Shown here: positions 1-64,000 of the stretch, piece by piece
Layout of the letters: each line of letters starts with the position of its first letter
Position numbering within the stretch: position 1 is the first letter of the stretch
NCBI RefSeq assembly: GCF_026242195.1
Contig: NZ_RKLV01000006.1
Span: forward strand, 1-64,000
Length of the DNA stretch: 64,000 nucleotides
From: Halorutilus salinus
GTDB lineage: Archaea; Halobacteriota; Halobacteria; Halobacteriales; Halorutilaceae
Reading direction: 5' to 3'
Made by a program: the position numbers and the translations under genes
The notes under the pieces: model-generated
Told to the model about the DNA's origin: nothing
Databases searched by the model: none
What the model saw: the letters and a program-made list of their open reading frames with translations, nothing else

Positions 1-77
1 CCTGCGACGGCACGACCCGGTTTGGGACGTGCGGTCAAAACGGTGAAGCCTCGGGGCTTGCCCCCGAGGTACTTCAC
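1..77 (+). mobile_element. Right end of an IS605/IS1341-type element (TnpB 3' tail and end hairpin)
   Basis: A long stem is visible: GTGAAG (43-48) and CCTCGGGG (49-56) pair with CCCCGAGG (62-69) and CTTCAC (72-77), with a five-base loop and a two-base bulge. Haloarchaeal IS200/IS605 and IS1341-type elements commonly end in such a hairpin with a terminal TTCAC, and it overlaps the 3' part of the TnpB guide RNA. Frame 1 stays open through 1-102 and may be the TnpB C-terminal tail. The element body lies outside the window. The hairpin is seen directly; the family assignment is from memory of related elements. Confidence 0.6.
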
Positions 78-772
78 AGGTAAACGAAGGGTTTCGACGT
101 GAATATGGTCGGGACTACATCGGTTCGCGAGATATTGACCTTGGATTTCACGTAGACCCGTCTTGGAGCGATGCAGAGCTAAGGGACATGCCCGTGGGAG
201 GTTCGATAGAAAGAATTGGCGAGTTGGGGTACAGCAGAAGTAGGTTCGGCTTTGTCAAGAACTTCCATCGAGAAACCGGAGAAAGACTATCGGAAGATGA
301 AGCAAACGAACTTCCGCTCCACGATACTTTTGAGGTATTCATCGATATAATTCCGGATACGTCTGAACTCGATTCATTCGAGGATGCTTTCGGTTTCCGA
401 CCGCCGTCCGAGCCATTGCTGAAGAAAGCTTTCGACGGCAACTGTGAGCCGCTGTCTGGATACGTTGACTGGCGCGTATCTGACTCGGTAAAGATTGCTG
501 AGCCATCTCTCTTAGCTGCTATGAAGATTCGATCCGCTCCCGATAGAGACAAGAACCACAAACGCGTGAAAGATTTAGCTGACCTACATGCCCTTCTCTG
601 GTACGTGAAGGACGTCTCCGAGATTCAGAAGGAAGTAACCACTTACGTAACGGGGCGAACTCTTGATAGATTGGAAAGGTGTACAGGTTCGAAACTTTTC
701 GAGAATGCAGCCAACCTGTTACAGATTGACCCTGAACTTGTTAGGGAATCAATATTGAGACTCAAGACGTAG
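78..772 (+). pseudogene. AbiEii-like nucleotidyltransferase, 5'-truncated by the IS end
   Basis: The frame is open from just after the IS hairpin to the stop at 770-772. The first recognisable motif is GSRDIDLGFH (near 122-151), the nucleotidyltransferase G-S-x-D-x-D core. The C-terminal half has KNHKRVKDLADLHALLW, matching the KRDLYDL-type helix of AbiEii/MNT toxins. An ATG at 188 would give 194 residues but would omit the catalytic DxD, so the original start lay upstream and was removed by the insertion. AbiEii-type enzymes are toxins of type IV TA and abortive-infection systems. No intact partner gene is visible. Remaining function is doubtful. Confidence 0.6.
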
Positions 773-798
773 TTGTAACTGAGATTAGAGTGGGTTGA

Positions 799-882
799 CT
801 AACCCATCTTGTTGAGTGCTTTTTGTCGCTCTTCTATCGGCGCGTGGTCGTACTTCACCGTAGTAGTCGCGGACTTGCGACG
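799..882 (-). pseudogene. Tyrosine-recombinase (integrase) C-terminal remnant
   Basis: Reading the minus strand from about 882 to the TAG at 799-801 gives KSATTTVKYDHAPIEERQ followed by KALNKMG and stop. This matches the C-terminus of haloarchaeal XerC/D-like integrases, where the motif 'GH-S--TT--Y-HAP-E-R' carries the catalytic Tyr. Only about 27 codons are recognisable; the frame upstream no longer resembles an integrase. It is likely the relic of a site-specific recombinase that once served this island. Confidence 0.6.
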
Positions 883-1013
883 AGCTTGAACGGAGTATAG
901 AGATCTCCGAGGAGAACCGTGAGCGTCTCAGCGAACGCGGAACCGTGGACATGACCTACGACGACGTACTTACCGAAGTTCTAGACGAGCTAGAAGACCT
1001 GAAAGACGAGTGA
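882..1013 (+). pseudogene. Antitoxin C-terminal fragment (VapB/DUF7557-like)
   Basis: The frame ending at TGA 1011-1013 encodes EISEENRERLSERGTVD followed by MTYDDVLTEVLDELEDLKDE. This resembles the 'S-E-x-R-E-R-L...T-YDDV---LL' pattern of haloarchaeal VapB-type antitoxins. The N-terminal beta strand and any start codon are missing. The fragment abuts the integrase remnant, and no toxin follows. Family assignment is tentative. Confidence 0.45.
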
Positions 1014-1122
1014 TTCCTGGCTAGGTTCTATTATCACGTCAGTCGTGCGTATCTCTCGACAGAGGGCAGTAACCGAGGCAAGATCTGTGAAGTATCGACA
1101 GTGGTGTGTGTCCGAGTACCTG

Positions 1123-1139
1123 CTTAAAATATATAGGCA
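1123..1139 (+). promoter_or_regulatory. TATA-type promoter for the small membrane gene at 1160
   Basis: The stretch CTTAAAATATATAGG lies roughly 25-35 bases before the ATG at 1160, the spacing expected for an archaeal TATA box driving a nearly leaderless transcript. Confidence 0.45.
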
Positions 1140-1159
1140 TCTGGCGAGTATTGGAGAAT

Positions 1160-1390
1160 ATGAGGGTAAGAGAATCTATCTTGATGCCTCGAGGCATGCA
1201 TCTGTTTCTGATATTAACTGGAGCTATGTTCGGTGTATTGATAGGCTTCAAAAATTCCGGAACTGTCGGCACTTTGGCATGGGTAATCCTAGGAGTGGTT
1301 TTTATGTACGTGAGTATGATAGCTGGAGCAGTAGTGCAAAATGTAGGAGGGTTCGTTCAACGACAAGTCGAAGAGAGATATAGTGAATGA
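1160..1390 (+). CDS. Small two-helix membrane protein, unknown
   Basis: A 76-residue product starting MRVRESILMPRG. Two hydrophobic segments, about residues 13-30 (HLFLILTGAMFGVLIG) and 36-55 (LAWVILGVVFMYVSMIAGA), are joined by a short polar loop and followed by a charged tail. The ATG at 1160 was chosen over 1106 because of the TATA-like box just upstream. It stands alone among fragments in a degraded stretch. No family was recognised; small membrane proteins of this form are common near haloarchaeal proviruses and TA genes. Confidence 0.4.
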   Translation: MRVRESILMPRGMHLFLILTGAMFGVLIGFKNSGTVGTLAWVILGVVFMYVSMIAGAVVQNVGGFVQRQVEERYSE

Positions 1391-1512
1391 GATTGAGGCA
1401 GTAAGCGAGCCGTATTCCGTTCACGCTCTGTCTTCCTCGGAGCGTCAGATGTGTTCAGCGGTGTGTTTCGTCCGTAGCAACCCTGAGAGATAGTAGCGTA
1501 TGTAGCGAACCC
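1391..1512. other. Intergenic stretch with nothing recognised
   Basis: No coding signal, RNA or repeat was recognised between the small membrane gene and the HxlR remnant. Confidence 0.4.
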
Positions 1513-1708
1513 TTATTTGCGTTCCTTCGCCCACTCAAGTAACGGCGTCAGTCTCTCTTCCAGTTCCCTACCCTCCTCTGTCAGTTCATACTCCACGCGG
1601 GGCGGTATTTCGTCGAACTGGTTGCGGTCCACGAGACCTCAGTCGACGAGTTCCCCCAGTCGGTTGGAGAGTGTCAAGGTACTTTCTGAGGTGCTTGGTG
1701 AGACATGC
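1513..1708 (-). pseudogene. HxlR-family winged-helix regulator remnant with internal stop
   Basis: On the minus strand the C-terminal half of an HxlR regulator is readable: SESTLTLSNRLGELVD, a TGA stop (1639-1641), then GLVDRNQFDEIPPRVEYELT and EEGRELEERLTPLLEWAKERK, stop TAA at 1513-1515. HxlR proteins have the pattern 'S--TLS-RL-EL---GLV-R------PPRVEY-LT--G--L'. The in-frame stop sits exactly where the recognition helix joins the wing, and the N-terminus is missing, so the gene is dead. Confidence 0.65.
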
Positions 1709-1782
1709 TGACCATATTGAAGCCCGGAAGCTCTGTAGCTACGGTAGTTTTATATCTGTCTACAATGTACTACAACGTATAC

Positions 1783-2085
1783 ATGACTTCGATAAGCGCG
1801 CGAATCCCAGACGAAGACGAAGAGGAACTACGGAAAGTCGCGGAACTCCTCGACGAGGACAGGAGTTCAACGATCAGGAAAGCACTACGTGAGGGTCTTG
1901 AGGAGCTACGTGTCCGTCTCGCGATAGAACAGTACCAGTCAGGAAATGTCTCCGTGAACGAAGCCGCGCGCATCGCCGGGGTCAGCATAGCCGAGTGGCT
2001 GGAGATAGCGCGCGAGCGTAATCTAACCACGCAGCTCCAGCCGGAGGACATCGAGAGTGACGCTGACTCCGCCCTCGAGATATGA
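1783..2085 (+). CDS. UPF0175-family antitoxin
   Basis: A 100-residue protein starting MTSISARIPDEDEEEL. The N-terminal part is ribbon-helix-helix-like. The C-terminal part has the UPF0175 signature: the E-Y-x-S-G-x-x-S segment (EQYQSGNVSVNEAARIAGVS) followed by a helix ending in a variable tail. UPF0175 proteins are antitoxins for DUF3368 PIN-type toxins. The TATA-like TTTTATATC at about 1748 fits this start. The stop overlaps the toxin start by four bases (ATGA at 2082), so the two are translationally coupled. Autoregulation is expected of the family but not shown. Confidence 0.75.
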   Translation: MTSISARIPDEDEEELRKVAELLDEDRSSTIRKALREGLEELRVRLAIEQYQSGNVSVNEAARIAGVSIAEWLEIARERNLTTQLQPEDIESDADSALEI

Positions 2086-2588
2086 GGGTGTACGTCGACG
2101 CGACGACTATCATCGCCCTCGGTAGCGTAGGCGAACTACAGCTCCTACGGAACTTCGACGGCGAAGTAACCGTTCCGCCAGCGGTTCGCGACGAGGTGAC
2201 GACGGAGCCGGCGCGTACGAACCTCGTGAACTTCGTTGATTCGGACGAGGTACGAACGGAACTCACCACGTCCAACGGCAGTCTCAGAGAGGCACGCGAG
2301 GTGCTGAACGAGGATGAGGAGAACGGCGACGTACAGATAGTCGCCTGCGTTCTGGAGCAGGAGGACGTGGCTGTACTGTCCGACGACAGACGCGTCAGGA
2401 CAGTATCAGAAGGCTTCGGCGCGACGGTAACCGGAACCGTTGGCGTGGTTGTGAGAGCCGTCAGAGAAGGTATGTCGTCCGAGGAAGCGAAGGACGTAGT
2501 TCGGAGAGTCGACCAACATGGTCTTCACATGACAGCTGAACTACGAGAGAAGGCTTACGAACTGGTTGAGCGAGAGGACACCAACTGA
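2082..2588 (+). CDS. DUF3368 PIN-domain toxin (partner of UPF0175)
   Basis: A 168-residue PIN-fold protein. The N-terminus MRVYVDATTIIALGSVGE has the first acidic residue of the PIN nuclease site. SDDRRVRTVSEGFG near residues 102-115 matches the conserved 'L-DD--AR--A---G' block, and GTVGVVVRAVREG follows as in DUF3368 ('GT-G-L--A---G'). These toxins are predicted RNases held by UPF0175 antitoxins. It overlaps its antitoxin by four bases and looks full length. Confidence 0.75.
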   Translation: MRVYVDATTIIALGSVGELQLLRNFDGEVTVPPAVRDEVTTEPARTNLVNFVDSDEVRTELTTSNGSLREAREVLNEDEENGDVQIVACVLEQEDVAVLSDDRRVRTVSEGFGATVTGTVGVVVRAVREGMSSEEAKDVVRRVDQHGLHMTAELREKAYELVEREDTN

Positions 2589-2615
2589 TTTAGCTCTGCG
2601 ATTGTAGAGCCAAGT

Positions 2616-2981
2616 ATGGGTGCTTCCGACTGGGCAGGAAGGATGTGTATAGAGCTTGAGGAGGAGTTCGGAATCTGCAACGAAAGGGCGCTGCGGGTCA
2701 CCACGCTCGTGAGGATGATGGTCGGCGAAGACGGATACGAAGAGGTGTTTGGGGAACATGGCAGCGAACAGTACCAAACACATCAAGAACTGCTGATCGA
2801 AGATCTCGATATATCCTTGAAACGTCAGGAAGGAGATAGCATCGAAGAAAGATGGAACAGCCTGATGGATAGCCTTGGATGTCAGAGCCGAGCAGAGAAA
2901 GGGGTGTATCTGATTCCGTGGGAGGAATACGATGCTGACGACTGGCAGAATCCCGGTGTCTCACGAACGCGACCGGAATAG
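2616..2981 (+). CDS. Hypothetical acidic protein
   Basis: A 121-residue acidic protein starting MGASDWAGRMCIELEEEFGI. It has no membrane segment and no family I recognise. It follows the UPF0175/DUF3368 pair by 27 bases on the same strand and may be cotranscribed. The C-terminus (KGVYLIPWEEYDADDWQNPG) looks like a genuine protein segment, and base use resembles the neighbours. Confidence 0.45.
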   Translation: MGASDWAGRMCIELEEEFGICNERALRVTTLVRMMVGEDGYEEVFGEHGSEQYQTHQELLIEDLDISLKRQEGDSIEERWNSLMDSLGCQSRAEKGVYLIPWEEYDADDWQNPGVSRTRPE

Positions 2982-3002
2982 GCTAAATTCGATTGGCCTA
3001 TC

Positions 3003-3194
3003 TTATATCCGGTCCGCAACAGATTTTTCGAGTCCTGTTTTACTCAGCTTAGTCACATCCTCGTTTTCTATTGAATCTCTTACATAGCCATTATCGAATT
3101 CCTCATCTTCCTTGTATATACGACAGGGATCTCCCTGTAGATCCAGAATACGCAGAGGGTACTTCGTAAGGGTACTTGAGAGGGGGTACTGATC
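3003..3194 (-). pseudogene. C-terminal coding remnant, unknown protein
   Basis: A minus-strand frame ending at TAA (3003-3005) stays open to about 3194 and reads YPLRILDLQGDPCRIYKEDE followed by a continuous hydrophilic stretch ending KTGLEKSVADRI. No start codon is present. Its upstream edge runs into short GGGTACTT-type repeats. It looks like the 3' end of a gene removed by recombination. Function unknown. Confidence 0.35.
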
Positions 3195-3220
3195 AGGGGC
3201 ACTTGATCAGGGCAAACGGA
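3150..3220. repeat. Short imperfect GGGTACTT repeats
   Basis: The motif GGGTACTT occurs at about 3157 and 3170 and in altered form at about 3185 (GGGTACTG) and 3197 (GGGCACTT). The last two are each next to a TGATCAGG. Spacing is irregular and the unit is too short for CRISPR. It sits at the upstream edge of the minus-strand coding remnant and may mark a rearrangement scar. Confidence 0.4.
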
Positions 3221-3222
3221 AA

Positions 3223-3240
3223 AAACTGGTTCTCCAGTTT
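3223..3240. terminator. Perfect seven-base-pair hairpin
   Basis: AAACTGG (3223-3229) pairs with CCAGTTT (3234-3240) around a TTCT loop, followed by a pyrimidine-rich run. It could end transcription from the left, or be a regulatory hairpin; the sequence alone does not decide. Confidence 0.35.
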
Positions 3241-3410
3241 CCCTTTCTCGTTTCCCAGTACAGTATTGGGATGGGGAGATAAAAATAAAATACGTTCTAT
3301 CCGATACACTCGGTGAAACAAAAATACCGGATACGAGGCAGAGAACTATTGAACGGCTCGAAGTATGGATATGACGGGGCGTATTTCAAGGTACCCAACT
3401 ACTCTACCTA
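3241..3410. other. AT-rich non-coding stretch
   Basis: No convincing gene is present. A GATAAAAATAAAATACG run near 3279-3295 would serve as a TATA element but no clear start follows. The stretch leads into the inter-cassette element at 3411. Confidence 0.35.
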
Positions 3411-3453
3411 CGTCTTTTCGCCACTCCGTCTGCGTGCCCTGCCGCTGGCGGAG
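3411..3453 (+). repeat. Inter-cassette element, right half (copy A)
   Basis: Matches the second half of the dispersed element (C-ACTCCG...CCCTGCCG-TGGCGGAG). The CTCCG and CGGAG arms can pair. It lies 89 bases before a vapB start. Confidence 0.6.
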
Positions 3454-3541
3454 ACAAGTTAGCGTTGATGTAACCTACTGAACGTCGTTGGCAGGAACCG
3501 GTACGAACCCTTTTGGAAATCAGGTACCAATCCCGTTCAAC

Positions 3542-3736
3542 ATGAGCGAAAGCACCGACACAGACGAACTCGGTCGTCGTCTGCTCCAGAAGTCACGTAC
3601 AGAACCGTTGAGGTCGAAGATGGAGGGCTTCGCCGAAAGACACGGAAAGACCGACCGAGACCTCAAAGACCTGCGAAGGAACGGTGGAAAAGACCTATCC
3701 GAGATAGCTGACGAAGGACGCCAAGAACGGATTTAG
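3542..3736 (+). CDS. vapB: VapB-like antitoxin, orphan copy 1
   Basis: A 64-residue, highly charged protein starting MSESTDTDELGRRLLQKS. It is about 90 percent identical by eye to the intact antitoxin at 9355, including the C-terminal GGKDLSEIADEGRQER toxin-binding type tail. In the intact locus this gene is followed directly by a PIN toxin. Here the toxin is reduced to 16 codons, so this is an orphan antitoxin. The start at 3542 was chosen because both copies share it and diverge upstream. It may cross-protect against the 9550 toxin (inference). Confidence 0.65.
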   Translation: MSESTDTDELGRRLLQKSRTEPLRSKMEGFAERHGKTDRDLKDLRRNGGKDLSEIADEGRQERI

Positions 3737-3784
3737 ATTGAGTATCTGTTCTTATATACCTCCGCACTCGTCAAGAGATACTAC
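3737..3784 (+). pseudogene. VapC toxin remnant (first 16 codons, catalytic Asp lost)
   Basis: Directly after the antitoxin stop the frame reads IEYLFLYTSALVKRYY, against MNHLFFDTSALVKRYY in the intact toxin at 9550. The ATG has become ATT and the first catalytic Asp has become Tyr. After the TACTAC at 3779-3784 homology stops and the winged-helix cassette begins. The toxin was inactivated by point changes and by replacement of its body. Confidence 0.75.
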
Positions 3785-4119
3785 CCCCGAACGTCCGCCA
3801 CACGGTCAATCATCTCCCACTCGAACTCGGCAAGCTTCTCCGCCGCGTCGTCCTCCGTATCGATGACGTACATCTTGCTTCCGGCTACCTCGCGCGGCTG
3901 TTCGACGAGACCGAGGTCCACAAACCGGTCAAGGTGTTCGTAGACGGTCTTCCTCGATACTCCAGCAAGGTCCGAGATCTGCGTCACGTTCAGGTCCTGA
4001 TCCGGTTCGCTCAACAGCGCGGCGAGTATCTTCGGCTCCGCGTGGTTCCCGAATACCGCCGTTAGTACGCTGTCCTCGGCGTAAGGTTCCGCGTCTTCTT
4101 TGGTTTCTACTTCTGACAT
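3781..4119 (-). CDS. Winged-helix regulator, cassette copy 1
   Basis: A 112-residue protein with an acidic N-terminus, then a winged HTH at about residues 25-85 (HAEPKILAALLSEPDQDLNV, ISDLAGVSRKTVYEHLDRFV, wing LVEQPREVAGSKMYVIDTED), as in haloarchaeal ArsR/TrmB-like regulators. It is divergent from a small gene at 4230, with a 15-base palindrome between them, suggesting autoregulation. A near-identical copy is at 13375-13713. The 3' end runs into the vapC remnant. Its role as an antitoxin-type repressor for the divergent partner is inference. Confidence 0.75.
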   Translation of the reverse strand: MSEVETKEDAEPYAEDSVLTAVFGNHAEPKILAALLSEPDQDLNVTQISDLAGVSRKTVYEHLDRFVDLGLVEQPREVAGSKMYVIDTEDDAAEKLAEFEWEMIDRVADVRG

Positions 4120-4166
4120 AGTTATTAGATTAATAGGTTGTTAGATACATAAGACTTGTCGTTGTA

Positions 4167-4181
4167 GTAACACATTGTTAC
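4167..4181. promoter_or_regulatory. Operator-like palindrome between divergent genes
   Basis: GTAACA (4167-4172), CAT, TGTTAC (4176-4181) is a perfect inverted repeat lying between the winged-helix gene and its divergent partner, next to the TATA-like AATATTTAATATA at about 4192-4204. It is the likely binding site of the winged-helix protein. The copy at 13.7 kb is less symmetric. Confidence 0.5.
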
Positions 4182-4229
4182 CTGTACTACACAATATTTA
4201 ATATACGTTCGCCTCAACAAAACACTAAG

Positions 4230-4517
4230 ATTGATATCGAGGACGAGGATGACCGCGAACTCGCTCTCAAAATCGTCAACAAGATGCTACGGAAGACGGT
4301 CCTCGGATCCCACAAGAAACAGGTCGATACGGTCAAAGGATGGGTGGCGACCCACAACGAGAAACGCGCCGAAAAGCTGATACGAGAGCTAATCAAGGAT
4401 CCAGACGTTCCCCTCGAAGCCTACGGCGGTTCGCGCGACAACGTACGTCTCACGGGTATCGAGGACGGTAAGGGGTTCGTGGAGGAGCTTGGTGGTAGCC
4501 CTCCGTTCGGTGTATAG
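4230..4517 (+). CDS. Small conserved cassette protein, copy 1 (ATT in place of ATG)
   Basis: A 95-residue protein if read from the codon equivalent to the ATG in copy 2, but that codon here is ATT; the next in-frame ATG is at 4284 (77 residues). The sequence IEDEDDRELALKIVNKML, then KTVLGSHKKQVDTVKGWVAT, ends GGSPPFGV. It is basic in the middle and helical in character, with no family I can name. It is divergent from the winged-helix gene. It is either expressed from a non-standard start, shortened, or silent. The DNA is almost identical to 13828-14115. Confidence 0.55.
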   Translation: MDIEDEDDRELALKIVNKMLRKTVLGSHKKQVDTVKGWVATHNEKRAEKLIRELIKDPDVPLEAYGGSRDNVRLTGIEDGKGFVEELGGSPPFGV

Positions 4518-4548
4518 TTCGCGGGGAAATTTCCGTGTTTACCCCATC

Positions 4549-4614
4549 TTCGAACCGCCCAACCGCGCCACTAGCTGTCCCTCCGCGTAAACCCCGCGCA
4601 CTGCGCTGGCGGAG
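4549..4614 (+). repeat. Inter-cassette element, full copy (copy B)
   Basis: Contains both halves: TTCGAACCGCCCAACCGCGC, CACTAG, GTCCCTCCGCG, and the CTCCGC...GGCGGAG stem. The left half up to about 4594 belongs to the duplicated winged-helix cassette; the right half precedes the next antitoxin promoter. Confidence 0.7.
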
Positions 4615-4664
4615 ACGGAGACGTGATAACCTTTTACCGTTGTGTCACGTTGTTAAGGGTAGCA

Positions 4665-4904
4665 TTGAGCACCGAAGAACGCAAGATCACACTAACGCAG
4701 GAAGGCGGTCTATGGAAAGCGGTGGACGAACAGACGGGCGTAGAGGTTCGTATGGAAGACCGTCAGGAAGCCCTGAAGAAGCTTGACCGGCTTGTGGAAG
4801 CCGACGACCCGTCCGACGACGCCTTCTTCACCGCACCGACGTTTACGACGGGTGACGGCGACGCCTCGGAGAACGTAGACGAATACCTGAACGAAGCAGG
4901 ATGA
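4665..4904 (+). CDS. HicB-like/VapB-type antitoxin
   Basis: A 79-residue protein if started at TTG 4665 (LSTEERKITLTQEGGLWKAV). An ATG at 4623 would add 14 odd residues and sits on the TATA-like GATAACCTTTTA, so the later start is preferred. The pattern 'I-L---GG-W-A-D--TGV-----R-EAL--LD-LVEA' is that of haloarchaeal HicB-fold antitoxins that pair with PIN toxins. The stop overlaps the next ATG (ATGA at 4901), but the toxin is cut short. Confidence 0.6.
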   Translation: MSTEERKITLTQEGGLWKAVDEQTGVEVRMEDRQEALKKLDRLVEADDPSDDAFFTAPTFTTGDGDASENVDEYLNEAG

Positions 4905-4987
4905 ACCGTCCGCGTCCGGTTTTCGTAGACACGGGTGCTCTGTACGCGCGTTTCGTCTCCGACGAAGTCAACTACCGGTACGCGTGA
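4901..4987 (+). pseudogene. Truncated VapC (PIN) remnant
   Basis: Starts on the antitoxin stop and encodes FVDTGALYARFVSDEVNY near the N-terminus, a clear PIN first strand with its Asp. It ends after 28 codons, while PIN toxins have about 130. The remaining motifs are absent before the next locus. The antitoxin upstream is therefore an orphan. Confidence 0.7.
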
Positions 4988-5029
4988 GTCTGCGGATAGT
5001 TGCACATGCAACTACTTCGTGAATAATAC

Positions 5030-5359
5030 TTAGTCCGTCCGAAGATATGCCTCCATCTCCTGACGCACGGTATCGACCGTCCCGTCGGTCGCCTTTGCGG
5101 GTTGCTTTGTTATCATCCGGTCTTTGAGTGTGAGAACTGACCACGGAGAGACGTAGGACGTTCGAGGGAGCCGTCCCTTTTCGAATCTGTTGGTGGTGAG
5201 TTCAATAGCCTCAGTTCGAGCCGTCGTCGTGATCGCGACCGCGATGTACTCCTGACCGTAGAAGGGAACATTACTGTTCGAGAGGATTAGATACGGGCGT
5301 TTCGGACTGTTGCCCAACGGATCCTCGGCGATAACGATAGCGCCCTGCGGGTACGCCAT
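5030..5359 (-). CDS. MazF/PemK-type toxin
   Basis: A 109-residue protein starting MAYPQGAIVIAEDPLGNSPK. It has the PemK/MazF barrel pattern: G-I-V---D------RP-LIL at the start, EYIAVAITTTARTEAIEL in the middle and VSPWSVLTLKDRMI near residues 72-85. MazF family members are mRNA-cleaving toxins. It is transcribed after the HTH gene at 5363-5728 with a three-base gap, so they form a two-gene operon. Confidence 0.75.
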   Translation of the reverse strand: MAYPQGAIVIAEDPLGNSPKRPYLILSNSNVPFYGQEYIAVAITTTARTEAIELTTNRFEKGRLPRTSYVSPWSVLTLKDRMITKQPAKATDGTVDTVRQEMEAYLRTD

Positions 5360-5362
5360 CCG

Positions 5363-5728
5363 CTACTCCTCGTCGCTCAGGTCAGGTAGCTCGTCAGCCC
5401 ACCCATCGTTCTGTGCGTACCAGTCATCACTGTACGTGTCGGCTACCGTCTCGACCCCGAGGAACGCAGCCGTTGCTGCTGCGAGCCGGTCGTCCTCCGC
5501 GGCTCCCCAGTACGGTTCCTTGTGACGAACAATGCCCGCTGTTTCGAGTCGTTGCAGTGTCGGTCCGATGCTCCCACGTGGAACCCCGGTTTCTTCTGCC
5601 AGCTCTGCCGGTGTGTATCCGACGGTTGGATGCTCCAGTAGGAACTCCAGCAACTGCCTCGCGTTGGTTCCTTCTGACAGGTCAACCCGTTGGCTTCCCG
5701 GTTCATATGTTTCGAAATCGACGGGCAT
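5363..5728 (-). CDS. HTH antitoxin/regulator paired with MazF
   Basis: A 121-residue protein. Residues about 25-75 form a winged HTH (RQLLEFLLEHPTVGYTPAEL, AEETGVPRGSIGPTLQRLET), followed by an acidic tail ending ELPDLSDEE of the kind that neutralises MazF. It is first in the operon with the toxin downstream. HTH-type antitoxins for PemK/MazF are common in haloarchaea. Functional pairing is inferred from context. Confidence 0.7.
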   Translation of the reverse strand: MPVDFETYEPGSQRVDLSEGTNARQLLEFLLEHPTVGYTPAELAEETGVPRGSIGPTLQRLETAGIVRHKEPYWGAAEDDRLAAATAAFLGVETVADTYSDDWYAQNDGWADELPDLSDEE

Positions 5729-5774
5729 GTACGACTATTGTATTCGAACCGTATTAGGCGTTTGGACTGACATC

Positions 5775-5809
5775 CTTCCCGCCGTCCCCGCGCCCTGCCG
5801 ACGGCGGAG
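5775..5809 (+). repeat. Inter-cassette element, right half (copy C)
   Basis: Reads CGTCCCCGCGCCCTGCCG then ACGGCGGAG, matching the right half. The following GACCAGCGGTG...GTCGGTAAACGC is shared with the sequence after copy H, before the second DUF433 gene. Confidence 0.65.
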
Positions 5810-5829
5810 ACCAGCGGTGGGTCGGTAAA

Positions 5830-5861
5830 CGCTTAAACCTAAGCAGGGCTAAGATACGGAC
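5830..5861 (+). promoter_or_regulatory. Promoter of the first DUF433/DUF5615 pair
   Basis: The stretch CGCTTAAACCTAAGC then GGGCTAAGATACGGAC precedes the ATG at 5862 and is nearly identical to that before the second pair (10084-10115). The CTTAAA core is a likely TATA box; conservation of the whole leader suggests a shared operator. Confidence 0.5.
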
Positions 5862-6137
5862 ATGAGCATCGTAAAGACGGAGGACACGCTCGGCGGGGAG
5901 CCGCGTCTCAAAGACAGGCGCGTCTCCGTAATGCAGATAGCCGAGATGTACATCGATGGCGGTATGTCACCTGAGAACGTAGCCGACCAGCTCGGCGTAG
6001 GGCTGGACGAGGTACACGAGGCTCTCGCGTACTACTACAGACACCCCGACGAGATGGACGAGGTACGCGCGAGGCACCGTGAACTGGAGGAAGAACTGAA
6101 GGAAGACCCCGAAATACCCGAACGTGCAGAGAGATAG
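5862..6137 (+). CDS. DUF433 antitoxin, copy 1
   Basis: A 91-residue DUF433 protein. The signature is clear: I-KTEDTLGGEPRLKDRRVSV, then QIAEMYIDGGMSPENVADQL and a third helix (DEVHEALAYYYRHPDEM). DUF433 proteins are HTH antitoxins (VapB45 type) paired with Mut7-C/DUF5615 PIN-like toxins. The stop abuts the toxin ATG at 6138. It is closely related to the copy at 10116. Confidence 0.85.
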   Translation: MSIVKTEDTLGGEPRLKDRRVSVMQIAEMYIDGGMSPENVADQLGVGLDEVHEALAYYYRHPDEMDEVRARHRELEEELKEDPEIPERAER

Positions 6138-6467
6138 ATGGGGTTCGTAGCCGACGAACACGTACCGAGTGCGGTTATCAACGCGCTCCGTTCCAAAGGC
6201 TACAACGTTCTACACGCACCGGAGGTGTACGCTCAGGGGGACGACGATCCCGAACTTCTCCAAAACTGCGCCAAAGACGGGCGCGTCCTACTAACAAACG
6301 ACAGGGACTTCGTCCGACTCGCCGACGAGAAGGAACACTCCGGCGTCATAATCTACACCGACCAGAAACGACCGCCGCGTGAGGTGCTGAGGGCTGTCAT
6401 ACGGATAGACGATGCATACTCGGGTAACCTCAAAAACAGAACCGTCTGGCTCGGAGGTTGGGTATGA
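6138..6467 (+). CDS. DUF5615 PIN-like toxin, copy 1
   Basis: A 109-residue protein with the DUF5615 layout: FVADEHVPSAVINALRSKGY at the N-terminus (acidic catalytic D-E), then GRVLLTNDRDFVRLA (TNDxDF motif) and GVIIYTDQ. These are predicted RNases of the VapC45/Mut7-C PIN-like group. It directly follows its DUF433 partner. The stop overlaps an ATG (6464) that begins a small reading frame running through the repeat. Confidence 0.85.
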   Translation: MGFVADEHVPSAVINALRSKGYNVLHAPEVYAQGDDDPELLQNCAKDGRVLLTNDRDFVRLADEKEHSGVIIYTDQKRPPREVLRAVIRIDDAYSGNLKNRTVWLGGWV

Positions 6468-6589
6468 CCGAACACCTCGACCACGAACCTGAACGGAACG
6501 GTATACTCGACTTCTTCGAAGCGCCGAACCGCGCTACGTACGTCGTCCCTCCGCGTAAGCTACGCGCTCTGCCGCCGGCGGAGTCTTGA
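6464..6589 (+). CDS. Micro-ORF running through the inter-cassette element
   Basis: ATG overlaps the toxin stop (ATGA). The 41-residue frame begins MTEHLDHEPERNGILDFFE and ends PPRKLRALPPAES. The second half is the translated dispersed element. Partly similar readings occur at 8.4 kb (EHLDAEP), 10,720 (PPNRAAYVVP) and 15,134 (GFFEPPNR). Other copies carry frame breaks, so this may be a relic or a by-product of a DNA element rather than a peptide gene. Confidence 0.35.
   Translation: MTEHLDHEPERNGILDFFEAPNRATYVVPPRKLRALPPAES
6515..6583 (+). repeat. Inter-cassette element, full copy (copy D)
   Basis: The cleanest full copy: TTCGAAGCGCCGAACCGCGC, ACGTACGTCGTCCCTCCGCG, an internal GCGTA-AGC-TACGC hairpin, then GCCGCCGGCGGAG closing on CTCCGC. 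Confidence 0.75.
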
Positions 6590-6689
6590 CCAACACGGTA
6601 GACGGGCATGTCCTGAACATGAGTGGGAGATCCTGACGACGGCGACGACCGCCGCCAGTCTTATACAGTCGTATAGCTTAGGTATAGAC

Positions 6690-6923
6690 ATGAGTACCGA
6701 CAGCGAACGTAAACCCGTTCCCGTCTCGCTCCCGTCCGAACTTGTCGAGGAACTCGATACGCTCGTGGAGGAAGGTGTCTTCTCTTCGCGCTCCGACGCG
6801 ATACGGTACGGCGCGCGCCTCGTCATACGCGAGGAGAAACAGCACCAACGTCTGCACGAGCGCGCCGACGACCGCGCCGAGGACGACATACGCGAACGGA
6901 TGGAGCGCAAGAGGGAGTCCTGA
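6690..6923 (+). CDS. vapB: CopG-type (ribbon-helix-helix) antitoxin
   Basis: A 77-residue protein: strand KPVPVSLPSELVEELDTLVE, then EEGVFSSRSDAIRYGARLVI, a classic ribbon-helix-helix, with a charged C-terminal helix. A TATA-like stretch (TATAGCTTAGGTATAG) lies just upstream at about 6672-6687. It is followed four bases later by a PIN toxin at 6928. It is the DNA-binding antitoxin of a VapBC-type pair. Confidence 0.8.
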   Translation: MSTDSERKPVPVSLPSELVEELDTLVEEGVFSSRSDAIRYGARLVIREEKQHQRLHERADDRAEDDIRERMERKRES

Positions 6924-6927
6924 CAGG

Positions 6928-7314
6928 ATGTACCTCGACACCGACGCCGTGCTCGCGCGCCTCAAGGTTGAGGACTGGCTACGGTCGTTCGTCTCGCCCG
7001 ACGTTCTCGAATCTCCGGTTACCTCGACCGCGACGGCTATCGAGGTTCAGTACGTTATGGGGGACGAATGGGAACTCGACAGGCTCACCGAGGTGTCGGA
7101 ACGGATCGCGGACGAGGGTATCGAACTCTCGCCGCTGACACGCGAGAACGTCGAGGCGTCGGAGGAGCTACGCGGGAGGTACGACGCGCTCGGTGTCTTC
7201 GACTCTATACATCTCGGTGTGGCGTGGACGAACGACGAGCCGACACTCTCGACCGACACGCTCTACCCCGACATAGACGAGGTCGAACATATCGACCCAC
7301 GTGATTTAGGATAA
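6928..7314 (+). CDS. vapC: VapC-like PIN toxin
   Basis: A 128-residue PIN protein. MYLDTDAVLARLK gives the first Asp, EVQYVM the conserved Glu region (about residues 40-46), and GVFDSIHLGVAW near residues 91-102 the F-D-S-x-H block common in archaeal VapC. The DEPTLSTDTLYPDID segment supplies the last acidic residue. The start at 6928 is preferred because upstream in-frame sequence overlaps the antitoxin in another frame. Confidence 0.8.
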   Translation: MYLDTDAVLARLKVEDWLRSFVSPDVLESPVTSTATAIEVQYVMGDEWELDRLTEVSERIADEGIELSPLTRENVEASEELRGRYDALGVFDSIHLGVAWTNDEPTLSTDTLYPDIDEVEHIDPRDLG

Positions 7315-7317
7315 AGA

Positions 7318-7413
7318 ATGAGCGACAGCTTCGAGGGTTTCGACGAATCCGGCGTGAAAGGTAGGATGGTAGAATGGCTGAAAAAGATGGTTCGCCGACG
7401 TCACCGGGGATAA
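7318..7413 (+). CDS. Possible 31-residue basic peptide
   Basis: Begins four bases after the vapC stop: MSDSFEGFDESGVKGRMVEW then LKKMVRRRHRG. It has an acidic first half and a strongly basic amphipathic end. It may be a remnant of a larger gene or a coupled micro-ORF. There is no homology I recognise. Confidence 0.25.
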   Translation: MSDSFEGFDESGVKGRMVEWLKKMVRRRHRG

Positions 7414-7580
7414 CCGAGAGGGGCGAATACTCAGTTTCAGCGTACGTTCGCGCTGGGTCGTGGAACGACGCCGTCCGCGAGGCGGATTAAGAGCCACATG
7501 CCGAACCCGGGACCGGTTCTTGCGGGCAAGAGGCGGGAGGTGATGAGTACAAGAGGTATAGCGAGAACCGGAGAGATATG
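7414..7580. other. Degenerate stretch between cassettes
   Basis: No intact gene. The minus strand has a hydrophobic open reading (SPVLAIPLVLITSRLLPART and on to about 7437) that could be a broken membrane segment, but there is no start or family signal to support it. Confidence 0.25.
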
Positions 7581-7624
7581 GTACGTCGTCCCTCCGCGTC
7601 GTCTACGCGCTCTACCACCAACGG
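7581..7624 (+). repeat. Inter-cassette element, partial copy (copy E)
   Basis: Reads GTACGTCGTCCCTCCGCG, TCGTCTACGCGCTCTACCAC, with the final GGCGGAG replaced by CAACGGATC. The left half is absent. Confidence 0.55.
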
Positions 7625-7722
7625 ATCCGTGACAGTCCCGGAAAGCCGTCCACCTTTCGACCCGGTGCCGACCCAACCAAAGAGGTATACCTAAACACCA
7701 CCTTCTATTGTACAGGGACAGT

Positions 7723-7959
7723 ATGAGTCAGAGCATCAGACGCGAGGATACCGCCGAAGGCGTCACGGTAATCGACGAAAGAACCGGCGAGAAGGTCACC
7801 GCCGAGACGTACGTCGAGGCTCTTGAGGAACTCGCACAGCATCTAAGCAACCTCGCTACGCTCAATAGGCTCTTCGACGACGTACAGAAAAGGTTTGACG
7901 AGACAGGTACCACCGAGGACGACGTCGAGGAGGCTATAGAGTGGGCGAGAGATCGGTAG
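7723..7959 (+). CDS. Antitoxin of a COG1569-type pair
   Basis: A 78-residue protein starting MSQSIRREDTAEGVTVIDER. A short N-terminal strand pair (GVTVIDERTGEKVTAETY) leads into helical, acidic sequence, a layout seen in antitoxins next to PIN_3 toxins. It overlaps the toxin start at 7941 by 19 bases. The start at ATG 7723 was chosen over 7708 because the latter adds an unlike pentapeptide. The family is inferred mainly from its partner. Confidence 0.6.
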   Translation: MSQSIRREDTAEGVTVIDERTGEKVTAETYVEALEELAQHLSNLATLNRLFDDVQKRFDETGTTEDDVEEAIEWARDR

Positions 7960-8372
7960 TCTACGACACGAACACCGTCGTATCGGCTCTGGAGTTCGGA
8001 GGAACCCCACAGACAGCCCTTCTTACAGGATTCACGCGGGTATGGGACATGTACTTCTCAAAGGAGATACTGTCCGAAATCGAGCGTGTCATGCGGTACG
8101 ACAAGATACCGGTTAGGGAAGATGAGTCGGAACTGTTTCTCACGGTTATGCGGGATGAAGGGGTACCCGTTGAACCTAAGGTTTCGGTAGATGAGTCCGA
8201 TGACCCGGATGACAACAAGTTCTTGGAGTGTGCCTTTGAAGCCAACGCACAGTACCTCGTTTCCGGCGACAGCGACCTACTCGAACTCGGGAAGTTCCGA
8301 GGTACTGAAGTAGTCACCCCGGACGGGTTTCTCGGACAGCAGGACGAGGGTTCACGGCTAACAAACTCGTAG
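7941..8372 (+). CDS. PIN-domain toxin, COG1569/PIN_3 type
   Basis: A 143-residue protein with a GTG start inside the antitoxin. The signature is SVVYDTNTVVSALEFGGTPQ (DTNVLVSAL pattern), then YFSKEILSEIERVMRYDKI, DDPDDNKFLECAFEANAQYL (D-DDN-FLE-A) and VSGDSDLLEL (SGD-DLL). All four PIN blocks are present, so it is probably active. COG1569 members are 'putative TA system toxin component, PIN family'. Confidence 0.85.
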   Translation: MGERSVVYDTNTVVSALEFGGTPQTALLTGFTRVWDMYFSKEILSEIERVMRYDKIPVREDESELFLTVMRDEGVPVEPKVSVDESDDPDDNKFLECAFEANAQYLVSGDSDLLELGKFRGTEVVTPDGFLGQQDEGSRLTNS

Positions 8373-8459
8373 GGTGTGACGTTATCAGACCATTTAGAAA
8401 CCGTCTTCTTCTAATACAGCTCGAACACCTCGACGCCGAACCCGACGACGACGCACGGC

Positions 8460-8530
8460 TTTTCCGGCGCGCCGAACCGCGCAACCTTCGTCGTCCCTCC
8501 GCGTAAACCCCGCGCACTGCGCCGACGGAG
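8460..8530 (+). repeat. Inter-cassette element, full copy (copy F)
   Basis: Contains CGCCGAACCGCGC, TCGTCGTCCCTCCGCG, AAACCCCGCGCACTGCGCCG and ACGGAG. Upstream bases 8427-8459 encode EHLDAEPDDDARL, similar to the micro-ORF at 6464 and to bases just before copy M. Confidence 0.7.
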
Positions 8531-8587
8531 CCGTGAACCCGAGAAGCCCTCGTTACCCTTATTTGCCTGTAAACGAGACATATACAT

Positions 8588-8818
8588 GTGACCACCAAGA
8601 CCGTGCGCCTTGATGAGGACGTCTACGAGATGCTCGCGGAGCGCAAACGCGACGACGAGACCTTTTCGGAAGCCGTCGAAAGGCTCGTCGGCGGCAGACC
8701 ACTAGTCGAACTCGACGGGGTGTATACCGAGGACGAGGTACGCGAGATAGAGCAAGCGTTGGATGACAAATACGAACGCGAAAGAAAAGAGCGTATCTCG
8801 GAGACACAGCGACGGTGA
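8588..8818 (+). CDS. vapB: VapB-type antitoxin (DUF7557-like), copy 1
   Basis: A 76-residue protein with a GTG start: TKTVRLDEDVYEMLAERKRD then DETFSEAVERLVGG, the standard haloarchaeal VapB opening, followed by a charged C-terminal helix. The stop overlaps the GTG of the toxin (GTGA at 8815). It is a paralog of 16153. Confidence 0.8.
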   Translation: MTTKTVRLDEDVYEMLAERKRDDETFSEAVERLVGGRPLVELDGVYTEDEVREIEQALDDKYERERKERISETQRR

Positions 8819-9204
8819 TACTCGACACGACGTTTCTCCATGACCTCATGTACGGCGAGGATAACGCTGTCGAGAAGGCACGCGAACTCGACGAAAGCGG
8901 AAACGTTTCTCTTTCCTCCATGACGGTCTATGAACTCTACTACGGCGTTGGCTACACTGACAAAGGAAGTGGCGAAAAAGAAAAGATAGACTCGGTGATA
9001 GGCTCCAAACAGGTTCTGCCCGCAGATGCACCTGTAATGAGGAAGGCGGGGAGGATAGACGGAAAACTCTCAAGAGATGGCGAAAAGGTCGGACAGGCTG
9101 ATACCGTAATCGGTGCGACGGGTGTACTGCACGACAGACCGGTTCTAACGCGGAACGTCGCCGAGTTCGAACGTATTCCGGAACTGGAAGTCGAAACGTA
9201 CTAA
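8815..9204 (+). CDS. vapC: VapC PIN toxin, copy 1
   Basis: A 129-residue PIN protein: MILDTTFLHDLMYGEDNAVE (first Asp), SSMTVYELYYGVG (conserved Glu), GKLSRDGEKVGQADTVIGAT (third acidic site) and VLTRNVAEFERIPELEVETY. The GTG start at 8815 overlaps the antitoxin stop. It shares the layout and C-terminus (EVETY) with the toxin at 16377, so the two are old duplicates or frequent cassette types. Confidence 0.85.
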   Translation: MILDTTFLHDLMYGEDNAVEKARELDESGNVSLSSMTVYELYYGVGYTDKGSGEKEKIDSVIGSKQVLPADAPVMRKAGRIDGKLSRDGEKVGQADTVIGATGVLHDRPVLTRNVAEFERIPELEVETY

Positions 9205-9220
9205 CCGAACGATGTGCCGT

Positions 9221-9257
9221 TTCGCCGCGTAAGCTACGAGCACTGCCGCCGGCGGAG
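9221..9257 (+). repeat. Inter-cassette element, right half (copy G)
   Basis: Reads TTCGCCGCGTAAGCTACGAG, CACTGCCGCCGGCGGAG. It retains the GCGTA-AGC-TACG hairpin and the CCGCCGGCGG palindrome. Confidence 0.65.
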
Positions 9258-9274
9258 GGGGGCTAACGGAGTAT

Positions 9275-9289
9275 ATAGCCGCCAGCTAT
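9275..9289. promoter_or_regulatory. Operator-like palindrome upstream of intact vapB
   Basis: ATAGC-CGCCA-GCTAT is a perfect inverted repeat. The same 15 bases occur at 13192-13206 before the broken vapB copy, with the same downstream TGGGTGTCTTTGACAGAACC. It is probably the autoregulatory site of this VapB family. Confidence 0.5.
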
Positions 9290-9354
9290 GATGGGTGTCT
9301 TTGACAGAACCCGGTACGAACCCTTTTACTACTCAAGCACCAATTTCATTCAAG

Positions 9355-9549
9355 ATGAGCGAAAGCACCGACACAGCTGAACTTGGTCGTCGTCTACTTC
9401 AGAGGTCACGTACAGAACCGTTAAGGTCGAAGATGGAGGGCTTCGCCAAAAGACACGGAAAGACCGACCAAGACCTGAAAGACCTGCGAAGGAACGGTGG
9501 AAAAGACCTGTCCGAGATTGTCGACGAAGGACGCCAAGAAAGGGTTTAG
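9355..9549 (+). CDS. vapB: VapB-like antitoxin, intact locus
   Basis: A 64-residue charged protein, MSESTDTAELGRRLLQRS through GGKDLSEIVDEGRQERV. It is the parent type of the orphan at 3542 and of two frameshifted copies at 13271 and 16795. It abuts its toxin: stop at 9547-9549, ATG at 9550. A longer in-frame start at 9295 (TTG) is not conserved among copies and runs through the operator region, so 9355 is preferred. Confidence 0.75.
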   Translation: MSESTDTAELGRRLLQRSRTEPLRSKMEGFAKRHGKTDQDLKDLRRNGGKDLSEIVDEGRQERV

Positions 9550-9984
9550 ATGAACCACCTGTTCTTCGATACCTCCGCGCTTGTCAAGAGGTACTACGAG
9601 GAAGACGGTACGGAAGCCGTGGACGCTCTCGTCGAAGAAGAACAGAATCAGGTGATTATCAGCTCACTTTCCGTCATAGAGTCTGCGTCGGCGTTCCGTA
9701 GAAAACATAACCGCGGAGAGCTATCCCAAGACCGCGTGAATCTACTACTCTCCGAGTTCTTCGAGGAGGCGTTAGACGGGTTCGCTATCGTTCCTTTGGA
9801 AGAGCCTATTACGGAGTACTCATTTGACCTGATACTCGAAGAGGATCTACGAACCCTCGATAGTCTACAGCTGTCAACAGCTCTCTCGGTAGACAGTGGA
9901 GGTATGGTCTTTGTCTCAGCGGACAGGAAGCTCAACAAGGTGGCGAACAGGTGTGGACTCGAAACGCGGAATCCTACAGACTGA
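9550..9984 (+). CDS. vapC: VapC PIN toxin, intact
   Basis: A 144-residue PIN protein: MNHLFFDTSALVKRYYEEDG (first Asp), SSLSVIESASAFRRKHNRGE (Glu), EDLRTLDSLQLSTAL (the D-SLQL block with Asp) and GGMVFVSADRKL (last Asp). All four acidic positions are present. The first 16 codons match the dead remnant at 3737. It immediately follows its antitoxin. Confidence 0.85.
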   Translation: MNHLFFDTSALVKRYYEEDGTEAVDALVEEEQNQVIISSLSVIESASAFRRKHNRGELSQDRVNLLLSEFFEEALDGFAIVPLEEPITEYSFDLILEEDLRTLDSLQLSTALSVDSGGMVFVSADRKLNKVANRCGLETRNPTD

Positions 9985-9993
9985 TACTCTCTG

Positions 9994-10058
9994 CGAAACC
10001 GCAACCGCGCCACTACGCCGTCCCTCCGCGTAAGCTACGCGCTCTACCTCCGGTGGAG
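9994..10058 (+). repeat. Inter-cassette element, full copy (copy H)
   Basis: Contains CAACCGCGCCACTACGCC, GTCCCTCCGCGTAAGCTACG and CTCTACCTCCGGTGGAG. The right flank GACCAGCGGTG and GTCGGTAAACGC match the sequence after copy C. Confidence 0.7.
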
Positions 10059-10115
10059 ACCAGCGGTGAAAAGAGTCGGTAAACGCTTAAACCTGAGCGG
10101 GGCTAAGATACGGAC

Positions 10116-10391
10116 ATGACCATCGTAAAGACAGAGGACACGCTCGGCGGAAAGCCGAGACTCGAAGGCAGACGCATATCTGTTCTCCAGATAGCCGAGA
10201 TGGTGATAGACGCCGGAAGGTCGCCGGAGCGCGTCACCGACGAACTCGAAATAGGACTCGACGAGGTACACGAGGCTCTCGCGTACTACTACAGGAACAT
10301 CGACGAGATGAACGAGCTACGTGAGAGGAAACGAGAGTTACGCGAGCGAATAAAGGAGAACTCTAACGCACCGGAGAAGGCGGACCGATAG
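10116..10391 (+). CDS. DUF433 antitoxin, copy 2
   Basis: A 91-residue DUF433 protein: MTIVKTEDTLGGKPRLEGRR, QIAEMVIDAGRSPERVTDEL, DEVHEALAYYYRNIDEM. It is closely similar to 5862 in protein, promoter and upstream repeat, so the two loci are duplicates that have diverged mostly in the C-terminal tail. A gap of two bases precedes the toxin start. Confidence 0.85.
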   Translation: MTIVKTEDTLGGKPRLEGRRISVLQIAEMVIDAGRSPERVTDELEIGLDEVHEALAYYYRNIDEMNELRERKRELRERIKENSNAPEKADR

Positions 10392-10393
10392 CG

Positions 10394-10723
10394 GTGTTCG
10401 AACTCGTCGCCGACGAGAACGTTCCGACGCCGGTCGTCGAAGCCCTACGGTCGAACGGCTACGAGGTACACCGCGCACAGGAGGAGTACGGACAGGGGAC
10501 CGCCGACGGCGAGATACTCGAAGCCTGTGCCGACGAAGGACGCGTGATACTCACGAACGACAACGACTTCGCTCTGCTCGTTGAGGATGCCGAACACGCC
10601 GGAGTCGTGGTCTACAACGACCAAAACCTCCGCACCCGCGAGATTCTGAGGGGCGTGGTGAGTATAGACAACGCCTACGACAGCCCCGAAAACCAGCTTG
10701 AATGGCTTGAAGGATGGATATGA
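10394..10723 (+). CDS. DUF5615 PIN-like toxin, copy 2
   Basis: A 109-residue toxin with a GTG start, like 6138: FELVADENVPTPVVEALRSN, GRVILTNDNDFALLV and AGVVVYNDQNLRTREI. The catalytic D-E and TNDxDF motifs are intact. The stop overlaps an ATG at 10720, exactly as in copy 1, again opening a short frame into the inter-cassette element. Confidence 0.85.
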   Translation: MFELVADENVPTPVVEALRSNGYEVHRAQEEYGQGTADGEILEACADEGRVILTNDNDFALLVEDAEHAGVVVYNDQNLRTREILRGVVSIDNAYDSPENQLEWLEGWI

Positions 10724-10779
10724 TCAGGCATCTTACTTCTCTCGAACCGCCCAACCGCGCGGCGTACGTCGTCCCTTGA
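10720..10779 (+). CDS. Micro-ORF into the inter-cassette element (19 residues)
   Basis: ATG overlaps the toxin stop; the frame reads MIRHLTSLEPPNRAAYVVP and stops. It matches the PPNRA-YVVP part of the 41-residue micro-ORF at 6464, then is cut by a TGA at the element break. Conservation of the ATGA overlap at both DUF5615 loci is notable; function is unproven. Confidence 0.3.
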   Translation: MIRHLTSLEPPNRAAYVVP

Positions 10780-10783
10780 CCAC
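10741..10783 (+). repeat. Inter-cassette element, left half (copy I)
   Basis: Reads CTCGAACCGCCCAACCGCGC then GGCGTACGTCGTCCCT, breaking off where CCGCGTAAGC would follow. Confidence 0.65.
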
Positions 10784-10882
10784 CGCGGGAACCGTTCCCC
10801 CTCAGTCAAAAGGGATTGTGGGACTAGATACGCGTAGCCCGTGAACAGCGGAAGGATAGAAAGAACTCGTTTCTACAGCAGA

Positions 10883-10897
10883 AAAGATATATACCAC
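10883..10897 (+). promoter_or_regulatory. TATA-type promoter for the AT-rich pair
   Basis: AAAAGATATATACC lies about 20-30 bases before the ATG at 10916, fitting a leaderless start there rather than at the GTG at 10841. Confidence 0.5.
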
Positions 10898-10915
10898 AAC
10901 CACCTACTACCGCGT

Positions 10916-11887
10916 ATGCTGACGCTCGGAGAAGAAGATGAATTAGTTGAGGATATAAAAGAGGGGATTCAGATAGCGATGGATAGAACGGGATTTGAAG
11001 GGGAGATAGATCGAATTAAGCTCAATAAGCTAGTATATCTAGCGATCCGAGATAACAGTGTCCCGATAACTTATGGGTGGTATAAATATGGACCCTCACC
11101 TGTGAATGCCAATCAGTCTTGGAATGGGGGGATTCAGCCTAAGGCTATGCAAGATATTTATACTCCTGACGAGGCTAGAATGCCAGGGAAAAAGAGGAAT
11201 GCACCTAACCCTCGCGAATATTCTTACTACTTTGAGGACTTAGATAGCTTCCAGAACATTCTACAAGAGGAAACTAAGGAATATCTGATAGACTTCTATT
11301 TTGAAAACGCTCCGGAGGGGTACTGTGATCTATATATAGCCTGTGCGGAGTTCCAGCAGGAAATAGACGAGATACACGGTTCAAGAGACTGGCATTCTGA
11401 TTCTGAGAGATACATTAGAAGTATCTCTGAGAAATATCCACGAGTCATGTATGAAGTTCGTACAAACCCAGTTCTTGATGAGTCAGTAGATAACATGCAG
11501 CAATACGGTGAGGTATTGGAGACGGTGATTAAATCTGCCTCAGATGAATCTGAAATATCACATCAACAACAGCGATATATAGATACGCTAATCGGTAAGT
11601 TCTACGGAGAAGCATGGAGGCACGTAGCACTACTAATCTCTCGAGAGACTGTTCACCTATCTCCTGGAGAAAACAAGAGTAAATTGAAAAACAGTATAGA
11701 GAACGATCTGCAGACTCTCAGAACAAGTTATCAAGACGAGTTAGATAGTCTGCGTGAGAGAGCACACGAATACAATTTAGATAACCTCTCCCCGACTAAT
11801 TGGACAACCGAAAATGCGAACCAACATCCGGTTGATGAACGACTTGACGAGATAGAGAATGATAAAACAGCAAGTCTAATTGAATGA
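10916..11887 (+). CDS. Possible SocA/Panacea-like protein of an AT-rich pair
   Basis: A 323-residue protein from MLTLGEEDELVEDIKEGI; the in-frame GTG at 10841 is less likely because of the TATA box at 10883-10897. Near residues 34-60 the segment IKLNKLVYLAIRDNSV, PITYGWYKYGPSPVN resembles the 'KLQKLLY----------F-A---GP' core of Panacea (DUF4065/SocA-like) domains, known as antitoxins to many toxin folds. The rest is helical. Base composition is clearly more AT-rich than the neighbours. It overlaps the next gene by four bases. The family call is tentative. Confidence 0.45.
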   Translation: MLTLGEEDELVEDIKEGIQIAMDRTGFEGEIDRIKLNKLVYLAIRDNSVPITYGWYKYGPSPVNANQSWNGGIQPKAMQDIYTPDEARMPGKKRNAPNPREYSYYFEDLDSFQNILQEETKEYLIDFYFENAPEGYCDLYIACAEFQQEIDEIHGSRDWHSDSERYIRSISEKYPRVMYEVRTNPVLDESVDNMQQYGEVLETVIKSASDESEISHQQQRYIDTLIGKFYGEAWRHVALLISRETVHLSPGENKSKLKNSIENDLQTLRTSYQDELDSLRERAHEYNLDNLSPTNWTTENANQHPVDERLDEIENDKTASLIE

Positions 11888-12342
11888 CCACTCGACATTC
11901 CCTTTCTGATGATTCTGAAAGTGCGTTAATTATTGAAAAGTCGGCGAAGGATAATTTAGAGGGTGAATTAAAAAAGAAGACTAACGAAAAGAGAAATTTC
12001 TTCAAGAGACTGAGGAGCGAATTTCTTGACGGAGATGTCCCGGAGAATTGCGTGGAAAAAATCTATAAAGGCGTGGACAGTCTCGTGCAATTCCGTGCAG
12101 GAAATGAGATGCGCGGATACTGCGTGTATACGGATAGTGTTCCTTCTTACAATATACTCTATATATTCGAAATCACGGATCACAAATACAGTAAATATGA
12201 ATTAAGTAAGTATGATGCTCGAGCAGGTAAAACTCTTGAGGAATTAGATAACCTCTCAAATACGGAAGAGGTTGAACAGTATCTTGCGAATAACAATGCC
12301 CACTATTCCGAAGATATTAAAGAATATATACAGAGTATTTGA
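11884..12342 (+). CDS. Possible RelE-fold toxin partner
   Basis: A 152-residue protein coupled to the gene before it (ATGA at 11884). A charged, lysine-rich N-terminal helix leads to the segment YKGVDSLVQFRAGNEMRGYC, VYTDSVPSYNILYIFEI, TDHKYSKYEL, which resembles the RelE pattern 'l-g---l-RfRaGdyR-vy------i-il-i--H---Y'. If so, it is an mRNA-cleaving toxin controlled by the upstream protein. It is AT-rich like its partner, suggesting joint recent transfer. Medium to low certainty. Confidence 0.45.
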   Translation: MTTRHSLSDDSESALIIEKSAKDNLEGELKKKTNEKRNFFKRLRSEFLDGDVPENCVEKIYKGVDSLVQFRAGNEMRGYCVYTDSVPSYNILYIFEITDHKYSKYELSKYDARAGKTLEELDNLSNTEEVEQYLANNNAHYSEDIKEYIQSI

Positions 12343-12361
12343 CCTGAACTAATGAACCGTG

Positions 12362-12505
12362 CTACAGAACCGGATTCCTAGGGGGTGTGAGTTTCTTTTC
12401 TAGCTCCTCTGAAGCCTTTACCATTTTCTCAAACAACCCTACATATCGATCAAACTCAGGAGTGGGATCATCTACATCTAGAAGAGAGGTCTCGTTTAGG
12501 CTCAT
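12362..12505 (-). CDS. Small acidic protein, 47 residues
   Basis: MSLNETSLLDVDDPTPEFDR and so on to KKLTPPRNPVL. A TATTTAGAAG-type box lies about 25 bases upstream on the minus strand (near 12530). It is convergent to the AT-rich pair and shares its lower GC. No family is recognised; it could be an orphan antitoxin or a small regulator. Confidence 0.4.
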   Translation of the reverse strand: MSLNETSLLDVDDPTPEFDRYVGLFEKMVKASEELEKKLTPPRNPVL

Positions 12506-12671
12506 GTGAAACATATCTAGCTATCTCTTCTAAATAGCACCCGTTTACAAGATACTGAAGAGGATCCGGACCCTCTTCCGTACCGTACCCGGCATCGGCG
12601 CGTGGCACACTAAGACTGACCAGCGCACTCGTATCCGCTACCACGGAGCCTAACCGGGGACGGCTACTCAT
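12468..12671 (-). pseudogene. VapC PIN toxin remnant
   Basis: The first 36 or so codons look like a PIN N-terminus (SVVADTSALVSLSVPRADAG, then DPLQYLVNGC). The frame then runs into unrelated sequence and stops at 67 codons, with no later PIN motifs. Its start overlaps the antitoxin stop by four bases. The toxin is dead by truncation. Confidence 0.6.
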
Positions 12672-13015
12672 CTTCCATCAGCCGTGGTACCCTCGCCCTC
12701 GTAGATATCAACGTCCTCAGGAGGGGAAACATCGAGGGCTTCGTCCTGCAGATCCGACTTGAGGAGACGGTGAGCATCCTCGGCACCGACCAGCTGTTTG
12801 ACCGTCTCGAAACCGATCCTGTCGTCGTAGTACCTGTCTGCGACGAGTTCCTGAAAGCTCTCGCTCTCGGCGGTCTCTTCAAGGTACTCACGGATGGCTT
12901 CGACGAGGAGATCCGTGCGGTCTTTGTCGAAGATATCGGCTACCGAGTCCAACCGCTCAACGAGATACTCCGGAGACTGAAACTGAACCCGTTAGGGATC
13001 CTCACCGATACTCAT
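12668..13015 (-). pseudogene. VapB antitoxin with nonsense codon 8
   Basis: From the ATG at 13013-13015 the frame reads MSIGEDP then TAA, and continues RVQFQSPEYLVERLDSVADI, FDKDRTDLLVEAIREYLEET, a ribbon-helix-helix antitoxin, to the stop at 12668. Translation could restart at TTG 12952 (94 residues) but would lose the DNA-binding strand. A TATA-like TAATATAATAAG lies upstream at about 13040-13051. With the truncated toxin, the whole module is decayed. Confidence 0.6.
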
Positions 13016-13051
13016 CTTATATGAGAGTTTTGCGCACAGGCTTATTATATT

Positions 13052-13190
13052 AACGGGAGTTTGCCTCCGCTGTTCACTTGCCCTGAAGCCGAGGACGTTG
13101 AACGTGATCGATCTGTCCAACGTCCACTCCGGTCTGGAGCTTGAACAGGAGTCCACCGACGAGCCCCGCCGCAAACGGCGGAGAAGATGA
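13052..13190. other. Degenerate stretch with hairpin (element copy J)
   Basis: No intact gene. Bases 13166-13183 read CCGCCG-CAAA-CGGCGG followed by AG, resembling only the end of the inter-cassette element. A short charged open reading before it could be an antitoxin tail but cannot be assigned. Confidence 0.35.
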
Positions 13191-13191
13191 C

Positions 13192-13206
13192 ATAGCCGCC
13201 AGCTAT
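13192..13206. promoter_or_regulatory. Operator-like palindrome, second copy
   Basis: ATAGC-CGCCA-GCTAT, identical to 9275-9289, followed by the same leader, but now ahead of a vapB copy that has lost its start codon. Confidence 0.5.
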
Positions 13207-13270
13207 GGTGGGTGTCTTTGACAGAACCCGTACGAACCCTTTTACGACTCAAGCACCAATCTCATCCAAC

Positions 13271-13374
13271 ATAAGCGAAACCACCGACACAGCTGAACTT
13301 GGTCGTCGTCCCCTTCGGAGGTCACGTACAGAACCGTTGAGGTCAGATGGAGGGCTTCGCCGAAAGACACGGAA
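13271..13374 (+). pseudogene. VapB remnant with lost start and frameshift
   Basis: It aligns with the first 34 codons of vapB at 9355. The start is ATA, and GTCGAAGATGG has become GTCAGATGG, a two-base deletion. Homology stops after the codons for ERHG, where the second winged-helix cassette begins. The same deletion occurs in the copy at 16795, so the two remnants share a broken ancestor. Confidence 0.75.
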
Positions 13375-13713
13375 CTACTCCCGAAGTTCCGCCACGCGGT
13401 CGATCATCCCCCACTCGAAATCAGCGAGCTTCTCGGCGGCGTCGTCCTCGGTGTCGATGACGTACATCTTGCTTCCGGCTACCTCGCGCGGCTGTTCGAC
13501 GAGACCGAGTTCCACGAACCGGTCGAGGTGTTCGTAGACGGTCTTCCTCGACACGCCCGCGAGTTCCGCGATCCGGGTCACGTTCATATCCTGATCCGGC
13601 TCGCTCAACAGCGCGGCGAGTATCTTCGGCTCCGCGTGGTTCCCGAATACCGCCGTGAGTACGCTGTCCTCGGCGTAGGGTTCCGTATCGCCCTTGGTTT
13701 CTGCTTCTGACAT
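13375..13713 (-). CDS. Winged-helix regulator, cassette copy 2
   Basis: A 112-residue protein almost identical to 3781-4119 (MSEAETKGDTEPYAEDSVLT, ISxLAGVSRKTVYEHLDRFV with conservative changes). It is divergent from 13828. It is intact. The duplication includes the partner gene and the left part of the inter-cassette element. Confidence 0.75.
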   Translation of the reverse strand: MSEAETKGDTEPYAEDSVLTAVFGNHAEPKILAALLSEPDQDMNVTRIAELAGVSRKTVYEHLDRFVELGLVEQPREVAGSKMYVIDTEDDAAEKLADFEWGMIDRVAELRE

Positions 13714-13827
13714 GGCTACTCAGTTACTCCTAAGGTAATGAAGTACATAATACTTGTTGTTGAAACAAGAGTTTGTTACTTGAATTACACAAGTTTTAAT
13801 GTAGGCTCCGTACGAGCAGATGCTGAG

Positions 13828-14115
13828 ATGGATATCGAGGACGAGGATGACCGCGAACTCGCTCTCAAAATCGTCAACAAGATGCTACGGAAGACGGTCC
13901 TCGGATCCCACAAGAAACAGGTCGATACGGTCAAAGGATGGGTGGCGACCCACAACGAGAAACGCGCCGAAAAGCTGATACGAGAGCTAATCAAGGATCC
14001 AGACGTTCCTCTCGAAGCCTATGGCGGTTCGCGCGACAACGTCCGTCTCACGGGTATCGAGGACGGTAAGGGATTCGTGGAGGAGCTTGGTGGTAGCCCT
14101 CCGTTCGGTGTATAG
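13828..14115 (+). CDS. Small conserved cassette protein, copy 2
   Basis: A 95-residue protein starting MDIEDEDDRELALKIVNKML. It is the intact form of 4230-4517, with a normal ATG. The upstream frame is open to 13738 but that part is the regulatory region and differs from copy 1. A TATA-like AAGTTTTAATG lies about 25-35 bases ahead. Its function is not recognised; position suggests it is controlled by the divergent winged-helix protein. Confidence 0.65.
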   Translation: MDIEDEDDRELALKIVNKMLRKTVLGSHKKQVDTVKGWVATHNEKRAEKLIRELIKDPDVPLEAYGGSRDNVRLTGIEDGKGFVEELGGSPPFGV

Positions 14116-14146
14116 TTCGCGGGGAAATTTCCGTGTTTACCCCATC

Positions 14147-14182
14147 TTCGAACCGCCCAACCGCGCCACTAGCCGTCCCCCC
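14147..14182 (+). repeat. Inter-cassette element, left half (copy K)
   Basis: Reads TTCGAACCGCCCAACCGCGC, CACTAGCCGTCCCCC, then switches to unrelated sequence. It marks the right edge of the second winged-helix cassette. Confidence 0.7.
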
Positions 14183-14275
14183 ATGCTACTCGCGCCTAAC
14201 TACCTCCGAACCTGTGGATATCCCCTACCGACGGAACTCAGAACCAAGAAACGCCGGGAATCTGCGTATACTCCC

Positions 14276-14590
14276 TTACGCCCAGTCATGGTCATCGAGA
14301 CCTTCATACTGCTTAAGACGGCTTTCTATCTCCCAGGCTTCCCAGCCGCAGTCGTGGTACAGAACCTCGGCGAGTTCGTCGAAGTTGCTCTTGTCGAGTT
14401 CTATACCACGGTTCCCGCGGTAGGTTACGTAAGCCCCCGTTCGGAGATCGTCGTAGACCTCACGCGCGGTCGGGTAGTCGCCGTCAATGGCTGAGAGAAT
14501 GAGCAGGGCTTCCTCCGTTATCGGCGTCCCCCACCGGTGCTTCGCTATCATCGTCGCCAAGAGCGCGCAGATTACCGACGGCTTCTCCAT
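14276..14590 (-). CDS. Hypothetical protein divergent from an HTH gene
   Basis: A 104-residue protein from MEKPSVICALLATMIAKHRW; an in-frame ATG at 14659 would add a basic leader that overlaps the promoter region. It is predicted soluble and mostly helical (ITEEALLILSAIDGDYPTAR, LDKSNFDELAEVLYHDCGWE). No family is recognised. It faces away from the winged-helix gene at 14680, an arrangement like the duplicated cassette, so it may be the effector of a regulator/effector pair. Confidence 0.5.
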   Translation of the reverse strand: MEKPSVICALLATMIAKHRWGTPITEEALLILSAIDGDYPTAREVYDDLRTGAYVTYRGNRGIELDKSNFDELAEVLYHDCGWEAWEIESRLKQYEGLDDHDWA

Positions 14591-14646
14591 GGTGCCGATG
14601 AGAAGCCGCTCCCGCATAAGTGTTAATAACCGTTTACAGTAGTGGA

Positions 14647-14660
14647 AACGCTTATACACA
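14647..14660 (+). promoter_or_regulatory. TATA box for the HTH gene at 14680
   Basis: CGCTTATACACACAG sits 20-33 bases before the ATG at 14680 and supports that start over the upstream in-frame ATG at 14620. Confidence 0.5.
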
Positions 14661-14679
14661 CAGGGTACCCTTCTACTGT

Positions 14680-15021
14680 ATGAGCGGTACTGAGCACGCG
14701 GAAACCGACAACGAGCGAAAGAAGGAACTCCGTATGGAGAACCCCAGCGGATGGCTCTACCTCACCCAACACGACGCGGTTCCCGTACTCGTTGATGCGC
14801 TACTCGATCTGCCGCCGAACCGTGAGTTCAACAAAACCGAACTCGCCGAGCATGCAGGCGTTACGCGTCAGACGGTCGGGAACTACACCGACCTCCTGAT
14901 CGAGACCCGGCTCATCGAGGAGGTACCGAAAACGTCGCCCCGCAGGTACCGCGTCGCGGACAGCGACGTTATACGACAGCTCTTCGAGTTCAACAGCGCG
15001 CTCAACAACGCCGGTGAGTAA
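14680..15021 (+). CDS. Winged-helix DNA-binding protein
   Basis: A 113-residue protein, MSGTEHAETDNERKKELRME, then ALLDLPPNREFNKTELAEHA, GVTRQTVGNYTDLLIETRLI and a wing with RRYRVADSDVIRQLFEFNSA. This is an ArsR/MarR-like winged helix similar in layout to haloarchaeal TA-linked regulators. It is divergent from 14276. Whether it is an antitoxin or a plain repressor cannot be told. Confidence 0.7.
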   Translation: MSGTEHAETDNERKKELRMENPSGWLYLTQHDAVPVLVDALLDLPPNREFNKTELAEHAGVTRQTVGNYTDLLIETRLIEEVPKTSPRRYRVADSDVIRQLFEFNSALNNAGE

Positions 15022-15133
15022 GCTCGTATCCCGACGGTGCCGTACACGCGCCAAGGAACCGGCTACCCGGCTGACCGAACCGTGTCTCGAATAAAGATAC
15101 ACATCTGAACGTCTCACGGAGTCCGTCGGCGTC

Positions 15134-15301
15134 ATGGGGACGCGTCATGAACTTACCGAGGCGCAGGGGACGATCCGCGGCTTCTTCGAACCGCCCAACC
15201 GCGAGTACTACTTCAATCCATGCCACCCGCGTCTCAACGTGCCGCTGACGCCGTTCCCGCCACCGTCTCGTCACCCGCGGTCTTCCAAACACACAGTATA
15301 G
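15134..15301 (+). CDS. Possible 55-residue peptide carrying the FFEPPNR motif
   Basis: MGTRHELTEAQGTIRGFFEP, then PNREYYFNPCHPRLNVPLTP. It includes the left half of the inter-cassette element (15184-15205) but continues open with a proline-rich tail, unlike other copies. It could be a fragment of a longer protein from which the element's coding motif derives. Confidence 0.3.
   Translation: MGTRHELTEAQGTIRGFFEPPNREYYFNPCHPRLNVPLTPFPPPSRHPRSSKHTV
15184..15205 (+). repeat. Inter-cassette element, left half (copy L)
   Basis: TTCTTCGAACCGCCCAACCG plus CGA. The right half is replaced by unrelated sequence. Confidence 0.6.
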
Positions 15302-15342
15302 CCACCGTCATCTATATGAGTATGAAAAATATATGTATAGAT

Positions 15343-15612
15343 ATGTCGGAGCACAGACGAAAGGTTGGTGACAGGGGACAGGTCACCATCCCCAAGGAAC
15401 TACGTGACAGCCGTGGTATCAAAGGCGGCGACGAGGTTAAGTTCGTCGAGGTCAACGACGAGATTCTCATCAAACCGCCGACCGACGACGAGCGTCTGGC
15501 TGAGGGCTACCGGAAACGCGCCGAGCGATCCCGACGGATTGCCGAGGAGATGGACGAGGCATCGTCGGAAGCAACCGACCGACTCGGAGAGGCACCCGAC
15601 CGGGACGACTGA
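15343..15612 (+). CDS. AbrB/SpoVT-type antitoxin
   Basis: An 89-residue protein with the swapped-hairpin AbrB core RRKVGDRGQVTIPKELRDSR then GIKGGDEVKFVEVNDEILIK at residues 4-45, and a charged C-terminal arm. The start at 15343 is set by the AbrB core; the AT-rich stretch 15310-15340 (AAAAATATATGTATAG) is the likely TATA region. It is the antitoxin and repressor of the MazF-like toxin downstream. Confidence 0.8.
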   Translation: MSEHRRKVGDRGQVTIPKELRDSRGIKGGDEVKFVEVNDEILIKPPTDDERLAEGYRKRAERSRRIAEEMDEASSEATDRLGEAPDRDD

Positions 15613-15622
15613 GGTGGAACAT

Positions 15623-15973
15623 GTGAAGATACGCCGTGGTGATATCGTCACGGTCGAACTGAACCCCACGAAGGGAAGCGAACAAGAAGGGGAAACCAGA
15701 CCCTGTGTCGTCATCCAGAACGATGTCGGGAACCGGTTCTCACCTACCACGGTCGTCGCGCCTTTCACCAAGAGGTACGACCCCGACGATGTGTACCCGT
15801 TTGAGGTAGAGGTGCTGTCTTCGGAAACGGCTCTCGATCACGACTCCGTCGCCGACCTGAGTCAGATACGGGTTGTCGATACCGAAGCGCGTGTGAAGGA
15901 AAAGATAGGCTCGGTTCCGTCGGCGCGGATGACAAGGATCGATACGGCGATCAAGGACAGTCTCGGTCTATAG
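15623..15973 (+). CDS. mazF: MazF-type endoribonuclease toxin
   Basis: A 116-residue protein from GTG 15623 (alternative GTG 15614), with GAGGTGG just before it as a possible ribosome site. Motifs are KIRRGDIVTVELNPTKGSEQ, then GETRPCVVIQNDVGNRFSPT, TTVVAPFTKR and LSQIRVVDTEARV, matching MazF's 'RGDI--V-L-PT-GSEQ-G-RP-VV-QND--N'. It is well conserved, including the RP turn and the Q-IR block, and probably active. It pairs with the AbrB antitoxin 10 bases upstream. Confidence 0.9.
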   Translation: MKIRRGDIVTVELNPTKGSEQEGETRPCVVIQNDVGNRFSPTTVVAPFTKRYDPDDVYPFEVEVLSSETALDHDSVADLSQIRVVDTEARVKEKIGSVPSARMTRIDTAIKDSLGL

Positions 15974-16049
15974 GTGAACACAGGGTAACAGACCGTCCGG
16001 GTACCGGGAAGGACGGTAGCCCGACAATGAACCCGAACGACGACGCACG

Positions 16050-16106
16050 GCTTCTCCGCTACACCCAACCGCGCGGCTTCGCGTCCCTCCGCGGGTACGC
16101 GTCGAC
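16050..16106 (+). repeat. Inter-cassette element, diverged copy (copy M)
   Basis: Reads CTTCTCCGCTACACCCAACC, GCGCGGCTTCGCGTCCCTCC, GCGGGTACGCGTCGACC. Just upstream, CCCGAACGACGACGCACGG parallels the bases before copy F. Confidence 0.55.
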
Positions 16107-16133
16107 CAACCCCACCATCAGGGTTAAGTAATC

Positions 16134-16150
16134 TTGTATACGACGTATAC
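16134..16150. promoter_or_regulatory. Palindromic promoter element before vapB copy 2
   Basis: TGTATAC-GAC-GTATACA is an inverted repeat of seven bases with a three-base spacer, ending three bases before the ATG at 16153. It is a probable operator. Confidence 0.5.
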
Positions 16151-16152
16151 AC

Positions 16153-16380
16153 ATGGGAACGAAGACCGTCCGTCTCGACGAGGACGTGTACGAACGCGTC
16201 CGCTCGCGGAAACGCGACGACGAGACGTTCTCGGAGGCTATCGACCGTCTCACGGGCGGTTCGTCGTTGCTCGACCTCGAAGGAACCCTTAGCGACGAGG
16301 AAGCCGACGAGGTACGCGAGGCTATCGAAGAGAGCCGCGAAGCCGACGTGGAGGAGTCGAAGGAGATAGGCGAAGGTTGA
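16153..16380 (+). CDS. vapB: VapB-type antitoxin (DUF7557-like), copy 2
   Basis: A 75-residue protein: GTKTVRLDEDVYERVRSRKR, DDETFSEAIDRLTGGSSLLD, then an acidic helix rich in EA and EE. It is a paralog of 8588. A TTGTATACGACGTATACAC stretch just upstream (16133-16151) contains the palindrome GTATACGACGTATAC, which could be both TATA element and operator. The stop overlaps the toxin TTG start. Confidence 0.8.
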   Translation: MGTKTVRLDEDVYERVRSRKRDDETFSEAIDRLTGGSSLLDLEGTLSDEEADEVREAIEESREADVEESKEIGEG

Positions 16381-16769
16381 TTCTCGATACATCTTTTCTT
16401 ATCGACGTACAGAACGGCGTGGATGCGGCAACCGAGAAGGCGCGTGAGATAGAGTCAAGCGGTCGCCCTCGGCGCGTACCGCACGTCGTCCTGTACGAAC
16501 TGTACATCGGAGTCGGTAAGGGCGTGCAGACGGACGAAAACAGGGAGCGTATAGAGAGCGTCGTCCCCTCGTTACCTCTCGAACCCACGACGCCGTCGAT
16601 AGCGCGTCGCGCAGGAAAGATAGAGGGCGAGCTACAGAGGGAGGACGGGGCGATCGGTACCGTCGACGCTCTCGTCGCCGCAACCACGTTGGAGTACGAT
16701 GAACCGCTTGTCACCGCCGACACCGACGACTTCGGGACTGTTCCCGGTCTCGAAGTCGAGACGTACTAA
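16377..16769 (+). CDS. vapC: VapC PIN toxin, copy 2
   Basis: A 130-residue PIN protein with a TTG start on the antitoxin stop: ILDTSFLIDVQNGVDAATEK (first Asp), VPHVVLYELYIGVGKGV (Glu), GAIGTVDALVAATTLEYDEP (third site) and TADTDDFGTVPGLEVETY (fourth). The PIN site is complete. It is related to the toxin at 8815. Confidence 0.85.
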   Translation: MILDTSFLIDVQNGVDAATEKAREIESSGRPRRVPHVVLYELYIGVGKGVQTDENRERIESVVPSLPLEPTTPSIARRAGKIEGELQREDGAIGTVDALVAATTLEYDEPLVTADTDDFGTVPGLEVETY

Positions 16770-16794
16770 GAATCAAGTACCAGTCCCATCCAAG

Positions 16795-16899
16795 ATGAGC
16801 GAAACCACCGACACATCCGAACTCGGTCGTCGTCCCCTTCGGAGGTCACGTACAGAACCGTTGAGGTCAGATGGAGGGCTTCGCCGAAAGACACGGAAG
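16795..16899 (+). pseudogene. VapB remnant with frameshift
   Basis: Starts ATGAGCGAAACCACCGACAC and follows vapB at 9355, but carries the same two-base deletion (GTCAGATGG) as 13271 and ends after the codons for RKTRK. It directly follows the vapC at 16377 with no inter-cassette element, so it was probably moved here together with its leader (the GTACCAGTCCCATCCAAG before it matches the other copies). Confidence 0.7.
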
Positions 16900-16936
16900 G
16901 TACGACAGTCCACATTCCACCCAAACCGTTATCTGT

Positions 16937-16965
16937 CATAAACATGTAACTGTACATAAACATGT
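16937..16965. promoter_or_regulatory. Direct repeat and palindrome over the start codon
   Basis: CATAAACATGT occurs at 16937-16947 and 16955-16965, an 18-base period; the second copy contains the ATG at 16962. The inner bases ATGTA-ACTG-TACAT (16944-16957) form an inverted repeat. This is a likely antitoxin operator that overlaps the translation start. Confidence 0.5.
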
Positions 16966-17204
16966 CAAGTTCGGAGAAGGTGGTTCAGACCGAGCTTCCG
17001 GAAGAAGAGTACGAGAGGCTGGCACGGATAGCTGAGAAGGAAGACAAGTCCTTGAAACAGTTGCTAAGGGAGGCGGCTAACGAGTACACCAGCCGACACG
17101 AGGAGATAGACCTCAACGACCCGTTCTTTCAAGTAGACGTTGGTGAATCCGGTGCGGACGAGAAGACCGCCAAAAAGACTGACGAATACATCTACGGAGA
17201 GTAG
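16962..17204 (+). CDS. vapB: CopG-like antitoxin
   Basis: An 80-residue protein: EKVVQTELPEEEYERLARIA, EKEDKSLKQLLREAANEYTS, a ribbon-helix-helix of the VapB type, then an acidic tail ending TDEYIYGE. It abuts the PIN toxin at 17205. Confidence 0.75.
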   Translation: MSSSEKVVQTELPEEEYERLARIAEKEDKSLKQLLREAANEYTSRHEEIDLNDPFFQVDVGESGADEKTAKKTDEYIYGE

Positions 17205-17657
17205 ATGATAGAGAGATTTGAGCCGAAGGTCGAAGTTCCTACGGGACTGTTCCTCGACACGAGCGCTCTCTTCCCCTACTTCGATCCCGACACGGAGGAA
17301 CACGACGAGGTGAAGACTTTCTTCAAGCAACTGCTATCCGAACTCCAATACCGACCCCTATACACAAATCAGTACGTGGTGGATGAGCTTGTTACGCTTC
17401 TTCTGTACAAGGCAGACAGGGGGAAAGCCACCGAGGCGTATGAAGCTATTACTGAGTCCGAGGTCATACAGCTCCTTTCTGTCGACGACGCCGTCTTCAA
17501 GAAAGCAGGTGAGGAGTTCCTCGAAGGAAACGAAGCCGTATCCTTCACCGACTACACGGTAGGTGTCCAGGCACGAGAGAAAACCGTCGAGTACGTCTTA
17601 GCATACGACGGCGACTTCGAAAGCCTCGGTCTGAACAGAATCCCCTACCCGGAATAG
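17205..17657 (+). CDS. vapC: VapC PIN toxin
   Basis: A 150-residue PIN protein with a 13-residue lead: GLFLDTSALFPYFDPDTEEH (first Asp), TNQYVVDELVTLLLYKADRG (Glu), VSFTDYTVGVQARE (third Asp, S-T-D pattern) and VEYVLAYDGDFESLGLNRIP (last Asp). It is full length. It starts right after the antitoxin stop. Confidence 0.85.
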   Translation: MIERFEPKVEVPTGLFLDTSALFPYFDPDTEEHDEVKTFFKQLLSELQYRPLYTNQYVVDELVTLLLYKADRGKATEAYEAITESEVIQLLSVDDAVFKKAGEEFLEGNEAVSFTDYTVGVQAREKTVEYVLAYDGDFESLGLNRIPYPE

Positions 17658-17751
17658 TATTGCGGTTACCGTTCATCTATAGTCAAAAGACCGGACAGCT
17701 TTGTAAAGTGTGAGTAACAAGAGAGAAACCTCGTTGAAGAACCGTGCTCGT

Positions 17752-18183
17752 TCACGCCGAGTACGGGTTAGCGTCGGACTTAATCCGTTTCAGGTCGTCG
17801 ACGGAGTCAAAGCCGGTGTCGAACGAGTAGATGTAGTCGACATCCTCCACGCCCGCGTAGGCGACGAGAGCAGAGTCCACGAAAGAGAGATGTGGGTTAC
17901 CGCGGTACACGTCGTGTGCGTTCGTCCAAACCTCACGGTTCGTGCGCTCCATCCTGAAACCGCCGCTTCTTTCGAGTATATCAGCCGCCTCCGTGCAGTC
18001 GTCGTGGCTCAACGAACCCGTCATGGCGTTGAACGTCTCGGCGTAGACGAAGTCCAGGACGATACCGACGGGTAGGTCGCCGTTGTCCATCCGTCTGAAG
18101 ATAGGTAACGCGTCGTCATGGTAAGGGTCCTGTCTGTTCAGCGCGCCGTACAGGACGACGGTATCGACAAGGGCTTCCTGCAT
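17752..18183 (-). CDS. vapC: VapC PIN toxin (minus strand)
   Basis: A 143-residue PIN protein: EALVDTVVLYGALNRQDPYH (first Asp), VLDFVYAETFNAMTG (Glu), NPHLSFVDSALVAYAGVEDV (third Asp) and YIYSFDTGFDSVDDLKRI (last Asp). It follows an AbrB-type antitoxin by three bases on the minus strand. It is one of the few modules facing left. Confidence 0.85.
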   Translation of the reverse strand: MQEALVDTVVLYGALNRQDPYHDDALPIFRRMDNGDLPVGIVLDFVYAETFNAMTGSLSHDDCTEAADILERSGGFRMERTNREVWTNAHDVYRGNPHLSFVDSALVAYAGVEDVDYIYSFDTGFDSVDDLKRIKSDANPYSA

Positions 18184-18186
18184 CCA

Positions 18187-18459
18187 TCAGTCACCCGTGT
18201 CGATCCTGCCCGCCGGTTCCAAGCCCACCTCGTCGTGGTCGACCGACCCCCCTTCAGATTCGAAGCCGTCGAATCCGTCAGGAAGGACGTTCTTCCTCTG
18301 ACGTATTACCTCGACGCGTAGCTCGCCATCCTCCCAGTACCACCGAATCCTGTCGCCGTCCTCTATATGCGCGGCTTCGCGTATCTCCGCTGGTATGGAA
18401 GCCTGGTTACCCGAAACCGCCCCCGACCCCACCTTCTTGTCTGTGTTTCCCGTGCTCAC
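18187..18459 (-). CDS. AbrB-type antitoxin (minus strand)
   Basis: A 90-residue protein: SGAVSGNQASIPAEIREAAH then IEDGDRIRWYWEDGELRVEV, the AbrB/SpoVT core, followed by a polar tail (GFESEGGSVDHDEVG) likely to bind the toxin. It is first gene of the pair with vapC at 17752. Confidence 0.8.
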   Translation of the reverse strand: MSTGNTDKKVGSGAVSGNQASIPAEIREAAHIEDGDRIRWYWEDGELRVEVIRQRKNVLPDGFDGFESEGGSVDHDEVGLEPAGRIDTGD

Positions 18460-18532
18460 ACCCTGTATAACTACCTCTCGGACTTAAACTAACCGGTGCA
18501 CTAAGACCCGCACCGGGTTTGACGTATCCAGC

Positions 18533-18590
18533 CGAACGGCGTTCGTCTCTTCACCGCGTCGCCCCTGCGCTCTACCGCCCGCGGAGCCGG
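18533..18590 (+). repeat. Inter-cassette element, diverged copy (copy N), last of the array
   Basis: GAACGGCGTTCGTCTCTTCA, CCGCGTCGCCCCTGCGCTCT, ACCGCCCGCGGAG. It keeps the right-half GCGCTCT-ACCGCC-GCGGAG. No copy was seen beyond this point, so it marks the right border of the array. Confidence 0.5.
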
Positions 18591-18595
18591 GTTAA

Positions 18596-18892
18596 CGACG
18601 TACCGGTTACGTAGCCCACCGTTTATCTGTGATTGAAACGCCGGACGGTCGATATACTGTGAAAAAACGGGTACAGGTAGCAACGGTTAATCACGCACAA
18701 CCCGTAACCCCGACGTTGTAGACGACGAGATCAAGCTCCGCGTCGGCGCGGAGAAGCACGAGGGCTAGTGTCGGGTGTTCGCCCCGTAACGAAGGACTTC
18801 GCCCGACCCCAGCCTCGGATCCGTGAGGGTACGGCGTGTATCGGTGCTTCGGAATAACCAGTCTGATTATCCTGCAGAACGAAGTACAACCG
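18596..18892. other. Border region without a clear gene
   Basis: About 300 bases between the island and the core gene at 18893. A short plus-strand reading ending at the TAG near 18768 (DDEIKLRVGAEKHEG) may be a gene tail, but it has no start. No RNA gene or tRNA was recognised. Confidence 0.3.
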
Positions 18893-20047
18893 ATGAACCT
18901 GCTTTCCAAATCCCCCGTCCCTGACCACGCTGTTGGTGTGAAGGAGGAGGCAAAGGAGTTCGCACAGGAGCATATAGAACCCAACGCCGCGGAGTACCAC
19001 GAGACCGCGGAGTACCCATGGGATGTGCTTGAAGCCGGTATGGACGCGGGTCTCGTGTCACAGGGCGTCGACGAGGAGTACGGCGGTCGTGGCTTCGACA
19101 TACACGAGATACTCGCTATCACGGAGGAGTTCCACAGGGCTGACTCGGGTATAGGGCTCACGCTCCAGCTCGCGAGTTTCGGTGCCAAGATAATAGAAAA
19201 ACACGGAACCGAGGAACAGAAGCAAAGGTTCCTCCGTCCCCTCGCCGCGAACGAACAGATCACGGGACTCGCCGTCTCCGAACCCGAGACGGGATCGAAC
19301 CTAGCCGGCATGGAGACGACCGCGGAGAAGGACGGCGACGGATGGGTTCTAAACGGGGAGAAGTACTGGGTCGGAAACGGTGTCGAAGCCGACTGGGTGA
19401 CGGTCTATGCGAAGACGGGTGACGACCCCGACAACAGGTACGGTAACTTCTCGCTCTTCGCCGTCCCGACCGACACCGACGGATACGACGCCGAACATAT
19501 ACCGGAGAAGATAGGCTTCCGTGCCTCGAAGCAAGCCCGCATCGAGTTTGACGGTGTACGTGTTCCTGAGGAGAACATAATCGGAAACGAGGGCAACGGC
19601 TTCTACATGCTCGCCGAGTTCTTCAACTCCGGAAGGGTGATGGTAGGAGGACATGGAATAGGTCTGGCGGCGGCGGCGATAGAGGAGGCGAGCGACTTCG
19701 TACACGACAGGAACGCCTTCGACCGTGGCGTGAACGAGTTCCAGGCTGTCCAGCACACGCTCGCCGACATGATAACCGAGTTCAACGCCGCACGCACACT
19801 GAACTGGGAAGCCGCGGATCATGTCAAACAGAACGACAACGCGGGCTTCTGGGCTTCGATGACGAAGGTAAAGTCGACCGAGACGGCAGACATGTGTGCC
19901 GAACGCGGTATGCAGTTACACGGAGGACGGTCGGTACTTACCGAAAACAGGATCTCACGCGTCTACCGCGACGTGAGGATACCCGTTATATACGAGGGTG
20001 CGAACGAGGTTCAGCGCAACCTGATCTACAGTCAGAACCGGTGGTAG
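18893..20047 (+). CDS. Acyl-CoA dehydrogenase
   Basis: A 384-residue FAD enzyme that oxidises acyl-CoA to 2-enoyl-CoA. The N-terminal helical domain is followed by GLAVSEPETGSNLAGMET (FAD/substrate motif, near residue 125) and the C-terminal motif YRDVRIPVIYEGANEVQRNL, whose Glu is the catalytic base. Length matches the short/medium-chain family (about 380). The start MNLLSKSPVPDHA fits family N-termini better than the upstream ATG at 18836. It stands alone on the plus strand; an electron-transfer flavoprotein is the expected acceptor. Confidence 0.95.
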   Translation: MNLLSKSPVPDHAVGVKEEAKEFAQEHIEPNAAEYHETAEYPWDVLEAGMDAGLVSQGVDEEYGGRGFDIHEILAITEEFHRADSGIGLTLQLASFGAKIIEKHGTEEQKQRFLRPLAANEQITGLAVSEPETGSNLAGMETTAEKDGDGWVLNGEKYWVGNGVEADWVTVYAKTGDDPDNRYGNFSLFAVPTDTDGYDAEHIPEKIGFRASKQARIEFDGVRVPEENIIGNEGNGFYMLAEFFNSGRVMVGGHGIGLAAAAIEEASDFVHDRNAFDRGVNEFQAVQHTLADMITEFNAARTLNWEAADHVKQNDNAGFWASMTKVKSTETADMCAERGMQLHGGRSVLTENRISRVYRDVRIPVIYEGANEVQRNLIYSQNRW

Positions 20048-20122
20048 AGATCAAACCACATGACACGAACAGGCTTTCGGTAGCCCTCACGTCGGTTCGG
20101 GAAGGTATACCGGTACCCTAAA

Positions 20123-20227
20123 ATGAATCTAAAAAGCATACTCGTAATACTAGCGATAGTCGGCTTCGGTATCGTAGCTTGGGAACTCCTCTGCTTCAAC
20201 CTCGGAAACCCACCGAACCTGTGCTGA
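20123..20227 (+). CDS. Single-helix micro-protein, 34 residues
   Basis: MNLKSILVILAIVGFGIVAW then ELLCFNLGNPPNLC. It has one membrane helix (residues 4-22) and a short tail ending in Cys. Its reading frame is clean and lies 75 bases after the acyl-CoA dehydrogenase. It could be a small membrane regulator; no family is assigned. Confidence 0.4.
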   Translation: MNLKSILVILAIVGFGIVAWELLCFNLGNPPNLC

Positions 20228-20374
20228 TCTATACCTGATCCGCACCTATCAGTGTGGTCACACAGACTGCCGAGAAGGGTTAACAACAGCCGTCGGTCGA
20301 CGGGAACGGATCCGTGAGACAGGGAGCCATCGATCCACCGACAGCCGTTCGGCGCGTACGATCCGGAATCTACC

Positions 20375-20698
20375 CTACTCAGTCGAACCTTTTGCCGGCG
20401 CGTAAAGAACCGTCATTACGAGTTCGTCCTCGAAGCCGTGGAACCGATGGTCGGTTCCGGGTTCGAGATGGATTACGTCCCCCTCCGAAACCTCTGTGCT
20501 TTCCCCCTCTACGTTGATCTTCGCGGTTCCGGTGTCGATATGGTAGACCTCGTCCTCTGCGTGTGCGTGCATCTGATCCTCATCGCCTTCCTCAAACCTC
20601 ATTACCTCAAGACTAACAGCTTCGCCACGGACGGTTTCGGCTGATTCTTTTCCCTCTCCGATTTCGTCTACTACGTCGCTTACGTTGAATAGCTCCAC
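20375..20698 (-). CDS. Cupin-domain protein
   Basis: A 107-residue single-domain cupin: EEGDEDQMHAHAEDEVYHID (metal-binding H-x-H-x4-E motif near residues 43-50) and EGDVIHLEPGTDHRFHGFED (second motif with His near residue 84). It probably binds a metal; the substrate is unknown. It is monocistronic with TATA-like sequence near 20710-20725. Confidence 0.85.
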   Translation of the reverse strand: MELFNVSDVVDEIGEGKESAETVRGEAVSLEVMRFEEGDEDQMHAHAEDEVYHIDTGTAKINVEGESTEVSEGDVIHLEPGTDHRFHGFEDELVMTVLYAPAKGSTE

Positions 20699-20892
20699 GT
20701 CTATATTAACAGGTCAGCATACTTATGAGTACTGGCTGACATCGGGGCTGTATCGTACGCTCTATACATGAAGGTACGAAACGGGGGTTTGGAGCTTCCT
20801 GTGCCTACAGCTTCGCGTAGGATCGTGGATGCCTACTTCATCCTACCACCTCGACAGCCTCGCGTGTACGCCACGACCGACACGGTCACCGC

Positions 20893-21726
20893 TCACGTAA
20901 CGCGCTCAATACGGTCGGTCGGGTCGAGTTCCTCCGCAACCCCCGGTGTGAAGCCGGCGATACTGTCGAGGAGGTTCACACTGTAGCTTGCCGGTCCGTT
21001 GTACTCTAGGTCGGTCGCATGTTCGCCCGCGAGTCCGTAGGCGAGAGTTCCGTGCAGGGCGGCGGAAAGACCGTCCTCAAGACCGCCGGAAAACGCCGCG
21101 AGGGTTGCCCCGAGCATACATCCCGTTCCAACGACCTTCGAGAGCATCTCGTCACCCGCACGTACGCGGTAGACCCGGTCGGATCCGGCGACAACATCCT
21201 CGACACCTGAGGCGACGACCACAGCGCCGGTCGTCTCCGCGAGCGCCCGCGCTGACCCCGTCACCTCCTCGTACTCACCGACGGACTCAACACCTTTCAC
21301 ATCCGCCTCCTCTCCCGCCAGATGCGTTATCTCGCCGTAGTTACCGTTGATAACGTCGAACTCAACCTCTTCGAGTAAGCTCGTGTGAACTTCTTTCCGG
21401 GTTGGCGTTGTCCCCGCACCGACGGGGTCGAGGACAACAGGGACGTCTAACCCGTTAGCCGCCTTACCCGCGGCGTGTAACGCATCGACGTTCGACTCTG
21501 TCATCCGACCGGTGTTGAGGAGTATCGCGCCCGCGAGTTCCGCCATTTCGGGTGCCTCTCCGGGCGCGTCCGCCATCACCGGTAAAGCGCCCCAGCTGAG
21601 TGTGACGTTCGCCAGATCGTTCTTCGTCACCTCGTTCGTCAGCTGCTGTACCAGAGGCTCGGCTTCACGAACCTCGGCTAGCGACCTCGCGAGCGCCTCG
21701 CCGGTGGCTTCTATCTCGTCAGTCAT
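20893..21726 (-). CDS. thiM: Hydroxyethylthiazole kinase
   Basis: A 277-residue enzyme that phosphorylates 4-methyl-5-(2-hydroxyethyl)thiazole for thiamine salvage. The motifs are PLVQQLTNEVTKNDLANVTL (family 'H-iTN-V--n--aN--La'), VVLDPVGAGTTPTRKE, and GDEMLSKVVGTGCMLGATLA with the catalytic Cys/G-x-G-C. It overlaps thiE by four bases, so the two are an operon with thiE first. Confidence 0.93.
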   Translation of the reverse strand: MTDEIEATGEALARSLAEVREAEPLVQQLTNEVTKNDLANVTLSWGALPVMADAPGEAPEMAELAGAILLNTGRMTESNVDALHAAGKAANGLDVPVVLDPVGAGTTPTRKEVHTSLLEEVEFDVINGNYGEITHLAGEEADVKGVESVGEYEEVTGSARALAETTGAVVVASGVEDVVAGSDRVYRVRAGDEMLSKVVGTGCMLGATLAAFSGGLEDGLSAALHGTLAYGLAGEHATDLEYNGPASYSVNLLDSIAGFTPGVAEELDPTDRIERVT

Positions 21727-22370
21727 CGCTTCCCTCCCTCGGAGACGGCGGCTTCTAACCCCCGCGCCGCGGTTTCCGGGTTCTCTGCCCCGGTTATCTC
21801 ACTAACCACGGCGACGCCTGTTGCACCCGCCTCAACAACCGACGGCGCGTTCGAGGCTGTGACGCCCCCGATTCCGAAGACGGGAATCGAAACAGACGCG
21901 GTGATTTCGGAGACTAGCCCGAGTCCGGTTCCGTTCTTCTCCTCGGGAACGTTCTTCTTCGAGTCAGTACCGTAGATAGCACCGACGCCGAGATAGTCCG
22001 CTCCATTCGCTTCGGCTTCGGTAGCCTCCTCAACCGTCGATGTCGAACAGCCGATGACCGCCTCGGTTCCGAGCAGGTCGCGTGCGACCCCGACGGGAAG
22101 GTCAGACTGCCCGAGGTGGACGCCGTCGGCGTCGATCGCCTGTGCGATATCGATCCTGTCGTTGACGAGGAGTGCGACGCCCGCTTCGGCGGTGAGTTCG
22201 CGCAGTTCGAGACCGAGTTCGTAGCGCCATCCGGCGTCGGTATCTTTCTCACGGAGCTGAACGACGTCTACGCCGCCGTCGATCGCGGCGGAAGCGACCT
22301 CGACGGTAGTTTTCTTGCTGGAGAGAGACTCCTGTGTCACGAGGTACGTTCGCCAGCTTTTCGCGTTCAT
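21723..22370 (-). CDS. thiE: Thiamine-phosphate synthase
   Basis: A 215-residue TIM-barrel enzyme joining HMP-PP and thiazole phosphate to give thiamine phosphate. Motifs are VVQLREKDTDAG, LLVNDRIDIAQAIDADGVHL, GQSDLPVGVARDLLG, IGCSTSTVEEATEAEANGAD, YLGVGAIYGTDSKKN and FGIGGVTASNAPSVVEAGAT, all in family order. It is the first gene of thiE-thiM. No TPP riboswitch was recognised upstream (22371-22627). Confidence 0.95.
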   Translation of the reverse strand: MNAKSWRTYLVTQESLSSKKTTVEVASAAIDGGVDVVQLREKDTDAGWRYELGLELRELTAEAGVALLVNDRIDIAQAIDADGVHLGQSDLPVGVARDLLGTEAVIGCSTSTVEEATEAEANGADYLGVGAIYGTDSKKNVPEEKNGTGLGLVSEITASVSIPVFGIGGVTASNAPSVVEAGATGVAVVSEITGAENPETAARGLEAAVSEGGKR

Positions 22371-22627
22371 AGGTACAGTACCCGACGGTACGACTAAGAC
22401 GCTTTGACTCGAAGATTTGGGGAACAGGTCGATCGCTCCGGATTAGGTGGTGACCGTGGTTTCCCAACCGGATCCCCGTCCCTACCCCTGCTGTTCCGCC
22501 CTCGCCGTCGATAAGCTGACCGGGATGGTCGTAGCTGAACATAGATACCGGACAGAAACGTAAGGTAAAATATAGCAGAGATGGACGGCTCTTCTATGGC
22601 GACTAAGTCAACACGGGGTGGTATAGA

Positions 22628-23383
22628 ATGAGCAGGCTTACGAACGATGTCGCGGTCGTCACAGGTGCGGGTTCGGGTATCGGGCGCGCATCGGCGGAAC
22701 GTCTGGCAAACGAAGGCGCGTCGGTCGTCGTTGCGGATATCGACGTAGAAGGCGGTGCGGAGACGGTCGAAGCCATCGAGTCCGAGGGCGGAACAGCCAC
22801 ATTCGTCGAGGTTGATGTTACGGACGAGGACGACGTCCGGAAGATGGTCGACGCCGCCGTCGAAACATACGGAGGGCTGGACATCGCTCACAACAACGCC
22901 GGGATTGAAGGAGACGGTGCACCGCTCGTCGAACAGTCGGCTGAGGGCTGGGAGGAGGTTCTCGGTATAAACCTGACCGGTGTCTTTCTCGGCATGAAGT
23001 ACGAGATCCCGGCGATGGTAGAGGGCGACGGCGGGGCTATCGTCAACACGTCGTCCATCGCGGGGCTGTCGGGCGACGGTCCGGCACCGTACGTCGCCAG
23101 CAAGCACGGTGTGGTCGGGTTAACACGACAGGCGGCTGTCGAGTACGGTGACGAAGGGGTTCGGGTCAACGCGGTCTGTCCCGGTGTCGTTAGAACACCT
23201 ATGGTCGAACGTTCGCTTGAGGAGCACCCCGAAGCCGTCGACCAGATTACGGAGGAGCAGCCGCTCGGAAGGATGGCTCAGCCCGAAGAGATCGCGGACG
23301 CCGTCGTCTGGCTGGCTTCCTCCGAGGCGTCGTTCGTCAACGGTCACCCGCTTCCGGTCGAGGGTGGACTACTCGCGCGCTGA
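22628..23383 (+). CDS. Short-chain dehydrogenase/reductase
   Basis: A 251-residue classical SDR. TGAGSGIG (residues 13-20) binds the nucleotide, ADIDVEG suggests NAD(H) preference, then HNNAGIEGDG, Ser in NTSSIAGLSG, and YVASKHG (Y-x3-K). The C-terminus SFVNGHPLPVEGGLLAR is typical of FabG/glucose-dehydrogenase-like members. The substrate cannot be told. A TATA-like AAAATATAGC lies at about 22566-22576. Confidence 0.93.
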   Translation: MSRLTNDVAVVTGAGSGIGRASAERLANEGASVVVADIDVEGGAETVEAIESEGGTATFVEVDVTDEDDVRKMVDAAVETYGGLDIAHNNAGIEGDGAPLVEQSAEGWEEVLGINLTGVFLGMKYEIPAMVEGDGGAIVNTSSIAGLSGDGPAPYVASKHGVVGLTRQAAVEYGDEGVRVNAVCPGVVRTPMVERSLEEHPEAVDQITEEQPLGRMAQPEEIADAVVWLASSEASFVNGHPLPVEGGLLAR

Positions 23384-23506
23384 CACGGGGGCGTTCGGGA
23401 CGGTATTTTTGGAGTACCTCCGTACCACGGCACTCCCGCCTAAGCCGGCGCTCTATACGAAGCTATCAGCCTCTATCCGTAGTAAACCGCCCGCCGTACG
23501 GTAAAC

Positions 23507-23716
23507 TCACTCCCACTCGTCGGTGTTGAGGTACCCGCGTCTGTACCAAACGAGGGCTATCCCGGAGAACGCAACCAGCATAACACCGATGGCGGCGTAG
23601 GCGCTGTCTGCGTACAGGAAGCCTACGTTCGAAGCTACCAGCGCAGGCACGCTGAAGATAAGAGCGGTCTGTACCATTCCACGGTACACCTCACCCGGTA
23701 GCTCGTACTCGGACAT
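23507..23716 (-). CDS. Small two-helix membrane protein
   Basis: A 69-residue protein from MSEYELPGEVYRGMVQTALI; the start at 23716 avoids an eight-residue extension from 23740. It has two helices (about residues 15-35 and 40-58) and ends GYLNTDEWE. Unknown family; divergent from the site-2-type protease gene. Confidence 0.6.
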   Translation of the reverse strand: MSEYELPGEVYRGMVQTALIFSVPALVASNVGFLYADSAYAAIGVMLVAFSGIALVWYRRGYLNTDEWE

Positions 23717-23847
23717 CAGTTGATATACGACCTGAGACAACTAAACTCTACCCATATACCTTGGATGCGCGGGCGATCCGTACACGGCTCAGACCCACCT
23801 GTCGGTGTGGGAAGAGGTGACATGGACAGGACTAACCGGGCGCGTAC

Positions 23848-23858
23848 TTTAGTATACA
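23848..23858 (+). promoter_or_regulatory. TATA-like element for the site-2-type protease
   Basis: TTTAGTATACA lies upstream of three possible ATGs. ATG 23861 is too near to be transcribed from it, favouring a later start such as 23930. Confidence 0.35.
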
Positions 23859-23929
23859 CGATGACGGAAGCCCGTCGTTCGCCCGGATCAGGAGCTCGTC
23901 TTCCCGGATCCCTACCCGCTCCGGGGTCG

Positions 23930-24985
23930 ATGTCGGACTCGTTTCAGGTGTACGAGGTCGAGGAGACACAGGAAGGTGCGGTCTACTACGGGGAGCCGTT
24001 ACAGGACAGGGAGGAGGTACTCCGGTCGGTAGCGCCGGCGTTCAGGAGGAACGGTTACAGGATCGATATCAGGTACTCGAAGGGCGAGTACGCCCTGATA
24101 GCCAAGGAACGCCAGACGTCGGTCGACGGGGTGCCGTGGAAGAACGTCGCCTTGCTTCTCGCCACCGTGGGTACCACTCTCTTCGCGGGAGCAGGATGGT
24201 ACGGCGTAGACCTGTCCAAGGGTCTCCCTTCGTTACTGTCGGCTTGGCCCTTTGCTGTCTCCGTCCTGGGCGTACTGGCGGTACACGAACTCGGACATTA
24301 CGTTCTGACACGGTACCACGACGTCGAGGCTTCTCTACCCTACTTCATACCCGTTCCGAACGCGATAGGCACCTTCGGCGCGGTCATAAGCATGAGGGAC
24401 AACATACCGAGACGTCGCGCGCTCTTCGACATAGGTGTGGCGGGACCCCTGTTCGGACTCACAGCCACCGTCGTCGTTACCGCCGTCGGTGTCACCCTAC
24501 CGCCTGTCGAGGTCGCGGGTTCCACGGTAGCCCGGAGTATAGAGCTGGGGTACCCGCTTCTGATACGTGGTATAGCCGCCGTTATGGGACAGACGCTGGA
24601 GTACGGGGGTAACACGACGGTGAACCCCGTCGTTGTAGGCGGGTGGGTTGGCGCTTTCATAACCTTCCTCAACCTCATACCCGTCGGTCAGCTCGACGGC
24701 GCACACGTCGCACGTGCCCTCCTCGGCGACAGGATAGGAATGGTCGAGAAGGCGGTGCCTGTCGCACTCTTCGGACTCGCGGGGTACCTCGTCGTCTTTG
24801 AGGGCGGTCGGTCGGCATTCCTGTGGGCGTTCTGGGGGGTACTCGCACTGGTCTTCTCCAAGGCAGGTACGGTGACGCCTATAGACGAGTCCTCCGTGGG
24901 TAAGAGACGCCGGGCGGTCGCTGTCCTGACGCTGGTTCTCGGTGTTCTGTGTTTCACACCCGTACCTATCTCGATCTCGGTGTAG
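23930..24985 (+). CDS. Site-2-type membrane metalloprotease (M50)
   Basis: A 351-residue integral membrane protease. An N-terminal soluble part (FQVYEVEETQEGAVYYGEPL) is typical of haloarchaeal members. The zinc site is LAVHELGHYVLTRYHDV (H-E-x-x-H), with the third ligand in LIPVGQLDGAHVARALLGDR (N/G-x-x-DG motif). There are six or more membrane helices. The family cleaves substrates inside the membrane, often in signalling. Start uncertain: ATG 23861 and 23720 are also in frame but add an unlike leader. Confidence 0.9.
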   Translation: MSDSFQVYEVEETQEGAVYYGEPLQDREEVLRSVAPAFRRNGYRIDIRYSKGEYALIAKERQTSVDGVPWKNVALLLATVGTTLFAGAGWYGVDLSKGLPSLLSAWPFAVSVLGVLAVHELGHYVLTRYHDVEASLPYFIPVPNAIGTFGAVISMRDNIPRRRALFDIGVAGPLFGLTATVVVTAVGVTLPPVEVAGSTVARSIELGYPLLIRGIAAVMGQTLEYGGNTTVNPVVVGGWVGAFITFLNLIPVGQLDGAHVARALLGDRIGMVEKAVPVALFGLAGYLVVFEGGRSAFLWAFWGVLALVFSKAGTVTPIDESSVGKRRRAVAVLTLVLGVLCFTPVPISISV

Positions 24986-25118
24986 ATGCGTTCAGCTCCG
25001 GTGGTGTGGACAGAGTCCCCTGTCGTATCAGGCTCCGCACTCCGTCGGTATCGTCCGCGATCCGAACCGGGAACGACGACGGCGAAAGGGTTATTTAGCC
25101 ACACGACTTACGTTTGGT

Positions 25119-25262
25119 ATGTGCTATCACGGCACAGAGGGGTGGGAGGAAGTGAGACGGATGATGCTTGAGGAAGAGCCGGAGGAGGAGTTCAAGGAAG
25201 ACAGAAAAGAGCGGATAGACGAGGAGGAAGAAAGTCAAAAAGCCGTACCCGCCGACGACTAA
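25119..25262 (+). CDS. Small acidic protein, 47 residues
   Basis: MCYHGTEGWEEVRRMMLEEE, then PEEEFKEDRKERIDEEEESQ. The short Cys/His-containing start followed by a highly charged helix resembles small haloarchaeal proteins of unknown role. A GGTTATTTAGCC TATA-like box lies about 20-30 bases upstream (25089-25100). Confidence 0.55.
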   Translation: MCYHGTEGWEEVRRMMLEEEPEEEFKEDRKERIDEEEESQKAVPADD

Positions 25263-25313
25263 CCGGTTTCGTCGTAAGGATCCGGCTAGACCGCACGCAT
25301 AGCAAGACCGTAC

Positions 25314-25337
25314 GTGTCACCTAACCGACGGTGACAC
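25314..25337. other. Perfect eight-base-pair hairpin in an intergenic region
   Basis: GTGTCACC (25314-25321) pairs with GGTGACAC (25330-25337) around an eight-base loop. The surrounding 25263-25507 has no gene. It may be a transcription end for the small acidic gene or part of a small RNA; there is no T-run to decide. Confidence 0.4.
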
Positions 25338-25507
25338 GGCGATAAGCTACGCGTGGGGGACACAGCCGGGTTCGATCCGTGTACGTCCGGATATACAGCC
25401 CGACGGGGCATCCTCCTATCGGGTCAACACCGACTGTGAACCAAGCCGGGAGAGGTTGAATCAAATATTGGGAGCGGTTAAGTGGTCTCGACGGGTACAA
25501 CCGTACG

Positions 25508-25951
25508 ATGGAACGTACAAACCCGGAGGACATGTACGAACCGGTGGACTCCGCGTACAGTCAGGTAGTCTCTACACGCCGTGAGAAGACCGTCTTCGTT
25601 GCAGGAACCGTCCCGAAGGACTTGGAAGGCAGAATCGTAGGTGCGGGCGACATCGGGACACAGATACGTCAGGTGATGGAAAACGTCCGCCGGTCGCTCT
25701 CGTCCGAAGGGGCCTCTCTGTCCGACGTCGCACGGATACGGACGTTTACGACGGATATGGAGAGGTATCTGTCCGCCGACGGTATACTGCTCGACAGCTT
25801 CGGGGACGGTGATAAACCCGTCTCGACTCTCGTTTCGGTTGGGAGACTTGCCGACACCTTCGAAGGCGTCGACGGTGAAACCGACGCGACCGACGACAAC
25901 GAAGAGCCGCGTTACCTCGTCGAGGTGGATGCGACGGCGGTTCTGGGGTAG
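25508..25951 (+). CDS. RidA/YjgF-family protein
   Basis: A 147-residue protein with the Rid fold: AYSQVVSTRREKTVFVAGTV, QIRQVMENVRRSLSSEGASL and VARIRTFTTDMERY. RidA proteins hydrolyse reactive enamine/imine intermediates. The C-terminal YLVEVDATAVLG matches the family's 'iEiea-A', but the usual catalytic Arg (C-R-V) region is altered (STLVSVGRLAD), so it may be a diverged Rid subgroup. It is followed nine bases later by a UbiA gene and may be cotranscribed. Confidence 0.8.
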   Translation: MERTNPEDMYEPVDSAYSQVVSTRREKTVFVAGTVPKDLEGRIVGAGDIGTQIRQVMENVRRSLSSEGASLSDVARIRTFTTDMERYLSADGILLDSFGDGDKPVSTLVSVGRLADTFEGVDGETDATDDNEEPRYLVEVDATAVLG

Positions 25952-25960
25952 TCGGTGACG

Positions 25961-26857
25961 ATGATACGGAGGGCAAGGACGTATCTTGAGATAGCAAGGG
26001 CTGAGTTCCTCGTATTCAGCCTCGTGGTTGCGTCGGTTCCCGTGTCGCTCTCGTTGGCTACCGGCGGATTCGACCTTACTAACACGGCTCTTGCCTCCCT
26101 TCTCCTCGTATCCGCCCACGTCGCTGTCAACAGCATAAACGTAGCCAGCGACTACCGTAGGGGTATAGACGAGGACACGGAGGCGACGCGTTTCAGCGGG
26201 GGTGTCGACACCCTGACAAGCGGTAGGGCGGAGTACACGACGGCGAGGAAGATGGGTTTTGTATTCAGCGTCGTCTCCGTCGGTATAATGATCTGGTTCG
26301 TGCGTCTGTACGGCTTCTTCCCCATAGGAACCGTGTTCGTCGCCGGTCTGGCTCTCGTCGTCGGGTACACGGACGTTTTCTCGCGTATAGGACTCGGCGA
26401 GACGAGCTGTGGTCTCGGTCTCGGAGCCTTACCGACGGTAGGTGTCTTCTACGTACAGTCGGGTGATGTAACGCCGAAAGCCATGTTGGTCTCCGTCCCT
26501 ATGTTTCTGGTCTGTTTCAACCTCCTTCTGTTGAACGAGTTTCCCGATGTAGAGGCTGACGCCGCGAACGGACGCGTGAACATACCTATAGCCTTCGGCA
26601 CCGGGGTCGCCGGTTACGTATACCTTGCCGTCGCGGTCGCAACGGTGGCTTCGGTCGTCGGTCTTTACGCTCTGGGCTTCTCCCCGACCGTCCTACTCGC
26701 GGTGCTACCTTCGATCCTCCTCTACCGCCCGCTAAGCGAACTCACGGATCCGGAAGCGGATATAACAGAACGTTCCTTGCTCTACCATACCCTCTGGACG
26801 GTGTCCACACCCGCGTCCGTCTCCCTCGGTGTCTTGCTGGGTATCTTCGTACAGTAG
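25961..26857 (+). CDS. UbiA-family prenyltransferase (MenA-like)
   Basis: A 298-residue membrane enzyme with about eight helices that attaches a prenyl chain to an aromatic or quinone-type acceptor. The first Asp motif is NSINVASDYRRGIDEDT (N-x3-D-x3-G-x-D) and the second NEFPDVEADAANGRVNIP (D-x3-D). Both, and the GG-x-T-L-x-S-G segment (GGVDTLTSGRAE), resemble MenA (dihydroxynaphthoate octaprenyltransferase), so menaquinone synthesis is a reasonable but unproven role. A GTG at 25955 is an alternative start. Confidence 0.85.
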   Translation: MIRRARTYLEIARAEFLVFSLVVASVPVSLSLATGGFDLTNTALASLLLVSAHVAVNSINVASDYRRGIDEDTEATRFSGGVDTLTSGRAEYTTARKMGFVFSVVSVGIMIWFVRLYGFFPIGTVFVAGLALVVGYTDVFSRIGLGETSCGLGLGALPTVGVFYVQSGDVTPKAMLVSVPMFLVCFNLLLLNEFPDVEADAANGRVNIPIAFGTGVAGYVYLAVAVATVASVVGLYALGFSPTVLLAVLPSILLYRPLSELTDPEADITERSLLYHTLWTVSTPASVSLGVLLGIFVQ

Positions 26858-26868
26858 CCTCCGCGAGC

Positions 26869-27672
26869 CTATAGGTCACGCGCGAGCTTGCTGAGTCCGA
26901 CCGCGGCGGCGGCGATCCCGAGACCTAAGAAGACACCGACCACGAGTAACGTGGATACGACGCTCGCGGTGGGGTCGAGACGGTTCCTCAGTGCCATCCA
27001 CGTCAGGACGGGAACCGTGCGCGTCGTGAAGTCGGTGAGGAAAAGCGAGATGAGAAACTCATGCATCGAAAGAACCGCGGCGACGAACGCCGACGCCACG
27101 ACGGCGCTTCTCATCTGTGGAAACGTAGCCTCCCTGAACGCCCGCACGGGCTTCGCACCGAGGTCAAGCGCCGAGTCACGCACCGACCAGTCGACCCGCG
27201 ACAGAGCGCCGTAGGTTATCAGAAGCGCGAGCGGTGCCGTGATAACGGTATGTCCGACAACCACCGCGGCGTACGAACCGACCGCCCGTGCGCGACCCAT
27301 CACGACGAGCAAGGAGACGGCGATGATCACCAGCGGGGTTGCTAAAGGAAAGACAGCGAGGGCGAGTACCAGCTTTCTCTTTCCCTCATCGACCGACCTC
27401 AGACCGTACGCGGCGGAAGCACCTAGGGCGACGGCGAGTACCGACGTTGTCGCCGCCACGAGTAGGCTGTTACCCACCGCAGAGATCCAGCCTCCGTCCC
27501 CGAGGAAGCCGACGTACCATCTCAGGGACACCGACTCCGGTGGGAAAGAAGCGGGTGACGAGGACGAAAGCGACGTAGCCGCTATCACGACGACGGGCGT
27601 GAGGAAGAAGAGAAAGACGACGGTGTAGACGAGCCTGTAACAGAAGCCTGCGGCTCTGTCGAATAGCCTCAC
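26869..27672 (-). CDS. ABC transporter permease (PotC-like)
   Basis: A 267-residue permease with six helices. The EAA loop appears as SALDLGAKPVRAFREATFPQ. The GTG start at 27672 overlaps the stop of the preceding permease (ATGTGAGG); the frame stays open upstream to 27870 but that is inside the first permease. It is last of a four-gene operon: binding protein, ATPase, permease 1, permease 2. The layout is that of spermidine/putrescine, iron(III) or thiamine type importers. Confidence 0.88.
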   Translation of the reverse strand: MRLFDRAAGFCYRLVYTVVFLFFLTPVVVIAATSLSSSSPASFPPESVSLRWYVGFLGDGGWISAVGNSLLVAATTSVLAVALGASAAYGLRSVDEGKRKLVLALAVFPLATPLVIIAVSLLVVMGRARAVGSYAAVVVGHTVITAPLALLITYGALSRVDWSVRDSALDLGAKPVRAFREATFPQMRSAVVASAFVAAVLSMHEFLISLFLTDFTTRTVPVLTWMALRNRLDPTASVVSTLLVVGVFLGLGIAAAAVGLSKLARDL

Positions 27673-28559
27673 ATGTACCTCCTCCACGCTGTGTAGGTTA
27701 AAGTACCAGCGCCTGCCGTAGAAAGTATGGCGACCATCGAGATGACGCCTAAGGCGGCGGCGTGCGACCAGTCGAAGCTCTGCGTAAACAGACGACCGAC
27801 CTCCACGGCGACGGTTCTCTCCGACGGAGATCCGAGGAAGACGGGGGCGGCGTACGCGACCGAACTCCATGAGAAACAGACAACCGAAGCCGCTATTACA
27901 CCCGGTGCCGCACCCGGTAGGACAACCTCATAGACAGACCGTAGCCTGCCCGCGCCAAGGTCACGCGCCGCCTCTATCGACCTCTCGTCGAGGGTAGCCA
28001 GGACGCTGTAGACGGTCAGAACGACGTACGGGAGCATTGAGTAGACGAGACCTACGACGACACCGAAGCTGTTCCCCAGCAAGGATACGGGCGAGTCGGT
28101 GACCGTCCCGACAAGGAGACGGTTGATAACGCCCTCCGGGGAGAGGAGTATGACCCACGCGTAGACCTTTATTACTATCGAGATCAGGAGGGCGACCAGA
28201 ACACCGGAGAGTAGTGTTATCTTCCGTCTTCCCTCCGCCCTCCACGCGGCGTAGGCGTAGACGAAGCCAAGAGGTACGGTAACCGCAGTGACCACCGCGC
28301 CGAGACGTATGCTGTACGAGAGCCTCCCCATGAGGTACTCGTCGGTCATCACGTCGAGATAGTTCGATACCGTCCAGGTACCCTCCTCAAACGCAGAGAG
28401 CGCCGTGGGTTCGGCGAGGCTTACACGGAGGAGGTAGACCCCTGCGCCCAAAAACAGCACCGTCTCGAACACCACGAAAGGAACGACGAGCGCACCCGCG
28501 GAGACCCCAGACAGCTTGTCGTAGAGTAAGTCTAACGACGACCGGAACGAGCCTCTCAC
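27669..28559 (-). CDS. ABC transporter permease (PotB-like)
   Basis: A 296-residue inner-membrane permease. It has an N-terminal helix, then a binding-protein-dependent transport domain with the EAA motif IEAARDLGAGRLRSVYEVVL. It overlaps both neighbours by four bases, meaning tight translational coupling with the ATPase upstream and permease 2 downstream. Confidence 0.9.
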   Translation of the reverse strand: MRGSFRSSLDLLYDKLSGVSAGALVVPFVVFETVLFLGAGVYLLRVSLAEPTALSAFEEGTWTVSNYLDVMTDEYLMGRLSYSIRLGAVVTAVTVPLGFVYAYAAWRAEGRRKITLLSGVLVALLISIVIKVYAWVILLSPEGVINRLLVGTVTDSPVSLLGNSFGVVVGLVYSMLPYVVLTVYSVLATLDERSIEAARDLGAGRLRSVYEVVLPGAAPGVIAASVVCFSWSSVAYAAPVFLGSPSERTVAVEVGRLFTQSFDWSHAAALGVISMVAILSTAGAGTLTYTAWRRYM

Positions 28560-29638
28560 GTTACCCGCCTTCCGGATTCGTCGAAAACCCGTGGGTCGTC
28601 GACGACCGACACCGAGACCGTCTGCCCCTCGGAGAAGCCGGGATCCTCGCGGGCGCTGTACTCCGACAGTAGCCTGTCTTCAAGGCTGTCGGCGTGGACA
28701 TGGTACCTAACAATCGAACCTTGGTCTATCCTTTTTACTACCTCTCCTGTACCCGAGACCGACCCACCGCCGTCGGGCGACGGTTCCGGAGCCGAGAGGA
28801 AGACCTCCTCAGGGCGTAACGATACCTCTACGTCACCGTCCTCTGCGTCGGCGGCGAAGGTTGCCACGGGCGTTTCGATACAGCCGTCCGAGACGGTTCC
28901 TTCGACGAAGGTCGTCTCACCGAGGAAGTCATCGACGAACCGATTCTTGGGTTCGGAGTACACCTCCGATGGCTCACCTACCTGTATCAGACAGCCGTCC
29001 CTCATGATACCGACGCGGTCCGCGAGCGTGAAAGCCTCCTGCTGGTCGTGTGTGACGTGTACGGTTGTCTTTCCGAACTCCTCGTGTATCCTCAGTATCT
29101 CCAGACGCATTTCGCGCCGCAGACCCTCGTCGAGGTTCGAGAGGGGTTCGTCGAGCAGAAGAACCGAAGGATCCGCGGCGAGCGACCTCGCAAAAGCAAC
29201 CCTCTGTTTCTGACCGCCCGAAAGCTCCTCAGGGTATGCGTCCTCCTTTCCAGAAAGACCGACGGTTTCTATCACCGACCGTGCTTCCTCCGCGCGTCTT
29301 TCGCGCGACTCCCCGTCCATCCTCGGTGCGAACTCGACGTTCTCTAAGACAGTCTTGTGTGGAAAAAGCGCCCACTCCTGAAACACCACGGAGGTATCGC
29401 GCGAGTAAGCCGGTTCGTCCGTAACCCGGCTCCCCCGTACGTATACATCGCCCTCGTCAGGACTTTCCAAACCCGCCACCGTCTTGAGTGTCGTCGTCTT
29501 CCCACACCCGCTCGGTCCGAGGAGGCAGAATATCTCGCCTCTGTGTACCTCGAATGATACGTCGTCTATAGCCCTCTCATCGCCGTAGGCGACCGACAGA
29601 CCCTCCAGAGAGACGGTGGCTTCGTGGTTTCCGGTCAT
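28556..29638 (-). CDS. ABC transporter ATP-binding protein (PotA-like)
   Basis: A 360-residue ATPase: Walker A GPSGCGKTTT (about residues 40-49), Q-loop VFQEWALFPH, signature LSGGQKQRVAFARSL, Walker B VLLLDEPLSNLD, and switch His in HVTHDQQEAFTLADR. A C-terminal TOBE domain (from about residue 270, SLRPEEVFLSAPE) is typical of PotA/FbpC/ThiQ-like importers. It lies four bases after the binding-protein stop. Confidence 0.93.
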   Translation of the reverse strand: MTGNHEATVSLEGLSVAYGDERAIDDVSFEVHRGEIFCLLGPSGCGKTTTLKTVAGLESPDEGDVYVRGSRVTDEPAYSRDTSVVFQEWALFPHKTVLENVEFAPRMDGESRERRAEEARSVIETVGLSGKEDAYPEELSGGQKQRVAFARSLAADPSVLLLDEPLSNLDEGLRREMRLEILRIHEEFGKTTVHVTHDQQEAFTLADRVGIMRDGCLIQVGEPSEVYSEPKNRFVDDFLGETTFVEGTVSDGCIETPVATFAADAEDGDVEVSLRPEEVFLSAPEPSPDGGGSVSGTGEVVKRIDQGSIVRYHVHADSLEDRLLSEYSAREDPGFSEGQTVSVSVVDDPRVFDESGRRVT

Positions 29639-29642
29639 AGCC

Positions 29643-30731
29643 TCAGGCGATTCTTTCGTTGAACCCGTTGGACAGTTCGTCTACGCTACCCTCTATACCC
29701 TCCCAGTCCGGTACCGTCAGGAAACCACGCATACCTTCTTCATCGATGGGGTAAACGCCGGCGACCGAGTCGGGATAGTCCCCGGCTACGGTCGAGTTCG
29801 CGGGGACGTAGTAACCCTCGCTCACCCATTCGCGCTGTACTTCCTCACGGAGCATGTAGTTGAGGAACCTTTCGGCATCCTCGCGGTTGGGGCTTCCTTT
29901 TGTGACACAGAAGTTTGTGTAGTATGCGGGGGCGGTATCGGGTATCGCCATGCCGTAGTCCAAGCCACGGCTCTCTATCCCCGCTCGTCCGCTTGCGTAA
30001 TAAAACACCGCCTGATCCACCTGTCCTCGCTCCATTATCTCCCAGACCTCCGCACCCCCTTGGTACCAAACATCGACCCTCTCGCTTACCTCCTCAAACT
30101 CGCTCAGGAGGGTTTCGTGCGCCTCAGGCTGATTGAACTCCTCCGCACCCGGAAGCTCTTCCGACATGAGCGCGGTGACGAGCAAGGAGACGTCCCAGTA
30201 TCCGGTGTCCATGCCCACGGGTGCATCCGATGACAGGAGTCCGTCCCAGCCTTCGGCGTACGGTCCTCCTTCATCGTACATTATCCCTGAGACACCCGCC
30301 TCTCCCGGTACACCGTACTCGTCCGTCCTGTATCCCCTCATGAAGTCCCAGACGTCGTCGGCGTTCGGGACGTTTTGGTACCTGACGGGTTCGAAAAGAC
30401 CTTCGTTTATACCTATCAGGTAGTTCTGACCCGCGACGCCGACGATATCGTAGGGCACCGAACCACCTGATCCAACGGTGCTACGTAGCTCCGTTACACG
30501 TTCGTCCCAGCCGGGTGCCACCTCCACCTCTATACCGTACTCGTCCCTGAAACCCTCTACGACCACCTCCTCGAACACCTCCCCGTAGGCTCCGCTGTAC
30601 GGCGAGACACGCAGAGGTCTGTCCTCGCCACCGTCACCGAGACACCCCGTTGTCAAGCCCGTGCCGGCTACGAGACCGCCGGCGGTTTTTATGAGATCCC
30701 TTCTGCTGTACGTCTCGGAAGAGCCGGTCAT
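29643..30731 (-). CDS. Tat-exported substrate-binding lipoprotein
   Basis: A 362-residue binding protein. The start at 30731 gives a Tat signal (YSRRDLIKTAGGLVAGTGL) with lipobox TTGC, so it is anchored outside the membrane. The body has PotD/extracellular-binding features (EVFEEVVVEGFRDEYGIEVE, RFLNYMLREEVQREWVSEGY). It is first gene of the importer operon. The ligand is not evident; polyamine, iron or thiamine compounds are possible. Confidence 0.9.
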   Translation of the reverse strand: MTGSSETYSRRDLIKTAGGLVAGTGLTTGCLGDGGEDRPLRVSPYSGAYGEVFEEVVVEGFRDEYGIEVEVAPGWDERVTELRSTVGSGGSVPYDIVGVAGQNYLIGINEGLFEPVRYQNVPNADDVWDFMRGYRTDEYGVPGEAGVSGIMYDEGGPYAEGWDGLLSSDAPVGMDTGYWDVSLLVTALMSEELPGAEEFNQPEAHETLLSEFEEVSERVDVWYQGGAEVWEIMERGQVDQAVFYYASGRAGIESRGLDYGMAIPDTAPAYYTNFCVTKGSPNREDAERFLNYMLREEVQREWVSEGYYVPANSTVAGDYPDSVAGVYPIDEEGMRGFLTVPDWEGIEGSVDELSNGFNERIA

Positions 30732-30916
30732 GTCTACGCTTCTTGTTGTTCTCCCGGATATAACAACCTGTTCAAAAAGCCTCGGTAGGTAGCCTCCTGC
30801 GCCAGCTGAGACACGGCTACACCGGTCGGATGTATCAACGACCTTGCATAGAGAACAGATCCTACTACCTTCCAATTTAACAGCCCCCGGTTCGTAGGCT
30901 GAACCGAAGCTCAGAC

Positions 30917-32182
30917 ATGTCAGACGAATCCCGACGGTACGACCTCGTTGTCTGGGGCGCTACCGGCTTTGCCGGGCGTCTTGTAGCCAAGTACCTGACC
31001 GAGAGGTACGCACCCGATGACGTTTCGGTAGCTATTGGAGGAAGGGATAGGGACAGGCTCGAAGAGTTCGGCGACGAACTAACCGACAGAGGAGACGGAT
31101 GGGACGCGATCCCCGTGGTGGTCGGTGATGCAACCGAACCCGACACCCTCCGGGGGATAGCCAAGGAGACGGACGTCGTCTGTACGACCGTAGGACCGTA
31201 CACGAGGTACGGTACACCGATGGTGGATGCGTGTGTGGAGGTAGGCACCGACTACTGCGACTTGACCGGGGAGGTAAACTGGATACGTGAGATGGTTGAC
31301 CTGTACCACGACGATGCCGTGGACTCCGGCGCGCGTATCGTACATAGCTGTGGCTTCGACTCTGTCCCTGCGGATCTCGGGACTCTGATGGTACAGTCGT
31401 TTGCGACCGAGGAGTACGCGACAGCGTGTGACTCGGTGCGCGTGTATCTTGAGGAAAGTAGCGGCGGCGCTAGCGGCGGGACGCTCGCGAGTGCGGCGGA
31501 GCTTTTCAAAGCCGCTTCCGAGGATCCGACAGCCCGACGGACGGTTCGGAACCCTTACTCGCTGGCTCCCCCCGGCGAGAGGGACGGACCGGATCCGGGT
31601 GAGCAGACCGGAGCTAAGAAGGACACTATACGTTCCGTATGGACGGCACCGTCGCCTATGGCGGTGGTAAACGAGCGCGTAATAAGACGCACCAACGCAT
31701 TGCTGGAGTATCCGTGGGGGCGCGAGTTCCGGTGTACGGAGGTGGTTCCGACGGGAACCGGGGTCAGGGGGGCTGTGACGGCGACGGCGATCGCCGGTGG
31801 TCTTGGAGCCGGTAAGTTCGCCATGTCACTCGACCCGATCCGTTCGGGTCTCCAGCGTTTCGTCTTCCCTGATCCCGGAGAGGGACCGACGAGGGACGAG
31901 ATAGAGAACGGGTACTTTACGGTACGTGTCCTCGGACGCGGCAGGACGGACGGAGGTAAGTTCACCGTTGAGGCTGTTATCGGCGGCGATCTGGATCCGG
32001 GCTACGGTTCGACCGCCCGTATGTTAGGGGAAGCGGCGATGTCTCTGGTCAAGGGCGACGTGGAGTCACCCCTTTCGGGCGGCGTACTCACACCTGCCTC
32101 AGGGATAGGTCAGCCCCTTGGTGACAGGATAAGTGACGCGGGTATGACAGTAGAGGTACGTGGGAGGGGGGAACCGGTTTAG
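30917..32182 (+). CDS. Saccharopine dehydrogenase-like/trans-acting enoyl reductase family protein
   Basis: A 421-residue protein. An N-terminal Rossmann motif, LVVWGATGFAGRLVAKYLTE, opens the NAD(P) domain, followed by VCTTVGPYTRYGTPMVDACV and YCDLTGEVNWIREMVDLYHD, highly typical of the family that includes mycobacterial trans-acting enoyl reductase and human SCCPDH. Then SCGFDSVPADLG is strongly conserved. Such enzymes can reduce lipid double bonds; in a haloarchaeon a role in isoprenoid lipid reduction is possible but unproven. Divergent from the transporter operon. Confidence 0.9.
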   Translation: MSDESRRYDLVVWGATGFAGRLVAKYLTERYAPDDVSVAIGGRDRDRLEEFGDELTDRGDGWDAIPVVVGDATEPDTLRGIAKETDVVCTTVGPYTRYGTPMVDACVEVGTDYCDLTGEVNWIREMVDLYHDDAVDSGARIVHSCGFDSVPADLGTLMVQSFATEEYATACDSVRVYLEESSGGASGGTLASAAELFKAASEDPTARRTVRNPYSLAPPGERDGPDPGEQTGAKKDTIRSVWTAPSPMAVVNERVIRRTNALLEYPWGREFRCTEVVPTGTGVRGAVTATAIAGGLGAGKFAMSLDPIRSGLQRFVFPDPGEGPTRDEIENGYFTVRVLGRGRTDGGKFTVEAVIGGDLDPGYGSTARMLGEAAMSLVKGDVESPLSGGVLTPASGIGQPLGDRISDAGMTVEVRGRGEPV

Positions 32183-32844
32183 TCAAAAACGAGGCTTCTG
32201 ATCGCACCCACGTACAGCGCAGGAGACGTCCTCCGTGAGGCACGAACCGCACGTCTCAGCCTCTCCGTCGCGTCCTCCGAAACCCCCTCACCGTGTCCAA
32301 CAGCGATACGTTCCGGTTCGAAACGACCGAGCGCCCTCGGCGGCTTGAGCCTGAGGACGGGATGTACCCCTATCTCTTCCCCGGAGGTGAGGAAGTACTC
32401 GGAAGAGCCTACGGCTTCGGGTACGTACAGGGCACCTGTCTCTTTGCTGTAAAGCGCCGCCTCCTGCCAGAAACGGTTGTCTATCAGCTTATGTATACCG
32501 TACCGTGTGTCCCTAAGCCGTCCCTCGAACCTCTCCGTGGGTGCGTCGAGTTCTGAGGCTACACCGTCCATGAACGACGGAACGTACACGGGAACCCCGT
32601 ACCGGTTCGCGACCGCGGAAGCATCTCGTCTGTGTCTGTCGAGTAGGGTCACTATCCCCGCGACCTCATCGAACCCTCGTATGAGTTCGTCTATCCCTTC
32701 CGTGTCCACCGGATCTACAACCCATGATCCGTCGTCCGTCTCTATGACGTGACCGGCTCTCTGCATAGCCTCTTCGGGGTACGGTATCCATCCGGTTCCG
32801 TTCTCCCATCGGTCTATCTCACGGTAGCCTCGATCCTCGGTCAT
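32179..32844 (-). CDS. Hypothetical protein, degenerate metallo-beta-lactamase-like
   Basis: A 221-residue protein from MTEDRGYREIDRWENGTGWI. The order of strands (VIETDDGSWVVDPVDTEG, EVAGIVTLLDRHRRDASAVA, GVPVYVPSFMDG, LYVPEAVGSS, ERIAVGHGEGVSED) follows the metallo-beta-lactamase fold, but the HxHxDH motif is reduced to LDRHRRDA. It is therefore unlikely to be a standard hydrolase. Haloarchaea carry many such proteins. Confidence 0.6.
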   Translation of the reverse strand: MTEDRGYREIDRWENGTGWIPYPEEAMQRAGHVIETDDGSWVVDPVDTEGIDELIRGFDEVAGIVTLLDRHRRDASAVANRYGVPVYVPSFMDGVASELDAPTERFEGRLRDTRYGIHKLIDNRFWQEAALYSKETGALYVPEAVGSSEYFLTSGEEIGVHPVLRLKPPRALGRFEPERIAVGHGEGVSEDATERLRRAVRASRRTSPALYVGAIRSLVFD

Positions 32845-32937
32845 GGTATAGGTAACCGACAGGAACAAGTAAGCGTTTGCGGATACGCGCACGGTCGTAT
32901 GGAAGAGAACTTGCCCGTCCGTACCCTATGTAGACCG

Positions 32938-33519
32938 ATGGCAGAAGGCAGACTCGGTATCGACGTAGACGGGGTACTCGCCAACACGGTTCCGTCGGTC
33001 TTGGAGAGGTTAGAGGATGAGTACGGACACCACGGTGACACGAAGGAGGACGTGACAGAATGGGGGCATACCGTGGAGGTGGACGGTAAGAGTATACCCC
33101 TTGGCTCCGAGATAGTCGAGGGTCATATGGTAGAGGAGCATCTCAGATCCATAAATCCCAAACAGGGTGCAAAGGAATCTGTTGAGACGCTCCGTGGCGA
33201 AGGGTACGAGGTGGTCATCGTCACCAACAGACCCTCCGACAGGGACACTGTGAGGTGGACGAAAAGCTGGCTTGAGGAGAACGGCTTAGGGTACGATAGG
33301 TTCCACTCCACGGCGGAAACGACCAAGACGGCTGTAGATGTCGACGTTCTGATAGACGACCACGACAGAAACGTCGTCGAGTTTCTTGAGGACGGAAGAC
33401 CTGCGGTTCTCTTCGACCAACCGTGGAACACCGTTCCCGATGTGGACGGAGCCGGCGACCGTATGGAGGTTGTCACCGGCTGGGAGGAAGCGGTCGAGAC
33501 GGTTCAAAGGCTGGTCTGA
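32938..33519 (+). CDS. HAD-superfamily phosphatase/5'-nucleotidase-like
   Basis: A 193-residue protein from MAEGRLGIDVDGVLANTVPS, where DVDGVLAN is HAD motif I. VVIVTNRPSD is motif II (Thr), and VDVLIDDHDRNVVEFLEDGR motif IV. It resembles NT5C-like deoxyribonucleotidases and phage/archaeal HAD phosphatases. In-frame ATGs at 32899 and 32749 exist but add an unlike leader. Confidence 0.8.
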   Translation: MAEGRLGIDVDGVLANTVPSVLERLEDEYGHHGDTKEDVTEWGHTVEVDGKSIPLGSEIVEGHMVEEHLRSINPKQGAKESVETLRGEGYEVVIVTNRPSDRDTVRWTKSWLEENGLGYDRFHSTAETTKTAVDVDVLIDDHDRNVVEFLEDGRPAVLFDQPWNTVPDVDGAGDRMEVVTGWEEAVETVQRLV

Positions 33520-33549
33520 AGCCAAATACACACGGCTCTATCTGGGTGT

Positions 33550-35340
33550 TTAAATCAGGCTCTCAAACTCGTCGAGGTACCCGTCGTACGTAGAGATCGC
33601 GTCCTTGACCGCCCCGCGGTCGGTCATCTCAACACCCGCGTCCCGAAGCAGTTCGAGAGGGTACTTGCTCGAACCTTTCTTGAGGAAGTTAATGTACCTC
33701 TCAGCCGCGGGTTCGCCCTCGGTTAGGATCCCGTCAACGAGAGAGACGGCGGCGGAGATACCCGTCGCGTACTGGTAGACGTAGAACGCACTGTAGAAAT
33801 GCGGTATACGCATCCACTCACCCCCTATCCGGTCGTCGAGAACGGCGGGCTCGTAGTACTCACCCTTGAGTTCGCGGTAGAGATCATCGAGCGTGTCAGG
33901 GGTCAACGGTTCGCCCGCCTCCGACATCGCGTGTGTCGTGTGCTCGAACTCCGCGAACATCGTCTGTCGGAAAAGCGTCGACCGGAAACGTTCGAGGTAC
34001 TCGTTGAGGATGTGTCGACGTAGGCGTTCGTCGTCGGAGGTTTCGAGGAGGTGGTGCGTCAACAACGTCTCGTTGACGGTTGAGGCTACCTCCGCGACGA
34101 ATATCTCGTAGCCAGAGTACACGTACGGCTGTTCTTCGCTCGCGTACTCCGAATGCATCGAGTGTCCGAGTTCGTGGGCGAGCGTGTACATCGAACTCAC
34201 GTCGTCCTGATAGTTCATGAGTATAAGCGGCTGGGAGTCGTACGTGCCGCCCGAATAAGCGCCCGACTGCTTGTTCTCCGTCTCGTAGACGTCTACCCAC
34301 CGTGAGTCGAGTCCTTCGGCGAGCCGCGAACGGTAGTCGTCGCCTAACGGTTCGACGGCGTCGATGACGTGTTCACACGCCTCCTCGTACCCGATCTCGG
34401 GCGACTCCTCTTGGACGACAGGGACGTAGAGATCCCACATACGGAGTTCGTTCGCGTCGATGGATTCGCGTTTGAGCTCCGCGTGCCTGTGTAGGCTGTC
34501 GAGGCTATCGCGCACGGTGTCGACGAGCGTGTCGTAGACCTCGACGGGGATGTTCGGTTCGTCAAGAGCCGCCTCCCGCGCCGTTCCGTAGCCACGCGTC
34601 TCGGCGAGCTTCACGTCCGCCTTCACGGAGTTCTTGTACGCGGTTCCGACGGAGTTACGTACCTTCTCCCATTCGTCGTAGAACGCTTCGTATACGCGTC
34701 GGCGGAACCCGCGGTTCGGGTGTTTCTGAAGCTTCGTAAAGCTGTTGAGCGTTATCCTCCTCTCATCATCCTCGGGATCCTGTACCGCGGGGAACTCCAT
34801 GTCGGCGTTCGCAAGCATGTTGTAGACCTCGCCGGGCGCGCCCATGACCTCGCCTAGCCGGGCGAGAACCTCCTCAACTTCGGAAGATCGTGTATGTTCC
34901 TTCTTTCGGAGAACGTCGTCGAAGTACTGTTCGTACACACCGAGATCCGGCTCCTCCTCTATCATCGCGTCTATCTCATCACGGCTCAGACCCTGTATCT
35001 CAGGCTCGATGAAGGAAGATGCGGAACCCGCCTCCGACGACAGCGATCTCGCCCGCGCCGCCATGGCTTGATAGCCGTCGTCCGTCGTATCCTCGTCCTT
35101 CTTCATCCGTGCGTACGAGGCTACGTCCGAGACGGTTCGCATCAGGTTCTCGTACACCTCCATCGTCTCCAGAACCGTCGCCGCGTCCTCCGTGGAGCGC
35201 CCTTCGTAACCCGAGATATCCTCTATCAGGCGTTCCGCAGTCTCGTACCCCTCCTCCCAGTTTTCGTCATCGTCGTAGAGCGAACTTAGATCCCATCTGT
35301 ACCGCTCCTCTATCTCATCGCGCTTAGGAACCGAAGCCAT
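33550..35340 (-). CDS. pepF: Oligoendopeptidase F (M3B metallopeptidase)
   Basis: A 596-residue cytosolic peptidase that trims small peptides. The zinc motif TLAHELGHSMHSEYASEEQP (H-E-x-x-H) lies near residue 380 with the downstream Glu in IFVAEVASTVNETLL. SGAYSGGTYDSQPLILMNYQ and IPHFYSAFYVYQYATGISAA are family signatures. Length matches PepF (about 600). The start MASVPKRDEIEERYRWDLSS was chosen from family N-termini. Confidence 0.95.
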   Translation of the reverse strand: MASVPKRDEIEERYRWDLSSLYDDDENWEEGYETAERLIEDISGYEGRSTEDAATVLETMEVYENLMRTVSDVASYARMKKDEDTTDDGYQAMAARARSLSSEAGSASSFIEPEIQGLSRDEIDAMIEEEPDLGVYEQYFDDVLRKKEHTRSSEVEEVLARLGEVMGAPGEVYNMLANADMEFPAVQDPEDDERRITLNSFTKLQKHPNRGFRRRVYEAFYDEWEKVRNSVGTAYKNSVKADVKLAETRGYGTAREAALDEPNIPVEVYDTLVDTVRDSLDSLHRHAELKRESIDANELRMWDLYVPVVQEESPEIGYEEACEHVIDAVEPLGDDYRSRLAEGLDSRWVDVYETENKQSGAYSGGTYDSQPLILMNYQDDVSSMYTLAHELGHSMHSEYASEEQPYVYSGYEIFVAEVASTVNETLLTHHLLETSDDERLRRHILNEYLERFRSTLFRQTMFAEFEHTTHAMSEAGEPLTPDTLDDLYRELKGEYYEPAVLDDRIGGEWMRIPHFYSAFYVYQYATGISAAVSLVDGILTEGEPAAERYINFLKKGSSKYPLELLRDAGVEMTDRGAVKDAISTYDGYLDEFESLI

Positions 35341-35524
35341 ACGTGAACATCGCACCCGACGGACGTAAACCTTCTTTACGCGACCACGGATGCGCCGAGT
35401 CCCCCGTCGGTGTAGCTTGTCCTACCGCCACCGTTGATACCAACCGGGGTGTAGAACGGAACCGGTGAGCCGAGGAAACACGGATAGGGACGCGCTCGGA
35501 CGGGTTCTGTCCGTGTTGTCCCGC

Positions 35525-35899
35525 TTAACCGTCCCAACCGACGCTCACGTGCATGCTCACGAAAACCCACCCGTCGCGGTTTTCTAAGCTTCCGCTCCAC
35601 CGCGAGTCGAAGTCGTACCCCTTCTCTTTCTCGTTGTCCGTCCAAGCCATACGGACGGAGTCGGTAAACCACGCGTACCCGCCGTCCCTTTCTGTCACGC
35701 GGAGGTCTTCGCTCTCGACCGTCCAGCCCTCGGTACTCCGTGTCTGGCTCCGCAGTCCCTCGGAGACCTCCTCGTAACCGTCGAGTCTCTCGGAGATACC
35801 GTACTTCACCAGGTCGGCGTCGTCAGCGAAGTAGGGTGGCAGAGTCTCTCCGTTCCTGAGAGACTCGTAGTAGCTTTCGATTCTCTGTTCTGCGTCCAT
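35525..35899 (-). CDS. SnoaL/NTF2-like protein (DUF4440-type)
   Basis: A 124-residue protein of the cone-fold group: EQRIESYYESLRNGETLPPY at the start, GYEEVSEGLRSQTRSTEGWT, and a C-terminal pair of strands SRWSGSLENRDGWVFVSMHV ('R-T---------W---H-H-S'). These bind small ligands or act as isomerases or hydratases; the substrate is unknown. Monocistronic. Confidence 0.75.
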   Translation of the reverse strand: MDAEQRIESYYESLRNGETLPPYFADDADLVKYGISERLDGYEEVSEGLRSQTRSTEGWTVESEDLRVTERDGGYAWFTDSVRMAWTDNEKEKGYDFDSRWSGSLENRDGWVFVSMHVSVGWDG

Positions 35900-35985
35900 G
35901 ATTCAAAGACACCGTCGACGGATAAGATACTGTCGACCGCTTCCGACATCGGGGGTGCTTTGTCCGTAGGCGACGTAGCCGGTGT

Positions 35986-36684
35986 ATGCACGTCGGTGTA
36001 GACGGGGCGGGCGGCGACTGGCTCGCCGGTGTCCACGAAGCGGGGGAGTACTCTTACAGCCTGTTCGGCTCCTTCGGTGAGCTTTGGGAGGAGCTACGCA
36101 CCGCGGAAGTGATCTTGGTTGATATACCTATAGGGCTACGTAACGACGGCGAACCGCGTGCGTGCGATACGGAGGCGCGTAGACACGTACGCCGGGGTGT
36201 CGTCTTCCCGACGCCGTCACGACCCGCGGCTTACGAGGACGACTACGGGTCGGCGAAGGCGATCAACGAACGCACCACCGGAGGTAAGAGCCTACCGAGA
36301 CAGACGTGGAACATCTGCCCTCTGATACGTGAGGTGGATGAGTTCCTCGCGAACACGGCAGAGGCACGTGGTACGGTGCGTGAGTCACATCCTGAGCTTT
36401 GCCTCCGGTATCTCAACAACGGCGAGACGGTAACGACGAGGAAGACGACCGACGAGGGCTACACGAACCGCGTCGGCGTCCTTACAGAACATGAACCTCG
36501 TGCCGGCGAACTACTCTCCGAGGCTTCCGACGCGTTCCGCGACGAACCGGCTGTTGGGCGCGACGATCTCGTCGATGCCCTCGCGCTCGCCCTCACTGCG
36601 CGCTACCCGACCGAGACGGTGCCTGACGACCCACCGAAGGACGAACGCGGTCTTCGTATGGAGATGGTCTACCCTCGTATCTGA
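35986..36684 (+). CDS. DUF429 protein (RNase H-like fold)
   Basis: A 232-residue protein with MHVGVDGAGGDWLAGVHEAG, AEVILVDIPIGLRNDGEPRA, CDTEARRHVRRGVVFPTPSR, then LPRQTWNICPLIREVDEFL and VRESHPELCLRYLN. These are the DUF429 hallmarks, including the 'D-P-GL' and 'SHPE--F' blocks. DUF429 proteins are predicted nucleases or nucleic-acid binders; activity is not known. Confidence 0.88.
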   Translation: MHVGVDGAGGDWLAGVHEAGEYSYSLFGSFGELWEELRTAEVILVDIPIGLRNDGEPRACDTEARRHVRRGVVFPTPSRPAAYEDDYGSAKAINERTTGGKSLPRQTWNICPLIREVDEFLANTAEARGTVRESHPELCLRYLNNGETVTTRKTTDEGYTNRVGVLTEHEPRAGELLSEASDAFRDEPAVGRDDLVDALALALTARYPTETVPDDPPKDERGLRMEMVYPRI

Positions 36685-36734
36685 ATCGACCTCGGTACCG
36701 AAGCCGATACGCGCTCACCGCCGCGTACGTACAC

Positions 36735-37604
36735 TCAGACGCGCCCGCCGAGTACGCCGGCGTCGCGTGCGGTTTTCCCATCGCCGCCCATCTCCGCGAA
36801 ACCCATGTCCTCGAAGTAGTCGGGCGGTTCGTTCTCCGTCGCGTAGATGTACAGCGCCGTCTTTGCCACGCCCGTCAACGTCTTACCGACGAGTACGCCG
36901 AAGACGACGGCGGAGCCGCCTATGAGGACGGTGAGAACGAGACGCGCACCGCCTGCTGTGGGGATGAGGAAGAAGACACCGCCCGCGACGGCGACGCCCG
37001 CGAGCGCGAGTACGAACGTTACGATGTTTATCGCCCCCATCGCGCCTACCGACTCGCCCCATGTGTTCTTGAACGTCCGCGCGCTCTCCTCGAACATGCC
37101 GCGTACCGAGGGGTCACGGAAGACGATGACGGGGACGACGAAGTAGGTCATGACGCCCCACGCGACGGCGAAGACGGAGGCGAGGAGACGCGCCACGGTG
37201 TTGTCCTGCGACTCGATCAGCTGTATAACGACGCCGATGACAGCGGCGATCACAGACCACGCGAGGAGAGGTAGCTTGTGGCTCCAAGCCGTACGCGCGC
37301 CTCTGCGTACCGACGGTTCGCCTCCGTTCAGAACCTCGCGCGTTTCGGAGACGAGAGCCGCAGAGAAGAAAGACGCGACGAACGTCTCGACGAGGTACGC
37401 CGTAAAGAGAGCGCCGTAGAGAGCCGCGCCACCCTCCTCGAAGATGGAGCCTGCGACGAAAAGACCGCCGAACAGTGTTGCTAAGAAGGCTATGCCCGAC
37501 ACGCCGCCTATTACAGGGAAGACGAGAAGCTTCGGATAGTCGCGTAAGACACGTCCGCTCCTCCGCGCCATACCGAAGCCCGTCCTGATACGTCCGAACA
37601 CCAT
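36735..37604 (-). CDS. DUF6159-like membrane protein
   Basis: A 289-residue protein with six helices. The start MVFGRIRTGFGMARRSGRVL then RDYPKLLVFPVIGGVSGIAF and the GEPSVRRGARTAWSHKLPLL segment resemble the haloarchaeal DUF6159 family ('W---K-SWRVLK-DKELLLFP'). Its function is unknown. It is convergent with DUF429 and divergent from the HTH gene at 37764. Confidence 0.75.
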   Translation of the reverse strand: MVFGRIRTGFGMARRSGRVLRDYPKLLVFPVIGGVSGIAFLATLFGGLFVAGSIFEEGGAALYGALFTAYLVETFVASFFSAALVSETREVLNGGEPSVRRGARTAWSHKLPLLAWSVIAAVIGVVIQLIESQDNTVARLLASVFAVAWGVMTYFVVPVIVFRDPSVRGMFEESARTFKNTWGESVGAMGAINIVTFVLALAGVAVAGGVFFLIPTAGGARLVLTVLIGGSAVVFGVLVGKTLTGVAKTALYIYATENEPPDYFEDMGFAEMGGDGKTARDAGVLGGRV

Positions 37605-37701
37605 TACGGTGTTTCTGCGTCGGTGTCACGGTTAAACCGTTCGCCTCGGCGTGCCGGTCGAAAAAGCCCAAACGCCCGACGGCGGAGGCACGGCATGGGA
37701 T

Positions 37702-37740
37702 AGCCAAAACACATCTTTTGGCTTACCAAAGCTATTTTTT
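37702..37740 (+). promoter_or_regulatory. Palindromic operator plus TATA box, shared with 40683
   Basis: AGCCAAAA (37702-37709) and TTTTGGCT (37716-37723) form an inverted repeat, followed by TACCAAAGCTATTTTTTA, the TATA region, about 25 bases before the ATG at 37764. The core CCAAAA-N-TCTTTT-GCTTAC-AGCTAT recurs before the gene at 40743. It is a likely binding site of one regulator, perhaps the HTH protein encoded here. Confidence 0.6.
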
Positions 37741-37763
37741 AACACGGCTTCTTTAGATAACCA

Positions 37764-38315
37764 ATGAGTATACTCGAACGCAAGGAGAAGCTGAAACGGA
37801 AGGCGAAAGGGAAGACTGAGGAGGACGACGAACTCGACGGGAACGAGGGCGAAGACGGGCACGACGGGAACGAAGTCGAAGACGAACACGACGAGCGCCA
37901 AGAAGAACCCGACGTGCTCACGATCGACGACGAGAGAACCGACGAGATTCTGAGTTCGGTATCCTCCGAGACGGCGCGCGAGATACTCGTCTCGGTTCAC
38001 GGTTCTCCCAAGATACCCACCGACCTCGCCGACGAACTCGGTACGACGACGCAGAACGTCCGTTACCATCTCGACAACCTCGAAGAAGCGGGACTCGTCG
38101 AGGTCTGCGACATCTGTTACTCCGAGAAGGGTCGTGAGATGTCGGTCTACCAGCCCTCGGACGCGCCGTCGATGCTCGTCTTCGGCAGTGAGACGGACGG
38201 TCCCCGTATGCGTAAGGTTCTGACCAAGGTCTCGTCGTCGGTCGGTCCCGCCGCGATAGTCGTGGTCGTAGCGGCGAAGGCTAAGTTCGTCTTCGAATGG
38301 CTCTCGGACGTATGA
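37764..38315 (+). CDS. ArsR-like winged-helix protein with C-terminal hydrophobic segment
   Basis: A 183-residue protein. Residues 1-55 are very charged and repetitive (DGNEGEDGHDGNEVEDEHDE). Residues about 60-125 form a winged HTH (TAREILVSVHGSPKIPTDLA, DELGTTTQNVRYHLDNLEEA). A hydrophobic stretch near the end (AAIVVVVAAKAKFVFEWL) may anchor it to the membrane. Similar HTH proteins with one or two C-terminal helices are common in haloarchaea. It overlaps the following lipoprotein gene by 19 bases. Confidence 0.85.
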   Translation: MSILERKEKLKRKAKGKTEEDDELDGNEGEDGHDGNEVEDEHDERQEEPDVLTIDDERTDEILSSVSSETAREILVSVHGSPKIPTDLADELGTTTQNVRYHLDNLEEAGLVEVCDICYSEKGREMSVYQPSDAPSMLVFGSETDGPRMRKVLTKVSSSVGPAAIVVVVAAKAKFVFEWLSDV

Positions 38316-47070: not shown

Positions 47071-48753
47071 TTAGTCGTCCGCGGGGTCTTCGCCCCCGTC
47101 GGTCACTATGTCTTCCGCCGTCTGTTGTCTCTTCATCCTCTTGGGACTGTGGCACTGACGTACGATACGTTTGGTCTCCTTCGGCGGTTCGGGTGTCGCG
47201 TACGAAACGGCGATTGTGACGATGAAGACCACGGGCGTCACGATGAGCGCCGAGCCTATCGCAGGCATCCATGTTGCGAGCGCGGGCGAGAGCGTCTCAC
47301 CTCCGAGGAGTCCGTACGTCGGAACGACTTCGTTTATAATCGGTACCGACCAGAGTACGAGACCAGACACCATGCCTGCTATCGCACCCTGTCTGTTGGC
47401 GTTCTCCCACCAGAGACCGAGGAAGAACATCGGGAACAGGACGCTTCCCGCGAGCGAGAAGGCGTACGAGACGAGCGCCGCTATAGGTGCCGCGGGATCG
47501 AGCGCCGCAAGCGTCGTCAGCGCACCGAGTGCGACGACGCTGAGACGTCCCACGATTATCTGTTCGCGCTGTGTCGCGTCGGGGTTGACTATGTTGGTGT
47601 AGATATCGTGCGAGATAGCCGACGAACCCGCGATGAACAGACCTGCTGTGGTGGCTATCGCCGCCGCGATACCGCCCGCCGCGACGAGTCCGACGAACCA
47701 CGTGGGTAGGTTCGATAGCTGTGCCGCGAGAACGACGATAACGTCGGCGGCTTCAGTAGCCATACCGCCTTCTCCGTAGACGGGTCCGATGTTCTCGGCG
47801 TACAGATCGGTGCCGAAAGCCGCGAACGCGGGTGCGCTCCAGTAGAGGAGGCAGATGAAGAACAGCCCCCAGACCGTAGACCACCGTGCCGTTCGCTCGT
47901 TCTCAACGGTGTAGAAACGGACGAGTACGTGCGGTAGACCCGCCGTACCGACGATGAGTGAGAACGCCGTGGCTATCCAGATGTAGAAGCCGTCGAAGTT
48001 ACGGAACGGCTCCGCGAACTCGGCGCTGAGGTCGTTGATCAGAGCGCCGTACTGTATCTGTGGAAGGAGGGTCGAGTAGCCGTTGACCCAGCCGACGACG
48101 AAGACACCCGCGAGGAAGGCGACGATCAGTATGGTGAACTGTACCGCCATGTTCTTCGTTGCACCGAGCATCCCTGAGAGAGCGAGATACGCGACGGTTA
48201 TAGTCATCATCAGGACGACCATCGACTGGTAGCCGGTCAGACCCGGTATACCGATGTCGCCGAAGATGTACAGACCGACGAGACCCATACCGCGCGCCTG
48301 ACCGATCGAGTAGACGAATCCGATTAGGAACGTGGTTATAGCGGCGAGCGCACGCGCCGTGTCGGAGTTGAAACGGTCGCCGACGAAGTCGGGTGCGGTG
48401 TACTTCCCGAAACGGCGTAACTGCGCCGCGAGGAAGATCAGTATGAGGAAGAAGTTGGCTGTCCAGCCGACGACGAAGGCGAGACCGTAGATGCCCGATG
48501 TTGCGATCAGCGCCGCCATGCCGAGGTACGACGCCGCCGACATCCAGTTCGCGCCTATCGCCATACCGTTCTCTATGTTACCGATCGAACGTCCGGCTAC
48601 CCACATCCCCTCTGTGTCGGATATCTTGAAGACGTATCCTATGACGAGGAAAAGCAGGAGCATCGCCGCGACGAGGACGCCGGGTACCGGCTTGAACGAG
48701 ACGTTCAGCCCTTCGGGTAGGAGACCCGACTGTAGGACGTACGCAAGGCTCAT
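47071..48753 (-). CDS. Sodium:solute symporter (SSS family, acetate/ActP-like)
   Basis: A 560-residue protein with about 13 helices. Features are SDTEGMWVAGRSIGNIENGM (the 'GR-----NG-A' start of SSS), GWTANFFLILIFLAAQLRRF, and GTAGLPHVLVRFYTVENERT, which is highly typical of ActP-like members. It overlaps the DUF4212 gene by four bases and sits in an operon with acetyl-CoA synthetase, so a short-chain acid such as acetate is the likely substrate. Confidence 0.9.
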   Translation of the reverse strand: MSLAYVLQSGLLPEGLNVSFKPVPGVLVAAMLLLFLVIGYVFKISDTEGMWVAGRSIGNIENGMAIGANWMSAASYLGMAALIATSGIYGLAFVVGWTANFFLILIFLAAQLRRFGKYTAPDFVGDRFNSDTARALAAITTFLIGFVYSIGQARGMGLVGLYIFGDIGIPGLTGYQSMVVLMMTITVAYLALSGMLGATKNMAVQFTILIVAFLAGVFVVGWVNGYSTLLPQIQYGALINDLSAEFAEPFRNFDGFYIWIATAFSLIVGTAGLPHVLVRFYTVENERTARWSTVWGLFFICLLYWSAPAFAAFGTDLYAENIGPVYGEGGMATEAADVIVVLAAQLSNLPTWFVGLVAAGGIAAAIATTAGLFIAGSSAISHDIYTNIVNPDATQREQIIVGRLSVVALGALTTLAALDPAAPIAALVSYAFSLAGSVLFPMFFLGLWWENANRQGAIAGMVSGLVLWSVPIINEVVPTYGLLGGETLSPALATWMPAIGSALIVTPVVFIVTIAVSYATPEPPKETKRIVRQCHSPKRMKRQQTAEDIVTDGGEDPADD

Positions 48754-49193
48754 GCCTCACCACCCCCGTCAGCCGCGGCTTCTCCGGCACCATCAGGCGT
48801 CCCGCCTGTCTCCGTGGAACCCTCACCTATACCGTACTTATCGTCAAGCGCGTCGCGTCTCCGCGTGTACCAGAGCGACAGGAGGAGCGTACCCGTCGGT
48901 CCTCCGACAGCCATCAGGAAGTAATGCAACGGGAAGCCTATCACGGGCATCGTCGTCGACATCGCGTCGGGTGCGACGAACGTCAGCACCGGCGGCGCGA
49001 AGACGATGACCGCCCAGACGGCGAAGCCCTTCCATATCATACGCAGATGGTCACGCATGAACGGCGTCGAAGGGCTGAACAGGCTCACCTCCGATTCGAG
49101 GTAGTCTACGTTTCCTCCGTCGGTTCTCGCCTCCCCCTTCGCTCCGTCTTCCTCGGTAGACGTTCTACCGTCCCCGTGTCTATCTTGTGTCAT
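48750..49193 (-). CDS. DUF4212 small symporter subunit
   Basis: A 147-residue protein. Residues about 45-115 are the DUF4212 domain: RDHLRMIWKGFAVWAVIVFA, two helices, GFPLHYFLMAVGGPTGTLLL and YTRRRDALDDKYGI. DUF4212 proteins are small partners of SSS transporters. A polar N-terminal and a Gly/Ala-rich C-terminal tail are haloarchaeal additions. It lies between acs and the SSS gene. Confidence 0.9.
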   Translation of the reverse strand: MTQDRHGDGRTSTEEDGAKGEARTDGGNVDYLESEVSLFSPSTPFMRDHLRMIWKGFAVWAVIVFAPPVLTFVAPDAMSTTMPVIGFPLHYFLMAVGGPTGTLLLSLWYTRRRDALDDKYGIGEGSTETGGTPDGAGEAAADGGGEA

Positions 49194-49222
49194 GTTTTGT
49201 GAGTTCTGTGAAACGGTTTTTC

Positions 49223-51184
49223 TTAGTCTACCTTGCTCTGTATGTCGTTCACAACGTCGGGATTGCGCAACGTACTCGTGTCCCCAAGGCTCTCCTCGTT
49301 CGATATGTCTTCGAGGAGGCGGCGCATGATCTTACCCGAACGCGTCTTGGGGAGTTCGTCGGTGAAGATAACCTCCTCAGGACGCGCGATAGGTCCGATA
49401 GCCTCCTCGACGCCCTCGATCGCGCGTTCGCGGAGTTCGTCGTCCGCGACGTATCCGTCCTCGATGATCGCGTAGGCGTACACCGCCTCGCCCTTGAGTT
49501 CGTGTTCCGCACCGACGACGGCGGCTTCCGCGATACCTTCGACGCCGACGATGGCGCTTTCGACCTCCATGGTTCCGAGACGGTGACCTGAGACGTTTAT
49601 TACGTCGTCGACACGTCCGAGTACGGTTATGTAGCCGTCGTCGTCTATCTTCGCACCGTCTTCGGGGAAGTAGACCCATTCGTCGGCGTCGGGGTTCGAG
49701 TACTCGTCCCAGTACTCGTTTATGAAACGTTCGTCGTTTCTGTAGAGCGTACGTAACATCCCGGGCCAGGGCTTGTCGACGGCGAGGTAGCCCGCGTCGC
49801 CCGCTTCTACCTCGTCGCCTTCCTCATCGACGACGTTCGCGCTTACACCGGGTAGGGGCGGACCTGCGCTACCCGGCTTCATATCACCGACACCGGGGAG
49901 CGTGGTAACCATCATACCGCCGGTCTCCGTCTGCCACCACGTGTCGACAACAGGGCAGTTCTCGTTACCGATGTTCTTGTAGTACCATTTCCATGCGCGC
50001 GGATTGATAGGCTCGCCGACGGTTCCAAGGAGGCGCAGGCTCGAAAGATCGTGCGCCTCAGGGTACTCGCTTCCCCATTTCATGAACGCCCTTATTGCCG
50101 TGGGTGCTGTATAAAGCTGGTCGACACCGTACTCCTCAACTATCTCCCATAGACGATCCTTGTCGGGGTAGTCGGGGGTGCCTTCGTACATCACTGTCGT
50201 CGTTCCGAGTGCGAGAGGACCGTAGACGATGTACGAATGCCCCGTAATCCAGCCTATATCCGCCGAGCACCAGTACGTATCGTCGGGCTTGATGTCGAGT
50301 ACGGCGTGCGATGTCCACGCGGCGTACGACAGGTAGCCCCCGGTCGTGTGCTTGACACCTTTGGGCGTCCCCGTCGTACCGCTCGTGTACATCAGGAACA
50401 GCATGTCCTCGGCGTCGCGCTCGACGGGTTCGACCGTCTCGCCCTCGTGTTCGTCGACGAGTTCGGAGTATCCGTACTGGGTGCTACTGATGTCGCCGTC
50501 CGCGCCGAGCCTGTCGACGAAGACGGATGTAACGTCGTGGTCAACGTCGTCGACGCCCTCGCTCGCCTTGCTCGCGTGGTCGAGAGGGTCGCCTCTGCGG
50601 TAGTAGCCGTCGCAGGTTACGAGGAACTCAGAGTCGGCGCTTTCCATACGTGTTGCGAGGGCGTCGGCGGAGAAGCCTGCGAAGACGACGCTATGCGGCG
50701 CACCGATACGAGCGCATGCCAACATCGCTATAGGTAGCTCGGGTATCATCGGCATGTACATCGTCACCACGTCGTCCTCCTCCACGCCGATGTCGCGGAG
50801 CGCCGCCGCGAACTCGTTTACCTCCTCGTGTAGCTCCTCGTAAGTGTACGTACGTTTCTCATCGACGGGTTCGCCGACCCATTCGATGGCAACCTCGTCG
50901 GCACGCTCATCGAGATGTCTGTCGACGCAGTTGTACGAGGCGTTTAGCCTGCCGTCGACGAACCATTCGTAGAACGGTGCGTCTTCGTCGTTCAGTACCT
51001 CGTCGTACCCTTCGTACCAGTCGAGTAGCTCCGCGGCTCTCTCCCAACATCCGGGCCAGTTCTCCTCGAACTCGTCGTAGATCCCGGCGTCCGACACGTT
51101 CGCCTGCTCAACAAACTCCTCTGAGGGTTCGAACGTGTCTTGCTCTTCGAGACGGGCTTCTAACTGTACATCCTTTTCTGACAT
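49223..51184 (-). CDS. acs: Acetyl-CoA synthetase, copy 1
   Basis: A 653-residue AMP-forming enzyme (acetate + ATP + CoA to acetyl-CoA). Motifs are MYTSGTTGTPKGVKHTTGGY (P-loop), VDTWWQTETGGMMVTTLPGV, DGYITVLGRVDDVINVSGHR and the acetylation site Lys in LPKTRSGKIMRRLLEDI. Length fits Acs (about 650). It heads an operon with DUF4212, SSS and UspA. Copy 2 at 53022 shares long identical DNA blocks. Confidence 0.95.
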   Translation of the reverse strand: MSEKDVQLEARLEEQDTFEPSEEFVEQANVSDAGIYDEFEENWPGCWERAAELLDWYEGYDEVLNDEDAPFYEWFVDGRLNASYNCVDRHLDERADEVAIEWVGEPVDEKRTYTYEELHEEVNEFAAALRDIGVEEDDVVTMYMPMIPELPIAMLACARIGAPHSVVFAGFSADALATRMESADSEFLVTCDGYYRRGDPLDHASKASEGVDDVDHDVTSVFVDRLGADGDISSTQYGYSELVDEHEGETVEPVERDAEDMLFLMYTSGTTGTPKGVKHTTGGYLSYAAWTSHAVLDIKPDDTYWCSADIGWITGHSYIVYGPLALGTTTVMYEGTPDYPDKDRLWEIVEEYGVDQLYTAPTAIRAFMKWGSEYPEAHDLSSLRLLGTVGEPINPRAWKWYYKNIGNENCPVVDTWWQTETGGMMVTTLPGVGDMKPGSAGPPLPGVSANVVDEEGDEVEAGDAGYLAVDKPWPGMLRTLYRNDERFINEYWDEYSNPDADEWVYFPEDGAKIDDDGYITVLGRVDDVINVSGHRLGTMEVESAIVGVEGIAEAAVVGAEHELKGEAVYAYAIIEDGYVADDELRERAIEGVEEAIGPIARPEEVIFTDELPKTRSGKIMRRLLEDISNEESLGDTSTLRNPDVVNDIQSKVD

Positions 51185-51255
51185 AGTACATCTTCAATAA
51201 GGAACGTTCGTAGTAAACCTACGACCTAAATGAGCAAACCCACCCTCTAAACTCT

Positions 51256-51268
51256 TAGAAACTTTCTA
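51256..51268. promoter_or_regulatory. Palindrome upstream of acs copy 1
   Basis: TAGAAA-C-TTTCTA is a perfect inverted repeat 72 bases before the acs start (51184) and just after the end of the regulator gene. It may be an operator for the HTH_10 regulator, or the end of the regulator transcript. Confidence 0.4.
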
Positions 51269-51281
51269 TGAGTTGGCAACA

Positions 51282-52913
51282 TTATTCGTCGAAAAGCGCG
51301 CTCAGTATCTCGCGCTGACCTTTCCGAAGGTGGTTGTGAAGAGTAGGCGAGGAGATATCCATCGAGTCGGCTATCTCCTCCGCGGTACTCCCTCTGGGCC
51401 AGTCAAAGTACCCCCCGAAGTAGGCGGCTCTGAGAGCATCCTCCTGTCTGTCGGTCAGCCTCGCTGTCACGTCCTCAACGAAGCCCTGTGTCGGCTGTGG
51501 CTCCCTGTCGACCTCGTGCTTGCCTGCGAGATAGGTCTGGGGAAACGTCTCCTTGATACCGTCAACGACCGTCTGTAGGTCGAGACCGTGGGCGGAGTCG
51601 GCGACCACCATACCTGAACCTTCGTCGAAGACAGCCTTCGATATACGGGTTCCGTAGCCGTGGAGGAGACGGACGACCGAACCCCCGGAGACGGAGAACT
51701 CTATGAGGGCTTCGGAGCCTTCCTGTTCGACGAGACGGAAGTCGTCGACACCTTCAAAATCACCGACGGCTTCGAGTACGTTGGTGCTGTCGGTTCCCCT
51801 GAGGGTGACGTGGAGTATATCCACCGACTCGGACGACGAGACGACGGAACGGAGATCGAACTCACAGCCGAACCTGTCGGAGAGCGAGACGAGAAAGTCA
51901 CCGTCGTCGGTGGTACGTAGCTCTATCTCGACGACCGTGTCCGCCGAGAGAGCCTTCCTACGCCGTTCGGCTGTGAGCGCGTGACCCAGATGTCTTCCGA
52001 CGACACCGAGGCTGTCGTACGCGTCACCGCCGAAGCCGTCTTTGCTTCCGACACCGACCGTGCCGAACCTCCTGCCCCCGTGCTCGACGGGGACGGCGAG
52101 AACCTCTCCCGCGTCCCCTACGTCGTCGGCGACGGAGACACCGTCGACCTTGTCCGGGAGTTCGGCGCGCGCGCCGTCGACGGTATCCTCCGACGCGCCG
52201 AAGACGGCTTCGATAGACGGCGTGCCGTCGACGCCTAACCGTTCCATCCATGCGAATCCGTACGCGGAGGCGAGCGCCTCGCAGACAGCTTCGATCTTCT
52301 CGTCCCTGTCGTCGGCTTCGACCGCGGCTTCGACGACAGCTACGAGGGACGTGTCGGACGCGCGCCTCGTTCGCTCTCTCTCGAAGGCTGTAAAGACCTC
52401 GTCGATACACGGCTCCTCGACGTGTCTTTCGAGGCTTCCGAGGCTCGACCATCCGCCCGCTGTCTTCACGGCGTTGGGGTCGAGACCTTCCTCGACGAGC
52501 GCGTGGCGCGCGAAACGGTCACGGAGGTCTCCGGGGCTTACGTCTCGTAGATCTTCGATGCCCGTCTCGTCCGCGGCGGCTTCACCCGCTTCCGAGACCA
52601 CCATCTGTATACGTCTCTCGGACACGTCTATCAGCCTTTCGTCGTCGGATACGCGACTGCTGTTTACGTAACGGACGAACTCGGCGTCGAGACCCGGCGG
52701 GATGTAGGCTGTACGTTCACCGTCGGTCTCACGTACACGCAACGCCGACCCGTGGAAGTCGTCGAGTTCACGACGATCCGATGGACGTAGACGCCCGATC
52801 TCGGACGCGCGGAGACCCGCCTCCCCTGCAAGACGCACGACGAGACGTTGACGGTACGTCCGTGAGGCGTCGACCAGCCCCTCGTACCCCGGCGTCGAAA
52901 GACGGTGTTCCAT
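51282..52913 (-). CDS. Bacterio-opsin-activator-type regulator with degenerate recombinase domain
   Basis: A 543-residue protein. Residues 1-180 follow a tyrosine recombinase (LRASEIGRLRPSD around Arg I; DLRDRFARHALVEEGLDPNA; GGWSSLGSLERHV) but the catalytic Tyr is replaced (His in LERHV) and the H-x-x-R His by Gly. A GAF domain (about 190-310), a Bat-type central domain (about 320-450) and an HTH_10 (LTDRQEDALRAAYFGGYFDW, STAEEIADSMDISSPTLHNH) follow. It lies between two acs genes, so it likely controls acetate use. Confidence 0.88.
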   Translation of the reverse strand: MEHRLSTPGYEGLVDASRTYRQRLVVRLAGEAGLRASEIGRLRPSDRRELDDFHGSALRVRETDGERTAYIPPGLDAEFVRYVNSSRVSDDERLIDVSERRIQMVVSEAGEAAADETGIEDLRDVSPGDLRDRFARHALVEEGLDPNAVKTAGGWSSLGSLERHVEEPCIDEVFTAFERERTRRASDTSLVAVVEAAVEADDRDEKIEAVCEALASAYGFAWMERLGVDGTPSIEAVFGASEDTVDGARAELPDKVDGVSVADDVGDAGEVLAVPVEHGGRRFGTVGVGSKDGFGGDAYDSLGVVGRHLGHALTAERRRKALSADTVVEIELRTTDDGDFLVSLSDRFGCEFDLRSVVSSSESVDILHVTLRGTDSTNVLEAVGDFEGVDDFRLVEQEGSEALIEFSVSGGSVVRLLHGYGTRISKAVFDEGSGMVVADSAHGLDLQTVVDGIKETFPQTYLAGKHEVDREPQPTQGFVEDVTARLTDRQEDALRAAYFGGYFDWPRGSTAEEIADSMDISSPTLHNHLRKGQREILSALFDE

Positions 52914-53021
52914 CTGTCTTCGTAATATGACGCACAGGAGAAATTAAATCTACCGGCGCGAGGAACCTCTCGGCGCAAAAGCCAAGACACAGACGTTTCG
53001 TATCCTGTATCAAAGACGAAA

Positions 53022-54977
53022 CTACTCTTCTTCTCCGTCTATCGCCTCTATCTCCCCCACGACCTCGGGGTTTCTGAGCGCCGACGTATCCCCAAGAGGC
53101 TCGTGGTTTGCGATATCTTCGAGAAGACGACGCATGATCTTACCCGAACGCGTCTTGGGTAGCTGGGTCGTAAAGACGACCTCCTCCGGCTGTGCGAAGC
53201 CTCCGATACCGTTCTCAACTGCGGTCGCAACCTCGTCGCGGAGGCTCGCGTCGGCGTCGTACCCGTCCTCGGTGATGGCGTAGGCGTAGATACTCGTCTC
53301 AGTACCGTCGGAGCCTACGACGGCGGCTTCCGCGATACCTTCGACGCCGACGATGGCGCTTTCGACCTCCATGGTTCCGAGACGGTGACCTGAGACGTTT
53401 ATTACGTCGTCGACACGTCCGAGTACGGTTATGTAGCCGTCGTCATCGATACGTGCCTCATCGCCCGAAAAGTAGACCCATTTGTCGTCGTCGGGACGTG
53501 AGAATCCGCGCCAGTACTCGTCGACGTACCTTCCGTCGCCGTCGTGTAGTGTACGTAACATCCCGGGCCAGGGCTTGTCGACGGTGAGGTAGCCCGCCTC
53601 TCCGCTCTCGACGGCTTCGCCGGCGTCGTCGACTACCTCGACGGAGACGCCCGGCACCGCGGGTCCTGCGTTTCCGGGCTTCATATCACCGACACCGGGG
53701 AGCGTGGTAACCATCATACCGCCGGTCTCCGTCTGCCACCACGTGTCGACAACAGGGCAGTTCTCGTTACCGATGTTCTTGTAGTACCATTTCCATGCGC
53801 GCGGATTGATCGGCTCGCCGACGGTTCCGAGGAGGCGCAGGCTCGACAGATCGTGCGCCTCCGGGTACTCGCTACCCCATTTCATGAACGCCCTTATCGC
53901 CGTGGGAGCGGTGTAGAAGATATCGACCGAGTTTCTCTCGATAATCTCCCAGACACGCGACCTGTCAGGGTAGTCGGGCGTGCCCTCGTACATGACCGTC
54001 GTTGCGCCGAGAGCGAGAGGTCCGTAGACGATGTACGAGTGTCCCGTAATCCAGCCTATATCCGCCGAGCACCAGTACGTATCGTCGGGCTTGATGTCGA
54101 GTACAGCCTTCGAGGTCCAAGCCGTATGTGAAAGATACCCGCCGGTTCCGTGTACGACGCCCTTGGGCTCTCCAGTCGTACCGCTCGTGTACATCAGGAA
54201 CAACGCCTCGCCCGCTTCGCGTTCGACGGGTTCGACCGTTGCGCCAGCGTTCGCACGTATCAGGTCGTCGTAGCCGTACTGTCCCTCTCCGAGAACGTGA
54301 TCGAGTTCGTCACCGAGCCTGTCGACGACTACGGTCGTGATCTCGTTGTCCAGACGGAGGACTGCGTTGTCGGCTTGGCTCTTCTGGTTGAACGCGTTTC
54401 CGCGTCTGTAGTAGCCATCACATGTTATGAGGAACCCGGAGTCGGCGCTTTCCATACGTGTTGCGAGGGCGTCGGCGGAGAAGCCGGCGAAGACGACGCT
54501 ATGCGGCGCACCGATACGTGCACACGCTAACATCGCTATAGGTAGCTCGGGTATCATCGGCATGTACATCGTCACCACGTCGTCCTCCTCCACGCCGATG
54601 TCGCGGAGCGCCGCCGCGAACTCGTTTACCTCGCGGTGGAGATCCTGGTAGGTGTACGTCCGTGTCTCCTTGAGCTTACCCACCCATTTCAGGGCGGCGT
54701 GGTTCTTACGCCCGGATTCGAGATGTCTGTCGACGCAGTTGTACGAGGCGTTTAGCCTGCCGTCGACGAACCATTCGTAGAACGGTGCGTCTTCGTCGTT
54801 CAGTACCTCGTCGTACCCTTCGTACCAGTCGAGTAGCTCCGCGGCTCTCTCCCAACATCCGGGCCAGTTCTCCTCGAACTCGTCGTAGATCCCGGCGTCC
54901 GACACGTTCGCCTGCTCAACGAAACCGGGAGGTGGCGGAACACTGCCGTTCTCTTTGCCTTCGGATCGCTCCGTCAT
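53022..54977 (-). CDS. acs: Acetyl-CoA synthetase, copy 2
   Basis: A 651-residue enzyme with all Acs motifs: LFLMYTSGTTGEPKGVVHGT, VDTWWQTETGGMMVTTLPGV, and TQLPKTRSGKIMRRLLEDIA with the regulatory Lys. Long segments are identical to copy 1 while others differ (for example residues about 85-100, 200-245 and 545-600), giving a mosaic. It is the most upstream gene of the minus-strand block. A TATA-like ACTATAAG lies about 28-35 bases before its ATG. Confidence 0.95.
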   Translation of the reverse strand: MTERSEGKENGSVPPPPGFVEQANVSDAGIYDEFEENWPGCWERAAELLDWYEGYDEVLNDEDAPFYEWFVDGRLNASYNCVDRHLESGRKNHAALKWVGKLKETRTYTYQDLHREVNEFAAALRDIGVEEDDVVTMYMPMIPELPIAMLACARIGAPHSVVFAGFSADALATRMESADSGFLITCDGYYRRGNAFNQKSQADNAVLRLDNEITTVVVDRLGDELDHVLGEGQYGYDDLIRANAGATVEPVEREAGEALFLMYTSGTTGEPKGVVHGTGGYLSHTAWTSKAVLDIKPDDTYWCSADIGWITGHSYIVYGPLALGATTVMYEGTPDYPDRSRVWEIIERNSVDIFYTAPTAIRAFMKWGSEYPEAHDLSSLRLLGTVGEPINPRAWKWYYKNIGNENCPVVDTWWQTETGGMMVTTLPGVGDMKPGNAGPAVPGVSVEVVDDAGEAVESGEAGYLTVDKPWPGMLRTLHDGDGRYVDEYWRGFSRPDDDKWVYFSGDEARIDDDGYITVLGRVDDVINVSGHRLGTMEVESAIVGVEGIAEAAVVGSDGTETSIYAYAITEDGYDADASLRDEVATAVENGIGGFAQPEEVVFTTQLPKTRSGKIMRRLLEDIANHEPLGDTSALRNPEVVGEIEAIDGEEE

Positions 54978-55071
54978 TACCCCCGGTACAACGTCCGTCT
55001 TATAGTGTCTGTCGGCTTCTCCGTAGGAGGAACAGACAACTGTTTAACCCTCCGGTGACAAGCTTACATCG

Positions 55072-55797
55072 ATGGTTGATATCGATCGGCGCAAGACGGC
55101 GCTCGCCGTGATCGGCGTACTCACGCTCGTGGCGCTACCCTCGTTCCTCCGGCACGCCGTCTGGCTCTCGTTCGGACAGGCTAACCGGATGGTGATACAG
55201 GGGCGTTGGGATATCGTCGCCCTCAACGTAGGTGTCTTCCTCGCCGTCCTCCTACCCCTCGTCTTCGGTATGCGGTGGAAGGTCGACTGGGGTTCGCGTT
55301 CGAAGTCGCTCGGCGTCTACGGCGCTTTCATAGTCTCCATGTTCGTCGAGATGTACGGCGTACCCCTCTCGTTCTACCTGACTTCGGCGGCTCTTTCCGA
55401 ACCCGCGACCGTGGGGTACCAGCCGGAGTTCGTCGTCTCCTTCACCGTCTTCGGACAGGGGTTCGCTATGACGCCGTGGAAGCTGATCGGCGCGGCGATA
55501 ACCGCCGTCGGTATCGGTCTCGTCGCCGTCGGATGGGCGGTTCTGTACCGAACCGACGAGGAGCTAAAGACGGACGGTCTGTACGCCTACTCGCGCCATC
55601 CGCAGTACGTGGGTATCATACTCGTCGTCTTCGGCTGGTTCGTTCACTGGCCCACGCTTCTCACGATGGCTCTTCTTCCCGTCCTCGTCTACTTCTACTA
55701 CAAGCTCGCCCTCAGGGAGGAGGAGGAGGTGCGTGAGGTCATATCCGACGGTTCGAAGTACGACGAGTACGCCGAGACGACGCCGCGTTTCGTCTGA
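55072..55797 (+). CDS. Membrane methyltransferase (isoprenylcysteine carboxyl methyltransferase/NnrU-like)
   Basis: A 241-residue membrane protein with about six helices. The C-terminal block LYAYSRHPQYVGIILVVFGW is the 'G-y--vRHP-Y-G-----G' SAM-binding motif of the ICMT/phospholipid N-methyltransferase group, followed by a second region with E-E (LREEEEVREVISDGSKYDEY, 'eE-----fG--Y-eY'). The substrate may be a lipid or isoprenoid. It is followed 44 bases later by an HpnE-like oxidoreductase on the same strand. Confidence 0.85.
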   Translation: MVDIDRRKTALAVIGVLTLVALPSFLRHAVWLSFGQANRMVIQGRWDIVALNVGVFLAVLLPLVFGMRWKVDWGSRSKSLGVYGAFIVSMFVEMYGVPLSFYLTSAALSEPATVGYQPEFVVSFTVFGQGFAMTPWKLIGAAITAVGIGLVAVGWAVLYRTDEELKTDGLYAYSRHPQYVGIILVVFGWFVHWPTLLTMALLPVLVYFYYKLALREEEEVREVISDGSKYDEYAETTPRFV

Positions 55798-55841
55798 GCC
55801 ACGGGAAACAGTCTTATGAGCCTCCGGACGAAGTTAACGAC

Positions 55842-57461
55842 ATGACAGACATGACAGACACGACCGTCGCCGTTATAGGCGGCGGCGTCGGCGGTATGAC
55901 GACGGCGCACGAACTCGCCGAACGTGGCTTCGACGTCTCGGTGTACGAGAAAAACGACGCCCTCGGCGGTAAGTCGAGGAGCATAGAGACGGAGGACGGC
56001 TATCCGGGCGAACACGGCTTCCGTTTCCTTCCGGGTTTCTACAAGCATCTGCGGGGTACGATGTCGCGTATACCCGATGGTGAAGGAACGGTACGCGACA
56101 ACCTCGTGGAGACGACAGAGATGCTACGGTGTTTCGGAGACGGCGAAAAGGTCAGGTCGCCTGAGAAGACGCCGCGCACACCGGGCGAACTGATCGACGC
56201 TCTACGTAACATGCTATGGCGCGACGCCGTTCCGTCGCGCGAACACGACTACTTCCTAAACCGTTTCCTGACACTCGCCACGTCGTGCGACGCGAGATGG
56301 CGTAACGAGTACGAGAACACCTCGTGGTGGGAGTTCACAGACGCCGACGAGATGTCGCCCGAGTACAGGAAGTACCTCGTCCGCGGCGCTACGAAGGTTC
56401 TCGTCGCCATGGATCCGGAGGAGAGTAGCGCGCGTACGATAGGCAGGATGACCGTCCAGACGGTCGCCGACATACTCGACCCGCGGAGGGATGTCGAGAT
56501 ACTGAACGCGCCGACGACAGAGGCGTGGATAGCTCCGTGGCGCGACCTTCTCGAAGGTATGGGCGTGGATATACACGTCGACTCAACCGCCGAGTCGGTC
56601 GGCTTCGACGGCGAACGCGTAACGGGCATCGTCGTCGACGGTGAGCGCGTAGAGGCGGATTACTACGTCCTCGCAACCCCCGTCGAGGTCACGCGCCGTC
56701 TCGTGACCGACCGTATGCGCGAAGCCGACGCGTCGCTCGCCTCCCTCGACCGTCTCAAGACCGACTGGATGAGCGGCGTCCAGTTCTACCTTGAGGACGA
56801 CGTACCCCTCGTCCGCGGGCACGGTATCTACTTCGACTCGCCGTGGGCGCTTACGAGCATCTCACAGCGCCAGTTCTGGGACGTCGGCTTCGACAGGTAC
56901 GACGGTATCGAAGGCATACTGTCGGTATGTATCTCCGACTGGGACTCCGAGGGCGTCGTCTACGGTAAGACGGCGAAGGACTGTACGCGCGACGAGGTCG
57001 CACGCGAGGTCTGGACACAGCTGAAACACCATCTGAACGACGAGGATACGGTTCTGGACGACGGTATGCTCGTGGGCTGGTACCTCGACGAGGCGATACA
57101 GCACGACGACGAGAAAGGGAGGAACGAGAACGAGGAGCCGCTTCTGGTCAACACCGTGGGTTCACTGCGTCACCGTCCCGACGCTTCGACGGCGATACCC
57201 AACCTGACGCTCGCCGCCGACTACGTACGTACCAACACAGACCTTGCGACGATGGAGGGCGCGAACGAGGCGGGACGGCGCGCGACTAACGCGATACTCG
57301 AACGCGAAGGCTCGTCGGCGCGCCGGTGTGAGGTCTACGAACTCGAAGATCCGCGTATCTTCGAGCCTTTCAAGAGAATGGACGCCGTCCGACACCGTCT
57401 CGGTCTGCCCCACGTCGGCGAGACGACCAAGGGCGTCTGGAAACGCGTCCTCGTAGGATAG
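55842..57461 (+). CDS. FAD-dependent desaturase/hydroxysqualene-dehydroxylase-like oxidoreductase
   Basis: A 539-residue flavoprotein. The N-terminal motif VAVIGGGVGGMTTAHELAER then VYEKNDALGGKSRS binds FAD, and GYPGEHGFRFLPGFYKHLRG is highly typical of HpnE-like and zeta-carotene/phytoene desaturase relatives. The C-terminus NLTLAADYVRTNTDLATMEG (A-D-x5-D-x2-x-MEGA) completes the FAD site. The substrate is probably an isoprenoid, given the adjacent methyltransferase and 3-beta-HSD-like gene. Confidence 0.88.
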   Translation: MTDMTDTTVAVIGGGVGGMTTAHELAERGFDVSVYEKNDALGGKSRSIETEDGYPGEHGFRFLPGFYKHLRGTMSRIPDGEGTVRDNLVETTEMLRCFGDGEKVRSPEKTPRTPGELIDALRNMLWRDAVPSREHDYFLNRFLTLATSCDARWRNEYENTSWWEFTDADEMSPEYRKYLVRGATKVLVAMDPEESSARTIGRMTVQTVADILDPRRDVEILNAPTTEAWIAPWRDLLEGMGVDIHVDSTAESVGFDGERVTGIVVDGERVEADYYVLATPVEVTRRLVTDRMREADASLASLDRLKTDWMSGVQFYLEDDVPLVRGHGIYFDSPWALTSISQRQFWDVGFDRYDGIEGILSVCISDWDSEGVVYGKTAKDCTRDEVAREVWTQLKHHLNDEDTVLDDGMLVGWYLDEAIQHDDEKGRNENEEPLLVNTVGSLRHRPDASTAIPNLTLAADYVRTNTDLATMEGANEAGRRATNAILEREGSSARRCEVYELEDPRIFEPFKRMDAVRHRLGLPHVGETTKGVWKRVLVG

Positions 57462-57986
57462 CTACAGTTCGATCGACTTTTCGAGACCGAAGTAGGTGAC
57501 GAACCTCAGGTCGTCGGCGTCGATGTAGACACGTCCGAGGTACAGTCCGTTACGTATCTTACGAACCTCGTCGCGCACGCGGCGTACCGGCGCTGTGTTC
57601 TCAGGGATGTCGTAGTCGAAGACGTAGCAGTCGCCCTCGTCGAACGTCGCGGGTACGACCTTTCCTTCGAACGGATATGCGTCGAACTCCGTCAGACCGA
57701 GGTCGAACCAGTTCGTCCCCTCTGCGAGATCGTCGGAGACGACATCGAGCTTCTTGCCGCCCCATCTCAGCCAGAACGTGTTTGCGAGGGCGACCGAAGC
57801 AGGGTTGTCGAGAAGCGGTATGTCGCCCGCGAGAACCGTACCGTCGTACTTGCCTTCGAGTTCGCCGACCGACGGCGCGGTCGCTTCACCGTATATGCCG
57901 TCGAGTTCTTCGCGCGACTTCTTTCTCAGGTCTTCCATGTCGAGGTACTGGGGGTCGTTAGCGCTCTTGACTTCGACTCGTGACAT
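57462..57986 (-). CDS. Hypothetical protein with possible ligand-binding barrel
   Basis: A 174-residue protein from MSRVEVKSANDPQYLDMEDL; ATG 58010 is an alternative. The core has LEGKYDGTVLAGDIPLLDNP, WLRWGGKKLDVVSDDLAEGT, GKVVPATFDEGDCYVFDYDI and a final GLYLGRVYIDADDLRFVTYF. Strand-rich spacing and the closing 'lYLGr-y------l-yF-L' are reminiscent of small lipid-binding barrel proteins, but I do not recognise the family. It sits between two isoprenoid/lipid-type enzymes on the opposite strand. Confidence 0.6.
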   Translation of the reverse strand: MSRVEVKSANDPQYLDMEDLRKKSREELDGIYGEATAPSVGELEGKYDGTVLAGDIPLLDNPASVALANTFWLRWGGKKLDVVSDDLAEGTNWFDLGLTEFDAYPFEGKVVPATFDEGDCYVFDYDIPENTAPVRRVRDEVRKIRNGLYLGRVYIDADDLRFVTYFGLEKSIEL

Positions 57987-58127
57987 ATTACCTTCTCGCA
58001 GTTCGGTCATAATAAGCCTGCCGGACGCCGCGCCCTCCGTTTCGAGACGCCGGAGGGGCAACTTGAGACGGCGCGCCGACGACGGAAGTCATTAGTTTAA
58101 TTATCTATAAGCAACAACGCCGGGTAA

Positions 58128-59147
58128 ATGTCCGGAAAGCGCGCTCTTGTGACAGGGGCATGTGGCTTCATAGGGAGTATGGTCTGCGAAAGACTTCTCG
58201 ATAAGGGTTACGAGGTTCGTGGGACAGACCTCGAAACCGCCGACAGGTCGGGCATAGAGGAACTCGATATCGAGTTCGTCGCCGCCGACCTGACCGAGAA
58301 GGATGAGATACGTGAGGCTGTTCGCGATGTTGACGTTATCTTCCACACGGCGGCGCTGTTCAGCTACTCGTCGCTCATCGACTGGGAGGTATTCGAGGCT
58401 GTCAACGTCAACGGAACCGAGAACCTCTGCGAAGCCGCGGTCGAGGAAGGCGTCGGCTCCTTGGTACACTGGAGCACCTGCGGCGTCTACGGACCCCCCA
58501 AGGACGACCTCGTTCCCGTGAAGGAAGACCACCCTAAGAACCCTGAGTCGAAGTACGACCTGTCGAAATGGCTACAGGAGAAGAAGGCTATGGAGTACCA
58601 CGGCGAGAACGGGTTTCAGGTCAAGGCGATACGTCCCGCTTCCGTCTACGGTCCCGGAAACACGTACGGCGCGGCGCAGGTCTTCCTCGCTATCGGAAAC
58701 GGTCTTCTACGTATCTACCCGCTTCACTGCGACTACCACTTCTCCATCGCGCACGTCGAGGACGTCGTCCGCGCCGCCGTACATCTCGACGAGAACGGCG
58801 AGGGCGGCGAGGCTTACAACGTCGTCGACAACGCAGACTACACCGCGGCGCGTCTCATAAAGGAGACGGCGGCGATGATGGGCAAACGCGTCTACGGTCT
58901 ACCCATCGACTGCAAGATGTACGAGCGCCTCGCCAACCTACGTTACTTCGTCCCGCCCATGGAGATGGCTTACGACGCACTTGACCGTGAACCGCCTTTC
59001 GAGGCGGACGCACTCCACTACCTCAAGGGCAACTACTGGATGGACAACACGAAGCTTCTCGAAACCGGGTTCGAGCTAAGCTACCCGTCGTTCCGTGACG
59101 GTATGCCCGAGACGGTCGAGTGGTACGAGGAACAGGGCATGATGTGA
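58128..59147 (+). CDS. Extended SDR, epimerase/3-beta-HSD-like
   Basis: A 339-residue NAD(P)-dependent enzyme: ALVTGACGFIGSMVCERLLD (G-x2-G-x2-G), ADLTEKDEIREAVRDVDVIF, STCGVYGPPKDDL and YDLSKWLQEKKAMEYHGENG (Y-x3-K). The order and the VNVNGTENLCEAAVEEGV block match 3-beta-hydroxysteroid dehydrogenase-like and dihydroflavonol-4-reductase-like proteins. It may act on an isoprenoid or steroid-like alcohol in line with its neighbours (inference). Confidence 0.9.
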   Translation: MSGKRALVTGACGFIGSMVCERLLDKGYEVRGTDLETADRSGIEELDIEFVAADLTEKDEIREAVRDVDVIFHTAALFSYSSLIDWEVFEAVNVNGTENLCEAAVEEGVGSLVHWSTCGVYGPPKDDLVPVKEDHPKNPESKYDLSKWLQEKKAMEYHGENGFQVKAIRPASVYGPGNTYGAAQVFLAIGNGLLRIYPLHCDYHFSIAHVEDVVRAAVHLDENGEGGEAYNVVDNADYTAARLIKETAAMMGKRVYGLPIDCKMYERLANLRYFVPPMEMAYDALDREPPFEADALHYLKGNYWMDNTKLLETGFELSYPSFRDGMPETVEWYEEQGMM

Positions 59148-59230
59148 ACGGCGGGACGGGCGACGTTTGGATGCCACAGTATGTAGTGCCTATACGGTAA
59201 CGTCCGAGATATGGGCATAGGTTTTTGTTC

Positions 59231-59345
59231 TGTGAGCCTCTACGCCGCACAGAGGGTGGAAGCCCGCCTCACGGCGGAACGAGACCGGAGGTTGACGAGG
59301 TTAGCCCTTCCACGTACCACCGAGGGCGTTATCCGCGCCCTTTTT
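59231..59345 (+). ncRNA. Candidate structured RNA ending in an intrinsic terminator
   Basis: The region holds nested helices: CCTCT (59237-59241) with AGAGG (59251-59255), an outer stem GTGGAAG (59256-59262) with CTTCCAC (59307-59313), and an inner CCGCC-TCAC-GGCGG hairpin (near 59264-59277). It ends with AGGGCG-TTATCCG-CGCCCT (59323-59341) and a T run. No reading frame spans it. A guide or regulatory RNA is possible; no known family was matched. Confidence 0.45.
59323..59345 (+). terminator. Hairpin with T run
   Basis: AGGGCG (59323-59328) pairs with CGCCCT (59336-59341) and is followed by TTTTT (59341-59345). It ends the plus-strand transcript from the SDR gene or the candidate RNA, right at the 3' end of the convergent copper ATPase gene. 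Confidence 0.6.
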
Positions 59346-61662
59346 ACTCGATAAGCGAACGTGACGAGTTGAGCGTAACGAGAAGGCTACTCGTCGCCAT
59401 CGCCACGGCGGCAAAGAGCGGGTTTATTGCACCGATAACGGCGAGAGGTACAGCGACCGAGTTGTACAGAAACGCCCAGCCGATGTTCTGACGCGTTCTG
59501 CGCCGCGCCGCGTTGGATATATCGACGACAGTTTCGAGCTTAGAAAGGTCGTCGTCGAGCACGGTGACATCGGCGGCGTCGGATGCGAGCGCCGTCCCTC
59601 CCCCCATGGCGACGCCGAGATCGGCTTCGGCAAGCGCGGGCGCGTCGTTGGTGCCGTCGCCGACCATCGCTATAACGCCTTCGTCACGGAGGCGTCGTAC
59701 GGTCTCCGCCTTCGCCTCAGGAGGTACGCCGTCGAAGACCTTGTCGACTGCGTCGTTCCGGTCGTACCGACGTGTTGTCTCGCCCTCGTCGCCGGTTAGG
59801 ACGACGACGCGTCTGCCTTGCTCCGCGACCGCCTCAACGACACCCCGCCAGCCCTCGCGTTCGCGTTCAGCCACGGTTACGACGCCGCGCGCCCTTCCTG
59901 ACCAGCCCACGACGACGGGTCGTCCGTCCGAATCCTCGATCTCACCCCGCACGCCGTCGGTCTCCCAGCCCTCGTGTTCGAAAAGCTCAGGCGAGCCTAC
60001 GAGAACCCTGTCGCCTTCCACGACGCCCTCGACTCCGTTCGTATGCTCAACGAACCCCGTGGCGTCCGCTGAGACACCGCCGTCGGCTACTGCGTCGGGT
60101 ACGTCACCCTCGTAAGCCCGCACGACAGCCTCGGCGACGGGGTGTGACGACAGACGTTCGACACCGACGGCGCGTCTCAAAACATCCTCTCGTCGGGTGG
60201 TGCCCACGGCCTCCAGACGTCCCGTCGTGAGCGTCCCCGTCTTGTCGAAGACGAACGTGTCCACGTCGCGTATACGTTCGAAGACGGTGTCGTCCGAAAC
60301 CACGATACGGCGCTCGACAGCCTCACGGACGCCCGAAGCGACTGCGAGAGGTGTTGCGAGACCGAGGGCGCACGGGCACGAGACGATCAGGACTGTCAGT
60401 GCGGTGAGAACCGACGCCTCGACGCCCGCGCCGACACCGATGCGGTAGACGAAGACGGCGACCGCGACGGTGATAACCAGAGGCACGAAGACGGTTGCGA
60501 GCCTGTCGGCGAGACGTTGGACGCCGCTCTCGGCGCTCTGCAGGTTCCAGAGAACGTTAGTGAGACGGTCGAGCGCCCCCTCGTCGCCAACGGCTTCGAC
60601 GATCAGGGCGTCGTCTGTAACGACCGAACCGCCTACGACGTAGTCGCCCTCACCGACGTTCGTAGGCTCCGCCTCGCCCGTTACGACGGAGTCATCGACC
60701 GCGGCGGCTCCTTCGACCACGGTACCGTCGACGGGGACGCGTTCGCCCGAACGTACCAGAAGACGGTCGCCCTCGTCGATCTCCTCGATACCCACAGTCG
60801 TGCCGTCCTCGCGCCGCGCCTCGTCGACACGTACCTCGGTCATCTCCGAAAGCGTGCCGAGCGCGCGTCTCTTCATACGTCTCTCGTAGTAGCCGCCGAC
60901 GGAGACGACGAGAACCACGGCGACGGAGACATCGTAGTAGAGATCGGTTCTGCCGAAGCCCAACGCCACGGTGCTGTAGACGTACGCGGAGACTGCGGCG
61001 AGTGCGACGAGGAGATCCATGTTGGGCTGTCGCGCGCGGAGGCTTACGTACGCGCCGCGGAGTATAGGCGCTCCGGTGTAGAAAAGAACGACAGACGACA
61101 TAACGAAGATGTAGCCGAAGAGGAAGTAGCCCGCCGACGAACCGATCTCGAACAGGGGTTCGTAGCCGAAGTAGGTCGGATAGAGGAAGAAGACGTACCA
61201 GACCATGACCATCATACCGAAGAAGCCACCGACGATCAGGCGTCCGATGCTCTCGTTCTTCTTCTCGCGTTTCGCCTCGTCGTCGTACCTATGGCTCGCG
61301 TCGTACCCCGCTCCCGTAACCACACCGGGGAGTTCGTCCTCGCCGACCGCGCCGTCGTCGTAGTCGAGGCGTACGGTCTCCGTCGCGTAGCTCGCCGTCG
61401 CACCCTCTACACCCTCGTGGTCGGTCGCCGTCTTCTCGACGAAGACCTCGCACGCCGTGCAGTGCATACCGTCGACATGCAGGAAAGCTGTCTCGCATCC
61501 CTCAGGAGGTTCGTCGTCGGTGTCGTCGTGCGCCTCGTCGATATCGACGTCCCCAAGCGTGGTGTAGACCTCCTTACAGCCCTGACAACAGAACGTATCG
61601 CCGTCGTCCTCGACGCGTGTCTCACGCACCGGGAGGTCGCATAGCTTACACGTCTCCGTCAT
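59344..61662 (-). CDS. Copper-transporting P1B-type ATPase (CcoI/CopA-like)
   Basis: A 772-residue ATPase. A Cys-rich N-terminus (CKLCDLPV, FCCQGCKEVY) precedes a heavy-metal domain (VDGMHCTACEVFVEKT), the order seen in FixI/CcoI-type pumps that serve oxidase assembly. Later motifs are CPC in IVSCPCALGLATPLAVASGV, the phosphorylation site DKTGTLTTG, HPVAEAV, GDGTNDAPALAEADLGVAMG. It probably supplies copper to the nearby ba3 oxidase together with the SCO protein. Convergent with the SDR gene. Confidence 0.93.
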   Translation of the reverse strand: MTETCKLCDLPVRETRVEDDGDTFCCQGCKEVYTTLGDVDIDEAHDDTDDEPPEGCETAFLHVDGMHCTACEVFVEKTATDHEGVEGATASYATETVRLDYDDGAVGEDELPGVVTGAGYDASHRYDDEAKREKKNESIGRLIVGGFFGMMVMVWYVFFLYPTYFGYEPLFEIGSSAGYFLFGYIFVMSSVVLFYTGAPILRGAYVSLRARQPNMDLLVALAAVSAYVYSTVALGFGRTDLYYDVSVAVVLVVSVGGYYERRMKRRALGTLSEMTEVRVDEARREDGTTVGIEEIDEGDRLLVRSGERVPVDGTVVEGAAAVDDSVVTGEAEPTNVGEGDYVVGGSVVTDDALIVEAVGDEGALDRLTNVLWNLQSAESGVQRLADRLATVFVPLVITVAVAVFVYRIGVGAGVEASVLTALTVLIVSCPCALGLATPLAVASGVREAVERRIVVSDDTVFERIRDVDTFVFDKTGTLTTGRLEAVGTTRREDVLRRAVGVERLSSHPVAEAVVRAYEGDVPDAVADGGVSADATGFVEHTNGVEGVVEGDRVLVGSPELFEHEGWETDGVRGEIEDSDGRPVVVGWSGRARGVVTVAEREREGWRGVVEAVAEQGRRVVVLTGDEGETTRRYDRNDAVDKVFDGVPPEAKAETVRRLRDEGVIAMVGDGTNDAPALAEADLGVAMGGGTALASDAADVTVLDDDLSKLETVVDISNAARRRTRQNIGWAFLYNSVAVPLAVIGAINPLFAAVAMATSSLLVTLNSSRSLIE

Positions 61663-61714
61663 GGCTGTTCGGTCACCCCTCGCGGTCGGACGCCGTACAG
61701 CGCACCTCTGGATG

Positions 61715-61891
61715 TCAAGCCGGTGAGACGGACTCCTGAGACGGCGACATCATCAGGTACAGAGCCACGGTTATCAGAACCACGTTGACGACCGCGACGT
61801 ACGGGAAGACCTCGGGACTCCAGACGGCGTAGCCCGTCGTCGGAACCAGCCCGAGCGCCGTCGCGAAGATAGCCTGTCTTGGTGTCACCAT
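61715..61891 (-). CDS. Small two-helix membrane protein next to the oxidase genes
   Basis: A 58-residue protein: MVTPRQAIFATALGLVPTTG, then VFPYVAVVNVVLITVALYLM and a short polar tail. It lies 52 bases before the copper ATPase start, same strand, so they may form an operon. Haloarchaeal oxidase loci often carry such small proteins; the role is unknown. Confidence 0.6.
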   Translation of the reverse strand: MVTPRQAIFATALGLVPTTGYAVWSPEVFPYVAVVNVVLITVALYLMMSPSQESVSPA

Positions 61892-62075
61892 ACGCGGAGG
61901 TACGTGTCTAACCCGTATGTAGCTTAGGATTCTCCCGTCTCGTCGCGTCAGAGGTACAGCCCGAACATTTTAGGGAACAGAGGTATACGTCTTGTCTCGC
62001 ACGCAGTAGTACGGAGAGGCGTTTCGCAAGAACGATATGGAACGAGGCGGTACTACAAACGTAGAAACAAAAACA

Positions 62076-62234
62076 ATGGCAACAGAAGACACCAAACGGG
62101 AGATAGGACACGATGAGTTCGACCCGGTAGGCACGCTTGTGTTGATAGCCGTCTACTTCGTGATACTTGTCGTCATGTGGATAGTCATGTGGCGTATAGA
62201 GTTCATAGGAAACGGACCGACGGTGATAGGATAA
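62076..62234 (+). CDS. Small single-helix oxidase-linked subunit (ba3 IIa-like)
   Basis: A 52-residue protein from MATEDTKREIGHDEFDPVGT with one helix (LVLIAVYFVILVVMWIVMW). ba3-type oxidases have a one-helix subunit IIa encoded just before subunit II, and the position and length fit. The start at 62076 is preferred over 62037. Its stop overlaps the ATG of subunit II by one base. Confidence 0.75.
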   Translation: MATEDTKREIGHDEFDPVGTLVLIAVYFVILVVMWIVMWRIEFIGNGPTVIG

Positions 62235-62758
62235 TGGATATCCATAGGTTCGAGAAAGGCTGGCTCGTTGCCTCTCTCGTCCTCATAGTCTTCTTCATAG
62301 CGACGGTGGCGTACGTCAGCGCCGTGACGGGTATCGACATGGTCGACGACTCGGGCGGCGACATAGACGTAGACAACGTAAACCAGCACGACAACTTCTC
62401 GGATCCCGGTGTCGAACACGTCGGTGAGAACGAGTACGACGCCTACGTGATCGCACAGCAGTTCATATTCCGTCCGGGTTCCGAACCGTTCGGGGCTATA
62501 CGCATACCCGCGAACTCGACGGTCAACTTCCACGTCACGAGTCAGGATGTCGTACACGGCTTTCAGATAGTCGGTACCAACGTCAACACGATGGTCGTAC
62601 CCGGACAGATATCAGAGATAACAGTCGAGTTCAACGAGGCTGACGAGTACGGTATACTCTGCAACGAGTACTGTGGAAGCGGACACGCTGACATGGGCGG
62701 AAGTATAGAGGTCGTGCCGCGTAACGAATGGAACGGAACCGACGGGGGTGACGCCTGA
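62234..62758 (+). CDS. cbaB: Cytochrome c oxidase subunit II, ba3 type
   Basis: A 174-residue protein. One N-terminal helix (LVASLVLIVFFIATVAYVSA) anchors an outer cupredoxin. CuA ligands are visible: VVHGFQIVGTNVN (His), CNEYCGSGHADM (C-x3-C-x3-H-x2-M). QQFIFRPGSEPFGAIRIPAN matches ba3/CbaB. CuA loading is probably done by the SCO1-like protein. The stop overlaps the ATG of subunit I (TGATG at 62756). Confidence 0.93.
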   Translation: MDIHRFEKGWLVASLVLIVFFIATVAYVSAVTGIDMVDDSGGDIDVDNVNQHDNFSDPGVEHVGENEYDAYVIAQQFIFRPGSEPFGAIRIPANSTVNFHVTSQDVVHGFQIVGTNVNTMVVPGQISEITVEFNEADEYGILCNEYCGSGHADMGGSIEVVPRNEWNGTDGGDA

Positions 62759-64000
62759 TGGCGTACGTCGACAGACGTCCGCTTGAGGCACGCGTGGTAC
62801 GTGTAGCCTTCGGTGCGGCTTTTCTTTTCCTCGGACTCGGAGGACTCGGCGGTCTGATACAGTCGCTACACCGCACCGGTTACTTTCAGTTCATCGGCGA
62901 GATTACGGACGGGAACTACTACACAGTCCTCACGTCACACGGCGTCTTTATGGTACTTTTCTTCACCATCTTCTTCCTCATGGGCGCGTTCACGTGGGCA
63001 CTGACGAGGAGTCTCGACCGCGACCTCAACAACCCGCGTATGACGAAGTACTGGATTACGTCGATGTGCGTGGGTGCGTTCCTGACAAGCCTCGCCATCA
63101 TAGGTGGATTCACCAATGCGATCCCGATTGAGGCGAACGTACTTTACACGATGTACGCGCCGCTTCAGGCACATCCCCTCTACTACATCGGTCTAACCCT
63201 GTTCGTGACGGGAACGTGGGTTGCGGGATACGACTGGATATCGACTTACTGGGGCTGGCGCTCCGACAACCCCGACGAACGTATACCTCTGATGGCGTTC
63301 ATGGTACTCACGACGATGTTGATGTGGTACATACTCACGGTCGGGATAGCGATCGAGGTTCTGTTCTTCCTCATACCTTGGTCGCTCGGTCTCGTAAACG
63401 AGATCAACCCGACGTTGACACGGACGCTGTTCTGGTACTTCGGACACGCTGTTGTCTACTTCTGGCTCCTCCCGGCGTACCTCCTCTGGTACGCAGTCTT
63501 ACCGAAGCTTTCGGGCGGACGCCTGTTCAGCGATCCTCTCGCACGCGTCGTCTTCATACTGTTCCTGATACTCGGAACCCCCGTCGGTATACACCACCAG
63601 TACCTCGATCCGGGTATACCTGAGGGCTTCAAGTTCGTGGCGATGACCAACACGATGTTCCTACTCCTGCCTTCGCTACTGACGGCGTTCACCGTCGTGG
63701 CGAGCATTGAACACGGCGGTCGCCAGCGCGGAGGGAAGGGATACCTCGGATGGCTACGTACACTACCGTGGAAGAACCCCGCTTTCTCCGGTATGGCGCT
63801 TGCGGGTATCATGTTTGCCGCGGGCGGCTTCTCCGGCATGATAAACGCGGGTATGAACATCAACTACCTCGTCCACAACACGATCTGGGTTCCGGGACAT
63901 TTCCACCTGACCGTCGGCACTGCGTCGGCGCTGACGTTCATGGCTGGGGCTTACTGGCTCGTCCCACAGATAACGGGTAAGAATCTGGCGGCGAAGAAGC
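62758..64000 (+). CDS. cbaA: Cytochrome c oxidase subunit I, ba3 type (cut by window end)
   Basis: An open frame of 414 codons with no stop before the window end. Twelve or so helices are expected, most already visible. The first heme ligand His is in VLTSHGVFMVLFFTIFFLM; the CuB/cross-link site is FGHAVVYFWLLP (H-x3-Y, about residue 232); IHHQYLDPG (near 280) gives two CuB His; WVPGHFHLTVGTA (near 380) carries the heme a3 and further ligands. This is the catalytic subunit of a B-type proton-pumping terminal oxidase. Confidence 0.95.
   Translation, partial: MAYVDRRPLEARVVRVAFGAAFLFLGLGGLGGLIQSLHRTGYFQFIGEITDGNYYTVLTSHGVFMVLFFTIFFLMGAFTWALTRSLDRDLNNPRMTKYWITSMCVGAFLTSLAIIGGFTNAIPIEANVLYTMYAPLQAHPLYYIGLTLFVTGTWVAGYDWISTYWGWRSDNPDERIPLMAFMVLTTMLMWYILTVGIAIEVLFFLIPWSLGLVNEINPTLTRTLFWYFGHAVVYFWLLPAYLLWYAVLPKLSGGRLFSDPLARVVFILFLILGTPVGIHHQYLDPGIPEGFKFVAMTNTMFLLLPSLLTAFTVVASIEHGGRQRGGKGYLGWLRTLPWKNPAFSGMALAGIMFAAGGFSGMINAGMNINYLVHNTIWVPGHFHLTVGTASALTFMAGAYWLVPQITGKNLAAKK

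Follow-up and report, generated by a model that had tools for sequence, protein, structure and literature searches.

Archaeal elements residing in the 3′ ends of protein genes replace the stop codon and re-use the site (PMC6563490), and at the ef-2 gene casposons stand in tandem in the 3′ end, reflecting repeated insertion with target copies between the inserts (PMC6563490). CDI loci carry trails of displaced 3′ ends (PMC4927057). Integrons and CALINs, archaeal ones included, hold small cassettes rich in toxin–antitoxin (TA) genes, with a boundary repeat and shuffling between relatives (PMC9668308). We compared these systems with a TA array of Halorutilus salinus that lies in the window, the 64,000-nucleotide stretch of contig NZ_RKLV01000006.1 analysed here.

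Like the archaeal 3′-end elements, the array appears to have a gene 3′ end as its target, stop codons from incoming DNA and growth by re-use of the site; unlike them, it has bare TA inserts without an integrase, and the duplicated end measures 26 to 283 nt (PMC6563490). It shares with CDI/Rhs orphan modules an intact head gene (on contig C53 of the related metagenome-assembled genome Ods02), a same-strand trail of displaced 3′ ends and a toxin-related module after each, but here one constant, non-toxin DUF7405 end recurs and the TA genes are separate genes, not variable C termini (PMC4927057). Its small TA-rich cassettes, boundary repeat and shuffling recall integrons and CALINs, from which it differs in lacking IntI, a folded attC and the G↓TTRRRY junction, and in having a coding repeat that is not cassette-borne (PMC9668308). 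The tandem casposons are matched in repeated gene-end insertion with target copies, but not in terminal inverted repeats or a constant duplication length (PMC6563490). Cassette-like organisation is supported; an integron is not.

Many modules of the array are TA pairs by Pfam, with PIN, PIN_3, VAPB_antitox, DUF433/DUF5615, MazE/PemK and RHH families represented (Table 1). The PemK-like/HTH pair is 79% identical to a copy in genome G051, and this homology ends 6 nt short of the next repeat. One 809-bp segment is duplicated within the array (3780-4584 and 13374-14182).

Table 1 Features of the TA array, with matches to the covariance model of the repeated element
Feature	Position	Strand	Model match (E<1e-3 unless given)	Remarks
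DUF7405 tail	3382..3453	+	3382-3453	Reads YFKVPNYSTYVFSPLRLRALPLAE
Truncated cassette E copy	3454..3784	+		Antitoxin and PIN toxin start
HTH (minus) / ORF (plus) unit	3781..4517	.		Tail-less relatives in G001 C323, G003 C47
DUF7405 tail	4548..4614	+	4548-4614	
Cassette A	4619..4975	+		Antitoxin and truncated toxin; common to Ods02
PemK-like toxin / HTH pair	5026..5767	-		
DUF7405 tail	5773..5809	+	5773-5809	Short
Cassette B	5826..6467	+		DUF433 antitoxin / DUF5615 PIN-like toxin; 81% to Ods02
DUF7405 tail	6467..6590	+	6512-6583	Longest of window
RHH antitoxin / PIN toxin	6690..7314	+		
DUF7405 tail	7581..7626	+	7581-7625	
Cassette C	7723..8372	+		Antitoxin / PIN_3 toxin; 78% to Ods02
DUF7405 tail	8421..8530	+	8460-8530	Broken frame
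Cassette D	8531..9215	+		VapB / PIN
DUF7405 tail	9216..9257	+	9202-9257	
Cassette E	9317..9984	+		Antitoxin / PIN; 75% to Ods02
DUF7405 tail	9988..10058	+	9988-10058	
Cassette B′	10073..10723	+		DUF433 / DUF5615
DUF7405 tail	10738..10776	+	10738-10776	Broken before end
DUF7405 tail	14145..14182	+	14145-14206	Broken; right end of 809-bp duplication
Left-half tail copy	15184..15230	+		Weak
MazE / PemK (MazF-like) pair	15316..15973	+		
DUF7405 tail	16052..16093	+	16052-16093 (E 0.015)	Weak, broken
Cassette F	16120..16769	+		VapB / PIN; common to Ods02
RHH / PIN pair	16962..17657	+		
DUF7405 tail	18520..18586	+	18520-18586	Final one of array

A preliminary description of the window had proposed that a dispersed element separates the modules. 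A covariance model built from the sequences of nine window copies, with no structure, establishes that this element is real: searched against the organism's own genome, the model gave significant matches solely in the array (3382-18586) and at one further place, C16:3642-3706(-), also at E<1e-3. Most of the sites originally listed were recovered at that threshold; the one at 16050 is weaker, and those at 15184, where the left half alone matches, and at 13166, where only the last few bases do, are weak. Searched with a tolerance of 3 mismatches, the left-half pattern gave five forward matches and one reverse match, with none in a reversed control, and an Rfam scan of the window matched nothing.

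The element derives from a single protein gene, DUF7405: it is that gene's displaced 3′ end, present as copies of its last 26–283 bases. A reading as a free-standing or integron-type recombination site is not supported. The consensus given in the preliminary description is coding sequence: the tail at 6467..6590 (+) ends in NGILDFFEAPNRATYVVPPRKLRALPPAES (also given as EHLDHEPERNGILDFFEAPNRATYVVPPRKLRALPPAES) followed by a stop, and the tail at 3382..3453 (+) reads YFKVPNYSTYVFSPLRLRALPLAE. Left edges vary over that range and the right edge is common and fixed, no copy running more than about 6 nt beyond one gene-end point, directly after GGAG. Identity among window tails is 0.78 over the final 12 nt, falls to 0.43 at +1 to +6 and is about 0.25 further on. 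Any of the four bases may follow GGAG and TTRRRY is absent, and once the B′ copy is set aside no sequence above chance is shared just 3′ of the tails. Each insert is flanked by direct repeats of the DUF7405 3′ end, and the gene end is reconstituted. The preliminary description took the element for a recombination site and itself named a conserved gene tail as the finding that would speak against this; the DUF7405 3′ end comes close to being just that.

Ods02, a member of the same family in another genus, clarifies the arrangement. An intact DUF7405 gene heads its matching array on C53; the six displaced tails there lie on the gene's strand, alternating with TA modules. Six TA modules are common to both arrays at 68–81% DNA identity and stand in a different order, which bears out the earlier view of the modules as cassette units bounded by the element. 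The homology of cassette D to an Ods02 copy without an adjacent tail begins at the first base after GGAG, and the Ods02 copy closest to cassette B′ (C29, 82%) is situated away from the array, without a tail. Relatives of the modules outside the arrays likewise have no tail attached; unlike an attC, the tail is therefore not carried along with the cassette. Tails group by genome rather than by cassette (support 95/92), a pattern that could equally stem from gene conversion. A portable attC was rejected on these two grounds, tail-less module relatives and grouping by genome.

We consider it rather probable that TA modules were captured repeatedly at the DUF7405 3′ end. An incoming module would have been attached at GGAG, immediately after the final conserved codons, supplying its own stop codon and stranding the previous gene 3′ end (26–283 bases) 3′ of the new arrival; repeated capture would give the series gene, TA, tail, TA, tail. 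Recombination between tails, together with illegitimate deletion and duplication, may afterwards have reshuffled and eroded the units. We infer this order of events, and the enzymology, whether site-specific or homologous plus illegitimate; TA addiction may explain why modules were retained. Against serial capture count the lack of a linked recombinase and the absence of an intact DUF7405 gene from the organism's own assembly, which has just a 3′ fragment on C16 (a contig placed next to C14 by inference). The identity of tails to the Ods02 gene does not fall with distance, contrary to strict head-proximal accretion.

Read as serial capture, the locus would document numerous captures at a single position, the displaced gene tail serving as a built-in marker and two genera sharing modules in different order. 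To our knowledge, it is an open question by what means small TA modules are moved when no mobility genes are visible. More generally, repeats that bound cassettes can turn out to be displaced gene ends, and they should be checked for coding origin before being named att sites.

That the right edge is fixed where the gene ends, and that stop codons are drawn from the following DNA, would also be expected if the DUF7405 3′ end had served repeatedly as attB for a site-specific integrase, the integrated elements having been deleted down to their addictive TA genes and the tails being att sites; archaeal elements do form arrays at protein-gene 3′ ends in this way (PMC6563490). This is one possible enzymology of serial capture, and a site-specific process at the gene's 3′ end is possible. 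We nonetheless regard an integrase array as doubtful: no single crossover point is shared by the left edges, and the inserts are TA-sized, without other element genes. No recombinase or mobile gene linked to either array was found; the nearest tyrosine recombinase that the window contains occupies 52428-52886, and those of G003 are on other contigs. Two serine recombinase matches fall on contig C4 of the organism's own genome, with none in G003. Virus and phage collections held no relative of the tail, and plasmid collections gave 35 records whose matches cover most of the query at <60% identity, those listed being annotated as Tat-signal, Dyp-type peroxidase or hypothetical proteins. A somewhat bolder suggestion, to which we give slightly less credence than to an integrase array, is an undescribed, non-integron capture system that puts TA modules at one exact gene-3′-end position and duplicates a tail of variable length each time, TA arrays being built and reshuffled in this way with no linked recombinase.

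Plain tandem duplication and decay, in which a DUF7405–TA unit multiplied, DUF7405 eroded from its 5′ side and the TA genes were replaced or diverged, is unlikely. It predicts the variable left edges, and duplications such as that of 3780-4584 do exist in the array, but from about +6 onward the DNA behind one tail is unrelated to that behind another, the modules come from different families, and each would need to have been joined independently at the same base. Far less plausible is casposon-like insertion, with a Cas1-type integrase duplicating its target at the gene 3′ end each time: the ef-2 tandems provide a precedent (PMC6563490), but the duplicated length ranges from 26 to 283 nt and eight inserts lacked terminal inverted repeats (P 0.08-0.85). 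Homologous pairs, B/B′ and E/E, contribute to the higher left-end score of that test.

The hairpin originally proposed within the element can be drawn in some copies and is not conserved, with 64.3% of cells paired versus 65.7% in shuffles; it shows no covariation, and RNAalifold predicted a consensus fold of 3 pairs. IntI (TIGR02249) had no match over cut-off in G000–G003, which are incomplete assemblies, and in a CALIN IntI would be missing in any case. An integron or CALIN, with the element a divergent attC moved by an integron integrase, is scarcely credible despite the cassette-like, mostly one-strand, TA-rich and shuffled modules, given the missing IntI and conserved fold, the wrong junction, the coding origin, the tail-less relatives and the grouping of tails by genome.

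Among 295 genomes of the order, the organism's own and G003 stand out for multi-tail arrays, and G011 has broken gene pieces; the array carriers are two genomes only, both draft metagenome-assembled genomes. Other TA-rich loci of the family showed no comparable dispersed repeats, and by ORF inspection no obvious TA module adjoins the other DUF7405 genes (that of G001 and a second in G003). A ThiM-like gene 3′ of the array had no match in G001–G003, which says nothing on synteny. The spacer between cassette C and its upstream tail is similar in Ods02, a possible exception to the rule that tails do not travel.

The element recurring between the toxin–antitoxin (TA) modules of the window is a DUF7405 gene's 3′ end. 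Its translation yields one protein end that recurs in many copies, and the copy on contig C16 extends into upstream sequence with a match to Pfam DUF7405 (PF24152, positions 217-347, E 6e-36) and a weak one to Dyp_perox_C. The window covers C14:1-64000 of the Halorutilus salinus assembly (2.10 Mb, 17 contigs). The elements are present where the preliminary description had placed them, two of them (15184 and 13166) in part only. Searching the assembly with a sequence-only model built from nine copies gave no further significant match beyond the array and the C16 copy. Many modules between these gene tails are TA pairs by Pfam, as had been described. The assembly lacks a full-length gene of this DUF7405 family and holds only the 3′ fragment on C16.

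Tails and associated features of the two arrays
Feature	Position	Detail
Strong tail matches	3382, 4548, 5773, 6512, 7581, 8460, 9202, 9988, 10738, 14145, 18520	
Weak tail match	16052	
Partial tail	15184	left half only
Partial tail	13166	last few bases only
Tail outside the window contig	C16 3642-3706	minus strand
Tail translation	6468-6590	..NGILDFFEAPNRATYVVPPRKLRALPPAES*
Tail translation	3411	TYVFSPLRLRALPLAETS*
Tail translation	7581	YVVPPRRLRALPPTDP*
Tail translation	9221	AVSPRKLRALPPAEGG*
Tail translation	18533	FVSSPRRPCALPPAEPG*
Palindromes at contig ends	window 1-100; C16 1-200	CCTCGGGGCTTG(A/C)CCCCGAGG type
PemK/HTH pair	5026-5767	
Bases shared by B and B′	5810-5819; 10059-10068	ACCAGCGGTG
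Duplication	3780-4584; 13374-14182	809 bp
Cassette E starts	3484-3784; 9297-9597; 13192-13374; 16767-16906	promoter and antitoxin
ORF pair	10841-12342	348 and 152 aa
Ods02 DUF7405 gene	C53 54992-56470	intact, 492 residues
Ods02 tails	C53 58826, 59997, 60885, 62837, 64695, 66002	same strand as gene

A sister array lies in the MAG Euryarchaeota archaeon Ods02 (JAQZDA010000002.1; same family, another genus, unclassified at NCBI), where six tails downstream of an intact DUF7405 gene alternate with TumE/HVO_A0114, PIN, PIN_3, DUF433/DUF5615 and VapB/PIN modules. By match number these two genomes stand out among 295 of the order, the others having mostly one to three; another genome, G011, carries pieces of a broken gene. 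Six cassettes (A–F) are common to both arrays at 68-81% DNA identity. The window has them as A B C D E B′ F (B′ being a second B-type module), Ods02 as A E C B F D, and this difference bears out the proposal that the modules behave as units. Along Ods02 C53:58826-66295 the displaced tails lengthen at each step from the intact gene (71, about 118, 120, 131, 247 and 283 nt), a perfect order with a chance of 1/720; how closely they match the gene follows no trend, and the window tails show no such length order.

Read on its minus strand, C16 carries the DUF7405 fragment, a UPF0175/PIN pair, an HTH-like gene and the beginning of a frame containing LLGGWAVH, which breaks off near a CCTCGGGGCTTGACCCCGAGG palindrome; a similar palindrome opens C14, the window contig, followed by ..YIGSRDIDLGFHV. 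The palindromes apparently represent an IS200/IS605-like insertion, which would lie within a nucleotidyltransferase-type gene and have split the assembly; we infer that C16 and C14, whose ends do not overlap, are neighbours on either side of it. In Ods02, too, a nucleotidyltransferase/HTH pair directly follows the DUF7405 gene. Provided that C16 and C14 are correctly joined, both genomes have an array that begins at a DUF7405 3′ end.

The right edge of the tails is fixed. Nine tails in the window and five in Ods02 extend to one common codon, at GGAG except for a single window copy with GGAT and a single Ods02 copy with CGAG; the stop codon comes from the following sequence. Mean pairwise identity falls from 0.78 over the last 12 nt to 0.43 at +1..+6 and then 0.27, 0.22, 0.24 and 0.25 in the window, and from 0.64 to 0.33 and then about 0.25 in Ods02; beyond about +6 no likeness is detectable, the next 30 nt not exceeding shuffles (P 0.10 and 0.83). 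Cassette D shows this edge clearly: its homology to an Ods02 copy without an adjacent tail sets in with the base that follows GGAG (P 0.0005) and runs about to the start of the next tail. The PemK/HTH pair matches G051, a genome of another family, at 79%, and this match breaks off six bases short of the tail that comes next. Left ends vary, leaving tails of roughly 26-109 nt in the window and 71-283 nt in Ods02. B and B′ share the same 10 bases directly after GGAG though each is closest to a different Ods02 copy, which suggests that these units recombined with each other in H. salinus.

For the most part, tails do not travel with cassettes. They divide by genome (support 95/92; mean identity among tails of one genome 0.68 and 0.79, between genomes 0.57), and tail-less relatives of B′, C, E and an HTH/ORF unit occur outside the array in Ods02 or in a further genome, G001. 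Cassette C may be an exception: because its spacer from the tail is alike in both genera (P 0.004) and differs from that of the tail-less G001 copy, the junction may be older than the genus split or have been exchanged.

The gene–TA–tail layout, the one fixed and one variable joint, the tail-less modules elsewhere and the genome-specific tails fit a model in which TA modules would have been captured serially at the DUF7405 3′ end, each capture displacing the old gene end to give gene–TA–tail–TA–tail. Capture could be site-specific, as the fixed right edge suggests, or proceed by homologous plus illegitimate recombination, as the variable left edge suggests. Archaeal integrated elements target 3′-distal regions of protein genes, can swap the stop codon for their own and re-use sites to form arrays (PMC6563490). 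Here no enzyme was found at either array, where neither a tyrosine nor a serine recombinase is encoded nearby. We found no inverted repeats, and no relative of the tail in virus and phage collections. Trails of displaced 3′ ends are also known from CDI loci (PMC4927057). The first reading of the element as an integron-type recombination site fails in the tests applied, with no IntI found, no attC fold, a junction other than G|TTRRRY and a site not portable with its cassette. Archaeal integrons reported so far retain attC fold and IntI features (PMC9668308). From the first reading, the cassette-like and shuffled character of the modules survives.

Tails also take part in later rearrangement, since the 809-bp duplication ends within one. 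The start of cassette E occurs four times, three of them truncated remnants (85-92% alike). The ORF pair inside the array has no Pfam or NCBIfam match; the N-terminus of its first ORF is reminiscent of Panacea/SocA (DUF4065) antitoxins, so the two may form an unrecognised TA pair.
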